Source: Asaia bogorensis (GTDB lineage: Bacteria > Pseudomonadota > Alphaproteobacteria > Acetobacterales > Acetobacteraceae). From it: a DNA stretch of 48,777 bases. Location of the stretch: contig CAMDGX010000030.1 in the NCBI GenBank assembly GCA_945897825.1, positions 1-48,777 of the forward strand. The letters run 5' to 3'. The notes beneath the pieces are model-generated. The model searched no databases and was not told the DNA's origin. It worked only from the letters and a program-made list of their open reading frames with translations. Both the position numbers and the translations under genes were made by a program. Below, one piece after another: positions 1-48,777 of the stretch (within the stretch, counting starts at the first letter, position 1; each line of letters begins with the position of its first letter).

Positions 1-2
1 TC

Positions 3-623
3 AGCCCGGAAGCGGTCGAGTGGAAGGATGGCGAAGCCGTCCCGGCCGGCGCCAATGCCGGCGGCTTCGACCCCCTGCCGCTCGCCGCCATCGCGCTGAA
101 GGCCGCCAAGACCGGCGGTCCGATCGGCTCGGAAATCTCGGTGAACGCCCAGGGCGCGGGTCCCGGCTTCGGTGCCCACATCTGCGACATCGAAGTGGAC
201 CCGGAAACCGGCCACACCACCATCCTGCGCTACACCGCGGTGCAGGATGTCGGCCGCGCCATCCACCCGGCCTACGTCGAAGGCCAGATCCAGGGCGGTG
301 CCGTCCAGGGCATCGGCTGGGCGCTGAACGAGGAATACATCTACAACAAGAAGGGGTTGATGGATAACCCCGGCTTCCTCGACTACCGCATCCCGGTCGC
401 CTCCGACCTGCCGATGATCGAGGCGGTCCTCGTCGAAGTGCCGAACACCCGCCACCCGTTCGGCGTGCGCGGCGTCGGCGAAGTGCCGATCGTGCCCCCG
501 ATGGCCGCCGTCGGCAACGCCATCCGCGGCGCGCTCGACCTGCGGATGTACCACCTGCCGATGTCCCCGCCCCGCCTGCGCGCGGCGATCGACGCGGCGA
601 AGATGCCCAAGGCCGCCGAGTAA
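3..623 (+). CDS. Molybdenum hydroxylase large (molybdopterin-binding) subunit, C-terminal part; 5' end outside window
   Basis: This is the last 206 residues of a xanthine dehydrogenase / aldehyde oxidase / CO dehydrogenase-type large subunit, which binds the molybdopterin cofactor and hydroxylates its substrate. The frame is open from the window edge to TAA at 621-623. Typical blocks are QDVGRAIHP, IQGGAVQGIGWALNEE and the active-site block GVRGVGEVPIVPP, whose Glu is the conserved catalytic base of the family. The end of the open frame matches the usual end of these subunits, so only the N-terminal part is missing. The substrate cannot be read from this piece. A MoaD/ThiS-like gene follows after 8 bp, which fits a molybdenum-enzyme operon. 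Confidence 0.88.
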   Translation, partial: SPEAVEWKDGEAVPAGANAGGFDPLPLAAIALKAAKTGGPIGSEISVNAQGAGPGFGAHICDIEVDPETGHTTILRYTAVQDVGRAIHPAYVEGQIQGGAVQGIGWALNEEYIYNKKGLMDNPGFLDYRIPVASDLPMIEAVLVEVPNTRHPFGVRGVGEVPIVPPMAAVGNAIRGALDLRMYHLPMSPPRLRAAIDAAKMPKAAE

Positions 624-631
624 CACTGGCC

Positions 632-880
632 ATGCCTAAGGTCGTCATCTCGGGCTCCTCCTGCCGTGACTTCACACACGGCGAGACGGAGTTCGAGGTG
701 GCGGCCACCACCTTCCGCCGCCTCATCCACGAGCTCGAAGCCCGCTTCCCCGGCCTCGGCGCCCACGTGGAGGAATACATGGCCGTCGCCATCGACGGCG
801 TGATCTACCAGGACGCCTACCACGCCCCGCTCAAGCCGGAGAGCGAGATCGTCCTGATCCCCAAGATCGGCGCCGGCTAG
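632..880 (+). CDS. MoaD/ThiS-family ubiquitin-like small protein
   Basis: An 82-residue protein with the beta-grasp pattern of MoaD/ThiS sulfur carriers: an N-terminal strand (PKVVISG), a central helix (TTFRRLIHELEARFPGL) and the closing strand SEIVLIPKIGAG. In MoaD the C-terminal Gly-Gly is adenylated by MoeB and carries the sulfur for molybdopterin synthesis. Here the end is Gly-Ala-Gly, so the penultimate glycine is replaced by alanine. It lies 8 bp after a molybdenum hydroxylase subunit and is probably cotranscribed with it. It may act in cofactor supply or be a non-canonical relative that does not carry sulfur. Family assignment is fairly secure; function is inferred. Confidence 0.75.
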   Translation: MPKVVISGSSCRDFTHGETEFEVAATTFRRLIHELEARFPGLGAHVEEYMAVAIDGVIYQDAYHAPLKPESEIVLIPKIGAG

Positions 881-904
881 CGCGATCCGCCCCCAGCAAG
901 ACAA

Positions 905-1038
905 GGAAGACCTTCTTTTTCTGAAGAAAAAGAAGCAAAAAGACTTTCCATCCATTGGCACCGAGCCTGCCCGTTGTGCCTGGGGTGCAATGGGAAAAAG
1001 TTTTTTGGTTCTTTTTTTCAAAAAAGAACTTCTTTCCT
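905..1038. repeat. BIME-like paired-hairpin element, copy 1
   Basis: Two A/T-rich arms in inverted orientation flank a variable 28-bp loop. The left hairpin (912-935) has arms CTTCTTTTTC and GAAAAAGAAG around TGAA. The right hairpin (1008-1029) has arms GTTCTTTTTT and AAAAAAGAAC around TC. Between the hairpins and the loop lie complementary tracts (AAAAAGACTTT and AAAAAGTTTTTT), so the whole element can also fold as one long cruciform. It lies between the MoaD-like gene and the next start at 1056. Confidence 0.9.
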
Positions 1039-1055
1039 CCCTCCGGAGCCACCCC

Positions 1056-1871
1056 ATGCCCATCGCCCCGACCGACCGCATCGTCATCACTGGCGCCGCC
1101 GGCGCGATCGGCACCACGCTCCGCCGCGGCCTCGCCTCGCGCTGGTCCAACCTTCTCCTCACCGACCTGCGCAAGCCAGAGAACGCCGCCGGCACCTGGA
1201 TCGAAGCCGACATCGCCGACCGCCCCGCGATGGACCGAGCCATGCAGGGCGCCCAGGCCGTCATCCACCTCGCCGGCGCCGCCAGCAGCGACCTTGCCAC
1301 CCTCTGGCGCACCAACGCCGCCGGCCTGTTCGAGGTGTTCGAAGCCGCCCGCCACGCCGGCGTGAAGCGCATCGTCTATGCCAGCTCGAACCACGCCCAC
1401 GGCATGTATCCCATCGACGTCGAAGTCGCCCCGTCCATGCCGTCCCGGCCGGACGGGCACTACGGCGCACTCAAGGCCTATGGCGAACTGATCCTGAAAA
1501 GCTTCCACGACAAATACGCCATCACCTCGGTCTCCCTGCGCATCGGCACCTACCGCGACCTGCCGATCGACCAGCGCTCGCTGGCCACCTGGCTTTCCCC
1601 CGCCGACATGCTCCGTCTCGCCGAGGCCAGCCTCCTCCACCCCGACCCCGGCGCCCTCGTCGTCAACGGCTATTCCAACAACACCCGCCTGAAGGCCTCC
1701 CGCGAGAACTGGGACTTCCTCGGCTACACCCCCCAGGACGACGCCGAGACCCACCGCGACATGCTCCGCGCCCAGGGGTTCGACGTGGACTCGCCCGACC
1801 ACGGCATCTGGGAGTTCATGGAGCACGGCGGCAGCTACGCCCACGGGCCGGAGTTGCCGACGAAGCTGTAG
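1056..1871 (+). CDS. NAD-dependent epimerase/dehydratase, uronate dehydrogenase-like
   Basis: A 271-residue extended short-chain dehydrogenase. The NAD-binding block VITGAAGAIG is at residues 10-19, the catalytic pair is Tyr136 and Lys140 (YGALK), and Ser110/111 lies in YASSNHAHG. The blocks YASSNHAHGMYP, RPDGHYGALKAYGE, LRIGTY and LATWLSPADMLRL closely resemble bacterial uronate dehydrogenase, which oxidises glucuronate or galacturonate to the aldarolactone; that assignment is from family memory. An upstream in-frame ATG at 990 lies inside the repeat element and would add residues encoded by the repeat. The ATG at 1056, with GGAG at 1045-1048, is the better start. An amidase follows after 33 bp. 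Confidence 0.82.
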   Translation: MPIAPTDRIVITGAAGAIGTTLRRGLASRWSNLLLTDLRKPENAAGTWIEADIADRPAMDRAMQGAQAVIHLAGAASSDLATLWRTNAAGLFEVFEAARHAGVKRIVYASSNHAHGMYPIDVEVAPSMPSRPDGHYGALKAYGELILKSFHDKYAITSVSLRIGTYRDLPIDQRSLATWLSPADMLRLAEASLLHPDPGALVVNGYSNNTRLKASRENWDFLGYTPQDDAETHRDMLRAQGFDVDSPDHGIWEFMEHGGSYAHGPELPTKL

Positions 1872-1904
1872 CGCCACATCATGCCACCGACATGAGGGGG
1901 TGCC

Positions 1905-3311
1905 ATGAGCAACGCCATCGCCGACCTGGATACCGTCGCCCTCGCCGCCGCCATCGCGCGGCGCGAGGTCTCGCCCGTGCAGGCGGTCGAAGCGGCGCTC
2001 GCCCGCACCGATGAATGCCGCCGCCTCAACGCGTTCGTCACCGTCACCGCGGACGAAGCCCGCGCCGCGGCCCAGGCGCTGATGCCGCGCTGGCAGGCGC
2101 CAGGCGACCTTCCGCCGCTGTTCGGCGTCCCGTTCACCGCCAAGGACCTGACGCCCACGGCCGGCGTGCGCACCACGATGGGCTCGAAACTGTTCGCCGA
2201 CACGGTGCCGAAGGAGGATGCGCCGGCGGTCGCGCGCCTCAAGGCGGCCGGCGGCATCCTGCTCGGCAAGACCACCACGCCCGAGCTGGGCCACAAGGCC
2301 TTCACCCAGTCCAAGCTGTTCGGCCGCACGCTGAACCCCTGGAACGACGCCTTCACCTGCGGTGGCTCCTCCGGCGGCGCCGGCGTGGCAGCCCTGATGG
2401 GCATGGCGCCGCTGGCGCTGGGCACCGATGGCGGCGGCTCCATCCGCATTCCCGCCGCCTGCTCCGGCATCGTCGGCCTCAAGCCCACCCTCGGCGCCAT
2501 CCCGCAGCCCCAGGCGCCCGACCTGTTCGGCACCAACTCCGCCATCGGCCCGATGGCGCGCACCGTCGCCGAGATCGAATTCGCCTGGCGGCTGCTGCGC
2601 GGCACCGACCGGATGGACCCCTGGGGCCAATCCCCCCTGCCCGACCTGCCCGCCAAGCCGCTCGCCGGCCTGCGCGTCGCCTACCTACCCCGCTGCGGCT
2701 CGCCCGCCATCGCCCCCGAGGTCGCCGCCATCACCGAATCCGCCGCCCAACACCTGCGCGCGCTCGGCGCCATAGTCGAGGAAATCGCGCTCGACTTCTA
2801 CCGCTTCGAGGCGCCCTACCTGGTGATGCTGCAAAGCTCGGTGGCCGCCCGCGTCGCCCCCTTCCTCAAGGACCGGCGCGACGACATGGAAGAAAGCCTC
2901 GCCATCACCGCCGAACTCGGCCTGAAGCACTCCGCCGTCGCCCTGACCGCCTCGGCCGCCGCCCGCAGCGAGATGTTCCGCATGCTGCAAGGCGTCTTCG
3001 CGCGGTTCGATGTAATGCTCTCCCCGGTCACCACCGCCCCGCCCCTTCCAGTGGACACCGACCCGCACGGCCACATCACCATCAACGGCGTCGACTGCGG
3101 CACCATCCGCGGCGCCTGGTACCCCTTCACCTTCCCGATGAACCTGACCGGCCACCCCGCCCTGGCCCAACCCGCCGGCCTGTCCTCCGCCGGCACGCCG
3201 ATCGGCGTGCAACTGTGCGGCGCATGGCATTCGGAAGCCACGCTGCTGGCCACCGCGGCGGCGCTGGAAGCACGCCTGCCCAAACTCTCGCGCCCCACAG
3301 GAAGGCATTGA
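1905..3311 (+). CDS. Amidase-signature family amidase
   Basis: A 468-residue amidase-signature hydrolase, which cleaves amide bonds by a Ser-cisSer-Lys triad. The catalytic Lys80 is in PFTAKDL, the cis-Ser156 in CGGSSGGAG, and the nucleophile Ser179 in GTDGGGSIRIPA. The full length and the C-terminal block GHPALAQPAGLS are typical. The substrate is not visible; relatives include indoleacetamide hydrolases, Asp/Glu-tRNA amidotransferase-like enzymes and many unassigned amidases. The ATG at 1905 has GGGGG just upstream. The stop codon abuts the next repeat element directly. It probably forms an operon with the preceding dehydrogenase. Confidence 0.9.
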   Translation: MSNAIADLDTVALAAAIARREVSPVQAVEAALARTDECRRLNAFVTVTADEARAAAQALMPRWQAPGDLPPLFGVPFTAKDLTPTAGVRTTMGSKLFADTVPKEDAPAVARLKAAGGILLGKTTTPELGHKAFTQSKLFGRTLNPWNDAFTCGGSSGGAGVAALMGMAPLALGTDGGGSIRIPAACSGIVGLKPTLGAIPQPQAPDLFGTNSAIGPMARTVAEIEFAWRLLRGTDRMDPWGQSPLPDLPAKPLAGLRVAYLPRCGSPAIAPEVAAITESAAQHLRALGAIVEEIALDFYRFEAPYLVMLQSSVAARVAPFLKDRRDDMEESLAITAELGLKHSAVALTASAAARSEMFRMLQGVFARFDVMLSPVTTAPPLPVDTDPHGHITINGVDCGTIRGAWYPFTFPMNLTGHPALAQPAGLSSAGTPIGVQLCGAWHSEATLLATAAALEARLPKLSRPTGRH

Positions 3312-3446
3312 GCAAGACCTTCTTTTTCTGAAGAAAAAGAAGCAAAAAGACTTTTTCCTATTGCCAGCGGAAAGGCCGGGTGCCGATCCTTAGCTATGGA
3401 TGAAGTTTTTTTGCTTCTTTTTGTTCACAAAAAGAAGGTCTTCCTT
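3312..3446. repeat. BIME-like paired-hairpin element, copy 2
   Basis: This copy starts directly after the amidase stop codon. The left arm is the common type. The right arm is a variant: its hairpin is CTTCTTTTTG and CAAAAAGAAG around TTCA instead of the usual GTTCTTTTTT type. The G...C pair at the loop side replaces the C...G pair of other arms, a compensatory change. It fills the gap between the convergent amidase and the minus-strand flavoprotein. Confidence 0.88.
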
Positions 3447-3449
3447 CCC

Positions 3450-6400
3450 TTACTCCGCCGCCAGCGGCCGCGCCTCCAGCTTGCGCAGCGCCCGGTCGAT
3501 CCACTGCGCCGTGATCTTCTCCGCGAGCCCGTTCTGCCGCAGCCGTTCGTTCAGCGCCGGGAAGTCCACGCGGTCCAGCGCCTGGTCCTGGTTGAAGCAG
3601 GAGAACACGATGCTGCGCACGCCGGTCTCGGGGTCGGTATGCGGCTGGAGGCACTGCGCGCAGACCTCCTTCATCATGCACTGCATCGGCGAGTTGATGG
3701 AGCCGATGGCGGAATGCCCCGGCTTGAGATACGGCTTCAGCACCCCATGCCGCGCCGCGCCGACAGCCGCCATCATCCGGTCGGAGCCGATGACGATCAT
3801 GTGCGCCGCGTCCGAAAGCGGCACCGCCTGCTCGCCCAGCGCACCGGCGCCATATGCCGCCATCGCCTGCACGATGTTGCCGACGAAGGTGCGGTCCTGC
3901 GGCCGCGTCGGCGCGAAGCCCGGCGCCTCGTCGCAGCACCAGACGATCACATCGGCCGCGCGCTCGATCTCCTCCACCTTGTAGCGGTCGCGCAGCGCCT
4001 TGTAGCCGGCGAAGTAGATCACCTTCGACCCCGCCGCCCGCGTCGCCGCCCCGATCGAGAACAGCACCGCGTTGCCCAGCCCGCCGCCAACCAACGCCAC
4101 GGTCGTATCGGCATGGATCTCGGTGGCGGTGCCGGTCGGGCCCATCAGCACCACGGGCTCGCCCACCGGCAATGCCGCGCACAGATCCGAACTGCCGCCC
4201 ATCTCCAGCGCGATCACCGAAACCAGACCGGCCTCGGGGTCGGTCCAGGCGCCGGTCATCGCCAGCCCCTCCATGCCCAGCACGGTCTCGCCGATTCCAG
4301 GCTCCACCAGCCGCAGCGCGCGGGTCTCAAAGTTCTGCAACCTGTAGAACTGCCCCGGCCGGAACGCCCGCGCCGCCGCCGGGGCATGCAGCACCACCTC
4401 CACGATGGTCGGCGTCAGCCGGTGCACCGCATGCACGGTCGCCGTCAGCGCGGCACGACAGGCGGCAATCAGGTCACGGCCGGAAATCGCCGTCGGCGCA
4501 TGGGCGGCGAGGATGTTGCTCACCACCGGATAGCCGCGCTTGGCCCCGCCCATCGCCTTCACCACGTTGCCGAAGAAGCTCGGGTGCAGGTCGCCGAAGA
4601 AGCTGATGAACCGCTCGCCATCCCTGTGCATCAGCACATCGGCGCGGTCGGGCTTGGACAGCGCGCGCTGCGGCTCGACGCGCGCCCCGCTCGGATCGAT
4701 CGCCTCGAAATACTTCCCGTCGAGCTTGATCCGCCCGTCCTCGCGCGCCAGCACCGTGTTCGGCTGCGTGCCCGCCGCGACAATCACCGCGCGCGCCGGC
4801 AGCACGACCTCGCCGCCATCCGCGCGCTTCACCCGCAGCCCCGCCGCATGGCCATGCCGGTCGGTCTCGACCGCCAACGGCGTCAGCCCCTCGGCGAAGC
4901 GAACGCCCTCCTCCATCGCCTTGGCCACTTCCTCGTGGTTCAGCGTGTAGGACGGCGCATCGAGCAGTCGGCGGCGATAGGCCAGCGTCGCCCCGCCCCA
5001 GGCTTCCAGCAGCGGCGTGAACTGCGGCGCGCGGCCATCGCGGGCGGCGGCGGCGCGTTCGGCGGCCACCGCCTCGGCATGGGCGAGGAACTCGGCCGCG
5101 ACCTCCGCCTCCTCCTCCGACCAGCCGCGCCGCACCGCCGCCTCGCCGCGCTCGGCCACCAGCACGCGATGGCGCAGCGCGAACTTCTCCACCTGGCGCA
5201 CATAGTAGGCGAGGCTCTCGGTCGCGGTGTCGATCGCCGTCAGCCCGCCGCCGATCACCACGATCGGCATGCGGATCTGCAAATTTGCCACCGACGACAT
5301 CTTGGCCGCCCCCGTCAGCTGCAACGCCATCAGGAAGTCGCTCGCCTGCCGCACCCCGCGCGCCAACCCGCCGGGCATGTCGATCACCGTCGGCCGCCCC
5401 GCCCCCATGCACAGCGCGATGTGGTCGAACCCCATCGCCCAGGCATCGTCGATGGAAAGCGTGCCCCCGCCGCCGAACCGCACGCCGCCGAACAGCGCGA
5501 ACTGCGCCCGCCGCTCCAGCAGCAGCCGCACCAGCTTCAGGTAGTTCTTGTTCCAGCGCACCGTGATGCCGTACTCGGCCACGCCGCCGAACCCGGCCAT
5601 CACCCGGTCGTCCAGGTTCTCGAACAGCACGGCCGCATCGCGCACCGGCGCCGACACGTCGAAGCCCAGCGGCTCGATCTTCAGCCCGTCGACCGCCACC
5701 ACGGTGTGCCCGTCGTTCATCAGGTGATGCGCCAGGGTGAACCCCGCCGGGCCGAGCCCCACCAACAGCACCTTGCGCCCGGTATCGCTGGCAGGCAGCG
5801 GGCGGCGGATGTTCAGCGGGTTCCAGCGCACCATCAGGCTGTAGATCTCCACCCCCCACGGCAGCGCCAGCACGTCGCGCAGGATGTGCGTCTCGGCCTG
5901 CGGAATGTCGACCGGCTCCTGCTTCTGGTAGATGCAGGCCTTCATGCAGTCGTTGCAGATCCGGTGCCCGGTCGCCGCCATCATCGGGTTGTCGACGGCG
6001 ATGGTCGCGAACGCCCCCAGCAGGTGGCCCTGCGCGCGCAGCGCATGCATCTCGCTGATCTTCTCGTCGAGCGGGCAGCCGGCCAGCGTCACCCCGAAGC
6101 CGGATTTCTGAAACGCCCCGGTCTTGCGATCCTTCAGCCCCTTGCTGCACGAATCCTTGCCCTGGCTGTGGCACCAGATGCAGTAGTTCATCTGGTCCAG
6201 CGCCTGCTGCGTGTTCATCCCGGCATCGGTCAGCGCGAACCCGTCGCGCGCCCGATGATGATAACCGGCGGGGGCATGCTCCGGCAGCCGCAGCATCGTC
6301 ACCCCGTCGCGCTCGATCGTCTCCACCGGCACCAGGTTGTTCAGGTCGATGCGCGCCGGCACCCGGAACAGCGTGCCGCCTTCATGCGCCGCCCGCCCGG

Positions 6401-6902
6401 CCGGCGTCAGCGTCGCCCACGCCGCGTAGCGCATCGCCTCGTCCAGCGCCTCGGCCTCCTCGTTCTTCTCCCAGGCGAGCACATGGGTGGCGAAACCCCG
6501 CTCCGTCACCGCCTCGCCCATCCGCACCGCCAGCGCGGCACGCAACGCATCGCCGTCGAACCCCGCCGGATCCGGATACGTCTTCACCGCCCGCCGCTGC
6601 ACGAACAGCCGCTTGCAGGTGTGGATCGGGTCCAGCGCCGCGGTTTCGGCGGCAATGGCGTCAAGCTCCGCGCCGATGCCGAACAGCTCCGCCAGGAACG
6701 GCTCGAGCGCCGCGCCCAGCGCGATCACCAGCTCCCCCTCCGCCTTGGCGTCCAGGCCGTCCGGCGCCGCGCGCGCCGCCAGCAGGCGCTGGTGCAGCTC
6801 CGGCTGCTCCGCGAGCCGCGCCAGGAACAGCTTGTCCAGCACCACCAGCCCGTCGCGGGTGGCAAGCCGGGCGAAATCCAGTCCGAAACCGAGCGGCGTC
6901 AT
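3450..6902 (-). CDS. Fused GltD-like iron-sulfur FAD/NAD oxidoreductase with C-terminal PyrK-like ferredoxin reductase domain
   Basis: A 1150-residue fusion. Residues 1-220 match nothing I recognise. A cysteine-rich segment follows (Cys241, 244, 252, 276, then 316, 319, 323), resembling the [4Fe-4S] region of glutamate synthase small subunit and dihydropyrimidine dehydrogenase. An FAD/NAD(P) disulfide-reductase-like module starts at VGLGPAGFTLAHHL (about residue 381), with a second dinucleotide block VIGGGLTAIDTATE. The last 300 residues resemble a ferredoxin-NADP reductase/PyrK domain (FRPGQFYRLQNF, VGGGLGNAVLFSIG) ending in Cys1075, 1081, 1084 and 1102, a likely [2Fe-2S] site. The electron donor and acceptor are unknown. 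The ATG overlaps the stop of the MarR gene (ATGA), so the two are translationally coupled. Confidence 0.85.
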   Translation of the reverse strand: MTPLGFGLDFARLATRDGLVVLDKLFLARLAEQPELHQRLLAARAAPDGLDAKAEGELVIALGAALEPFLAELFGIGAELDAIAAETAALDPIHTCKRLFVQRRAVKTYPDPAGFDGDALRAALAVRMGEAVTERGFATHVLAWEKNEEAEALDEAMRYAAWATLTPAGRAAHEGGTLFRVPARIDLNNLVPVETIERDGVTMLRLPEHAPAGYHHRARDGFALTDAGMNTQQALDQMNYCIWCHSQGKDSCSKGLKDRKTGAFQKSGFGVTLAGCPLDEKISEMHALRAQGHLLGAFATIAVDNPMMAATGHRICNDCMKACIYQKQEPVDIPQAETHILRDVLALPWGVEIYSLMVRWNPLNIRRPLPASDTGRKVLLVGLGPAGFTLAHHLMNDGHTVVAVDGLKIEPLGFDVSAPVRDAAVLFENLDDRVMAGFGGVAEYGITVRWNKNYLKLVRLLLERRAQFALFGGVRFGGGGTLSIDDAWAMGFDHIALCMGAGRPTVIDMPGGLARGVRQASDFLMALQLTGAAKMSSVANLQIRMPIVVIGGGLTAIDTATESLAYYVRQVEKFALRHRVLVAERGEAAVRRGWSEEEAEVAAEFLAHAEAVAAERAAAARDGRAPQFTPLLEAWGGATLAYRRRLLDAPSYTLNHEEVAKAMEEGVRFAEGLTPLAVETDRHGHAAGLRVKRADGGEVVLPARAVIVAAGTQPNTVLAREDGRIKLDGKYFEAIDPSGARVEPQRALSKPDRADVLMHRDGERFISFFGDLHPSFFGNVVKAMGGAKRGYPVVSNILAAHAPTAISGRDLIAACRAALTATVHAVHRLTPTIVEVVLHAPAAARAFRPGQFYRLQNFETRALRLVEPGIGETVLGMEGLAMTGAWTDPEAGLVSVIALEMGGSSDLCAALPVGEPVVLMGPTGTATEIHADTTVALVGGGLGNAVLFSIGAATRAAGSKVIYFAGYKALRDRYKVEEIERAADVIVWCCDEAPGFAPTRPQDRTFVGNIVQAMAAYGAGALGEQAVPLSDAAHMIVIGSDRMMAAVGAARHGVLKPYLKPGHSAIGSINSPMQCMMKEVCAQCLQPHTDPETGVRSIVFSCFNQDQALDRVDFPALNERLRQNGLAEKITAQWIDRALRKLEARPLAAE

Positions 6903-7438
6903 GCGGAAATCCTGGCGAGAAGGGCGAGCAGGGCGCGGCGGTCGTCCGGGGAAAGCGGGGCAAGGGTCTGGCGCGTGGCCCGCCGGGCATGATCCACGCC
7001 GCGCTGGGCGAGCGCCACGCCAGCGCCGGTCGCGGTCAGCACGGCGGTGCGCCGGTCCATAGGGTCGAGCGCGCGGTCCAGCAGGCCCCGCGCCACCAGG
7101 CGGCGCACCACCCCCTGGATCGTGGCCGGGTCCATCGCCGCCATCCGCCCCAGCTGGTTCTGGGTGACGCGCCCATGCTGCACCACCTTGACCAGCGCGG
7201 AAAACTGCCGCGGCGTCAGCTCCTTCTCGCCGATCCCCTCGGCCATGCAGGCCTGCCAGATCGCCGTCTGGCGCTGGTGCGCCCGGCGCAACAGGAAACC
7301 TATCTGGGATTCCACGGTGTAGCCGTCAAGCAGCGCCGCACGCTCGCGCGCCGCCTCGGCCTCGCCACGTGCGGAGCCATCCTGCGCAAGCCCGGGTTCG
7401 ATGCCTGATGCCATGCCGCCCCGCCGAGATCCCACCAT
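6899..7438 (-). CDS. MarR-family transcriptional regulator
   Basis: A winged-helix regulator of 179 residues from the ATG at 7438. The recognition region reads QNQLGRMAAMDPATIQGVVRRLVARGLLDR, followed by the wing (DPMDRRTAVLTAT) typical of MarR. An in-frame GTG at 7441 and an ATG at 7414 are alternative starts; neither has a strong ribosome binding site. Its stop overlaps the start of the fused flavoprotein by four bases, so it probably controls that gene and itself. An inverted repeat at 7453-7474, just upstream, is a good operator candidate. The ligand is unknown. Confidence 0.87.
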   Translation of the reverse strand: MVGSRRGGMASGIEPGLAQDGSARGEAEAARERAALLDGYTVESQIGFLLRRAHQRQTAIWQACMAEGIGEKELTPRQFSALVKVVQHGRVTQNQLGRMAAMDPATIQGVVRRLVARGLLDRALDPMDRRTAVLTATGAGVALAQRGVDHARRATRQTLAPLSPDDRRALLALLARISA

Positions 7439-7452
7439 CACCTATAGGCCGG

Positions 7453-7474
7453 GATCGTTCGTACGCAAACGATC
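7453..7474. promoter_or_regulatory. Candidate MarR operator upstream of the flavoprotein operon
   Basis: Perfect 7-bp arms GATCGTT and AACGATC flank an 8-bp spacer that itself contains the palindrome CGTACG. It lies 15 bp upstream of the MarR start codon, where RNA polymerase would bind. Size and symmetry fit a MarR dimer site; binding is inferred. Confidence 0.5.
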
Positions 7475-7496
7475 GGTTGCGCAGGAGGGGCCTGCA

Positions 7497-9563
7497 TCAG
7501 GCGCGGCCTTCCGCGACAAGGTCGACCATCACCGCCACCTGGCGCAGCGCCGCCACCACCGCGCCCTTCCCCGGCCCGCCGTGCCCCCGCGCCGCATCGA
7601 TGCGCGGCGACAGCGGGATGCCCGCCTCGGCGTCGGCCAACTGCTGCGCCAGGACTGCCGCCAGCAGCGTCGCATGCGCCTCCACCACCGCCTCGATGTC
7701 CGACGCCGCGCCGATCCCCGCAACCGCGGCGGCCCGCAGCCGCTCCGGCGTGGCCCGCCCGGCCAGCCGATGGCGCAACGCCAGCGCCCGGCCCCCCGCC
7801 ACGATGGGCAGCAGCCCGCCGATCTTGAGATCCGTGCGCCCGCCGCCATCGCGCCGCAACCCGCCGAACAGGGCCAGCGGTGCCCGCCACCCGGCCGCCT
7901 GCACCGCCAGCAGCTTCAGGAACCCCGGCGCCGCCGCCGCCATCTCCCGCGCCTCGGCCGCCAGCGCCTCCCCCATCGCCAGGTCGCCATGCACCGGCAG
8001 CAGGTCGAAGAAAATGTCGACGTTCAGCAAATCCTCCGGACGTTGCCGCCGCATCCAGGTGGCGACCAGCGCCCGCCACCCCTCGGCCGAATGCCGCCAT
8101 TCCGCCGCGCTGGCCATCACGCCGCCGCGGCAGAACGCAATGCCCGCCTCGTCCAGCGTCGCGGCCATGCGCCGGCCAAGCTCGGCGCACCACCGATCCT
8201 CCGGCCCGTCCGGCGCGCCCGTCGCATAGATGATCGCGTTGTCCTGGTCGGCCGCCAGCAGGCTTTCCCCGCGCCCGGCCGAACCCAGCACCAGCACGCA
8301 GTACGGCACCGGCGGCGGCCCAAGCCCCTCGGCCAGCATCGCCGCCTCGGCCAGTTCGGCGGCCCGGCGCGTCATGGCGCAAATCTCCGCGCTGATCACC
8401 GCCGCCACCTGGCGCGCGTCCACCCCCTCGGCCAGCAACAGCCGGGCCATGCGCGGCACCTGCGCCCAGGCCCGCGCCAGATCGGGCGCACCCGCGGCAC
8501 TGTCGATGGCATCGCCCAGCAGCAGCGCCGCCGTCGCGCGCTGGCGCAGCAGGTTGCGCGGGGTCAGCGCCCCCACCAGCCCCCCCGCCGCGTCGGTCAC
8601 GCCAAGATGGCGCAGCCCCAGCCGCCCCAGCCGCCCGATGGCGCGATAGACGAACGCCTCCTCCGGCACGGTCTGCAGCGGCGCGCTGGCGAAACCGCCC
8701 ACCGGCATGTCCAGCGCCGCCGCCCCGTGCCGGTCCAGCGCGCGCAGCACGTCGCGCTCGGTCACGATGCCCCACCCCTGCGGCAGCGCGACGAACGCCG
8801 AGCTGCTGCCCCGCTCCGCCAGCGTGCGGATCAGCAACGCCAGTGTGGCATCCGGCGGCAGCGTCAGCGGCGGCGCGCTCATCACTTCGGCCACGCGATG
8901 TCGGTAGGGGAAGCTGTCGATCCGCTCCAGCGCCGGCGGCACCGGCTCCGGGATATCGATGGCTCCGGGCTGCCGCTCGGCCAACGCGCGCGAGGCCGCC
9001 TGCGCCTCGGCCAGGGTGCGGATGCCGCGCGCGCGCAACAGCGGCACCAGGGCGGTGAACACCGCGGCCGTGGCCAGCGCATCGCCGATCGCCGTATGCC
9101 GCCCCTCGATCGCGATCCCCAGCGCGGCACACAGCCGGTCGAGGTCGTCATGCATCGGCCCCGGCCGGGCCAGCCGCGCCAACAGCCGCACATCCAGCGC
9201 CGGCGGCGGCGACCACGCCAGCCCGGCCAGCGCATGCTCCCGCGCCAGGATCGCCAGGTCATAGCCGATGGTGTGGCCCACCAGAACCGCGTCGCCCACG
9301 AAGCCGGCCAGCGGCGCCGCGACCTCCGCGAAGCCGGGCGCATCGGCCAGATCGCGGTCATGCAGCCCATGGATCGCGCTGCTCGCCGGCGGCACCGGAA
9401 TACCGGGATTGACCAGCGACTCGAAGCGCTCGCCGCCGCCGCCGATCCGCACCGCCCCCACCTGCACCACGCGCGCGGTGCGCGGGTCCAGCCCCGTCGT
9501 CTCGGTGTCCAGCGCCACGGCACGCAGCGCGCCGAGCGGAGTGGCATAGGCCGTGCCGACCAT
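7497..9563 (-). CDS. DEDDh exonuclease / CBS pair / DUF294 nucleotidyltransferase-like fusion
   Basis: A 688-residue multidomain protein. Residues 15-175 are a DnaQ-like DEDDh 3'-5' exonuclease domain (Asp19, Glu21, Asp102, His156, Asp161; motifs DTETTGLD and HTAIGDA). Two CBS domains follow at about 221-340 (VAEVMSAPPLTL; GFASAPLQTVPEE). A DUF294 putative nucleotidyltransferase comes next, with GSAGRGE and Asp439/Asp441 in the GS-x10-DxD pattern, and then the DUF294 C-terminal domain. CBS pairs usually sense adenine nucleotides, so this may be a nucleotide-responsive processing enzyme; the substrate is unknown. The frame extends to 9695, but the ATG at 9563 has GGGA upstream and directly precedes the exonuclease fold. 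It is tandem with, and 58 bp upstream of, the MarR gene. Confidence 0.85.
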   Translation of the reverse strand: MVGTAYATPLGALRAVALDTETTGLDPRTARVVQVGAVRIGGGGERFESLVNPGIPVPPASSAIHGLHDRDLADAPGFAEVAAPLAGFVGDAVLVGHTIGYDLAILAREHALAGLAWSPPPALDVRLLARLARPGPMHDDLDRLCAALGIAIEGRHTAIGDALATAAVFTALVPLLRARGIRTLAEAQAASRALAERQPGAIDIPEPVPPALERIDSFPYRHRVAEVMSAPPLTLPPDATLALLIRTLAERGSSSAFVALPQGWGIVTERDVLRALDRHGAAALDMPVGGFASAPLQTVPEEAFVYRAIGRLGRLGLRHLGVTDAAGGLVGALTPRNLLRQRATAALLLGDAIDSAAGAPDLARAWAQVPRMARLLLAEGVDARQVAAVISAEICAMTRRAAELAEAAMLAEGLGPPPVPYCVLVLGSAGRGESLLAADQDNAIIYATGAPDGPEDRWCAELGRRMAATLDEAGIAFCRGGVMASAAEWRHSAEGWRALVATWMRRQRPEDLLNVDIFFDLLPVHGDLAMGEALAAEAREMAAAAPGFLKLLAVQAAGWRAPLALFGGLRRDGGGRTDLKIGGLLPIVAGGRALALRHRLAGRATPERLRAAAVAGIGAASDIEAVVEAHATLLAAVLAQQLADAEAGIPLSPRIDAARGHGGPGKGAVVAALRQVAVMVDLVAEGRA

Positions 9564-9711
9564 GACGTTCCCGAAAGTTTGGCGCCCCGCCACGCGGCGT
9601 CCGGGCGCAAGGGCCAGCTTCCACCATAGCGCCGCGCGGCCCGCCGGGAATTGACCGGGATCAACACGCTGGGACCCGATCCTCAGCCGCCTCACGCCAT
9701 CGTGAAGTTTC

Positions 9712-9740
9712 TTGCAGCTTACGTTTCGGTCATGTATGCG
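9712..9740 (+). promoter_or_regulatory. Candidate sigma-70 promoter for the symporter operon
   Basis: TTGCAG (9712-9717) and TATGCG (9735-9740) are separated by exactly 17 bp. This would give a leader of about 70 nt before the ATG at 9819. The GC-rich palindrome GGCCCCAAGGGGGCC near 9788-9802 lies just before the AGGGGAG ribosome binding site and could hinder or tune translation. Confidence 0.45.
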
Positions 9741-9818
9741 CGAAGACGCGGCGGCTCCCGCTTGGCCATCGCAGCAAGATCAAACAGGCCCCAAGGGGGC
9801 CGAAAAGGGGAGTTGCTG

Positions 9819-10073
9819 ATGTCTGGGAGCGAACCCGGCCGCTACTGGCAGCGGACCAGCGCGCTGATGTGGACCATGATGGCCCTGTGGGTCGTCTTCA
9901 GCTTCATCGTCCACTTCTTCGCGACGGCCTTGAATTCCATCGTCATCCTCGGCTTCCCGCTCGGCTTCTACATGGCCGCGCAGGGCTCGCTGATCGTCTT
10001 CGTGGTCATGCTGTTCGTGTTTGCCCGCAAGCAGGACAGCATCGACCACGAGGAAGGCGTGGCAGAGGACTGA
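9819..10073 (+). CDS. DUF4212 small subunit of a sodium:solute symporter
   Basis: An 84-residue membrane protein with two predicted transmembrane helices (residues about 20-42 and 50-72). Family blocks are YWQRTSALMW, LGFPLGFYMAAQGSLIVFV and a charged C-terminus. DUF4212 proteins are encoded directly before symporters of the VC_2705 subfamily and are thought to be their small subunit. The ATG at 9819 has AGGGGAG eight bases upstream; the longer frame from 9651 adds sequence that looks like untranslated leader. The symporter follows after 10 bp. Confidence 0.88.
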   Translation: MSGSEPGRYWQRTSALMWTMMALWVVFSFIVHFFATALNSIVILGFPLGFYMAAQGSLIVFVVMLFVFARKQDSIDHEEGVAED

Positions 10074-10083
10074 GGGAACGATC

Positions 10084-12078
10084 ATGGCAAACGGACGTCC
10101 GGGAGATTTCATCTCCAACCTCGGCCGCATCTACACCTACTACACCGGCGGCTTCTTCGGCTTCGTCATCGTGCTCGCCATTCTCGAGCAGCTCGGCGTG
10201 CCGAACAAATGGATCGGCTACGGCTTCGTCTTCCTGACCATCGGCGTCTACGCCGTCATCGGCATCCTCTCGCGCACCTCGGAGGTGGGCGAATACTACG
10301 TCGCCGGCCGCAAGGTCCCGTCGTTCTACAACGGCATGGCCACCGGCGCGGACTGGATGAGCGGCGCCTCCTTCGTCGGCATGGCCGGCACCCTGTTCCT
10401 CCTCGGCTATGACGGCCTGGCCTTCGTGCTCGGCTGGACCGGCGGCTACGTGCTGGTGGCGATCCTGATCGCCCCGTTCCTGCGCAAGTTCGGCGCCTAC
10501 ACTGTCCCGGACTTCTTCGCCGAGCGCTACGGCGGCAACTTCGCCCGCATCCTGGCGGTGATCGTGCTGATCTCCTGCTCGTTCACCTACGTGGTCGCCC
10601 AGATCTTCGCCACCGGCCTGATCGCCTCGCGCTTCCTCGACATGGACTTCACGGTGGCCGTCTATGCCGGCCTCGTCGGCATCCTGCTCTGCTCCATGCT
10701 CGGCGGCATGAAGGCCGTCACCTGGACGCAGGTCGCGCAGTACATCGTGCTGATCGTCGCCTACCTGCTGCCGATCATCATCCTCTCGGCCAAGAAGTTC
10801 GGCATCCCCCTGCCCCAGCTCACCTACGGCATGGCCTTGCAGGAGATCGCCAACCTCGAATCCTCCATGGTGCAGAAGGGCCTGGCCAACGCCGCCACGC
10901 TCAAGCCCCACACCAAGCCCTTCACCACCTACGACCCGCTGAACTACTTCGCGCTGATCCTCTGCCTCATGGTCGGCACCGCCTCGCTGCCGCACATCCT
11001 GATGCGCTACTTCACCACCCCCTCGGTGCGCGATGCGCGCTCGTCGGTCGCGTGGTCGCTGTTCTTCATCTTCCTGCTGTACTTCTCCGCCCCCGCCTAC
11101 GCGGCGTTCTCGAAGCTGGAGGTCTACAGCCTGGTCAACGCCGGCACCCAGCTGACCAGCCTGCCGGCCTGGATCTTCACCTACGGCAAGCTCGGCCTGG
11201 TCAAGATCTGCGGCGCCGATGCCGGCACCGTCCAGGCCGTGATCGACGCCTGCGGCAAGATCGCCAACCAGGGCGGCCTGCTCCGCCTGCAGGACCTCAA
11301 CATCAACACCGACGTGATCGTGCTCTCCACGCCCGAGATCGCCGGCATGCCCTACGTGATTGCGGGCCTCGTGGCGGCCGGCGGCCTCGCAGCCGCGCTG
11401 TCGACCGCCGACGGCCTGCTGCTGGCCATCGCCAACGCCCTCAGCCACGACATCTACTACAAGATGATCAACCCCAACGCGCCCACCAAGACCCGGCTGA
11501 TCGTCTCGCGCATCCTGCTGTTCTTCGTCGCCGTGCTGGCCGCCTATGTCGCCTCCACCCGCCCGGCCGACATTCTCTCGATGGTCGCCTGGGCCTTCTC
11601 CATCGCGGCCGCCGGCATCTTCCCGGCCCTCACCCTCGGCGTCTGGTGGAAGCGCGCCACCACCCAGGGCGCCATCGCCGGCATGATCCTGGGCTACGGC
11701 ATCTGCGTCTACTACCTGGTCGGCACGCGCTACTTCGCGGTCAGCTTCCACGAGATGTGGTTCTGGCTCGGCGCGGCAACCGACGCCCAGCTCGCCCGCT
11801 ACAACGAGCTCCACGCCGCCTGGCAGGCAGCCGCCGGCCCGGCCAAGGAGGCCGCCTGGCGCGCGCTCGACACGCACGCCCAGGCGATCGCCAGCTGGTT
11901 CGGCGTGCGCAACATCTCGGCCGCCCTGTTCGGCCTGCCCTTCGGCTTCGCCGGCATCTGGCTGGTCTCGCTCTTCACCCCCGCCCCCTCCCGCGAAGTG
12001 CAGGAGATGGTGGAGCGAACCCGCACCCCCGCCGGCGAGATGATCATGCAGGACAAGGGCGCCACCACCGGCCACTGA
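10084..12078 (+). CDS. Sodium:solute symporter, VC_2705 subfamily (acetate/short-chain carboxylate type)
   Basis: A 664-residue polytopic transporter of the solute:sodium symporter family. Family blocks include VGEYYVAGRKVPSFYNGMAT and GADWMSGASFVGMAGTLF, the helix run LGGMKAVTWTQVAQYIVLI, and LPHILMRYFTTPSVRDAR. It is expected to couple uptake of a small carboxylate to a sodium gradient in the inner membrane. The DUF4212 subunit directly upstream and the CoA synthetase downstream suggest acetate or propionate as substrate (inference). Compared with ActP it has extra segments between late helices, as in the VC_2705 group. The ATG at 10084 is preceded by GAGGG. A strong terminator follows. Confidence 0.9.
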   Translation: MANGRPGDFISNLGRIYTYYTGGFFGFVIVLAILEQLGVPNKWIGYGFVFLTIGVYAVIGILSRTSEVGEYYVAGRKVPSFYNGMATGADWMSGASFVGMAGTLFLLGYDGLAFVLGWTGGYVLVAILIAPFLRKFGAYTVPDFFAERYGGNFARILAVIVLISCSFTYVVAQIFATGLIASRFLDMDFTVAVYAGLVGILLCSMLGGMKAVTWTQVAQYIVLIVAYLLPIIILSAKKFGIPLPQLTYGMALQEIANLESSMVQKGLANAATLKPHTKPFTTYDPLNYFALILCLMVGTASLPHILMRYFTTPSVRDARSSVAWSLFFIFLLYFSAPAYAAFSKLEVYSLVNAGTQLTSLPAWIFTYGKLGLVKICGADAGTVQAVIDACGKIANQGGLLRLQDLNINTDVIVLSTPEIAGMPYVIAGLVAAGGLAAALSTADGLLLAIANALSHDIYYKMINPNAPTKTRLIVSRILLFFVAVLAAYVASTRPADILSMVAWAFSIAAAGIFPALTLGVWWKRATTQGAIAGMILGYGICVYYLVGTRYFAVSFHEMWFWLGAATDAQLARYNELHAAWQAAAGPAKEAAWRALDTHAQAIASWFGVRNISAALFGLPFGFAGIWLVSLFTPAPSREVQEMVERTRTPAGEMIMQDKGATTGH

Positions 12079-12099
12079 CCCCTGCGCCGACCGCGAACC

Positions 12100-12130
12100 G
12101 GGGGCGGGCCTTGTGTCCGCCCCCTTTTTC
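12100..12130 (+). terminator. Intrinsic terminator after the symporter gene
   Basis: The perfect 8-bp GC stem GGGGGCGG / CCGCCCCC with a 9-nt loop is followed by TTTTT at 12125-12129. It lies 21 bp after the symporter stop. Its position also argues against translation of the next gene from the TTG/ATG-like codons around 12113. Confidence 0.85.
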
Positions 12131-12163
12131 GTGCACCCCGCAGGAAGGGAGGAAAATCGCCCC

Positions 12164-12481
12164 GTGACCGCATCCGACAGCTTCGTCGCGCACTGGTATT
12201 TCCACCTGCCGAACATGCTGCTGGCCGCCGTGTTCTACACGCTGATCGGCCGCGCCATCCTCGCCATGCTGTTCCGCCTCTCGTCCGAGCGCGTCCTGAT
12301 GCGCGCCTTCGCCACCGTCACCGACCCGGTGCTCCACACGGTCGCCGCCATCACGCCCCGCATCGTGCCGCCCGGCCTGGTGCTCGTCTTCGCGCTGGCC
12401 TGGCTGCTGCTGCTGCGCATGCTCCTCTTCATCACCGCGGTCGCCTTCGGCATGCGCCCCAGCGTCATCGTCGGCGGATGA
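12164..12481 (+). CDS. YggT-like small integral membrane protein
   Basis: A 105-residue membrane protein with two hydrophobic stretches separated by a polar loop (RAFATVTDPVLHTVAAITPRI) that resembles the DP-x-L-x-P/IP loop of the YggT family. YggT proteins are small inner-membrane proteins of poorly known role, linked to osmotic or envelope stress. The chosen GTG at 12164 follows GGGAGG at 12148-12153. An upstream ATG frame from 12113 overlaps the terminator stem and is less likely. The stop overlaps the next start (ATGA). Family assignment is tentative. Confidence 0.65.
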   Translation: MTASDSFVAHWYFHLPNMLLAAVFYTLIGRAILAMLFRLSSERVLMRAFATVTDPVLHTVAAITPRIVPPGLVLVFALAWLLLLRMLLFITAVAFGMRPSVIVGG

Positions 12482-12855
12482 ACACCCAGCCCCACCCCGG
12501 CGGCGAAAGCGACGCCGAACGCCAGGACCTCCTGCAGCGCGACGTGCTGCTGGTCGTCACCGCCATGCTGTCGCTGCTGAACGGCATGCACTTCTCGCCG
12601 TTCTTCGACCCCGCCTTCATCCTGCTGCGCCCCTTCGCCGCCGGCTTCTTCGTCTCGAGCCCGCTGGTGCTGCTCTACCTCACCTCGATCTTCGTCTCGC
12701 TCTGCACCCTGCTGATCGGCGGCCTCCCCGCCGCCCTCTACGAACGTCTGCGCGGCCTGCCCCGCTCCACCCCCGTCTCGCTCGGCATCTGGGCCGGCGG
12801 CGTGGCGCTGCTGGCCAGCCCTACGCTGTTGGGCCTCGGCGGTTTCTTCGAGTAA
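12478..12855 (+). CDS. Small membrane protein of unknown function
   Basis: A 125-residue protein with a charged N-terminus (about 20 residues) followed by three hydrophobic stretches, around residues 22-45, 55-85 and 100-122. I do not recognise a family. It overlaps the YggT-like gene by four bases (ATGA), so the two are translationally coupled and may work together in the membrane. The stop codon is directly followed by a repeat element, which then separates it from the CoA synthetase gene. Confidence 0.75.
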   Translation: MNTQPHPGGESDAERQDLLQRDVLLVVTAMLSLLNGMHFSPFFDPAFILLRPFAAGFFVSSPLVLLYLTSIFVSLCTLLIGGLPAALYERLRGLPRSTPVSLGIWAGGVALLASPTLLGLGGFFE

Positions 12856-12988
12856 GAGTCTTCTTTTTGTGAACAAAAAGAAGCAAAAAAACTTTTCCCC
12901 CTTTGCGCCGTGCTGAACAGGTCAGGCACCCCGCAAACGGATAAAAGTTTTTTGGTTCTTTTTTTCAAAAAAGAACATTCTTCCTTCC
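12856..12988. repeat. BIME-like paired-hairpin element, copy 3
   Basis: This copy starts directly after the previous stop codon. Its left hairpin is the rare variant CTTCTTTTTG / CAAAAAGAAG around TGAA, the same variant found on the right side of copy 2. Its right hairpin is the common GTTCTTTTTT / AAAAAAGAAC type. Rare arms on either side in different copies suggest that arms are exchanged between copies. Confidence 0.88.
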
Positions 12989-13047
12989 CCCGATTCCCGC
13001 GCGCCCCGCATCGTGGCATCCTCCCCCCACGACGAGGGAGCAACGCC

Positions 13048-14928
13048 ATGACCTACCCCGAGGTTTACGCCGCCTGGCAGCGCGACCCCCAGGCGTTCTG
13101 GGCCAAGGCCGCCGAGGGCATCACCTGGGACAAGCCCTGGGACCACGTGTTCGACCCCACGCTCGGCCCCTACGGCCAGTGGTTCGCCGGCGGCATGCTG
13201 AACACCAGCACCAACGCGCTCGACCGCCACATCCAGGCCGGCCGCGGCAGCCAGCCCGCCCTGATCTGGGACAGCGCGATGGAAGGCCGCATCGAGACCT
13301 TCACCTACACTGCCCTGCGCGACCGCGTCGCCAAGGTGGCCGGCGCGCTCCGGGCGCTGGGCGTCGCCAAGGGCGACCGCGTCGTCATCTACATGCCGAT
13401 GATCCCCGAGGCCGCCATCACCATGCTCGCCTGTGCGCGCATCGGGGCGGTCCACTCCGTGGTCTTCGGCGGCTTCGCGGCGGCCGAACTCGCCAAGCGC
13501 ATCGAGGACGCCGAGCCGAAACTGATCGTCTGCGCCTCCTGCGGCCTCGAACCCGGCCGCGTCGTCGCCTACAAGCCGATGGTCGACCAGGCCATCGACC
13601 TCTCCGCCCACAAGCCCGCCGCCTGCCTGGTCTTCCAGCGCCCGCAGGCCCAGGCCGCCATGACCCAGGGCCGCGACCACGATTTCGCCGCCGCGGAAGC
13701 CGCCGCCCAACCCGTCGACCCCGTTCCGGTCGCCGCCACCGACCCGCTCTACATCCTCTACACCTCCGGCACGACCGGAAAGCCCAAGGGCGTGGTGCGC
13801 GACACCGGCGGCCATGCGGTGGCGCTGCACGCCTCGATGAAGCTGATCTACGGCATCGACCCCGGCGACGTGTACTGGTCGGCCAGCGACGTCGGCTGGG
13901 TCGTCGGCCACTCCTACATCGTCTACGCCCCGCTGCTCGCCGGCTGCACCAGCGTCATGTACGAGGGCAAGCCGGTCGGCACCCCCGATGCCGGCGCCGT
14001 CTGGCGCGTCTGCGCCCAGCACGGCGTGCGCGTGCTGTTCACCGCCCCCACGGCCCTGCGCGCCATCAAGCAGCAGGACCCCGACGGCAAGCTGCGTGCG
14101 AAATACGACCTCTCGAAGCTCGAAGCTCTCTACCTCGCCGGCGAGCGCTGCGACCCGCCAACCGCCATCTGGGCCGCCGAGCAGCTCCGCATCCCGGTGG
14201 TCGACCACTGGTGGCAGACCGAGACCGGCTGGGCCATCACCGCCGGCTTCCGCGGCCTCGGCCTGTTCCCGATCAAGCCCGGCTCCGGCGGCCGCCCCTC
14301 CCCCGGCTACGACGTCCAGGCGCTGGACGACGACGGCAAGCTGCTGCCCCGCGGCACCGCCGGCAACCTCGTGGTCAAGCTCCCCATGCCCCCCGGCGCC
14401 GCGCCGACGCTGTGGCACAACGACGACGGCTACCGCACCTCGTACCTGTCCGACTACCCCGGCTGGTACCGCACCGGCGATGCCGGCGTGATCGACGAGG
14501 ACGGCGACGTCTGGGTCATGGGCCGCACCGACGACATCATCAACGTCGCCGGCCACCGCCTCTCCACCGGCGCGATGGAGGAGGTGCTGGCCTCCCACCC
14601 CGCGGTCGCCGAATGCGCCGTGGTCGGTGCCGCCGACGACCTCAAGGGCCAGGCACCGCTCGGCCTCGTCGTGCTCAAGGCCGGCGTGAACATCGACGAG
14701 GCCACCATCACCCGCGAACTCGTCGCCCTGGTGCGCGAGCGCATCGGCCCCGTCGCCGCCTTCAAGGATGCCCGCGTCGTGCTGCGCCTGCCGAAAACCC
14801 GCTCCGGCAAGATCCTGCGCGCCTCGATCCGCCGCATCGCCGACGGCCAGCCCGCCAACGCGCCCGCCACCATCGACGACCCGGCGATCCTCGACGAGAT
14901 CGGCGCCGTGCTTCACAAGCGGACCTGA
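13048..14928 (+). CDS. prpE: Propionate--CoA ligase-type acyl-CoA synthetase
   Basis: A 626-residue AMP-forming acyl-CoA synthetase. It has the P-loop-like block YTSGTTGKPKGV, the block DHWWQTETGWAI, the hinge block YRTGDAGVIDEDG, and the catalytic lysine in KTRSGKILR. The WWQTETGWAI form, rather than WWQTETGG, points to propionyl-CoA synthetase (PrpE/ACSS3 type) over acetyl-CoA synthetase. The enzyme turns a short-chain acid, ATP and CoA into acyl-CoA. The start at 13048 has GAGGGAG eight bases upstream; in-frame codons from 12910 run through the repeat element and are rejected. The gene is co-oriented with the symporter genes, which suggests uptake followed by activation. Confidence 0.88.
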   Translation: MTYPEVYAAWQRDPQAFWAKAAEGITWDKPWDHVFDPTLGPYGQWFAGGMLNTSTNALDRHIQAGRGSQPALIWDSAMEGRIETFTYTALRDRVAKVAGALRALGVAKGDRVVIYMPMIPEAAITMLACARIGAVHSVVFGGFAAAELAKRIEDAEPKLIVCASCGLEPGRVVAYKPMVDQAIDLSAHKPAACLVFQRPQAQAAMTQGRDHDFAAAEAAAQPVDPVPVAATDPLYILYTSGTTGKPKGVVRDTGGHAVALHASMKLIYGIDPGDVYWSASDVGWVVGHSYIVYAPLLAGCTSVMYEGKPVGTPDAGAVWRVCAQHGVRVLFTAPTALRAIKQQDPDGKLRAKYDLSKLEALYLAGERCDPPTAIWAAEQLRIPVVDHWWQTETGWAITAGFRGLGLFPIKPGSGGRPSPGYDVQALDDDGKLLPRGTAGNLVVKLPMPPGAAPTLWHNDDGYRTSYLSDYPGWYRTGDAGVIDEDGDVWVMGRTDDIINVAGHRLSTGAMEEVLASHPAVAECAVVGAADDLKGQAPLGLVVLKAGVNIDEATITRELVALVRERIGPVAAFKDARVVLRLPKTRSGKILRASIRRIADGQPANAPATIDDPAILDEIGAVLHKRT

Positions 14929-14931
14929 CCG

Positions 14932-16185
14932 GTGCGCCCCGCCGCCCTTGCGCTGCTGCTGCTGCTGGCGGCGCTGGCGGGGCTCTATGCCTGGGACCCG
15001 CAGGCCTACCTCGCCCTGCGCATCGCCGCCGGGCTGAAGCCGTTCGAACCGTTCCTCGACCTGCACGCCGTGATGTCGGCGATCGCCTGCCACGACCGCG
15101 GGATCGACGTTTATGCCACCAACCCGTGCGACACGATGGGCCGGCTGCACATCTATTCGCCGCTGTGGCTGCGCCTGCCGTCGCTGTTCGGGCGCGAGGA
15201 CCTCACCCAGCCCCTCGGCCTCGCCCTGGCCATGGGCTTCATCCTCTCGCTGCTGGCGCTGCCGGCGCCGCGCGGCCGCTGGGCGGCGACAGCGATGTTC
15301 CTCGCCGCCGTCTCGCCCGACACGGTGTTCGCGCTCGAGCGCGCCAACATCGACGCGCTGATCTTCATCGCCGTGCTGGCCGGCGCGCTTCTGCAGGCCG
15401 GCGGGCTGTTGGCGCGGGTGGCGGGATATGGTCTGTTCCTGGCGATGGGGCTGCTGAAGTTCTATCCCCTGGTGCTGCTGGTCCTGGTGCTGCGCGAACG
15501 CCCCAAGGTGGCTGCCTGGCTGGCCACCGGCGCTGCGGCGGTGCTGGCGCTGGCGGTGCTGCCTCTGGCTGGCGAGTTCCATCGGGCGATCGTCAACATC
15601 CCGCCGCTGCCGGTCTTCTCCGGCACCTTCGGTGCCTACCAATTGTCCGACGGCATCGGCGCGCTGCGCCCGGGCGAGACCGTGGTACGCTTCCTGCTGG
15701 CCCTGGCGCTGGCAGCGATCGCGTTGGCCGCCGCCCTGCGCCTGGCGACCGACGCCTCGGTGTCCGGATCGCTCGCCACCCTGCCCCGCCGCGAGGCCGA
15801 CATGCTGCTGGCCGGCGGCGCCCTGGTGGCCGGTTGCTTCCTGGCCGGGCAGAGCATCGAGTACCGCGCGGTATTCCTGCTCCTGGCGCTGCCTGCGCTG
15901 CTGTCGCTGGCCCGCACCGGCCGGCTGGCCTGGGTGTTCCGCGTGACAACCGCGATCGCGGTCTGGCTGCTGTGGGACCCGCTGGCGCGCCGCCTGGTCG
16001 GGCGGCTGGCCCCGGCGGAGGGCGAGATGCCGGGCCTGCCGGGGTTGGCGCTCTGGACGTTGCGCGAACTGCTGTGGTGGTGGGTCGCAGCCGTGCTGGC
16101 CGGGCTGCTGGCCGCCATGCTGCGCCGGGCGCCGGCGCTGTCCGCTCAGAGCGCGTCGGGGTTGGCGGCCAGCCAGTCGGCGTAA
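14932..16185 (+). CDS. GT87-like (DUF2029) polytopic glycosyltransferase
   Basis: A 417-residue membrane protein with about ten hydrophobic segments. The first extracytoplasmic loop carries DLHAVMSAIACHDRGIDVY, and later blocks include IYSPLWLRLP, ALERANIDAL and MGLLKFYPLVLLVLVLRERPK. This layout fits the polyprenyl-phosphate-mannose-dependent alpha-mannosyltransferase family GT87. The acceptor is unknown. Translation starts at a GTG three bases after the CoA ligase stop. Third codon positions switch from C-rich to G-rich at this gene. Its 3' end overlaps the convergent epimerase gene by 40 bp. Confidence 0.72.
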   Translation: MRPAALALLLLLAALAGLYAWDPQAYLALRIAAGLKPFEPFLDLHAVMSAIACHDRGIDVYATNPCDTMGRLHIYSPLWLRLPSLFGREDLTQPLGLALAMGFILSLLALPAPRGRWAATAMFLAAVSPDTVFALERANIDALIFIAVLAGALLQAGGLLARVAGYGLFLAMGLLKFYPLVLLVLVLRERPKVAAWLATGAAAVLALAVLPLAGEFHRAIVNIPPLPVFSGTFGAYQLSDGIGALRPGETVVRFLLALALAAIALAAALRLATDASVSGSLATLPRREADMLLAGGALVAGCFLAGQSIEYRAVFLLLALPALLSLARTGRLAWVFRVTTAIAVWLLWDPLARRLVGRLAPAEGEMPGLPGLALWTLRELLWWWVAAVLAGLLAAMLRRAPALSAQSASGLAASQSA

Positions 16186-17147
16186 TGCGCATAGGCCGCC
16201 GCCGGTCCGTAGGCCGGCTGCCAGCCGGTCGCCTGGATGCGCGCGATGTCCATCCGCCCGCGCGGGCGCAACTCGGTGAAGCGCACGTTCACCGCGGCCG
16301 GATCGCCGGAGCGGCGCCACGCGAAGCCGGGGTGGCGTTCGGCCAGGGTGTCGGCCCAACGCGTGATCACCTCGCCCCAGATCTCGCCGGAGCAGATGTT
16401 GAACACGCGGTGCGGCGGCGCCTGCATGTCCAGCAGGTGCAGCAGCCCACGCGCCACATCCGGGCCATAGACCCAGGCCGAGGCCGGGATCGCCGCCGGC
16501 AGCACCGCTTCCTGCCGCGCCACGGCGAGGCGGGCGAGGAAATGATGCGGGCCGATCATGTCGCGCAGCCCGGTGTCGCGCTCCCAGGTGCCGAACACCG
16601 AGCCGATGCGGGCGGCGATGACATCGAGGCCCCACAGCTCGCCGAGCCGCAGCGCGCAGCGTTCGACGGCGTATTTGGTCATGCCGTAGATGCCGTTGGG
16701 GATGCAGGGAGTTGTGGTCTCGTCCAGCAGCGCATGGCTGAAGAAACTGTCGCCATAGGCGGAGGCGGAACTCGGCGCGATCACCCGCCGCACCCCGGCA
16801 TCGCGGGCGGCGCGGAGCTGGGCGATGAAGCCGAGCAGGTTCACCTGGATCACCAGCTCCGGCACCTCGGCCTCGCGTGCCGGGCCGGAGGTGATGGCGG
16901 CGAAGGGGAACAGCCGGTCGACCGCGTGGCGGCGCAGCAGGGCGGCGAAGGATGCCGGGTCGGCGGTGATGTCGCGGATATCCGCCCGCACCGTCTCCAG
17001 CCGGCCGGGCAGCGAGGCGAAGGCGCGCAGGGCGGGGGCGGGCATGTCGTCCAGGGCGGCGACCACCACGTGCTCGCCGCGTGCCAGCAGGGCCTGGACG
17101 AGGTTCACGCCCACGAAGCCCGTGCCGCCGGTGACCATCACTGCCAT
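16146..17147 (-). CDS. NAD-dependent epimerase/dehydratase family protein
   Basis: A 333-residue extended SDR. The NAD-binding motif VTGGTGFVG is at the N-terminus, the SSASAYG block carries the catalytic Ser, and the YGMTK block holds the Tyr-Lys pair. The C-terminal half (WVYGPDVARGLLHLL, FNICSGE) is the substrate-binding part seen in sugar-nucleotide epimerases. The exact substrate is not visible. The ATG at 17147 has GGAGGG seven bases upstream. It is convergent with, and overlaps, the GT87-like gene; a shared role in glycan assembly is possible but not shown. Confidence 0.85.
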   Translation of the reverse strand: MAVMVTGGTGFVGVNLVQALLARGEHVVVAALDDMPAPALRAFASLPGRLETVRADIRDITADPASFAALLRRHAVDRLFPFAAITSGPAREAEVPELVIQVNLLGFIAQLRAARDAGVRRVIAPSSASAYGDSFFSHALLDETTTPCIPNGIYGMTKYAVERCALRLGELWGLDVIAARIGSVFGTWERDTGLRDMIGPHHFLARLAVARQEAVLPAAIPASAWVYGPDVARGLLHLLDMQAPPHRVFNICSGEIWGEVITRWADTLAERHPGFAWRRSGDPAAVNVRFTELRPRGRMDIARIQATGWQPAYGPAAAYAHYADWLAANPDAL

Positions 17148-17264
17148 GTCGCGCCCTCCGATGCGCGGCCATCCGACGGGCCGGGCGGCGTTTCGTCAAG
17201 CCGGCTTGACAGGGTGCGGCGGGGGGATCGCATCATCGCGCATGCATCCTGGGGGACGACGCGC

Positions 17265-17918
17265 GTGACCGACCTGGCCGTGGTGAAGGAAAAGCTGTTC
17301 TGCTCGCTGCTGTCCGACGTGATGGACGCGCTGGGCACCTGGGGCCAGGCGATGCCGCCGCGCATCCGGCCGCTGGATGACGGGCTGGTGATGGTGGGGC
17401 GGGCGCGCACCGCGCTGTTTGCCGACCAGTATCATGTCAAGGACGGGGAGAACCCGTACGAGCTGGAGATCCAGCTGATCGACAGCCTGCTTCCGGGGGA
17501 GATCCCCTGCTTCTCCTGCGGGGCCACCGGGCGGATCGCGCCGTGGGGCGAGCTGCTCAGCACCGCTTCCAAGGCGCGCGGGGCGGCCGGCGCGCTGATG
17601 GACGGGCTGACGCGGGATATCCGGGCGATCCGGGCGATGCAGTTTCCGGTGTTCGCCGGCGGGATCGGGCCGCTGGACAGCAAGGGCCGGGGCAAGATCA
17701 TCGCGCTCGACGTGCCGGTGGAGATCGGCGGGGTGAAGGTGATGACGGGCGACCTGGTGTTCGGCGATGCCGACGGGGTGGTGGTGGTGCCGAAGGCGAT
17801 CGAGAAGAAGGTGATCAAGGCGGCGTTCGAGAAGCTGAAGGGCGAGAACTCGACGCTGGCCGACCTGCAGGCCGGGATGAAGCTTGGCGACGTGTTCGCC
17901 AAGTACGGGGTCCTGTGA
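17265..17918 (+). CDS. RraA-like protein (HMG/CHA aldolase family)
   Basis: A 217-residue RraA-fold protein. The block LTRDIRAIRAMQFPVFAGG carries the Arg-Asp pair that binds substrate and metal in 4-hydroxy-4-methyl-2-oxoglutarate/4-carboxy-4-hydroxy-2-oxoadipate aldolases. The later block GDLVFGDADGVVVVP is also characteristic. Members either cleave oxo-acids or, as true RraA, inhibit RNase E. The GTG start at 17265 follows GGGGG at 17250-17255. The stop overlaps the next ATG (TGATG), so it forms an operon with the amidohydrolase. That pairing resembles aromatic-acid (protocatechuate 4,5-cleavage) gene pairs, which favours an aldolase role (inference). Confidence 0.8.
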   Translation: MTDLAVVKEKLFCSLLSDVMDALGTWGQAMPPRIRPLDDGLVMVGRARTALFADQYHVKDGENPYELEIQLIDSLLPGEIPCFSCGATGRIAPWGELLSTASKARGAAGALMDGLTRDIRAIRAMQFPVFAGGIGPLDSKGRGKIIALDVPVEIGGVKVMTGDLVFGDADGVVVVPKAIEKKVIKAAFEKLKGENSTLADLQAGMKLGDVFAKYGVL

Positions 17919-18778
17919 TGATCGTCGACTGCCATGTGAACATCTTCGAGGACCGGCATGTCACGCCGCTGATGCGCGAGCAGACGAAGTTCGCCCGGCC
18001 GGGGAGCATTGGCTACAAAGCGGATGCCGATACGCTCTACGCGGCGATGAAGGGCGTGGACAAGGCGATCATCTTTTCTTTGCGCTATGCCGACTCCACC
18101 GGAGTGGACGGCGACGACGAGGTGACGGCGGCGGCGGTGGCGAAGTATCCGGACAAGTTCGTGGGCTTCGCAGCACTCGACCCGCGGCGGGCGGATGCGA
18201 TGGAGTTGCTGGAGCACGCGATCCAGGACCTGAAGCTCAAGGGCGTGAAGTTCGGGCCGATCTACAACGGGGTGTCGTTGCAGGACCCGCGGCTCGATCC
18301 GTTCTTCCGCTTCATGGTGAAGCACAATTTGCCGCTGACGATGCACATGGGGACGACCTATGCGCGCAATGCGCCGGCGGAGTATGGGCGGCCGATCCAT
18401 GTCGAAGACGTGGCGCTGCGCTACCCGGACCTGAAGATGGTGATGGCCCATATGGGGCACCCCTGGTACGAGGAGTGCGTCGTCATCGCGCGCAAGCAGC
18501 CGAATGTGTACTGCGAGGTCTCGGCGCTGCACTACCGGCCGTGGCAGTTCTACAACATCCTGATGGCGGCGCAGGAATACACCATCCATGACCGCAACAA
18601 GATCTTCTGGGGCACCGACTACCCCTATGCCGAGGTGGAGGAATCCCTGGCGGGGCTGCGGGGGATCAACCACCTGGTGGAAGGGACCAACCTGCCGCGG
18701 ATTGCCGATGTGACGATCGATTCGATCATCCATTCCAATCCGTTCGAGCATTGGTGGCATGGGGGGTTGAAGGTTTAG
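17918..18778 (+). CDS. Amidohydrolase-related (COG2159-like) TIM-barrel protein
   Basis: A 286-residue metal-dependent hydrolase or decarboxylase of the ACMSD-like amidohydrolase group. Visible blocks are DCHVNIF at the N-terminus, MHMGTTY, MAHMGHPWYE and GTDYPYAEVEE, which supply the metal-site His and Asp residues. The first motif is His-x-Asn instead of the common His-x-His, so one usual metal ligand is replaced. It starts one base inside the RraA-like stop codon and is surely cotranscribed with it. A role as an oxo-acid hydratase or decarboxylase in an aromatic or dicarboxylate route is possible; the substrate is unknown. Confidence 0.82.
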   Translation: MIVDCHVNIFEDRHVTPLMREQTKFARPGSIGYKADADTLYAAMKGVDKAIIFSLRYADSTGVDGDDEVTAAAVAKYPDKFVGFAALDPRRADAMELLEHAIQDLKLKGVKFGPIYNGVSLQDPRLDPFFRFMVKHNLPLTMHMGTTYARNAPAEYGRPIHVEDVALRYPDLKMVMAHMGHPWYEECVVIARKQPNVYCEVSALHYRPWQFYNILMAAQEYTIHDRNKIFWGTDYPYAEVEESLAGLRGINHLVEGTNLPRIADVTIDSIIHSNPFEHWWHGGLKV

Positions 18779-19358
18779 CTCGGGGCCAGTAATTTTGTTT
18801 TGATATCGTAATTAAATAGGCGCAGTTCGGCGTCGCGCCCTGGAGGCGCGAAGAAAAAGCGGCCGGGCGGATTGCGGCCGGTGCGGCGCGACGGAAGGAG
18901 TCACAAAGAGGCAGAGAGGGGTTCTTCTCTCGGCCTCTCTGCCTCTCTGCCTCTTTGTGATGGTTTCTTGCTTGCTGGCGATACCGATCGCGCGCCGGAC
19001 GCCCATTGCAATCGCCCTGCATGGTGGGTGTCGGCCAGCCTGGGACGGGATGCGGGCGCGTGGCGGTCCGGCGAGGCTGATGGGGGCGGTACGGACGGGT
19101 GGCGCGGGGGGAATCGCAGGGCGCGAATTCCGTAACCGCACGCGAACGGCGGGGGGCTTGCGAGGGAAGTTGGCCGGCGGCCCAGAGGGTGACCATGTCC
19201 TGCAGGCGGCCGATCAGACGGGCCAGCGTGGCCAGGATGAGGGCGTGCAGCGCCGCCACGATTCCGGCCTCGGCGGCACGGAGATCGGCCTCCGCGCGGA
19301 TCGCGGCGGCGATGCCGGCGACCTGCTGGGCCAGGGGTGGGGGGCTGTTTTCTAACAT
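18726..19358 (-). CDS. Putative small hypothetical protein with leaderless promoter
   Basis: A 210-codon frame. The first 65 residues are helical and leucine/alanine-rich (AGIVAALHALILATLARLIG), and the rest is Pro/Arg-rich and low in complexity. The start is supported by a strong promoter, TTGCAC-N17-TATAAC, whose -10 box ends six bases before the ATG, so the message may be leaderless. The middle of the frame contains the 19-bp-arm inverted repeat at 18901-18960. The 3' end overlaps the convergent amidohydrolase gene by 53 bp, so the true gene may once have stopped earlier (near the residues LITISK). No function is recognised. Outside this frame, the 18779-19492 gap holds only the promoter. 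Confidence 0.5.
   Translation of the reverse strand: MLENSPPPLAQQVAGIAAAIRAEADLRAAEAGIVAALHALILATLARLIGRLQDMVTLWAAGQLPSQAPRRSRAVTEFAPCDSPRATRPYRPHQPRRTATRPHPVPGWPTPTMQGDCNGRPARDRYRQQARNHHKEAERQRGREKNPSLPLCDSFRRAAPAAIRPAAFSSRLQGATPNCAYLITISKQNYWPRAKPSTPHATNARTDWNG
18901..18960. repeat. Inverted repeat with 19-bp perfect arms
   Basis: Arms TCACAAAGAGGCAGAGAGG (18901-18919) and its exact complement (18942-18960) surround a 22-nt loop. CCTCTCTG is repeated in the loop side. It lies just after the amidohydrolase gene and within the minus-strand hypothetical frame. The shape suggests a mobile palindromic repeat rather than a classic terminator, since no T-run follows. Confidence 0.85.
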
Positions 19359-19364
19359 TCTGCT

Positions 19365-19393
19365 GTTATATCTAACTGTCGCCGGAGGTGCAA
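19365..19393 (-). promoter_or_regulatory. Near-consensus sigma-70 promoter
   Basis: On the minus strand, TTGCAC (19393-19388) and TATAAC (19370-19365) are spaced 17 bp apart. Transcription would begin at about 19358, the A of the ATG of the hypothetical gene, giving a leaderless message. Confidence 0.7.
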
Positions 19394-19492
19394 CAGGAAA
19401 TTTTGCGGTGTGCGGATTTTTTTCGTGTCGCGTGCGGGGAACAGGTGTCGGGCCGGCGCGTTGGCTGAGGGTCCACAGAAAGGGACCAGGCC

Positions 19493-19681
19493 ATGACCGC
19501 ACGCCCACCTCCCGTGCCGCCGGAGCAGCAGGGACCGCATTCCGGCAAGGAAGAGGCCAAGACCGATGAAGGCCGCAAGGCCGTGACACGCAACGAGCGC
19601 GAGCGGAACCTGGACCAGCAGGGGCGTCAGGGGAACCTCAAGCAGAACATCGAGAACCAGGGTCGGCAACAGGATCGGTGA
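19493..19681 (+). CDS. Small hydrophilic protein of unknown function
   Basis: A 62-residue protein, Gln/Arg/Asp-rich with no hydrophobic segment. The C-terminal part (RNLDQQGRQGNLKQNIENQG) resembles short disordered proteins often seen in alphaproteobacteria. The ATG at 19493 follows AGGGA. The next small gene starts 2 bp after its stop, so the two form an operon. Function is unknown; a stress- or desiccation-related role would be only a guess from composition. Confidence 0.7.
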   Translation: MTARPPPVPPEQQGPHSGKEEAKTDEGRKAVTRNERERNLDQQGRQGNLKQNIENQGRQQDR

Positions 19682-19683
19682 GC

Positions 19684-19911
19684 ATGGCCAAGGGACAGGA
19701 CAACCCGGCGACCGAACGCTTCGGCGGGCCGGGAGCAAGCCACGAGGACCGCAAGCATCCCGGCAAGAACAAGCAACCCTCGGGGCGCAAGGGGGGCGGG
19801 GACACGAGTGGGCCCGCCCCCGGTGAGCCGACGAGCGGGCGGGACAGCAAGGTGTCCGGCGGGGGTGGGGAGCGGGATTCGCATCATACCCACACTCCGA
19901 AGCGGTCTTGA
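19684..19911 (+). CDS. Small hydrophilic, Gly/Ser/Lys-rich protein
   Basis: A 75-residue, highly polar and probably disordered protein, ending in a His-rich tail (SHHTHTPKRS). It follows the 62-residue protein after 2 bp and probably shares its transcript. No domain is recognised. Downstream, a BIME-like element fills the whole gap to the convergent beta-propeller gene. An in-frame GTG at 19678 is an alternative start but overlaps the previous stop. Confidence 0.62.
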   Translation: MAKGQDNPATERFGGPGASHEDRKHPGKNKQPSGRKGGGDTSGPAPGEPTSGRDSKVSGGGGERDSHHTHTPKRS

Positions 19912-19914
19912 AGG

Positions 19915-20046
19915 AAGCAAGACTCTTCTTTTTCTGAAGAAAAAGAAGCAAAAAGACTTTTATCCATTTGCATCGCGTTCAAATGTTTGGCGCAGGCCAA
20001 GGGATGAAAGTTTTTTGGTTCTTTTTTTCAAAAAAGAACGTGCTTC
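19915..20046. repeat. BIME-like paired-hairpin element, copy 4
   Basis: It fills the gap between two convergent genes (stops at 19911 and 20047). Both hairpins are the common types and the two arms are nearly complementary over their full length. The position fits a bidirectional transcription end. Confidence 0.9.
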
Positions 20047-21015
20047 CTACTCTTCGCTGAACCGCAGCCGATGGCTGGAATGGCCGTGGATGAAGAGGCG
20101 TGGGTTGCCGCCGGCCAGGGAGTCGGTGCCGCGGAGTTCAGGTTCGCCGATGGCCTGCACGTACCAGCCGCCGTGTTCGAGGATGCGCTCTGGCGGGGAC
20201 CATGAGGTGGGGTCGGCGATGTCGTCGATGAACGACACGTAGGCGCCTTCCTGGGTCCAGTCGGGGCCCTGGGTGCGGTTGAGCAGCACGACGTGGCAGC
20301 CGAGCGCCAGGTTGCGGTGGATGGAGGGGCCCCAGAAGGCGTCGGAGCGGTGTTCGTGCCAGGACGTGGTGGCGGGCAGGACGGGGCGGCCGGTGCCGCC
20401 GATGCCGGGTTCGGTCCAGCCGGTGCCGGTCCAGCGCCAGACTTTTCCGACGGGGTCGGGCAGGTCGGTGAGCGCGAGGCGGGCGATCTGGATGCCCTGG
20501 TGGGCGGCGGGGCCGGTGTAGGCGGAGAACAGGATGTAGGCGTGGCCGGAGGCGGGGTCGATGGCCCAGCTTGGGTCGCCGACGCCGCCGGGGAAGTAGG
20601 TGTTGGGGGAGGATTCGCAGCTGTCGTCGACATCGGGATCCTGGAGGACCAGGCCGAGGTCGTGGAAGCTGTGGCCACCATCGTGGGAGCGGGCGATGCC
20701 GATGGCGGGGACGGTGAACCAGAGCCGGTCGGGGCAGCGGCGGGCGTAGTCCTCGCGGTGGTAGAGGGCCCAGAGATCGCCCTGGTCGTCGCGGTGGATG
20801 GCCTCGATCCACCAGTGCACATGCTCGGCGCCGAGCAGGCGGACGGGGTGGGGGTGGGCGAGGTGGTCGAGGCTGGGGCCGGAGGTGAAGGAAGGGGTTT
20901 GGGCGGAGGTGAAGAGGTGGAAACCCCGGTCGTCCCAGAAGGACGGGGAGTTGCAGTCGGTGTTGCCGGGGAGGCGGAGATGGGGGGCGGGCTCGAGGGT
21001 GATGCGGCGGGTCAT
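20047..21015 (-). CDS. Sialidase/glycosidase-like beta-propeller protein, function unknown
   Basis: A 322-residue soluble protein with no signal peptide. Asp-box-like and blade-like segments recur: NTDCNSPSFWDDRGFHLF, WIEAIHRDDQGDLWALYH, GIARSHDGGHSFHDLG, GDPSWAIDPASGHAYILFS and DAFWGPSIHRN. This resembles five-bladed propeller proteins of the GH43/sialidase-like fold, but I cannot assign an activity. No good ribosome binding site precedes the ATG at 21015. It stands alone between two BIME-like elements. Confidence 0.72.
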   Translation of the reverse strand: MTRRITLEPAPHLRLPGNTDCNSPSFWDDRGFHLFTSAQTPSFTSGPSLDHLAHPHPVRLLGAEHVHWWIEAIHRDDQGDLWALYHREDYARRCPDRLWFTVPAIGIARSHDGGHSFHDLGLVLQDPDVDDSCESSPNTYFPGGVGDPSWAIDPASGHAYILFSAYTGPAAHQGIQIARLALTDLPDPVGKVWRWTGTGWTEPGIGGTGRPVLPATTSWHEHRSDAFWGPSIHRNLALGCHVVLLNRTQGPDWTQEGAYVSFIDDIADPTSWSPPERILEHGGWYVQAIGEPELRGTDSLAGGNPRLFIHGHSSHRLRFSEE

Positions 21016-21085
21016 GGGGGGAGGCTACCATGCGGGCGCCTTGTGTCGACCGGCGGCATAGGCGGGGCGGGACGCGAAGGTGAAG

Positions 21086-21220
21086 CAAGAGTCTTCTTTT
21101 TCTGAAGAAAAAGAAGCAAAAAGACTTTTTATCTATTTGTACCGCGGGCGGATGGTCCAGCATGGCGCAAATGGACAAAAGTTTTTTGGTTCTTTTTTTC
21201 AAAAAAGAACGTTCTTCCTT
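21086..21220. repeat. BIME-like paired-hairpin element, copy 5
   Basis: It lies between two co-directional minus-strand genes (fahA end at 21223 and the propeller gene start at 21015). Both arms are the common type. It would sit in the leader region of the propeller gene and at the end of the hmgA-fahA transcript. Confidence 0.9.
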
Positions 21221-21222
21221 TC

Positions 21223-22509
21223 CTACGCTGGCAGTACCAGCCCTCGACACGACCCGAAGCCGATGCTTGCGGCGCCATCGCGCTGGGCGCGGGCGTACAG
21301 GGTGATTTCGTCGCCGTCGTGGAGGAATGCTCGGATTTCGCCGTTGGGCAGGGTGAGGGGGTTTCGGCCGCCGCGGGTGATTTCCATCAGGGCGCCCCAG
21401 CCGGTGGGTTCGGGCGAGGAGATGGTTCCGGTGCCGAAGAGGTCGCCGGGGTGGAGGTCGCAGCCGTTGCTGGCGTGGTGGGCGACCATCTGGGCGGGGG
21501 TCCAGTAGAGGTGGAGCGCGTTGCCGAGGGAGAGGCGGGCGGGGGGGTGGTTTTCGGCGCGCATTTGGGCGGTGTGGAGTGTGACTTCAAGCGTGAGGTC
21601 GAGGGCGCCGGTGGCCTGGTCGGCCGGGTCGTGCAGGTGGGGGAGCGGGGCGGGGTCGCCGTTGGGGCGTGGGGGTTGGGGGGCGCGGAAGGGGGCGAGG
21701 GCTTCGGGGGTGATGACCCAGGGGGAGATGGAGGTTTGGAAGTTCTTGGCCAGGAAGGGCCCGAGGGGTTGGGATTCCCAGGACTGGATGTCGCGGGCGG
21801 ACCAGTCGTTCAGGAGGCAGTAGCCGGCGATGTGGTGGGCGGCGTCGGCGATGGGGATGGGGTGGCCGGGTTGGTTGCCGGGGCCGATCCAGATGCCGAG
21901 TTCGAGCTCGTAGTCGAGGTTGCGGCAGGGGCCGTAGGTGGGGGCTTGTTCGTCGGGGAGCTTGCGCTGGCCTTGCGGGCGGCGGAGGGGGGCTGGGGAG
22001 GGGCGGACCGAGGAGGCGCGGCCGTGGTAGGCGACGGGGACGTATTTGTAGTTCGGCATCAAGGGGTTGTCGGGGCGGAAGAGCAGGCCGCCGTTTCGGG
22101 CGTGGTGGATGCCGGCGTAGAAGTCGGTGTAGTCGCCGATTTTCGCGGGGAGGTGGAGGGTGCAGGCGGCGGCTTCGTGGAGGAGGGTTTCGCGGGCGGG
22201 GCTGGTTTCGTGCAGGAGGGCGAAGAGTTGGGTGCGCAGGGCCTGGCGGGCGGGAGCGCCGCGGGCGAAGAGGGGGTTGAGGGAGGCGGTGGTGGCCTCG
22301 ATGGCGCTTACGGCTTCGCCGGTAAGGAGGCCGGCGGCGAGGGCGGCGCGGAGGTCGAGGATGGCGTCGCCGATGGCGGTGCCGGGGCGGGGGGTGCCGT
22401 TCGGCGGGGAGAAGATGCCGAGGGGGAGGTTCTGGAGGGGGAAATCCGGGTGGCCGTTGGCGCTGCGGACCCAGGAGCGGGCGGTGGGGGCGTGGGTTTG
22501 GTCGATCAT
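21223..22509 (-). CDS. fahA: Fumarylacetoacetase
   Basis: A 428-residue enzyme that splits fumarylacetoacetate into fumarate and acetoacetate, the last step of homogentisate/tyrosine breakdown. The N-terminal SH3-like domain is followed by the FAH catalytic fold: [24 protein letters not shown], the metal-binding [10 protein letters not shown], and [14 protein letters not shown] with NFQTSISPW. Length and order match the family. The start overlaps the hmgA stop by four bases (ATGA), so expression is coupled. Maleylacetoacetate isomerase, needed between the two enzymes, is not in this window. Confidence 0.95.
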
Positions 22510-23795
22510 GGCGTGAAGCGCTTTGCGAGGCCGTTCCAGACCGCGTCGTAGGCCGGTTGGCGCTGGGGGGAGGCCATGGCGGACTGCGTCGGGCGGAGGG
22601 TGGCGGCGGTTTCGAACATGAAGGCGAGGGTGCCGTCGATCTTGTGCGGGGCCAAGGGGACGGCTTCAGCCCGCGCGGTGGTGGGGGCGTCGGGGCCGTG
22701 GGCGGACATCATGGGGTGGAGGCTGAAGCCGCCGGGGAGGAAGCCGTCGGCCTTGCCGTCGTAGGCGCCGGTGATGAGGCCCATGCATTCGTTCATCACG
22801 TTGCGGTGGAACCAGGGCGGGCGGAACGTGTCCTCCGCCACCAGCCAGCGCGGGGGGAAGATGACGAAGTCGAGGTTGGCGCGGCCCGGGGTGTCGGTGG
22901 GGGAGGTCAGCACGGTGAAGATCGAGGGGTCCGGGTGGTCGAAGCTGATGGTGCCGATCGTGTTGAAATGGGCGAGGTCGTATTTGCAGGGGGCGCAGTT
23001 GCCGTGCCAGGCGACGACGTCGAGCGGGGAGTGGTCGAGGGTGGTTGACCAGAGGGTACCGAGGAATTTCTGGACGATCTCGGTGGGGTGGTCGTGGTTT
23101 TCGAACCAGGCGGTGGGGGTGAGGAAGTCGCGCGGGTTGGCGAGGCCGTTGGCGCCGATGGGGCCGAGGTCGGGGAGGCGGAGCATGGCGCCGTGGTTCT
23201 CGGCGACGTAGCCGCGGGCGGAGTCGGCCAGGAGGATGACGCGGAAGCGCAGGCCGCGGGGGATGAGGGCGATTTCGCCGGGGGCGACGGACAGGCGGCC
23301 GAGCTCGGTTTCGAGGCGGAGGGCGCCGTGTTCGGGGACGATGAGGAGTTCGCCGTCGGCGTTCCAGAAGATGCGGTCCATGGAGCGGTTGGCGGCGTAG
23401 AGGTGGACTGAGACGCCTTGGTCGTAGGCGGCTTCGGCGGTGGCGAACATGGTGGTGAGGCCGGCGAGGAAGTCGGTGGGGGCTTGCGGCAGCGGAAGGG
23501 GGTTCCAGCGCAGGCGGTTGGGGTTCGGGGGGGCGAGGGGGGTGGCGAGGGTTGGGTGTTGGATGGGCTGGTAGGGCGGGTGGTTGGCGGAGGGGCGGAT
23601 GCGGTAGAGCCAGGTGCGGCGGGCTTCGCGGCGGGGGACGGTGAAGGGGGTGGCGGAGAACTGCTCGGCATAGAGGCCGTGGGCGGGGCGCTGGGGGGAG
23701 TTGCGGCCTTGGGGGAGGGCGCCGGGGAGGGCTTCGGTGGCAAACTCGTTGCCGAATCCGGATTGCAGGCGATCGGTGGTGGTGGTCGTGTCCAT
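22506..23795 (-). CDS. hmgA: Homogentisate 1,2-dioxygenase
   Basis: A 429-residue Fe(II) dioxygenase that opens homogentisate to maleylacetoacetate. The sequence shows the N-terminal [19 protein letters not shown] block, [10 protein letters not shown], the block [15 protein letters not shown], and the C-terminal [16 protein letters not shown], which contains metal-site His and Glu residues. The ATG at 23795 has the strong site AAGGAGGGG. A perfect dyad at 23826-23841 lies 31 bp upstream and matches a site at the divergent MarR gene, so MarR repression is likely. It is followed by fahA with a 4-bp overlap. Confidence 0.96.
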
Positions 23796-23825
23796 GGGGC
23801 GCCCCTCCTTGGTTGAGGGGAGTTT

Positions 23826-23841
23826 AGTTTCGGGTGAAACT
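23826..23841. promoter_or_regulatory. MarR-type operator dyad upstream of hmgA
   Basis: AGTTTC GGGT GAAACT: perfect 6-bp arms with a 4-bp spacer, 31-46 bp upstream of the hmgA start. The same dyad with one change occurs at 28559-28574. Confidence 0.65.
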
Positions 23842-23850
23842 TTCGGGAAG

Positions 23851-25554
23851 CTATTCGTAGAGGCGGATGCGGAAGGTGCGCTTTGCCATGCTGCACATTC
23901 CCAGGTCGCGATGCGGCAACCGCTGGAGGGCGCTTTCTATCATGCCGCAGCTTTGCATGGTCAGCGACGCGTTCGGCTCGCGCGGCGCCGGCGTCGTGTT
24001 CAGGACCGCGACCATGGGTTTTTGGGCGCTCTCCAACTGCCGCGCGACTGTTTCGCCGATTTCGCACGTATTCTGTTGGCCTGGCTCTTCGCTGATGAAG
24101 GTGGTGGCCGGGCGGAGGTCGATCCTCAGCTGGTACAGAATGACCGCGTTGTCGCCGAAGCTGTCGTAACTCTCATGGCCGACGAACAGTGATTTCGCAG
24201 ACGGGGGAAAGAGGTCCGTGCAGCCAGACGTCCATTGGCGGGCCAGTTGGTCTCCCCGCTGCCAGTCAGGGCGCAGGCCGACTTTGCGCGCGTGATAGTC
24301 GGCCGATGCAAGGAGGGGGACCAGCAGGATGCCGCCACACAATATAGCAGTCGCGGTTGTTGCCAGTCGCGACCACAGCGCCAGGGAGATGATCCCTGCC
24401 GCGCCGATCATGAAAGTCAGTGACAAGAGATGCGCGCCGTCCGCACGCCCGAACGCATACGGCATGATTGCGACGGGCATGCCAAAGACAACGGCCATCT
24501 CGCCCAGCCTCGACGCGCCAGGCATCCGCCAGGGGCGGAAGGACAATACCGCTGCTGTCGCCAAGGCGGCGAGGGAGAACGGCGCGGTGATCCATTGCGC
24601 GTCCATGGTGAAGATGCTGGTGACCGGCGGGAGTGGTAGCGTCCGATAAGGCAATGTTGTCAGCGGAATTCCAAACATCCACTGCAGCGCCGCCGGCAAC
24701 GTGCCTTGATGCAGAGTGAACGCCGCGATGATCCCGGCGCCGAGCACCATTCCCGCGGCACTCGCAGCGGCGCAGGCGCCGAGGCGGGCCGACAGGTGCT
24801 TCATGGTTGCGCGTGCGCCCGTCAGGGACGGCAGGGTTGGCGACGCCCAGACAATGACCGCCGCACCGACGAGAACGAGGGTCATCGGCAGGATGCGATC
24901 CCAGCGCCAGACCATCGTTGCGGTGGATACAAGAACGTAGCAACAGATGTTGAGCCTGGTTGGGCCATTGCGGATCACGACGACCGGCACAAGGCACATC
25001 GCCATCATGAGGCCTGTAATGAGAGGCTCCCATCCCCAGGCGCCCCAGAACAGTACGACGATGGACATGAAGAGGAGATAGCAAGTCGCGACGAAAACCC
25101 GCCGCAGTCGATCGCTTATGGCCCAGATCAAGGCCATGTTGATTGCGTGAAGGATCGCCGTGAGGGTCCAGGCGACGAGATAAATGCTTGCCGGTGTCTC
25201 AAGCCCCAGGAGTGTACCGAACACGGCCGCGACGCCGGGGCCGTAGACTTCCCCGAAGTCTCGGTACATCACCAGGCCACGGGCAGGATAGGCCGATTGC
25301 AGGACATAGAGCGGACCGTCGTAGAAGAACGGCGGGTGCGCATTGAATATCGCCGCGGTGAATGACCATGTCGCGGCGACTGCGCCGAGTAGAAGCCCCG
25401 CCCAGCCCACGAATTGCAGGACGGACGGCTGGGACGCGAGCCACGCGGTCCTCGGGGCCAGCGCAACATGGGCCGAGACTTGGCTGGCTGTCGCTGCGGT
25501 GTCTGGCCGGTCCTTCGCGTGCGCGGGGCCGGCAGGACCGGGGCCATTGGGCAT
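23851..25554 (-). CDS. Polytopic membrane protein, glycosyltransferase-like, lower GC
   Basis: A 567-residue protein (580 if the ATG at 25593 is used) with about eleven hydrophobic segments and a C-terminal soluble tail of about 140 residues. Loops such as [18 protein letters not shown] and [11 protein letters not shown], placed early, resemble lipid-linked-sugar glycosyltransferases of the GT-C type; I cannot name a family. Base composition is clearly lower in GC than the flanking genes and codon choice is more mixed, which suggests horizontal gain. It lies between DUF2783 and hmgA and so interrupts the homogentisate cluster. TTGCCG-N17-TATGCT upstream would favour the start at 25554. Neither start has a clear ribosome binding site. 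Confidence 0.7.
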
Positions 25555-25665
25555 GGGATACCACGAACGTTCCGATACAATAGCATATCGCATACGGAAT
25601 CGATCGGCAATGCGGCAGCCCCGGCCGGGCAGTCGTGGCGCGGTCGGGCGTGCGGGCTTGGCTGG

Positions 25666-25860
25666 TCAGGCGGGCTTTGCGGCGAGGGCGATGGCCTGCT
25701 TGACGATGTCCGGGTCGCCGATGTGATTGGCGAGCAGGAGGACGAGCTTGGCGTCGAGTTGGCGGGAGGCTTCGGGGGTGAGGTCGCGGTGGGCGTTCAT
25801 CAGGGCTTCGAAGACGCCGTCGGGGTCGGGGAGGTTGGCGGTGGTGATCAGGGTTGGCAC
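25666..25860 (-). CDS. DUF2783 small protein
   Basis: A 64-residue protein (TANLPDPDGVFEALMNAHRD, then a hydrophobic helix) of the DUF2783 family. Members occur next to FAD monooxygenase genes in homogentisate and aromatic clusters, but their role is unknown. The GTG start at 25860 follows GGAGAG and overlaps the end of the monooxygenase by 13 bp. That implies tight coupling and perhaps a protein partner role. Confidence 0.85.
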   Translation of the reverse strand: MPTLITTANLPDPDGVFEALMNAHRDLTPEASRQLDAKLVLLLANHIGDPDIVKQAIALAAKPA

Positions 25861-27395
25861 AGGGCTCTCCGGTGGGCGGCGGCGATGGCCTCCCGGGTCG
25901 GGCGGTGCCAGCGGGCGGCGATGTGGTGGTCGGGGCGCAGCAGGATGACGTCGCCTTCGGTGGCGGCGTAGCGGGCGGCGGCGGGCGAGGTCGGCGGGAG
26001 GTTCAGTTCGCCTAGGCCGGGCGGAAGCGGAGGGCTGGGGCCGAAGGTGAAGGCGGTGAAGGTGGGGGGGAGGCGGCGGAGGAGCCAGCCTTGGTCGGTG
26101 GGGGCGTCGGGGGCGGGGGTGCCGGGCGGGGGGCCGCCGGTCCACGGGGTGTCGTCCGGCATGTTGAGGGGGGAGGCGGTGTAGGTGGCGGGGCGGGCGA
26201 GGCGGCCGGAGTTGACCGGGGGGCGGGCGAATGCGTGGTGCTCGGCGAGCGACAGGATGGCGGCGCGGTAGGCGTGGGCGGCGTCGTTCTTGGGGGTGAT
26301 GAAGTCGGTGCTGCGGGTGGAGTTCAGGATGTTCTCGTCGGCGGCGGGGATGCGTTCGGCGTCGTAGGTGTCGAGCAGGGATTCCGGGGCTTCGCCGTGC
26401 AGGTGGGCGGCGAGTTTCCAGGCGAGGTTGTCGGCGTCCTGGATGCCGCCATTGCCGCCGCGGGCGCCGAAGGGGCTGACCTGGTGGGCGGCGTCGCCGA
26501 GGAAGAGGATGCGGCCGTGGCGGAACTTCTCCAGGCGGCGGCAGCGGAAGGTGTAGACGCTGACCCATTCGAGCTCAAACTCGACGTTCGGGCCGAGCAT
26601 GGCGGCGACGCGGGGGCGGACGTTCTCGGGGCGCTTTTCCTCGTCGGGGTCGGCGTTCCAGCCGAGTTGGAAGTCGATGCGCCAGACGTCGTCGGCCTGG
26701 CGGTGGAGGAGGACGGAGCCGCCCGGGTGGAACGGCGGGTTGAACCAGAACCAGCGCTCGGCGGGGAAGGGCGCCTTCATGGTGACGTCGGCGATCAGGA
26801 AGCGGTCCTGGAAGGTCTTGCCGACGAAGGGGAGGTCGAGGCGGCGGCGGATTTCGCTGCGGGCGCCGTCGGCGGCGAGGAGCCAGTCGGCTTCGAGGGT
26901 GGTGGGGCCGTGCGGGGTTTCGATGTGCAGGGTGGTGTGGGTTTCGTGGCGGATGAGGTCGGTGACGCGGTGTTTCCAGCGCAGGTCGACGCCGGCCTGC
27001 TCGCAGGCCTGCACGAGGAGTTCCTCCAGGTGGTACTGCTGGAGGTTGATGAAGGCGGGGAATTCGTGGCCGGGTTCCTGCTGGAGGTCGAAGGCGTAGA
27101 CCTGCTTCTCGCCGGCGAAGACGCGGCCGGTGTTCCAGGTGACGCCCTTGGCCAGGAGCGCGTCGCCGAGGCCGAGGCGGGAGAGGATTTCGAGGGTGCG
27201 CTTGGCGTGGCAGATGGCGCGGGAGCCGATGGAGACGGTGTCGTCGTCGTCGAGCAGGACCGTCCTGATGCCGCGCTGGGCGAGGTCCAGCGCCACGGTG
27301 AGGCCGACCATGCCGCCGCCGACGACGATCACGGGGTGGCGGGCGCCGGGGTCGCTGGGGGGACGGGCGGGGTAGCGGGGCGGGGTGTAGGGCAT
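25848..27395 (-). CDS. FAD-dependent aromatic monooxygenase
   Basis: A 515-residue class A flavoprotein hydroxylase related to 3-(3-hydroxyphenyl)propionate hydroxylase. It has the FAD-binding VVGGGMVG near residue 24, the DG block LLAADGARSEIRRRL, and the GD block LFLGDAAHQVSPFGARGGNGG. It adds a hydroxyl to an aromatic ring using NAD(P)H and oxygen. Next to hmgA it could make homogentisate from a hydroxyphenylacetate-type substrate, but the substrate is not visible. A BIME-like element ends 2-3 bp from the ATG, so the leader lies within the repeat and no strong ribosome binding site is seen. Confidence 0.9.
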   Translation of the reverse strand: MPYTPPRYPARPPSDPGARHPVIVVGGGMVGLTVALDLAQRGIRTVLLDDDDTVSIGSRAICHAKRTLEILSRLGLGDALLAKGVTWNTGRVFAGEKQVYAFDLQQEPGHEFPAFINLQQYHLEELLVQACEQAGVDLRWKHRVTDLIRHETHTTLHIETPHGPTTLEADWLLAADGARSEIRRRLDLPFVGKTFQDRFLIADVTMKAPFPAERWFWFNPPFHPGGSVLLHRQADDVWRIDFQLGWNADPDEEKRPENVRPRVAAMLGPNVEFELEWVSVYTFRCRRLEKFRHGRILFLGDAAHQVSPFGARGGNGGIQDADNLAWKLAAHLHGEAPESLLDTYDAERIPAADENILNSTRSTDFITPKNDAAHAYRAAILSLAEHHAFARPPVNSGRLARPATYTASPLNMPDDTPWTGGPPPGTPAPDAPTDQGWLLRRLPPTFTAFTFGPSPPLPPGLGELNLPPTSPAAARYAATEGDVILLRPDHHIAARWHRPTREAIAAAHRRALCQP

Positions 27396-27397
27396 CA

Positions 27398-27517
27398 GGA
27401 TTCTTCTCTTTCTGTAGAAAAAGAAGCAAAAAGACTTTCATCCATTTGCGCGCGGAAGGTCCGTGCTAGCCTAATGGATGAAAGTTTTTTGGTTCTTTTT
27501 TTCAAAAAAGAACATGC
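27398..27517. repeat. BIME-like paired-hairpin element, copy 6
   Basis: The shortest copy. It runs from just before the monooxygenase ATG to the stop of the MBL-fold gene, both on the minus strand. The left hairpin carries one mismatch (CTTCTCTTTC against GAAAAAGAAG), and the right one is perfect. The element would be the leader of the monooxygenase message if transcription reads through from the MBL-fold gene. Confidence 0.88.
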
Positions 27518-28489
27518 TTACTTGATCTCTCCGTCCTTCGCCTTGCCCTCGAGCGCCTTCCACATCTCGATATCGCGCTCCGCTGTCCAGATGCGCGGCG
27601 TGTCGATGCCTTTGGCCTCGTCGAAGGCGCGGCTGACGTTGAAGGGCATGCAGTGGTCGAAGATGACCCAGTGGCCGAATTCGGGGCGCATCCGGTCGAT
27701 CGCTTCGGCGTAGATGGCGCGCAGGTCGGCCCCCTTGGCGGCGGCGGCCTTGACGATGGCGAAGAGTTTGCTGGTGAAGGCCTCGGTGCCGTCCAGCGCT
27801 TCCTTCACCTCGGCGGCGTTCATCAGGGCGCGGCCGCGGCCGGGGACCATCTTCTCGGCGCCGAGCTCGCGCAGCTTGCGGATGGTGGAGGGCCAGTCGG
27901 TGAAGTGGGCGTCGCCACAATAGGGGGTGGCGCCGAACTCGACGGTGTCGCCGGCGAAGAGGACTTTCTCCTTCGGCAGCCAGACGATGGTGTCGCCGGC
28001 GGTATGGGCGCGGCCGATGTGGATGATTTGCGCTTCGCGGTCGCCGAGCCAGAGGGTCATTTTCTGGTGGAAGGTCTGGGTGGGCCAGGTGAGGCCGGGG
28101 ATGCTTTCCTTGCCGCGGAACAGGCGGGGGAAGCGGCCGATCTCGCTGTCCATGTCCTGCTGGCCGCGCTCGACGATCATGCTGCGGCAGACGTCGGAGG
28201 CGATGATCGAGTGGGCGGGGTAGCCGGTGGCGCCGAGGACGCGGACGGCGTGGTAGTGGGTGAGGACGATCTGGGTGACCGGCTTGTCGGTGACGGTGGC
28301 GATTTTTGCCTGGACGTCGGCGGCCATGATCGGGGTGGCCTGGGCATCGACGACGACCGTGCCGTTCGGGCCGACGATGACGCCGGAGTTGGGGTCGCCC
28401 TCGGCGGTGTAGGCGTAGAGGCCGGGGCCGAGCTCGTCGAACGAGACCTGCTTTTCGGCCATGTCGTTGGTGGAGGCGAAGCCGGACAT
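27518..28489 (-). CDS. MBL-fold metallo-hydrolase-like protein with altered metal motif
   Basis: A 323-residue metallo-beta-lactamase-fold protein. The block normally reading HxHxDH is THYHAVRVLGA here: His78 and His80 are kept but the Asp-His pair is replaced by Val82-Arg83. The later ligands look normal (GRAHTAGDT, LFAGD). The loss should weaken or remove the second metal site. The ATG at 28489 with GGGAG upstream is preferred over the longer frame from 28582, which runs into the divergent MarR gene. It is divergent from MarR across a 77-bp gap and heads the monooxygenase/DUF2783 operon. Function in the homogentisate cluster is unknown. Confidence 0.85.
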   Translation of the reverse strand: MSGFASTNDMAEKQVSFDELGPGLYAYTAEGDPNSGVIVGPNGTVVVDAQATPIMAADVQAKIATVTDKPVTQIVLTHYHAVRVLGATGYPAHSIIASDVCRSMIVERGQQDMDSEIGRFPRLFRGKESIPGLTWPTQTFHQKMTLWLGDREAQIIHIGRAHTAGDTIVWLPKEKVLFAGDTVEFGATPYCGDAHFTDWPSTIRKLRELGAEKMVPGRGRALMNAAEVKEALDGTEAFTSKLFAIVKAAAAKGADLRAIYAEAIDRMRPEFGHWVIFDHCMPFNVSRAFDEAKGIDTPRIWTAERDIEMWKALEGKAKDGEIK

Positions 28490-28558
28490 GATTTCCACTC
28501 CCTGGGCGCGGTTCGCAGGATGCACGAAGCGGCGTAGGCTGTCTTGGGACAGGGCGAT

Positions 28559-28574
28559 AGTTTCAGATGGAACT
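28559..28574. promoter_or_regulatory. MarR-type operator dyad overlapping the MarR start
   Basis: AGTTTC AGAT GGAACT matches the hmgA-upstream dyad (AGTTTC GGGT GAAACT) except for one arm base and the spacer. It spans the ATG of the MarR gene, so binding would block its own expression; it lies 70-85 bp upstream of the MBL-fold start. Confidence 0.6.
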
Positions 28575-29076
28575 GAATGCAAGTGCTGCGCTGGACGGGC
28601 CGTTCCTGCTGGAGGGGTTCCTGCCCTACCAGTTGTCGGTGGCGGCGAACCGGATTTCGCGGCTGTTCGCGCGGCGGTATTCGCGGGAGTTCGGGGTTTC
28701 GATCGCCGAATGGCGGGTGATGGCGGTGGTGGGGCGGTTCGGGGCGATCACGGCGCGCGTGGTGGCGGAGCGGACCGAGATGGACAAGGTGAAGGTGAGC
28801 CGGGCGGCCGCGGGGCTGCTGGGCAAGGGGTTGCTGGCGCAGGCGGTGGACCCGCAGGATGGGCGGGCGCGGCTGTTGCGGCTGACGGCGCGGGGGCAGG
28901 ACGTGCATCGGGCGATCGTGGCGCGGGCGCGGACGCTGGCCGGCGAGTTGGCGGCGGGATTGGCGCCGGGGGAGCAGGCGGCGTTGCAGTCGGCGCTGGC
29001 GCGGTTGAGTGTGCATGCCAGGTTGCTGGAGGAGGCGGAGGGGGGTGACGAGCCCCCTGCCCCGCCGGAACCCTAA
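28567..29076 (+). CDS. MarR-family regulator, probable homogentisate-cluster repressor
   Basis: A 169-residue MarR protein. The N-terminal dimer helices (LPYQLSVAANRISRLFARRY) and the winged helix (ERTEMDKVKVSRAAAGLLGKGL) are typical, with the wing DPQDGRARLLRLTARG. The Pro/Glu-rich C-terminal tail is probably disordered. It is divergent to the MBL-fold gene of the aromatic cluster and carries at its own start the dyad that also lies upstream of hmgA. A homogentisate-responsive repressor is the simplest reading (inference). It is followed after 11 bp by a CinA-like gene. Confidence 0.88.
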   Translation: MELNASAALDGPFLLEGFLPYQLSVAANRISRLFARRYSREFGVSIAEWRVMAVVGRFGAITARVVAERTEMDKVKVSRAAAGLLGKGLLAQAVDPQDGRARLLRLTARGQDVHRAIVARARTLAGELAAGLAPGEQAALQSALARLSVHARLLEEAEGGDEPPAPPEP

Positions 29077-29087
29077 GGGAGGTTGCT

Positions 29088-29570
29088 ATGGAACGGTTGA
29101 TGCCGGTGGCGGAGCGGGTGGGCGCGTTGCTGAAGCAGCGCGGCGACAAGGTGGCGGTGGCGGAGAGCTCGGCCGGCGGGTTGATCTCGGCGGCGCTGCT
29201 GGCGGTGGCCGGGGCCTCGGCCTACTACCAGGGGGGTGTGGTGGTGTACACGCGGCTGTCGCGCAACCTGTTGCTGGACCTGTCGGACCGGGACCTGGCC
29301 AGCGTGCCGCCGAATTCGGTGGGGATGGCGGCGCTGATGGCCGGCGCGGTGCGGGAGAAGTTCGGCACCACCTGGGGGCTGGCGGAGACTGGGGCGGCGG
29401 GACCGGGCGGCAACAGGTATGGGCATCCGGCCGGGCGGGCGTGCTTCGCGGTGGCCGGCGCGATGCCGCTTTCGCTGCAGATCGACACGGATATCGACGA
29501 CCGGGTGGAGAACATGTGGCTGTTCGCCGAGCGCGCCTTGCAGGTGTTCGAGGAAGCGTTGAAGGGCTGA
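29088..29570 (+). CDS. CinA C-terminal-domain protein (nicotinamide-nucleotide amidase type)
   Basis: A 160-residue stand-alone CinA C-terminal domain. The family's catalytic Ser is in VAESSAGGLIS, followed by YYQGGVVVYTR and AETGAAGPGGNRYG. PncC/CinA-C enzymes deamidate nicotinamide mononucleotide to nicotinate mononucleotide in NAD recycling. The ribosome binding site AAGGGAGG is strong. It is 11 bp after the MarR gene and overlaps the next gene by one base, so the three are cotranscribed. Confidence 0.85.
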   Translation: MERLMPVAERVGALLKQRGDKVAVAESSAGGLISAALLAVAGASAYYQGGVVVYTRLSRNLLLDLSDRDLASVPPNSVGMAALMAGAVREKFGTTWGLAETGAAGPGGNRYGHPAGRACFAVAGAMPLSLQIDTDIDDRVENMWLFAERALQVFEEALKG

Positions 29571-30286
29571 TGGACGAGGTTTCGCTGCTGCGGGCGCTGC
29601 ACCGGCCCGGGACGATCGTGGATGTCGGCGCGCATGACGGGGCGCTGACGGTGCCGCTGGCGGGGCTGGCGGGCGCGCGCGTGCTGGCGTTCGAACCGCT
29701 GCCGAGCGCGTTCGCGCGGCTGGAGGCGGCGGTGGCCGGGTTGCCGGTGGAACTGCGGCGCGAGGCGCTGGGAGTGGGGCCTGGGCGGCTGTCGCTGGAG
29801 GTGCCGGTGGTCGGCGGGATCGCGCGGGAGCAGTGGGCATCAGTCGCGAAGGACTATGGCGCGATTGCGGCGGCTGACCCGCGGGTGGAGGACGTGCTGC
29901 GCTGGGATGTCGAGGTGATCGCGCTGGATTCGCTCGGGTTGGACGACGTGACCGCGATGAAGGTGGATGCGGAGGGCGCCGAGGAGGAGGTGCTGCGCGG
30001 CGCGGAAGCGACGCTGCGTCGGTGCCGGCCGGTGCTGACGGTCGAGATCGAGGAGCGGCACCGGGCGGGCAGCACCGTGGCGGTCCCGGCGTTCCTGGCG
30101 GGGCTGGGGTATCGGGGGTTCTACTGGCTCGACGGGACGTGGCGGGCGATCGAGACGTTCGATGCCTCCGTCATGCAGGTGGCGTCGGTGTCGCCGGCGA
30201 GTTTCGCGGCGTCGGACCCGTATGTGTTCGTGTTCGCGTTCGTGCCGGAGGGGCGGGTGGGGGAGTTGCTCAAGGTCACAGGATAA
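29570..30286 (+). CDS. FkbM-family methyltransferase
   Basis: A 238-residue SAM-dependent methyltransferase. The SAM-binding motif IVDVGAHDGALTVPLAG is followed by the acidic strand ending VLAFEPLPSAF, and by the FkbM block MKVDAEGAEEEVLRGAE. FkbM proteins O-methylate sugars or polyketides; this substrate is unknown. It starts one base inside the CinA stop (TGATG). Its stop is directly followed by a BIME-like element. Its place in the MarR-CinA operon does not explain a role. Confidence 0.85.
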   Translation: MDEVSLLRALHRPGTIVDVGAHDGALTVPLAGLAGARVLAFEPLPSAFARLEAAVAGLPVELRREALGVGPGRLSLEVPVVGGIAREQWASVAKDYGAIAAADPRVEDVLRWDVEVIALDSLGLDDVTAMKVDAEGAEEEVLRGAEATLRRCRPVLTVEIEERHRAGSTVAVPAFLAGLGYRGFYWLDGTWRAIETFDASVMQVASVSPASFAASDPYVFVFAFVPEGRVGELLKVTG

Positions 30287-30288
30287 GA

Positions 30289-30418
30289 AAGGTCTTCTTT
30301 TTCTGAAAAAAAAGAAGCAAAAAGACTTTTATCCATTGGCGCCGCGGGCAAAGGTCAGCCTGGGCAAAAATGGATGAAAGTTTTTTGGTTCTTTTTTTCA
30401 AAAAAGAACATTCTTGCC
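30289..30418. repeat. BIME-like paired-hairpin element, copy 7
   Basis: It fills the gap between the convergent FkbM (stop 30286) and DUF1272 (stop 30419) genes. The left hairpin has one mismatch from the common type; the right one is perfect. Its complementary tracts (GACTTTTATCCATT and its partner with AATGGATGAAAG) are the clearest of the set. Confidence 0.9.
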
Positions 30419-30664
30419 TTATCCGGCGCTGCACCCCAGCGCCTTGACCTTGCGGGCGGTGCTGGCCGGAAACTTCTCCAGCTTGCCGATCGGGCGGATC
30501 GGGCGGCGCACCAGTTCGCCGCCGCAATTGGGACATGTTCCGCGCAGGGTTTCGTCGGTGCAGGTGGCGCAGAAGGTGCACTCGAAGGAGCAGATGCGCG
30601 CGGCGAGGCTTTCGGGCGGGAGGTCGGTGCCGCAGCATTCGCAGCAGGGGCGGAGTTCGAGCAT
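30419..30664 (-). CDS. DUF1272 zinc-ribbon-like protein
   Basis: An 81-residue cysteine-rich protein with the pairs CCECCG, CSFECTFCATC and CPNCGGEL, the DUF1272 pattern. The cysteines probably bind one or two zinc ions. Function is unknown. It is the last gene of the long minus-strand cytochrome oxidase transcript, 14 bp after the M32 carboxypeptidase, and ends at a BIME-like element. Confidence 0.88.
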   Translation of the reverse strand: MLELRPCCECCGTDLPPESLAARICSFECTFCATCTDETLRGTCPNCGGELVRRPIRPIGKLEKFPASTARKVKALGCSAG

Positions 30665-30678
30665 GGCGGCGCCTCGCG

Positions 30679-32168
<1,490 letters not shown>

Positions 32169-32172
<4 letters not shown>

Positions 32173-32870
32173 GGGCGCAGCACCTTGCGGGCGTAGAGGG
32201 CGAAGATGACGAGGAGGCCGGCGGCGAGGCCGTACCAGGTGATGGCGTAGGAGAGGTGGTTGTTGGCCGGGCGCGGCAGCGTGCGGGCGGGGTCGGGGCT
32301 GCCCGGGCTTGGGCTGCCGGGCGGGGCGAGGGCGACGAGGATGAAGGGGGCGAGGTCGGGGACGCCGAGCGCGGGGCCGATGGTGGCGGGGTTCAGCGTG
32401 AAGAAGCGGCGATTGGCCAGGTCGTCGGTGGCGGCGAAGGGGCCGGCGGCGTCGGGCGGGCGGACATAGCCTTCCACGGCGGCAGGCTCGGCGGGCATGG
32501 GTGCGGGCGGCGCGGCGGGATGGGGCACGGGCACCCAGCCGCGATCCACCAGCACCGGCGCGGTGCCGTCGCGGCGCAGGACGGCGAGGAGGCGGGCGCC
32601 GCCGGTCGGCTCGGCGCCGATGGTGCGGACTTCCGCGCCATAGAGGGCGGTGGTCGGGTGGAACACGCCCTCGGCGCGGACGCGCGCGAAGCGGGGCGGC
32701 GTGGTGCCGAGGGGAACGGGCGGCGCGCGCTCGGCCAGGGCGATGGCGGCGAGGATGTCGCGCTTCCACAGCATGCGGTTCACCTGCCAGGTGCCGAGGC
32801 CGAGCAGGGTGGCCAGCATGACCAGGGTCATCAGGCCGGGAATGAGGAGCGCGCGCAGCCTGGGCGTCAC
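32169..32870 (-). CDS. SURF1-family cytochrome oxidase assembly protein
   Basis: A 233-residue membrane protein with one N-terminal and one C-terminal hydrophobic helix and a periplasmic middle. Family blocks are LLGLGTWQVNRMLWKRD, LVDRGWVP and HLSYAITWYGLAAGLLVIF. SURF1 (Shy1) delivers or inserts heme a into subunit I. The GTG start overlaps the DUF983 stop (GTGA), and its own stop overlaps the next ATG. All genes here form one coupled operon. Confidence 0.92.
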
Positions 32871-33226
32871 AGCCCCATCTCACTGGCGCGGTGGCGGAAC
32901 TGCAGCGCCACGAGGGCGGCCTTCAGCGGGCGGATCATCAGCAGCGCGAGGGGAAGGGTCACCACGGGCCACAGCACGGCGTGGACCCAGAGCGGCGGCT
33001 CGAAGCGGAACTCCACCCAGAAGGCGAGGCCGACGACGATGGTGCCCAGCAGGAGGATGACCAGGGCGGCCGGGCCGTCGCCGGTGTCGTGGGCTCGCAG
33101 ATCAAGCCCGCACGCGGTGCATGCGGGCTTGATCGTGAGGATGCCGTCGTAGAGCTTGCCCTGGCCGCAGCGGGGGCAGCGGCAGGCCAGGGCGGCAAGC
33201 CACCACGGGGGTGGCGCCGCAGCCAT
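32867..33226 (-). CDS. DUF983 membrane protein
   Basis: A 119-residue protein with a zinc-ribbon-like N-terminus (CRCPRCGQGKLYDG, then CTACGLDLRAHDTGDGPA) and two transmembrane helices (residues about 53-72 and 80-100). DUF983 genes are commonly found next to ctaE and SURF1 in alphaproteobacteria, but their role is unknown. The start overlaps the ctaE stop by one base. Confidence 0.9.
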   Translation of the reverse strand: MAAAPPPWWLAALACRCPRCGQGKLYDGILTIKPACTACGLDLRAHDTGDGPAALVILLLGTIVVGLAFWVEFRFEPPLWVHAVLWPVVTLPLALLMIRPLKAALVALQFRHRASEMGL

Positions 33227-34092
33227 CAGTGGTGGGCGATCTCGCCGGCGCCCCACCAGTAGATGCAGATGAAGAGGAACAGCCACACCACGTCGACGAA
33301 ATGCCAGTACCAGGCGGCCGCCTCGAAGCCGAAATGGCGCTCCGGGGTGAAGTGGCCCTTGCTGGCGCGCACGAGGCAGACGGCGAGGAAGATGGTGCCG
33401 ACGATCACGTGGAAGCCGTGGAAGCCGGTGGCGAGGAAGAACACCGAGGGATAGACGCCGCCGCCGACGAACTTGAACGGAGCCAGCGAGTATTCCCAGG
33501 CCTGCAGCCCGGTGAACAGGAGGCCGAGCGCCACGGTCAGCGAGAGGCCGAGCAGCAACGACTTGCGGTCGTTGTGCACCAGCGCGTGGTGCGCCCAGGT
33601 CAGGGTGGTGCCGGAGAGCAGCAGGATCATCGTGTTGAGGAAGGGCAGGCCCCAGGGGTCGAAGGTCAGCACGCCCTGCGGCGGCCAGACCAGCACTTCG
33701 GCGCCCGAGACATGCTCCGGATACAGGGCGAAGTGGAAGAAGGCCCAGAAGAAGCCGACGAAGAACATCACCTCGCTGGCGATGAACATGATCACGCCGT
33801 AGCGCAGGCCGAGGCGCACGATGGTGCTGTGCATGCCCGGGGTGCTGCTTTCCTTCAGCACGTCGCGCCACCAGCCGAACATGACGCCCAGCGTTCCCAG
33901 CAGACCGAGGATGAGCAGCCACCAGTTGCCGAAATGCGAGACCAGGACGATGCCGGTCAGCGTGGCACCGCCGGTGAGCGCGCCGAGGATCGGCCAGGGC
34001 GAGGGGTCGACCAGGTGGTACGGCTGCTTCAGGCCGGAACTGGTGATTCCGTTGCCCGATAGGGTCGAGGCGCCGTGCGAGTCGCTGCTCAT
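33226..34092 (-). CDS. ctaE: Cytochrome c oxidase subunit III
   Basis: A 288-residue subunit with seven transmembrane helices. Family blocks are YHLVDPSPWPILG, FHFALYPE and the final WYWHFVDVVWLFLFICIYWWG. Subunit III stabilises the aa3-type oxidase and its proton pathway. It is 95 bp after the ctaG start and directly before DUF983. Confidence 0.96.
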   Translation of the reverse strand: MSSDSHGASTLSGNGITSSGLKQPYHLVDPSPWPILGALTGGATLTGIVLVSHFGNWWLLILGLLGTLGVMFGWWRDVLKESSTPGMHSTIVRLGLRYGVIMFIASEVMFFVGFFWAFFHFALYPEHVSGAEVLVWPPQGVLTFDPWGLPFLNTMILLLSGTTLTWAHHALVHNDRKSLLLGLSLTVALGLLFTGLQAWEYSLAPFKFVGGGVYPSVFFLATGFHGFHVIVGTIFLAVCLVRASKGHFTPERHFGFEAAAWYWHFVDVVWLFLFICIYWWGAGEIAHH

Positions 34093-34187
34093 GCCATGCT
34101 TGTCCCAGGTGGTGGCCGCATCATCGTCATATCACGCGCCGCGGCAAGCGGGAGCCTGCGCGCGCCGGAGGCAGGAGGGGCCGCGCG

Positions 34188-34814
34188 TCATGGCGTGGCC
34201 CTCTTCTGGCCGACATGCGGGCCCGCCGCGGCGATCGTGGCGTCGTCGAGGCTGCGGAAGAAGGTGTAGGAGATCGTGATGGTGCGCAGGTTGCGCGTAT
34301 CGGGGTCGTCGAGGATGGCAGGGTCGACCCAGAAGCTGAGCGGGAAGGACATTTCCTGGCCAGGCGTCAGCGTCTGTTCGTCGAAGCAGAAGCAGGCGGT
34401 CTTGTGGAAGTAGCGTCCGGCCTTGTCGGGGGTGACGTTGTAGGTGGAAACGCCGGTGACGGGACGGTCGGTGGGGTTGCGGGCAACGTAGAAGGCGACC
34501 GCTTCCTCGCCCAGGCGCAGGGTGACGTCGCGCTGCACCGGGGCGAATTTCCACGGCATGCCCGAATTCACGTCGGCATTGAAGCGGACGGTGATGGTGC
34601 GGTCGATCGTGCGCGGGCTCGGGGCCGCGTCGATGCGGGGCGTGCCGCCGTAGCCGGTGATCTGGCAGAAGATGCGGTAGAGCGGCACGGCGGCGAAGGA
34701 CAGGCCGAGCATGCCGCCGATCACACCCAACAGGGTAAAGGCGATCACGCCGTTCCGGGCCGGGCGCGGGGGCGTGGCGGGCGTTTGGGCGGGCGTTTGG
34801 GCGGGCGTTGTCAC
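34188..34814 (-). CDS. ctaG: Cytochrome c oxidase assembly protein CtaG/Cox11
   Basis: A 208-residue copper chaperone with one N-terminal membrane helix and a periplasmic beta domain. The copper-binding CFCF motif lies in HKTACFCFDEQTL, followed by PLSFWVDP. It inserts Cu(B) into subunit I. The start is GTG at 34814, one base after the stop of a 57-residue membrane protein. The N-terminus has a short repeat (TPAQTPAQTP). Confidence 0.95.
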   Translation of the reverse strand: MTTPAQTPAQTPATPPRPARNGVIAFTLLGVIGGMLGLSFAAVPLYRIFCQITGYGGTPRIDAAPSPRTIDRTITVRFNADVNSGMPWKFAPVQRDVTLRLGEEAVAFYVARNPTDRPVTGVSTYNVTPDKAGRYFHKTACFCFDEQTLTPGQEMSFPLSFWVDPAILDDPDTRNLRTITISYTFFRSLDDATIAAAGPHVGQKRATP

Positions 34815-34815
34815 G

Positions 34816-34989
34816 TCAGCCTCCGATGCCGGGTTTGGTCATCTTCACCACCGTGATCGCGTAGAACAGCACGGACAGCGCGATGAGGACCACCAGCATG
34901 GCGATGTTGCGGCCGCGGCGGCGGCGGCGCGCTTCGTCGTCGCGCTGGCTGGGAGGAACGACAGCCGGGGGCTCGGGCGCGGGCGTCAT
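34816..34989 (-). CDS. CoxF-like 57-residue single-helix membrane protein
   Basis: A short gene between ctaB and ctaG: 57 residues, an Arg-rich cytoplasmic segment (EARRRRRGRN), then one hydrophobic helix (IAMLVVLIALSVLFYAITVV) and the end KMTKPGIGG. Small proteins of this shape, sometimes called CoxF, occur at this place in alphaproteobacterial cta operons. It lies 3 bp after ctaB and 1 bp before ctaG, so it is surely translated with them. The exact role is unknown. Confidence 0.8.
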   Translation of the reverse strand: MTPAPEPPAVVPPSQRDDEARRRRRGRNIAMLVVLIALSVLFYAITVVKMTKPGIGG

Positions 34990-34992
34990 GGC

Positions 34993-35970
34993 CTAGCCCA
35001 CCAAGCGGTCGGCCGCGATGGCGGCGAACAGGATGAACAGATAGGCGATCGAGAACTTGAAGGTGTTGCGCGCGGGGGTGTCGTTCGTCTGGCTGACGCC
35101 GGACGAATCCTGCGCGTCGCGCAACACGCGCCAGGAGCAGGCGAGGAAGCCGATGCCCAGGGCCAGCGCGGTCGCACCATAGATCGGGCCGGCGAGACCC
35201 AGCGCCCACGGCGCCAGCGACACGGCCACGAGAACGAGCGTGTAGACGAAGATGTGCCGGCGGGTTTCGCGCGCGCCGGCCACGACAGGCAGCATCGGCA
35301 CGCCGGCCCGGGCGTAGTCGGCATGGGCCCAGAGCGACAGCGCCCAGAAATGCGGCGGGGTCCAGAAGAACACGATGGCGAACAGCAGCAGCGGCAGCGT
35401 CTCGAGCCCCCCGGTCACGGCGGCCCAGCCGATCACCGGGGGGAAGGCGCCGGCGGCACCGCCGATGACGATGTTCTGCGCCGTCCGGCGCTTCAGCCAC
35501 ATCGTGTAGATGAACACGTAGAAGCCGATCGAGGCGGCCAGCACACCGGCGGCGACGAAGTTGGTCGCCAGGGCCATGACCAGCACCGAGGCGACGGCGA
35601 GGACCACGCCGAAGCCGAGCGCCTCGCCCGGCGCGATGCGGCCGGCCGGGATCGGGCGGTTGCGGGTGCGGCGCATCACCAGGTCGATGTCGCGGTCGTA
35701 CCACATGTTGATCGCGCCGGCGGCCCCGGCCGCGACCGTGATGCAGAGGATCGCGGTGGCGGCCAGCACCGGGTGCAGGCTGCCCGGGGCGATGATCATG
35801 CCGATCCAGCCGGTGAAGACCACCAGCATCACCACGCGCGGCTTGAGCAGCGCGATCCAGTCGGAAACCGACGAGATCGGCAGCTCCGCGCTGGCGGCTT
35901 GGGCGCCGTCGCGCAGGGCGGCGGGGTGCCCCCCTGGCTGCGGCAACACCTGGCTGGCGGCTTCGGTCAT
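34993..35970 (-). CDS. ctaB: Heme o synthase (protoheme IX farnesyltransferase)
   Basis: A 325-residue prenyltransferase with nine hydrophobic segments. It converts heme b to heme o with farnesyl diphosphate. Motifs are NMWYDRDID and [10 protein letters not shown] in the first active-site loop, then the block [19 protein letters not shown] and [10 protein letters not shown]. The ATG at 35970 follows GGTGAGG and lies 4 bp after the ctaD stop; the frame upstream of it overlaps ctaD and is rejected. Confidence 0.95.
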
Positions 35971-35974
35971 GGCC

Positions 35975-37615
<1,641 letters not shown>

Positions 37616-38509
37616 CTAGTGGCGCGCCGCGGCCAGGACGGTGTCCCGGCTGCCGTCGGTTGCCGCCCGAACGGGGGCCGTCTCGTTGCTGGCGAACTTC
37701 TTCTTCGCCTCGACCAGCCAGGCCGCGAACTCGGCATCGCTCACCGCGCGGATGACGATGGGCATGTTGGTGTGGTCCTCGCCGCAGATCTGGTTGCACT
37801 GGCCGTAGAAGGTGCCGGCGCGGTCGACGCGGACCCAGGTCTCGATGGTGCGCCCGGGGATCGCGTAGCGCTGCACGCCGAGCGAGGGAATGAAGTAGCT
37901 GTGGATGACGTCGGCGCTGGTGGTCAGGATGCGGACGTTCTTGCCGACCGGCAGCACCAGCGGCTCGTCCACGTCCAGCAGGCGCAGCCCTTCCTTCCAC
38001 GCGCCGTTCTTGGAGTCGAGCGGGCGGCTGCCGAAGTTCAGGCCTTCGGCATCGGGGTAGGTGTATTCCCAGTACCACTGCCGGCCGGTGACCTTCACGG
38101 TCATGTCGGCCTCGGTCGTGCGGTCCTGGAAATAGACCAGGCGGAAGCTGGGGATGGCGATCACCACCAGGATCAGCACCGGCACCACCGTCCAGGCCAC
38201 TTCCAGCACGGTGTTGTGGCTGGTCTGGCTGGGGTTCGGGTTCCGCTCGGCGGCGAAGCGCCAGATCACGTAGGCGAGCAGCGCGCCGACGAACAGGGTG
38301 ATCAGCGTGATGATCACCAGCACCAGGTTGTGCAGGCTGTGGATGCCCTCCTGCACCGGGCTCGCGGCCGGCTGCATGCCCATTTGCCAGGGGCGCGGCA
38401 CATCGGCGAAGGCAGGTTCGCCCAGCCCGAGAAACACGGTGGCCAGGGCGAGGACCGCCAGGGTAGCGGCGGCAGCCAGACGCCGGAAGAGTTGCATCGT
38501 ACGATCCAT
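37616..38509 (-). CDS. ctaC: Cytochrome c oxidase subunit II
   Basis: A 297-residue subunit with a signal-like N-terminus, two membrane helices (about residues 55-80 and 95-120) and a periplasmic cupredoxin domain. The Cu(A) ligands are in GQCNQICGEDHTNMPI, and TGRQWYWEYTYPD is the aromatic electron-entry patch. It is the first gene of the oxidase operon. The ATG at 38509 is chosen; an ATG four codons on (38497) is also possible. The 38510-38700 gap before it must hold the promoter; no box stands out. Confidence 0.96.
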   Translation of the reverse strand: MDRTMQLFRRLAAAATLAVLALATVFLGLGEPAFADVPRPWQMGMQPAASPVQEGIHSLHNLVLVIITLITLFVGALLAYVIWRFAAERNPNPSQTSHNTVLEVAWTVVPVLILVVIAIPSFRLVYFQDRTTEADMTVKVTGRQWYWEYTYPDAEGLNFGSRPLDSKNGAWKEGLRLLDVDEPLVLPVGKNVRILTTSADVIHSYFIPSLGVQRYAIPGRTIETWVRVDRAGTFYGQCNQICGEDHTNMPIVIRAVSDAEFAAWLVEAKKKFASNETAPVRAATDGSRDTVLAAARH

Positions 38510-38700
38510 CCCGCTGAGGCGCACCGGCACATGCACGCCGGGCAATGCAGGATTTGGGCTACTCCGCCGCCGTGTCCAGATCAAGGGCCGTCGGTCAAAA
38601 TCCGTCGCCTTGCCGCACATGACGGCTTCCCTCGCGGCGCCGCGCGCACGGTTCCCCCGCGCCATGCCGCCCGCGGGGGCAGGGCGCGGCAGGTGCTGCG

Positions 38701-39363
38701 TCAGTTGCGGAATCTTGCGAGGGTGAACAGACCGAAGGGGGGCACCGGCGAGAACTGCGCGATGGCGCGTTCCTCGGCGTTGAACAGGGCATCGACCGCG
38801 AAGTCCGGATGCCAGCCCAGGGCGCGCGACGCCGGCGCCATGGTGCGCTCGGCCCACCAGCGCAGCCCGCCCTCGGCCGCGAAGTGGTTCACGAACAGGA
38901 TATGCCCGCCGGGGCGCACAACGCGGCGCAGCTCGGCCATCAGCATCCGCGGATGCGGCACGACGGAGGCCACGAACATCGCCACCGCGATGTCGAAGCT
39001 TTCGGCAGCGAAACCGGTCGACTCGGCGTCGATCTCCAGCAGGGCCTCGACATTGGCCAGGCGCTGCGTGGCAACCCGCGTGCGGGCCCGCTCCAGCATC
39101 TCCGCGGACAGGTCGATGCCGGTGATGCGCTTCTCGGCGCGGTAATGCGGCAAGGCAAGGCCGGTGCCCACGCCGACCTCGAGCACCTTGACCCCGGGCA
39201 GGCGATTCACCTCGGCGACGGCGCGCCGCCGCCCCCAGCCGGAGATCCCCCCGAACACAAGGTCATAGACCCCAGCCCAACGACGGTAGGCCGCCCGCAC
39301 GGCGTCGGCATCGAGCGCGGATTGCGGCCCGACCGTTTGGTGCGGTCGGGAATATTGACTCAT
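38701..39363 (-). CDS. SAM-dependent methyltransferase, PmtA-like
   Basis: A 220-residue class I methyltransferase. The SAM motif VLEVGVGTGLALPHY is followed by GIDLSAEML and by FVASVVPHPRMLMAELRRVVRPGG. The N-terminal YDLVFGGISGWGRRRAV block is typical of Rhodobacter-type phosphatidylethanolamine N-methyltransferases, which make phosphatidylcholine. The start at 39363 is supported by frame and family length. It is alone, 190 bp before ctaC on the same strand. The gap 39364-39585 shows no gene. Confidence 0.82.
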   Translation of the reverse strand: MSQYSRPHQTVGPQSALDADAVRAAYRRWAGVYDLVFGGISGWGRRRAVAEVNRLPGVKVLEVGVGTGLALPHYRAEKRITGIDLSAEMLERARTRVATQRLANVEALLEIDAESTGFAAESFDIAVAMFVASVVPHPRMLMAELRRVVRPGGHILFVNHFAAEGGLRWWAERTMAPASRALGWHPDFAVDALFNAEERAIAQFSPVPPFGLFTLARFRN

Positions 39364-39585
39364 GGGCTGGCTCGTCCCTCCGGTCGCACGACCGGGCTAT
39401 CGGCCCGAATCGACGATGACAAGTAACACGTTCGCGCCGGCCAGGGGAGTCTGCAACCGGATTTCCCCTCCATCGGCGTGGCCTGCCGCGATGGAGAGGC
39501 AGCTTCGCCCGATCGCGCGCACCCTTGCCCGAAGGCCGGAGCGCCGCGCGGTCGGGCCCGGGCAACCGCCCGGTCGGTCGCCGGG

Positions 39586-39792
39586 TCAGTCAGCCGTCAG
39601 GTTCACGGCCGCCGCCCGGCCGTTGGGCTGCTGTTCGATCTCGAAATTGAGCTTTTGGCCCTCATTGAGGGTGCGCAGCCCGGCCTTCTGGACCGCACTG
39701 ATGTGCACGAACACATCCTTGCCCCCCGTATCCGGGGCGACGAAGCCGTACCCCTTGGTTGGATTGAACCACTTTACCGTTCCCTTCGGCAT
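39586..39792 (-). CDS. Cold-shock protein (CspA family)
   Basis: A 68-residue cold-shock-domain protein that binds single-stranded nucleic acid. RNP1 is KGYGFVAP and RNP2 is DVFVHISAV. Length and the start MPKGTVKWFN are standard. The ATG at 39792 follows GGAAG. An in-frame GTG at 39906 would add a Lys/Arg-rich tail encoded in the repetitive leader and is rejected. A promoter candidate lies about 240 nt upstream, so the message has a long leader as in cspA genes. Confidence 0.93.
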   Translation of the reverse strand: MPKGTVKWFNPTKGYGFVAPDTGGKDVFVHISAVQKAGLRTLNEGQKLNFEIEQQPNGRAAAVNLTAD

Positions 39793-40065
39793 CGACTTCC
39801 GCCCTTTGTTGTGGGGCGTCCGTCCCGGACAACGCAAACCGGCGGCCGGTGGGCTGACTGTCGGGCCTTTGCCTTTCGGGCGGGTCTTCGCCTTTCGGGT
39901 CTTCACCTTCGGGTCGGCGCGGCTGGGGTCGGCTGGGCAGGGTTGGACGCCCTCGTGCTCGCAGGTGCATCCAACTGATGCATCCGGGCAGCGCGCTCCC
40001 TGATTCTGTCGCGGGATTTCCCCACCGCCACAATCACGTTACGCCCCGGCCCAGAGGCATTTCAA
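39793..40065 (-). promoter_or_regulatory. Cold-shock gene promoter and long 5' leader
   Basis: On the minus strand, TTGAAA (40065-40060) and TAACGT (40041-40036) are spaced 18 bp apart, predicting a start near 40029 and a leader of about 237 nt. The leader contains three tandem copies of a 13-19-bp unit with GGTCTTCG/CCTTTCGGG (plus strand, 39871-39917). Long structured leaders control cspA translation in cold; that role here is inferred. From 40066 to 40179 nothing was recognised. Confidence 0.45.
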
Positions 40066-40179
40066 CCAAGATGCAGCGGTCCAACGCGCGGATATGCGAA
40101 ATGATCCACGCTCTCAGAATCGTGAACAGCCGCGCTGCAACCCCACTGGCCGGGTCGTCATGTGGCCTGTCCGAGCGCG

Positions 40180-41577
40180 TCAGCCGAGGTTCGGATGCAT
40201 CCGGTCGGTGCCGGCCGCGCGTTCCCAGGCGCGGGCGACCTGGAACAGGGTGGCCTCGTCGAAATGCCGCCCGACGAACTGCACCGAGAGCGGCAGCCCT
40301 TCCCGCGACAGCCCGGCCAGCATCGCCAGCGCCGGGTGGCCCGTCGTGTTGAACGGCGCGCGCGCCTGACGCGGATAGGTGCGCGCCGTCTCGGCCGCAT
40401 CCTCGATGCGGCTCGGCGGGTCCATGGAGCTGGCGCACAGCAGCACATCCACCTCCTCCAGTGCTGCATCGACCAGGGCGATCATCTCCGCACGGCGGCG
40501 CTGGGCGGCGAGCAGGTCGCCGGCCGACAGGAAGGCGCCGGGCATCAGCCGCCGGCGCCCGAGCTGCCCGTAGTCGCCGGGGCGCTCGCGCAGCCACGGG
40601 GCGTGGATGGTCCAAGCCTCGGCATTCAGGATCACCCGGTTGACGGCGGCGAACTCGCCCAGCGTGGGCAGCGAAATGTCGCGCAGGATCGCGCCCTCGC
40701 CGGCCAGGGTCCGCGCAACAGTGTCCAGCCCGGCCGCGACCTCAGGGTGGGCCGGCAGGTCGCGCTCGTGGAAGTGGCGGACGAAGCCGATGCGCAGGTC
40801 GCGCACGCCGCGATCCAGCCGCGCGGCGAAATACCGGCGGGGTGCGGCGGCGCTGCCTGGATCGTGCGGGTCATGGCCGGCGATGGCATCGAGCAGCAAG
40901 GCGTTGTCGGCCACGTCGCGCGTCATCGGCCCGACATGGTCGAGCGAGAACGCCAGCGGAAACACTCCGCGGCGGGAGACCAGCCCATAGGTCGGCTTGA
41001 GGCCGACGATCCCGCAGGCGCTGGCCGGGTTGCGCACCGAGCCGCCGGTATCGGTGCCGAGGGCGAGCGGGAAGAACCCGGCGCCCAGCCCCGCGCCCGA
41101 GCCGGAGGAGGAGCCGCCCGGATGGTGGTCGCGGTTCCACGGGTTGCGCGCCGGCGGCCACGGCAGGTCGAAGCTCGGCCCGCCGATGGCGAACTCGTGG
41201 GTGGACAGCTTGCCCATGACGATCGCGCCCGCCTGGCGCAGCTTCGCGACCACCACCGAGTCGGCGCTGGCGGGCGTGCCGGGCATCACCTTGGAATGGC
41301 AGGTGGTCGGCAGCCCGGCGACATCGATGATGTCCTTGATGCCGACCGGCACGCCATGCAGCGGGCCGCGGATGCGCCCGGCGGCGATCTCCACCTCGGC
41401 GGCCGCGGCGGCGGCGAGCGCCCCTTCGGCATCGACGCGGATGAAGGCGTTCAGCTGCGGGTCGAGCCGCTCGATGCGCGCCAGCAGGGCGCGGACCAGT
41501 TCGGTGGGCGAGAGCCTGCGCGCGGCATAGGCGCGGCTGGCGGCGGCGGCGGTCAGCCAGTGCAGGTCGTCGCTCAT
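40180..41577 (-). CDS. Amidase-signature family amidase
   Basis: A 465-residue amidase-signature hydrolase. Lys81 is in PVGIKDIID, cis-Ser157 in GGSSSGSGAG and the nucleophile Ser180 in GTDTGGSVRNPA. It resembles the AtzE/GatA-like branch, in which a small protein partner is encoded just upstream, and a 60-residue gene overlaps its start here by four bases (ATGA). The substrate may be a carboxylated or urea-like amide (inference). A second amidase lies at 1905-3311, but the two are clearly different. Confidence 0.9.
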   Translation of the reverse strand: MSDDLHWLTAAAASRAYAARRLSPTELVRALLARIERLDPQLNAFIRVDAEGALAAAAAAEVEIAAGRIRGPLHGVPVGIKDIIDVAGLPTTCHSKVMPGTPASADSVVVAKLRQAGAIVMGKLSTHEFAIGGPSFDLPWPPARNPWNRDHHPGGSSSGSGAGLGAGFFPLALGTDTGGSVRNPASACGIVGLKPTYGLVSRRGVFPLAFSLDHVGPMTRDVADNALLLDAIAGHDPHDPGSAAAPRRYFAARLDRGVRDLRIGFVRHFHERDLPAHPEVAAGLDTVARTLAGEGAILRDISLPTLGEFAAVNRVILNAEAWTIHAPWLRERPGDYGQLGRRRLMPGAFLSAGDLLAAQRRRAEMIALVDAALEEVDVLLCASSMDPPSRIEDAAETARTYPRQARAPFNTTGHPALAMLAGLSREGLPLSVQFVGRHFDEATLFQVARAWERAAGTDRMHPNLG

Positions 41578-41756
41578 TTCGTGCCTCCGACCTTCATCGG
41601 CGGCCACGGCTCGGCGGCGGGGCTGGTGGGGGTGTGGATCTCGCCGCTGCGGCCGAGCGCCTGGGCGGCGGCATTGGCGACGCAGTCCGGGAACTCGGCC
41701 AGCGCGCGCTCCAGCCCGGCCTGGCGGGCCAGGGCCTCGACGAATGACTTGTCCAT
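41574..41756 (-). CDS. Amidase-associated small protein, AtzG/GatC-like candidate
   Basis: A 60-residue protein starting MDKSFVEALARQAGLERAL, with one amphipathic helix and a Pro-rich end (AAEPWPPMK). Its stop overlaps the amidase ATG. The pattern of helix, then Pro-rich tail, matches small partners of amidases such as AtzG or GatC, but identity is too low to be sure. No other domain is seen. A small leader with an intrinsic terminator lies 67 bp upstream. Confidence 0.6.
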   Translation of the reverse strand: MDKSFVEALARQAGLERALAEFPDCVANAAAQALGRSGEIHTPTSPAAEPWPPMKVGGTK

Positions 41757-41822
41757 GGAACACCCCCTGCGGTTGCGGGCGGATGGTGCGGCGGCAGACC
41801 GCCGCGGCCAAGGGGGCGAGGC

Positions 41823-41856
41823 AAAAAAAGGGCGGCTCGACGATGCCGAGCCGCCC
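41823..41856 (-). terminator. Perfect intrinsic terminator upstream of the amidase operon
   Basis: On the minus strand, the 10-bp stem GGGCGGCTCG / CGAGCCGCCC with a 7-nt loop is followed by seven T residues. No annotated minus-strand gene lies upstream of it, only 193 bp of gap. Confidence 0.88.
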
Positions 41857-41916
41857 AAAGGTGGCGCCGGGACCCGAGGTCCACTGGCGCGTAGGGGAGG
41901 AGTCCAGAACAATGCG
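41823..41916 (-). ncRNA. Candidate small RNA or leader ending at the intrinsic terminator
   Basis: About 90 nt on the minus strand hold a pyrimidine-rich single-stranded segment with the anti-Shine-Dalgarno-like CTCCTCCCC, then a hairpin with stem GGACC / GGTCC and loop TCG flanked by GCGCC and GGCGCC, then the terminator. This order resembles alphaproteobacterial trans-acting small RNAs such as MmgR/suhB, but the match is by shape only. It could instead be an attenuator for the amidase operon. The 5' end is a guess; no clear promoter box was found. Confidence 0.4.
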
Positions 41917-42049
41917 AATGGCCGTCGCCGGCCACGGGAGGCATATTGCCTGCCAATGGACTAAGAAAAGGTTAAGGCCGGCGGACTTCGCGTTAATGCG
42001 ATACCGGTTTTCTCCAATTGCACGCAGCCTGACGCACCAAGAGGTAGCC

Positions 42050-43237
42050 ATGACCGTCCCGCCGCCGCGTACCGGGCCCCTGGTGGGGCTGAAGGTGCTG
42101 GAACTCGGCCACTACATCGCCGGCCCCTTCTGCACCCGCGTGCTGGCCGATCTCGGCGCCGAGGTGATCAAGGTGGAACCCCCGGCCGGCGACCCGGTGC
42201 GCGGCTGGGGTGCGACCGTGAAGGGCCATCCGGTCTGGTTCAGCATCCACGGCCGCAACAAGCTGTCCGTCGTGCTGGACCTCAAGCGCGACCGCGAGCG
42301 CGCGCTGGCGCTGGCCGCACGCGCCGACGTGCTGGTCGAGAACTACCGCCCCGGCCAGATGGAGAAGCTCGGCCTCGGCCCCGATGTCCTGCACGCCATC
42401 AACCCCCGCCTGGTGATCGCCCGTGTGTCCGGCTACGGCCAGAGCGGCCCCTATCGCGACAAGCCGGCCTTCGGGGCGATCGGCGAAGCGATGGGCGGCA
42501 TCCGCCACCTGACCGGCCATCCCTCCGGCGCCTCGGACCTGCCGCCCCCGCGCTGCGGCATCTCGATCGGCGACGACCTCGCCGGCCTCTACGCCGCGAT
42601 CGGCCTGCTGTCCGCGGTCTACGAGCGCGACGTCACCGGCACCGGCCGCGGACGGATCATCGACGTGAACCTGGTCGATTCCATCGTCAGCCTCATGGAA
42701 GGCATGCTCCCCGAATTCGCCATCGACGGGCGCATCCGCCAGCCGGCGGGTGCTGCCATCCCCACCGCCGCGCCCACCAACACCTACCCCTGCGCCGACG
42801 GCAAGTGGCTGTGCGTGGCGGGCAATTCCGACCTCATCTTCGCCCGGCTGATGGCGGCGATCGGCCGGCCAGAGCTGGCCACCGAGCCGCGCTATGCCAC
42901 CAACGCCCTGCGCTGCGCCGCCGCCGGCGAGCTGGATGCCGCCATCGCCGCCTGGACCCGCACCCTCCCCGCCGCCGAGGCCGAGGCGCTGCTCGAAGCG
43001 GCCGACGTGCCCTGCTCACGCCTGTTCGACATCGCCGACATCGCCGCCGACCCGCACAACCGCGCGCGCGGCGCGGTGCTGGAAGTGGACGACCCGCTGA
43101 TCGGCCGCACCCTGCATTTCGGCCCGACGATCCGCTTCGACGGCATGGCCCCGGAGGCGACGATCGGCTGGACCGGGCCCGCCCTGGGGGCGCACACCGA
43201 CTACGTGTTGGGGACGATCCTGGGGGGCGCCCGCTAG
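42050..43237 (+). CDS. CaiB/BaiF family CoA transferase (class III)
   Basis: A 395-residue family III CoA transferase, which moves CoA between carboxylic acids through an aspartyl-CoA intermediate. Typical blocks are GLKVLELGHYIAGPFCTRVLADLGAEVIKVEPPAGD, shortened here to its ends GLKVLELG and EVIKVEPP, then LVENYRPGQMEKLGLG and the DxV-type region IGDDLAGLYAAIG. The substrate acid is unknown. The ATG at 42050 has GAGG at 42041-42044; the frame upstream runs into the leader RNA region and is rejected. Confidence 0.92.
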   Translation: MTVPPPRTGPLVGLKVLELGHYIAGPFCTRVLADLGAEVIKVEPPAGDPVRGWGATVKGHPVWFSIHGRNKLSVVLDLKRDRERALALAARADVLVENYRPGQMEKLGLGPDVLHAINPRLVIARVSGYGQSGPYRDKPAFGAIGEAMGGIRHLTGHPSGASDLPPPRCGISIGDDLAGLYAAIGLLSAVYERDVTGTGRGRIIDVNLVDSIVSLMEGMLPEFAIDGRIRQPAGAAIPTAAPTNTYPCADGKWLCVAGNSDLIFARLMAAIGRPELATEPRYATNALRCAAAGELDAAIAAWTRTLPAAEAEALLEAADVPCSRLFDIADIAADPHNRARGAVLEVDDPLIGRTLHFGPTIRFDGMAPEATIGWTGPALGAHTDYVLGTILGGAR

Positions 43238-43299
43238 GGGTTGTGGTTGCCAGCCCGAAAGGGGATTGGCAGCAATTTCCGTGCGTTGGCGCTGCAATC

Positions 43300-43308
43300 T
43301 GCTATAGT
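43300..43308 (+). promoter_or_regulatory. Extended -10 promoter element
   Basis: TGC followed by TATAGT (43303-43308) is an extended -10 motif and ends six bases before the ATG of the CHAP gene, so the transcript may start at or near the ATG. No clear -35 box was seen. Confidence 0.35.
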
Positions 43309-43314
43309 GCCGGC

Positions 43315-43911
43315 ATGACGTCCCGAAGACACCTGATCCGATACCTGGTGCCCCAGATCGCGCTGGCCGCGGCCCTCGCCGGCTGCGGCGGCGCGCCCCG
43401 CACCGCGACGACGGCCGGCGGGCCCGGCATGAAGGTGCCGGGCATCAACTGCGCCCCTTTCGCGCGCGAACTGTCGGGCATCGCGCTCTATGGCGCGGCG
43501 GACTCATGGTGGCGCAGCGCCGAAGGGCGCTACTCGCGCAGCGCGCGGCCCGACACCGGCAGCGTGCTGGTATTCCAGCGCACCTCGCGGCTGCGCTCCG
43601 GCCATGTCTCGGTGGTGACCCGCGTGGTCAGCCCGCGCCAGATCCTGGTGACCCAGGCGAACTGGGTTCCGGGCCACGTCGACGAGGACCAGCTGGTGGT
43701 CGATGTCTCGCCCGGCAACGACTGGACCGAGGTCCGCGTGTGGTTTCCCCCGGTCAACCAGCTCGGCACCCATGTCTATGCCGCGCACGGCTTCATCCAT
43801 CCCCGCCGGCCGGCCAGCTATGCCGAACTCGCCCGCGCGACGCCGGTGGCGGCGCGGTATGCGCTCGATACCTCCGGCCGCCCGCCGCCCCGGGCCCGCG
43901 GCGACGGCTGA
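43315..43911 (+). CDS. CHAP-domain lipoprotein (putative peptidoglycan amidase/endopeptidase)
   Basis: A 198-residue secreted lipoprotein. The signal segment ends in the lipobox LAGC (about residue 22), so the mature protein is anchored in a membrane. The CHAP fold is shown by the catalytic Cys in NCAPFARELSG, the His in SGHVSVV and an Asn in TQANW. CHAP enzymes cut peptidoglycan amide bonds. No immunity or partner gene is adjacent. The start is at 43315; the longer frame from 42805 is in another frame of the CoA transferase gene and is rejected. Confidence 0.82.
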   Translation: MTSRRHLIRYLVPQIALAAALAGCGGAPRTATTAGGPGMKVPGINCAPFARELSGIALYGAADSWWRSAEGRYSRSARPDTGSVLVFQRTSRLRSGHVSVVTRVVSPRQILVTQANWVPGHVDEDQLVVDVSPGNDWTEVRVWFPPVNQLGTHVYAAHGFIHPRRPASYAELARATPVAARYALDTSGRPPPRARGDG

Positions 43912-44026
43912 AACAGGCGGGATCCGGTCCCGTTCACGCGCGGAACGGCTGAAACATCGCTTGCATCGGGCCGTCCGCCGGGCCATGTGAAGCGCTCGAG
44001 GGGAACTCCCCCGGTTGGAGGATGTC

Positions 44027-44275
44027 ATGGGTAGCTTCAGCATCTGGCACTGGCTGATCGTGCTGGCCGTTGTGCTGCTGCTGTTCGGCAGCGGCAAGAT
44101 CAGCGGCCTGATGGGCGACTTCGCCAAGGGCATCAAGTCGTTCAAGAAGAACATGGCCGAGGACGACGCCTCGATGGAGGCCAGCGCCACGGACAAGCCG
44201 TCGGGCACCATCCCCGGCCCCGGCGCAAGCACGACCGGCACCACCCAGTCGACCACGACGGCCCGCCAGGGCTGA
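44027..44275 (+). CDS. tatA: Sec-independent protein translocase protein TatA
   Basis: An 82-residue TatA: an N-terminal membrane helix ([18 protein letters not shown]), the amphipathic helix [17 protein letters not shown] and a disordered Ser/Thr-rich tail. It forms the pore for folded twin-arginine substrates. The ATG at 44027 with GGAG upstream is preferred over the TTG at 44015. tatB and tatC are not next to it in this window; the next gene is mtnC, 37 bp on. Confidence 0.93.
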
Positions 44276-44312
44276 ACCGGCGCGGCGCGCCGATCCGGGG
44301 GTCCGTCGCACC

Positions 44313-45005
44313 GTGCTCGTGCCGTCCGCCGTCCTGACCGACATCGAGGGCACCACGACGCCCTCGTCCTTTATCCAGGGCGAGTTGCTGCCGTTCGCCC
44401 GCGCCGCCCTGCCCGACTGGGCCAGCCGCATCGACCTGCCGGAAGTGGCAGGCGTGCTGGCCGAGGTGCGCCGCATGGTCCCGGACCAGACCGAACTCAC
44501 CACCCTGCTGCATTGGTCCGACCGCGACCTCAAGCTCGCGCCGCTGCAGGCGCTGCAGGGCATGATCTGGGAACAGGGCTATGCCGACGGCGCCCTGCGT
44601 GGCGCCGTGTTCCCCGACATCGCGCCGCACCTGCGCGCCTGGACCGCACGGGGCGTCAGGGTCTTCACCTTCACCTCCGGCTCGATCCAGGCGCAGCGGC
44701 TGATCTTCGGCCATTCCGTCGATGGCGACCTCTCCGGCCTGATCGCCGGCTTCTTCGACACGCGCATCGGCGCCAAGCGCGACCCCGACACCTATGTCCG
44801 CCTGGCGATCGGCATGAACGTGCCGACCGTGGCCGTCGCCTTCCTGTCCGACGTCGAGGCCGAACTGGACGCCGCCACCACCGCCGGCATGCGCGCCTGC
44901 CACATCGTGCGGCCCGGCACGGACACCCCCCCCTCCAACCGCCATCCCGTCGCCGCCGACTTCGCCGCAGCGGCCCAGGTGCTCGGCTTGCCAAGCGAGC
45001 GGTAA
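44313..45005 (+). CDS. mtnC: Enolase-phosphatase MtnC
   Basis: A 230-residue HAD-family enzyme of methionine salvage. It enolises and dephosphorylates 2,3-diketo-5-methylthio-1-phosphopentane. HAD motif I is LTDIEGTTTP, motif II is VFTFTSGS, and the Lys and Asp motifs are GAKRDPDTY and FLSDVEAEL. The start is GTG at 44313. Other methionine-salvage genes are not adjacent. A palindromic repeat follows the stop. Confidence 0.9.
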   Translation: MLVPSAVLTDIEGTTTPSSFIQGELLPFARAALPDWASRIDLPEVAGVLAEVRRMVPDQTELTTLLHWSDRDLKLAPLQALQGMIWEQGYADGALRGAVFPDIAPHLRAWTARGVRVFTFTSGSIQAQRLIFGHSVDGDLSGLIAGFFDTRIGAKRDPDTYVRLAIGMNVPTVAVAFLSDVEAELDAATTAGMRACHIVRPGTDTPPSNRHPVAADFAAAAQVLGLPSER

Positions 45006-45012
45006 GCGACAG

Positions 45013-45128
45013 CAGAAAGGCCAGGGTTTCACCCTGGACCCACCAAGGGCCGCCGGCCCTTGGATCCCCATCACTTAAGGAATGGAGGTCCAGGGGCTCG
45101 GCCCCTGGCGGGTCTGGGCAGAGCCCAG
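45013..45128. repeat. GC-rich multi-hairpin repeat, copy A
   Basis: Four short hairpins in a row: CCAGGGT / ACCCTGG (45021-45037), CCAAGGGCC / GGCCCTTGG (45043-45063), CCAGGGGC / GCCCCTGG (45090-45108) and CTGGGC / GCCCAG (45114-45128). The first three correspond in order to those of copy B at the window end, but their stem sequences differ in a compensated way, so pairing rather than sequence is kept. Confidence 0.85.
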
Positions 45129-45186
45129 TCTTGCCTGCGTTCTTGCCCTAGGCGACCATGTTTCCGTCTCGACTCGGAGTACCCGA

Positions 45187-46140
45187 ATGACCGTCCATCA
45201 TGTCCCAGCCACCCCGCGCACCGTGCGCTGGGGCGTCTTCGATGCGGCGATCCCCCCGGTCGTCACGGTGCAATCGGGCGACACGGTGGTGCTGGAATGC
45301 GTCTCGGGCGGCGCGGACGTCATGCCACCGCCGGACTCCGGCCTGCGCATCCCCCCCGCCCTGGCCGCCATCCACGCCTCCGACATCCCGCGCGCCGGTG
45401 GCCACATCATCACCGGCCCGGTGGCCGTCGCCGGCGCCATGCCCGGCGACATGCTGGAAGTGCGGATCGACCGGATCGAGCTGGGCAACGACTGGGGCTT
45501 CTGCGGCTTCCGCCCCCTCGCCGGCACCCTGCCGGAGGATTTCCACGAGCGCTTCCTGACCCACATCCCGGTCGACCGCGCCAACATGACCTGCCGCCTG
45601 CCCTACGGCGTGGAGCTGAAGCTCGCCCCGTTCTTCGGCGTGATGGGCGTCGCCCCGCCGCCCGGCTACGGCACCATCTCCACCATCCAGCCGCGCCAGC
45701 ACGGCGGCAACCTCGACAACAAGGAACTGACCGCCGGCAGCACGCTGTTCCTGCCCGTACTGGCCCCCGGCGCGCTGTTCTCCGCCGGCGACGGCCACGG
45801 CGTGCAGGGCGACGGCGAGGTCTGCATCAACGCGCTGGAAATCTGCCTGAACGGCACCTTCACCCTGGTGCTGCACAAGGCCCAAGGCGCAGAACCCGCC
45901 CTGGCCTATCCCCGCGCCGAGACCGCGACCCACTACATCAGCATGGGCATGCACGAGGATCTCGACCAGGCGATGAAAACCGCCCTGCGCCAGATGATCG
46001 CCTTCATCTGCGCCCGCTCCAACCTGTCGCGCGAACAGGCCTACCAGTTCTGCTCGCTCGCGGTCGATTTCCACGTCACCCAGACGGTCAACGGCGAGAA
46101 AGGGGTGCACGGGCTGCTCAAGAAGGGGCTTCTGTTCTAG
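45187..46140 (+). CDS. Acetamidase/formamidase family protein
   Basis: A 317-residue FmdA/AmdA-family amidohydrolase, which releases ammonia from small amides. Family blocks include VQSGDTVVLECVSGG, GPVAVAGAMPGDMLEVRI, the GNLDNKELTAG block and the zinc-site-like segment FSAGDGHGVQGDGEV. It starts at 45187 with GGAG at 45176-45179. It could supply nitrogen from formamide or acetamide; two other amidases are in the window, but they are far away. Confidence 0.9.
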   Translation: MTVHHVPATPRTVRWGVFDAAIPPVVTVQSGDTVVLECVSGGADVMPPPDSGLRIPPALAAIHASDIPRAGGHIITGPVAVAGAMPGDMLEVRIDRIELGNDWGFCGFRPLAGTLPEDFHERFLTHIPVDRANMTCRLPYGVELKLAPFFGVMGVAPPPGYGTISTIQPRQHGGNLDNKELTAGSTLFLPVLAPGALFSAGDGHGVQGDGEVCINALEICLNGTFTLVLHKAQGAEPALAYPRAETATHYISMGMHEDLDQAMKTALRQMIAFICARSNLSREQAYQFCSLAVDFHVTQTVNGEKGVHGLLKKGLLF

Positions 46141-46203
46141 CCACGCACCGAATGCGACCCGAAAACGCCCGCCACCCCCAATATCTTGGGGCGTGAAGCA
46201 GGG

Positions 46204-46270
46204 TTGTCCACAAGTTTCTGCGCTTGACCCCTGATTCGGGCGTTGACCCGGCCGTGGATCGGGCTACCGT
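46204..46270 (+). promoter_or_regulatory. gcrA promoter region with DnaA-box-like and GANTC sites
   Basis: TTGTCCACA (46204-46212) differs by one base from the DnaA box TTATCCACA. GATTC (46233-46237) is a CcrM-type GANTC methylation site. TTGACCC (46243-46249) and GCTACCGT (46263-46270), 13 bp apart, resemble the Caulobacter housekeeping promoter. A second CTTGACCC lies 19 bp upstream of the first. Confidence 0.55.
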
Positions 46271-46302
46271 ATGTTGTGTCCGATGCGCGAAGGAGCCACG
46301 AC

Positions 46303-46809
46303 ATGGAGTGGAACGAAGAAACGATCGCGCGGCTGCGCGCGCTTTGGGCCGAAGGTCTGTCCACCGCCGAGATCGGGCGCCGCATGGCGATCTCGAAGAA
46401 CGCCGTGGTCGGCAAGGCGCACCGCCTCAACCTGCCCCCCCGCCCGTCGCCGATCCGCCGCGAAGGTGCCTCCGGCGCCCCGCGCCAGGCCGTGCCGCGC
46501 CGCGTGACCGGCCCGACCCTGCCCCCCCTGCCCGCCACCGCCACCCCGGCGCCGCAGATCGCCGTCGCCCCGATCGCCGCCCCGCCCGCGCCGTCCCCCT
46601 CGATTCCGCGCGTCGTCGCCTCCCGCCCCGCCAGCACCACCTTCCGGGCCATCCGCCCGCAATCCTGCTGCTGGCCGATCGGCGAGCCCGGCACCAAGAG
46701 CTTCCGCTTCTGCGACGCCGAGGCAACCCAGGGCAAGCCCTACTGCTCGGAACACGCCGCCCTGGCCTATGTGAAGGTGCGCGACCGCCGCGACGAAGCC
46801 GCCGCCTGA
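46303..46809 (+). CDS. gcrA: GcrA cell-cycle regulator
   Basis: A 168-residue GcrA-family protein. The N-terminal helix-turn-helix part reads ETIARLRALWAEGLSTAEIG and SKNAVVGKAHRL; the middle is Pro/Ala-rich. The C-terminal part CCWPIGEPG, FRFCDAEA and PYCSEHAALAY is the sigma-70-contact domain. GcrA with CcrM methylation controls S-phase genes in alphaproteobacteria. The ATG at 46303 follows AGGAG. The upstream region holds DnaA-box-like and GANTC sites. Confidence 0.93.
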   Translation: MEWNEETIARLRALWAEGLSTAEIGRRMAISKNAVVGKAHRLNLPPRPSPIRREGASGAPRQAVPRRVTGPTLPPLPATATPAPQIAVAPIAAPPAPSPSIPRVVASRPASTTFRAIRPQSCCWPIGEPGTKSFRFCDAEATQGKPYCSEHAALAYVKVRDRRDEAAA

Positions 46810-46832
46810 CACCACGCCTGTCCTACCGAACC

Positions 46833-46863
46833 GACGCCGGCGGCAGCCAAAGCCGCCGGCGTC
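46833..46863. terminator. Hairpin terminator between convergent genes
   Basis: The perfect 11-bp stem GACGCCGGCGG / CCGCCGGCGTC with a 9-nt loop lies between the convergent gcrA and SDR genes. A weak T-rich tract follows on the plus strand, so it may work in both directions. Confidence 0.65.
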
Positions 46864-46870
46864 TTGCCGT

Positions 46871-47623
46871 TCAGTGGAACACGCGCCCGGCGTCGATCAC
46901 GATCGTCTGCCCCGTCATGGTCTCGGTGCGGCACATCGTCACCACCATGTCCGCGCAATCGTCCTTGTCCGCCGCCTTCTTCAGCAGCGCCGACGACGCC
47001 GAGTTGGTCACCTGCTCCGGCCGCAGATTGGCCGTCGCCCGCGTGCCCTCCAGCAGCCCCGGCGCCACGCAGTTGACCAGCACCTCCGGCGCCAGCGCCA
47101 CCGCCATGCACCGCGTCAGATGGATCAGCCCCGCCTTCGAAATCGCATAGGCGATCGACGACCCGCTCGGCGTCAGCCCCGCCACCGACGAGATGTTCAC
47201 CATCCGCCCGCGCCCCTGCGCCTTCATCAACGGCGCCACCGCCTTGGTCAGCCGCATCGGCCCGGTCAGGTTCACCGCCAGGATCGTGTCCCACAGCTCC
47301 ATCGTCATGGAGTCGAGGTCCGGGAACGGCACCGACTTGTTGAACGCCGCGTCGTTCACCAGGATGTCGATCGCCCCGAACCGCGCCTGCACCGCCGTCA
47401 CCAGCGCCTCCACCTGCGCCTGGTCGGTGATGTCGCAACCGAACGCCGCCGCATTGACCTGGTAGGTCGCGGCCAGCTCCTGCGCCACCGCCTCGGCCTG
47501 CACGCGGCTCTGTGCATACATGACCGCGATATGCGCCCCCTCGCGCGCCAGCGCGTGGCAGATCCGCTGCCCCAACCCGCCATTGCCGCCGGTGACCAGC
47601 GCCACCGCGCCCCTGAGATCCAT
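46871..47623 (-). CDS. SDR-family NAD(P)-dependent oxidoreductase
   Basis: A 250-residue classical short-chain dehydrogenase, FabG-like. The cofactor motif is VTGGNGGLGQRI, the Asn block is VNDAAFNKS (a variant of NNAG), the catalytic Ser is in NISSVAG and the Tyr-Lys in YAISK. The substrate is unknown. The ATG at 47623 has GGGAGG upstream and faces the divergent PHP gene across 72 bp. Confidence 0.9.
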   Translation of the reverse strand: MDLRGAVALVTGGNGGLGQRICHALAREGAHIAVMYAQSRVQAEAVAQELAATYQVNAAAFGCDITDQAQVEALVTAVQARFGAIDILVNDAAFNKSVPFPDLDSMTMELWDTILAVNLTGPMRLTKAVAPLMKAQGRGRMVNISSVAGLTPSGSSIAYAISKAGLIHLTRCMAVALAPEVLVNCVAPGLLEGTRATANLRPEQVTNSASSALLKKAADKDDCADMVVTMCRTETMTGQTIVIDAGRVFH

Positions 47624-47695
47624 CGCCTTCCTCCCTGTCGAACCCGGCCAGCTTATGCCACGCTGCCGGGATTGCCAGCGCAAGGACCGCACGCC

Positions 47696-48595
47696 ATGCA
47701 GGAACCGCTCTCCGGCCCCGGCCGCTTCTTCAAGGGCAACCTGCACACGCACTCCACGCTGTCCGACGCGATCCGCGGCCCGGAAGAGGTCTGCCGCCTC
47801 TACCGCGAGGGCGGCTACGACTTCATCTCGCTCACCGACCACTTCCTGCCCAAATACGGCTTCCCGATCGCCGACACGCGCGACTTCCGCACCAACCGCT
47901 TCACCACCATCCTCGGCGCCGAAGTGCACGCCCCCAGCACCGAACTGGGCGAGATGTGGCACATCCTCTCCGTCGGCCTGCCGCTCGATTTCGCCCCGAC
48001 CGACCCGCAGGAAACCGGCCCCGCCCTGGCCGCCCGCTGCGTCGCCGCCGGCGCCTTCGTCGCCCTGCCCCACCCCGCCTGGAACGGCATGACCGTGGGC
48101 GACGCCGATTCCATCCCCTGCGCCCACGCCGTGGAGGTCTACAACCACACCAGCCACGTCGAGGAAGACCGCGGCGACGGCACCGTGATGCTCGACACCC
48201 TGCTCTCCCGCGGCCGCCGCATCCTGGGCTGCGCCACCGACGACGCCCACTTCAAGCGGAACGACTGGTTCGGCGGCTGGGTGATGGTCAAGTCCGAAAC
48301 CCTCGAACCCGAAGCCCTGGTCGAAGCCCTCAAGGCCGGCCGCTACTACTCCTCCCAAGGCCCGGAAATCCACGCCCTGCAAGTCTCCTCCACCGAAGTG
48401 ATCGTGGAATGCTCGCCCGCCACCACCATCGTCGCCCTGGGCCGCGGCTCCGCCGGCGCCTTCAGCACCAGCCCCGGCCAAACCTCCGCCCGCCTGCCGC
48501 TCGACAAATTCCGCAAAGGCGGCTGGCTGCGCGTGGTCGTGGTCGACGCAGCCGGCCGCCGGGCCTGGAGCAACCCGGTGTGGCTCGATGGCTGA
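47696..48595 (+). CDS. PHP-domain metal-dependent phosphoesterase-like protein
   Basis: A 299-residue protein with an N-terminal PHP domain. Metal ligands are visible in GNLHTHSTLSDA, SLTDHF, the Glu block ILGAEVHA and the later His and Asp blocks LPHPAWNG, VEVYNHTSH and GCATDDAHF. PHP proteins hydrolyse phosphoesters; this substrate is unknown. Residues from about 210 to the end form a beta-rich C-terminal part. The start at 47696 has AAGGA upstream. Confidence 0.86.
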   Translation: MQEPLSGPGRFFKGNLHTHSTLSDAIRGPEEVCRLYREGGYDFISLTDHFLPKYGFPIADTRDFRTNRFTTILGAEVHAPSTELGEMWHILSVGLPLDFAPTDPQETGPALAARCVAAGAFVALPHPAWNGMTVGDADSIPCAHAVEVYNHTSHVEEDRGDGTVMLDTLLSRGRRILGCATDDAHFKRNDWFGGWVMVKSETLEPEALVEALKAGRYYSSQGPEIHALQVSSTEVIVECSPATTIVALGRGSAGAFSTSPGQTSARLPLDKFRKGGWLRVVVVDAAGRRAWSNPVWLDG

Positions 48596-48604
48596 GCGAA
48601 GGGA

Positions 48605-48777
48605 AGCAAGGCCAGGGCTCTGCCCTGGACCCGCTGGGGCCTGAGGCCCCAGGCCCCCATCCATTCAGCATCCGCCTTCGGCGGGGAGGGGCCATCGAGG
48701 CGGTTCGTACCACCCGGATGGCCCCTCCCCGCCGAAGGCGGAAACAGACGGGAGGTCCAGGAACCTCAGGTTCCTGG
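48605..48777. repeat. GC-rich multi-hairpin repeat, copy B (interrupted, runs to window end)
   Basis: Hairpins CCAGGGC / GCCCTGG (48612-48628), CTGGGGCC / GGCCCCAG (48634-48652) and, at the end, CCAGGAACC / GGTTCCTGG (48757-48777), the same order as copy A. Between the second and third hairpins lies a large inverted repeat that copy A does not have. Confidence 0.82.
48671..48742. repeat. Perfect 26-bp inverted repeat nested in copy B
   Basis: The arms 48671-48696 and 48717-48742 are exact complements (26 bp) around a 20-nt loop. At the matching place in copy A there are only 11 bp, so this 72-bp unit looks like an insertion of a second palindromic element into the first. Confidence 0.85.

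Follow-up and report, generated by a model that had tools for sequence, protein, structure and literature searches.

Seven copies of a paired-arm palindrome

The window analysed here, a stretch of 48,777 nucleotides from Asaia bogorensis, holds seven copies of a repeat in the gaps between genes (Table 1). All seven had been picked out in an initial annotation, and each was found again where it had been placed. The element is an A/T-rich palindrome of about 118-120 bp, in which two arms of about 35 nt stand head-to-head with a variable centre between them. The annotation had put all copies in gaps, four of them directly after a stop codon or between converging genes, and an arm lies within 12 bp of a stop codon in six of the seven. 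The seventh, copy 1, has the outer AAGnAAG and CTTnCTT flanks and is matched by orthologues in three further genomes of its genus; the next gene starts 26 bp past the element according to our own gene caller, and an alternative ATG at 990 would fall inside it. Gene calls from this home-made caller underlie all stop and start distances given here. Every copy in the window folds better than 200 of 200 shuffles, and copy 2 reaches an RNA fold z of -9.4.

Table 1. Position, arms and surroundings of the seven copies in the window
Copy	Interval	Strand	Left arm (type)	Right arm (type)	Centre	Surroundings
1	903..1041	.	912-947 (A)	997-1029 (C, inverted)	948-996	between co-directional genes; 31 bp after stop codon
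2	3312..3446	.	3319-3354 (A)	3402-3437 (B, inverted)	3355-3401	whole gap of converging genes; stops at 7 and 12 bp
3	12853..12985	.	12860-12895 (B)	12944-12976 (C, inverted)	12896-12943	co-directional genes; stop codon 4 bp upstream
4	19915..20046	.	19925-19960 (A)	20007-20039 (C, inverted)	19961-20006	stop of minus-strand gene 20047-21015 at 7 bp
5	21083..21222	.	21093-21128 (A)	21178-21210 (C, inverted)	21129-21177	stop of minus-strand gene 21223-22509 (FAA hydrolase family) at 12 bp
6	27395..27517	.	27403-27438 (A, 2 mismatches)	27481-27513 (C, inverted)	27439-27480	stop of minus-strand gene 27518-28498 at 4 bp
7	30287..30418	.	30294-30329 (A, 1 mismatch)	30377-30409 (C, inverted)	30330-30376	whole gap of converging genes; stops at 7 and 9 bp

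Anatomy and folding

The stop codon is followed by AAGnAAG, then by the arm hairpin CTTCTTTTT-n-TGAA-n-AAAAAGAAG or a covarying variant of it, and then by CAAAAA(R)ACTTT. Next comes what is mostly a G/C-rich hairpin of variable sequence, after which these parts return as their reverse complement, ending in CTTnCTT. With this layout, the RNA of either strand would present an A-tract, a G/C-rich stem and then interrupted U-tracts (TTTTTTGGTTCTTTTTTT). The description of the arms as inverted around a loop holds for the pair, but each consensus arm is also an inverted repeat in itself, perfect over 10-11 bp about a 'GA' centre, from which the left arms of copies 6 and 7 depart by the mismatches in Table 1. 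In the own-genome sample the commonest pairing of arm types is A..C (29 of 42 pairs), and neither A..A nor C..C occurs. Back-to-back arm pairs number eight in the samples of other genomes and none in the own-genome sample; in form they recall the modularity of BIMEs.

The loop had also been called variable, which is true of its sequence, but it is not free: it tends to form a G/C-rich hairpin in which pairing is kept. The two halves of a centre pair better with each other than with halves taken from other elements (z 19.3 for 70 centres; z 7.6 for 68 centres in a second test), and the own genome taken alone gives z 2.9, with one of 200 shuffles as high. Mean fold z is about -2.9 for elements against -0.4 for intergenic controls.

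Is this structure selected in RNA or in DNA? On the transcribed strand of co-directional elements, G-U pairs show no excess over A-C mismatches (75 vs 65, p 0.45), so that selection at the level of RNA rather than DNA is not supported; taken by set, one gives a suggestive 48 vs 27 (p 0.02) and the other runs in the opposite direction (27 vs 38). Placement and folding fit an intrinsic terminator, while the U-tracts are interrupted and a simple terminator scan is weakly enriched, with 12 sites found where 7.4 were expected (sd 2.7) and three of the hits on elements. A scan of 12 kb for sigma-70-like promoters found none, which says little because only 0.7 would be expected by chance.

Copy number and taxonomic range

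A Hamming-distance finder recovered 86 arms in a sample of 448,777 bases (449 kb) of the own genome, comprising 42 pairs and two single arms, and none in the same sample reversed without complementing. A 35-nt pattern allowing at most three mismatches found 377 A/B-type arms (170 + 207) in the whole genome and none in the reversed control. Chance is thereby excluded, and the large interspersed palindromic family that had been proposed is confirmed. Many arm copies are identical to each other. An earlier fuzzy-regex finder missed arms, returning 36 pairs and eight single arms in the own sample. The Hamming finder underlies the own-sample position counts and the fold-z comparison with intergenic controls; the fuzzy-regex finder underlies the orthologous-set divergence, part of the comparison of slots and arm types at orthologous sites, the random-placement control, the divergent-gap count in G037, the TAA count, the single-arm intervals, the centre-pairing tests on the 68 centres and on those of the own genome, and set 1 of the G-U test.

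Arms occur in 95 of 397 genomes of the Acetobacteraceae and in none of 380 genomes from other families of the class; the element is therefore neither private to this strain nor, as far as sampled, found outside one bacterial family. Copy number is patchy within genera (e.g., 0 to 235 in genus g17). Arms were also found in two plasmid records, both of Pseudoroseomonas cervicalis, and in one phage record. Single arms are more frequent outside the own genome: elsewhere in the genus they account for 26 of 126 arms, and in other genera for 13 of 59. Rfam at its gathering score returned no match on either strand of the window. A literature search that included the arm sequences found no description of this Acetobacteraceae repeat in the material within its reach, which excluded most subscription papers.

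Placement at gene ends

Arms are far from being as common inside genes as in gaps: only two of 86 lie mostly within a called gene, in sequence that is 90% coding. The proposed link to stop codons is borne out in the own-genome sample, where 52 of 59 stop-side distances fall between -5 and 15 bp, whereas random placement in the same gaps puts 10.3% within 15 bp of a stop and 31% in divergent gaps. The 42 pairs comprise 20 in convergent, 19 in co-directional and one in a divergent gap, with one at an edge and one overlapping a called gene. Among 85 exact A..C elements on genome contigs, drawn from 80 of at least 96 loci in the genome-contig scan, 29 are convergent, 41 co-directional, seven divergent, five at an edge and three overlapping, and 81 of 99 stop-side distances are again between -5 and 15 bp. 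The stop codon is TAA in 42 of 104 stops beside elements, compared with 78 of 807 other genes, at sampled loci of the genus. Many downstream genes begin close behind the element (start-side distance at most 50 bp in 12 of 21, own-genome sample), and such starts are hard to square with full termination.

Orthologous sites and signs of spread

Across five orthologous sets, 27 of 1795 arm positions differ (1.5%) against 709 of 1399 in centres (51%) and 1873 of 7397 in flanks (25%), a contrast that flatters the arms, since the sets were picked for having both arms detected. One set has no arm difference in 690 positions; set S4 is an exception in that its centre differs less than its flanks (10 of 117 vs 149 of 447). 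At several positions the inverted repeat of the arm is maintained by paired changes. One site has a left arm of type B in a single genome and of type A in three, and the remaining sets compared keep their arm types. Arms are near-identical across genera, so what counts for some protein or for RNA polymerase is probably their sequence and not just its pairing; here the pattern is what the alignments give and the cause is our reading of it.

Slots that carry the element in one species carry ordinary or other hairpins in another. Genome G119 bears it at two sites, both with orthologous flanks; the own genome shows a short G/C-rich hairpin at the first (gap 46810-46870) and, at the second, a long inverted repeat that is likewise G/C-rich (45014-45135). 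In three genomes the slot of copy 6 holds a different, CACAGAG-like inverted repeat.

Complete, sharp-ended copies at different sites, as known from MITEs, are found in G037, where two 119-bp copies 5.5 kb apart are identical throughout and have dissimilar flanks; two of the five paired elements of this genome lie in divergent gaps. Another element separates two genes which in G274, as read from the sequence, overlap as ATGA. Inspection by eye of the flanks of the G037 copies and of site X gave no clear target-site duplication. A parent transposon was sought between spaced single arms, and six ORFs from five of 20 such intervals (seven references, two of them to nearly the same ORF) included no transposase: they comprise an acetyltransferase, an RTX-repeat protein, an HTH/cupin regulator, an asparagine synthase, a phage-hub-like protein below the curated cut-off and one ORF without a match.

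Role and origin of the element

What could such an element do at so many gene ends? On balance we favour a family-restricted, interspersed, bidirectional 3'-end element, a putative terminator or message stabiliser with arms recognised by some factor and a manner of spread like that of a non-autonomous mobile element. Placed between converging genes, it would stop transcripts arriving from either side. Where the neighbouring genes are co-directional, it would probably act as a partial terminator, as a 3' end protecting the upstream message in the way REP sequences can, or as both. The complete element would appear at new places like a non-autonomous mobile element, as the G037 copies partly show, and persist mostly where it abuts stop codons, and the factor reading the arms would need their sequence and not pairing alone. 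A bolder version, which we regard as possible but doubtful, is a mobile terminator of Acetobacteraceae: a short non-autonomous element that would use gene ends as insertion sites, often provide there both the TAA/TAG stop context and a stop to the transcription of one gene or of two at once, and spread by a host or mobile factor reading the frozen arms, so that many gene ends of whole genomes would have been re-fitted with one standard part.

The identical G037 copies, the two divergent-gap copies in the same genome, the patchy range and the large copy-number differences among congeners would also suit a MITE-like relic, copied by a transposase, without a useful role and found at gene ends because selection purges insertions into genes and promoters. 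Such a relic should decay evenly, yet orthologous arms and centres differ very unequally even allowing for the choice of sets by detected arms, keeping out of genes would not by itself place 52 of 59 ends so close to a stop, and neither a transposase in the six interval ORFs nor a target duplication was demonstrated; we consider a relic unlikely. The perfect inverted repeat of the consensus arm with its 2-nt centre, kept through paired changes, the conservation of sequence and not pairing alone, and the lack of G-U bias on the transcribed strand would suit a palindrome read as double-stranded DNA, as a binding site or cruciform that sets apart genes which converge or lie side by side (nucleoid protein, gyrase, roadblock). 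The strict position right after stop codons and the fact that the same slots can hold other hairpins of terminator-like form point instead to transcript ends, making a DNA-level element distinctly improbable. It is very unlikely that the structure is unselected and results from templated correction of quasi-palindromes at replication, with the arms homogenised by gene conversion: the process agrees with the absence of strand bias at paired and mismatched positions, with the many identical arms and with the site that has a B arm in one genome, but it would yield A..A or C..C elements, yet these are absent and A..C, mismatched across the element, is commonest, and arm types are kept in the other sets compared.

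The initial annotation had suggested a REP/BIME family, for which high copy number and form speak: more than 100 intergenic palindromic copies in alternating orientation (377 A/B arms; 42 head-to-head pairs), together with the back-to-back forms. A REP/BIME proper would depend on a RAYT-type tyrosine transposase for its making and its movement, and weak Y1 matches do occur in three further genomes of this genus. However, the own genome (96.7% complete) has no PF01797 match, matches occur in eight of 40 arm-positive against four of 40 arm-negative genomes picked from the family survey, and the two strongest are in non-carriers. Of four stretches read round carrier matches (3.5 to 15 kb each), those in G033, G244 and G062 hold no arm and that in G332 has one about 2.4 kb away. 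RAYT transposases thus do not track the element, membership in this sense is unsupported, and RAYT was rejected as its mover. The consensus arms A, B and C have neither a GTAG nor a CGTC tag, and their conservation spans genera, unlike that of REPs, for which species specificity is described (PMC2817692); a REP/BIME proper is accordingly highly improbable. Uptake signal sequences doubling as terminators, as in Haemophilus and Neisseria, would account for a conserved sequence, for inverted pairs where genes end and for family restriction. Such signals are about 9-11 nt long with around 1000 or more copies (PMC1852404), against arms of 35 nt in hundreds of copies, and of the 86 arms in the own sample only two are mostly inside called genes and two lack a partner, so that uptake signals are scarcely credible as an explanation.

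Significance and comparison with known systems

A single genome here carries one sequence-conserved part at hundreds of its gene ends, a part that is absent from many relatives and shares its slots with other hairpins. This makes three questions testable: whether repeats can carry transcription ends to new places, which factor recognises the arms, and what becomes of an operon when an element lands between overlapping genes. The element may serve annotation as a gene-end marker in these bacteria, and for high-G+C hosts it offers a candidate terminator part that would act in both directions.

ERIC, Correia and other MITE-like palindromes are imperfect, intergenic and non-autonomous, and measure about 100-150 bp. 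The Acetobacteraceae element resembles them in size, in location and as a non-autonomous palindrome; unlike them, to our knowledge, it is locked to stop codons, and neither a parent transposon nor a target duplication was found. Terminators are usually seen as locally made and free in sequence. With ordinary bidirectional intrinsic terminators the element shares the A-tract, G/C stem and U-tract, and the same slots hold other hairpins in relatives, but its fixed 35-nt arm is common to loci and genera, and we know of no such sequence in ordinary intrinsic terminators. Uptake signal sequences also occur in genes. In Neisseria and Pasteurellaceae their inverted pairs at gene ends are thought to act as terminators (PMC1852404), and the element is likewise conserved in sequence, repeated and arranged as inverted pairs where genes end; it differs in its longer arms, each itself a hairpin, in its fewer copies and in how few arms of the own genome lie in genes or alone. 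REP/BIME sequences (PMC2817692, PMC3733652) are intergenic hairpin units present in hundreds per genome in alternating orientation, with suggested roles in termination and message stability. The element shares their number, location and orientation, and differs in having no RAYT link found and no GTAG/CGTC tag, in its strict position after stop codons, in its complete unit, about 118 bp long and built round a covarying centre, and in arms that are near-identical across genera.

Anatomy and Abundance

Each of the seven copies in the window is a head-to-head pair of A/T-rich arms. The three commonest arm types are A (CTTCTTTTTCTGAAGAAAAAGAAGCAAAAAGACTTT), B (GTGAAC in mid-arm and AAAAAAACTTT at the end) and C (GTTCTTTTTTGAAAAAAAGAACCAAAAAACTTT), and 53 of the 80 arms in the set from the first arm finder are exact copies of one of them. 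Each type is a perfect inverted repeat with GA at its centre, plus a tail, and within each pair the second arm stands as the reverse complement. From 193 arms of the genus, the consensus flanking the arms on the outside is AAGnAAG, mirrored as CTTnCTT. On either strand, in the 5' to 3' direction, an element runs from an A-rich arm through a G/C stem to a U-rich arm. The centres, usually G/C-rich and hairpin-forming, span 26 to 92 nt (median 48) in the own sample, the window plus 20 stretches of 20 kb from its genome, and 29 of the 42 pairs there are of type A..C.

The repeat family proposed in the initial annotation is real and large: the own sample (448,777 bases) holds 86 arms, forming 42 pairs and 2 single arms, and the reversed control gave none. 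Without the window's seven pairs the density is 35 pairs per 400 kb, which extrapolates to approximately 430 elements in the genome. The assembly spans 4.93 Mb in 208 contigs and is 96.7% complete; when up to 3 mismatches are allowed, the A/B arm pattern matches it 170 + 207 times and its reversed control not at all.

Position Relative to Genes

The proposed placement in gaps is borne out, as 2 of 86 arms lie mostly within a called gene although the coding fraction of the own sample is 0.898. With genes called by a home-made caller, the pairs there are 20 convergent, 19 co-directional, 1 divergent, 1 at an edge and 1 overlapping; segments of 118 bp put at random into the same gaps, some of them created by the elements themselves, come out as 12% convergent, 56% co-directional and 31% divergent. 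Distances of -5 to 15 bp were found on 52 of 59 stop sides and 3 of 21 start sides, while random placement brings 10.3% of stop sides to 15 bp or less. The eight other genomes of the genus contributed 46 pairs, of which 17 are convergent, 26 co-directional, 1 divergent and 2 at an edge, with 45 of 60 stop-side distances in this range. From other genera, at loci partly picked at matches, come 19 pairs, of which 2 are convergent, 13 co-directional, 3 divergent and 1 at an edge, with 12 of 17 distances in it. The same holds for 81 of 99 distances from 85 exact A..C elements, taken from 80 of at least 96 loci in a scan of genome contigs for exact elements. Single arms, counts of which pool contig ends and diverged partners, number 2 of 86 in the own sample, 26 of 126 in other genomes of the genus and 13 of 59 in other genera. 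Genes adjoining elements end in TAA, TAG and TGA 42, 37 and 25 times (n = 104), other genes 78, 180 and 549 times (n = 807), and by eye the stop codon often lies inside or touches the outer AAGnAAG motif.

Arms, Centres and Their Divergence

Five orthologous sets in the genus, of 2 to 5 members each, were picked by detection of both arms, so that decayed copies are absent; they differ at 27 of 1795 arm positions, 709 of 1399 centre positions and 1873 of 7397 positions of the 145-bp flanks. In one set the arms are identical (0/690) with centres 45% and flanks 16% different; in another, S4, the centre has diverged less (10/117) than the flanks (149/447). Arm-bearing sites were set against other genomes in 122 directed comparisons; the other genome had arms in 89 and lacked them in 33. 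Arm hairpins change pairwise, from C-G to G-C at the foot and from T-A to A-T or G-C inside, and the pair adjoining the loop is C-G, G-C or T-A. In 343 arm cores of 24 nt, including loci picked by arm pattern, the three commonest forms (286 together) retain all 11 pairs; with viral and genome-contig scan loci left out, exact A or B make up 82 + 34 of 160 cores. Conversion among copies could also hold the arms alike, but arm types are mostly retained in the compared sets and the elements keep their A..C asymmetry. In L047 the centre at one orthologous site is unrelated in sequence, as if exchanged, with arms and near flanks retained; similar centres (GATGCGGAGAGG..CCTCTCCGCATC) turn up again at further sites and in further MAGs.

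Centres pair better with their own other half than with that of another element (17.8 vs 14.4, 68 centres, z 7.6; genome-scan centres 20.1 vs 12.1, z 19.3, for 70 centres leaving out twelve Gluconacetobacter/Nguyenibacter loci), with z values inflated by relatedness. For the own genome alone the values are 20.8 vs 18.7 (28 centres, z 2.9, a value reached by 1 of 200 shuffles). Fold z averages -2.9 over 42 own centres, -2.95 over 84 others and -0.4 over 60 intergenic control pieces. Each window copy forms a long imperfect hairpin folding better than 200 of 200 shuffles.

Distribution

As had been expected of related Acetobacteraceae, the arm core (up to 2 mismatches) occurs in 95 of 397 genomes and 33 of 102 genera of the family (reversed control 0), including all nine of the own genus with 203 to 546 matches each. 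With a slightly wider pattern, two of 385 genomes drawn from the class carry an arm, both of the own family, and none of the 380 from other families does. Presence is patchy within genera: from 0 to 235 matches in g17, and 77, 0, 0, 7 and 0 in the g56 genomes. Among the matches listed, exact A..C elements occur in Gluconacetobacter tumulicola, liquefaciens, takamatsuzukensis, aggeris, asukensis and dulcium, Pseudoroseomonas aestuarii, Roseomonas sp. GC11, Acidomonas methanolica, Nguyenibacter vanlangensis and MAGs, some titled Alphaproteobacteria, Proteobacteria or Rhodospirillales only. Two plasmid records, both of Pseudoroseomonas cervicalis, have arm matches; in one of them the match starts 6 bases past a gene end.

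In IMG/VR viral contigs (L070-L123), C arms occur in 33 stretches and A/B arms in 34; some of these contigs are probably host DNA, and L083 has a phage-hub-like ORF below the curated cut-off. An A/T-rich Microviridae record marked UNVERIFIED (L069) matches the C-arm end exactly over 36 nt; some G/C-rich DNA precedes the match and stops near the arm, and the record may be chimeric through misassembly or contain a captured element.

Coordinates of elements, repeats and transposase matches
Feature	Location	Detail
Copy 3	window 12853-12985	
Copy 6	window 27395-27517	
Short hairpin	in window gap 46810-46870	ordinary
G/C-rich inverted repeat	window 45014-45135	long; CAGGG..CCCTGGACC..GGTCCAGGGG..
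G/C-rich inverted repeat	window 48660-48753	long
Second inverted-repeat family	L030:5309-5505	copy 6 slot
Second inverted-repeat family	L031:11671-11863	copy 6 slot
Second inverted-repeat family	L048:10321-10532	copy 6 slot
Set with identical arms	L030:11758	
Site with unrelated centre	L047:2208	
Same site	L029:4458	
Same site	L035:5524	
Same site	L038:6870	
Inside-out form	L063:10040	
Inside-out form	L064:9030	
Inside-out form	L065:1444	
Inside-out form	L110:4711	
Inside-out form	L117:4123	
Inside-out form	L164:10017	
Inside-out form	L166:5666	
C-arm end match	L069:5906-5941	MG945182.1
Weak Y1 match	G033:C53:15978-16313	
Weak Y1 match	G244:C4:3983-4318	
Weak Y1 match	G297:C303:1064-1399	
Weak Y1 match	G332:C122:53028-53138	

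A Proposed Role at Gene 3' Ends

Other hairpins occupy orthologous slots. Where the window has the ordinary short hairpin and the 45014-45135 repeat, G119 (another genome) has elements with both flanks orthologous, and the copy 6 slot, again with both flanks orthologous, is taken in G244, G033 and G212 by an inverted repeat of CACAGAG-like sequence. Together with position, the folding of the window copies and the order of arms and stem, these hairpins are evidence for a 3'-end role. Between co-directional genes the next start often follows closely, within 50 bp for 12 of 21 start sides in the own sample; full termination there would hardly fit with the downstream gene being expressed, so that these elements may be partial terminators or message protectors. 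A simple terminator scan showed only weak enrichment. The transcribed strand carries 75 G-U vs 65 A-C, which does not demonstrate RNA-level selection; promoter-like sites numbered 0 in 12 kb with four copies, weakly informative as 0.7 were expected.

In the window copy 3 is followed by a gene that, in G244 and G033, has a short hairpin with CTTTTTC upstream, but this is not the same slot because the preceding gene differs. Members of the second inverted-repeat family, with a long stem and CACAGAGACACAGAG-like sequence, have outer flanks partly like AAGnAAG/CTTnCTT, and by eye further convergent gaps, in L016, L021 and L023, hold inverted repeats similar to the window's long G/C-rich ones.

Spread and Relation to Known Repeats

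Two 119-bp elements in G037, 5.5 kb apart, have identical arms and centre and dissimilar flanks. At site X an element separates two co-directional genes in six genomes; in G274, by our own reading of the frames, the same genes overlap as ATGA, and we infer that this is the ancestral state, with loss in G274 as an alternative. Other genomes also contain inside-out forms, whose arms stand back to back with a few bases between them, several with an outer AAACGAATA/TATTCGTTT-like repeat. None of six ORFs between spaced single arms is a transposase.

Membership of REP/BIME proper, as first suggested, is not supported by the defining test: the own genome has no Y1 transposase (RAYT, PF01797), and Y1 and arm carriage show no link across 80 genomes. 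Three genomes of the genus have their weak Y1 matches in open frames of 222 aa; 3.5-kb stretches around those of G033 and G244 hold no arms, and one A-type arm lies approximately 2.4 kb from that of G332. The elements probably act as terminators or as 3' ends of the REP type and seem to have spread like a MITE, by test being established members of neither, and we count them as a new form among interspersed palindromic repeats.
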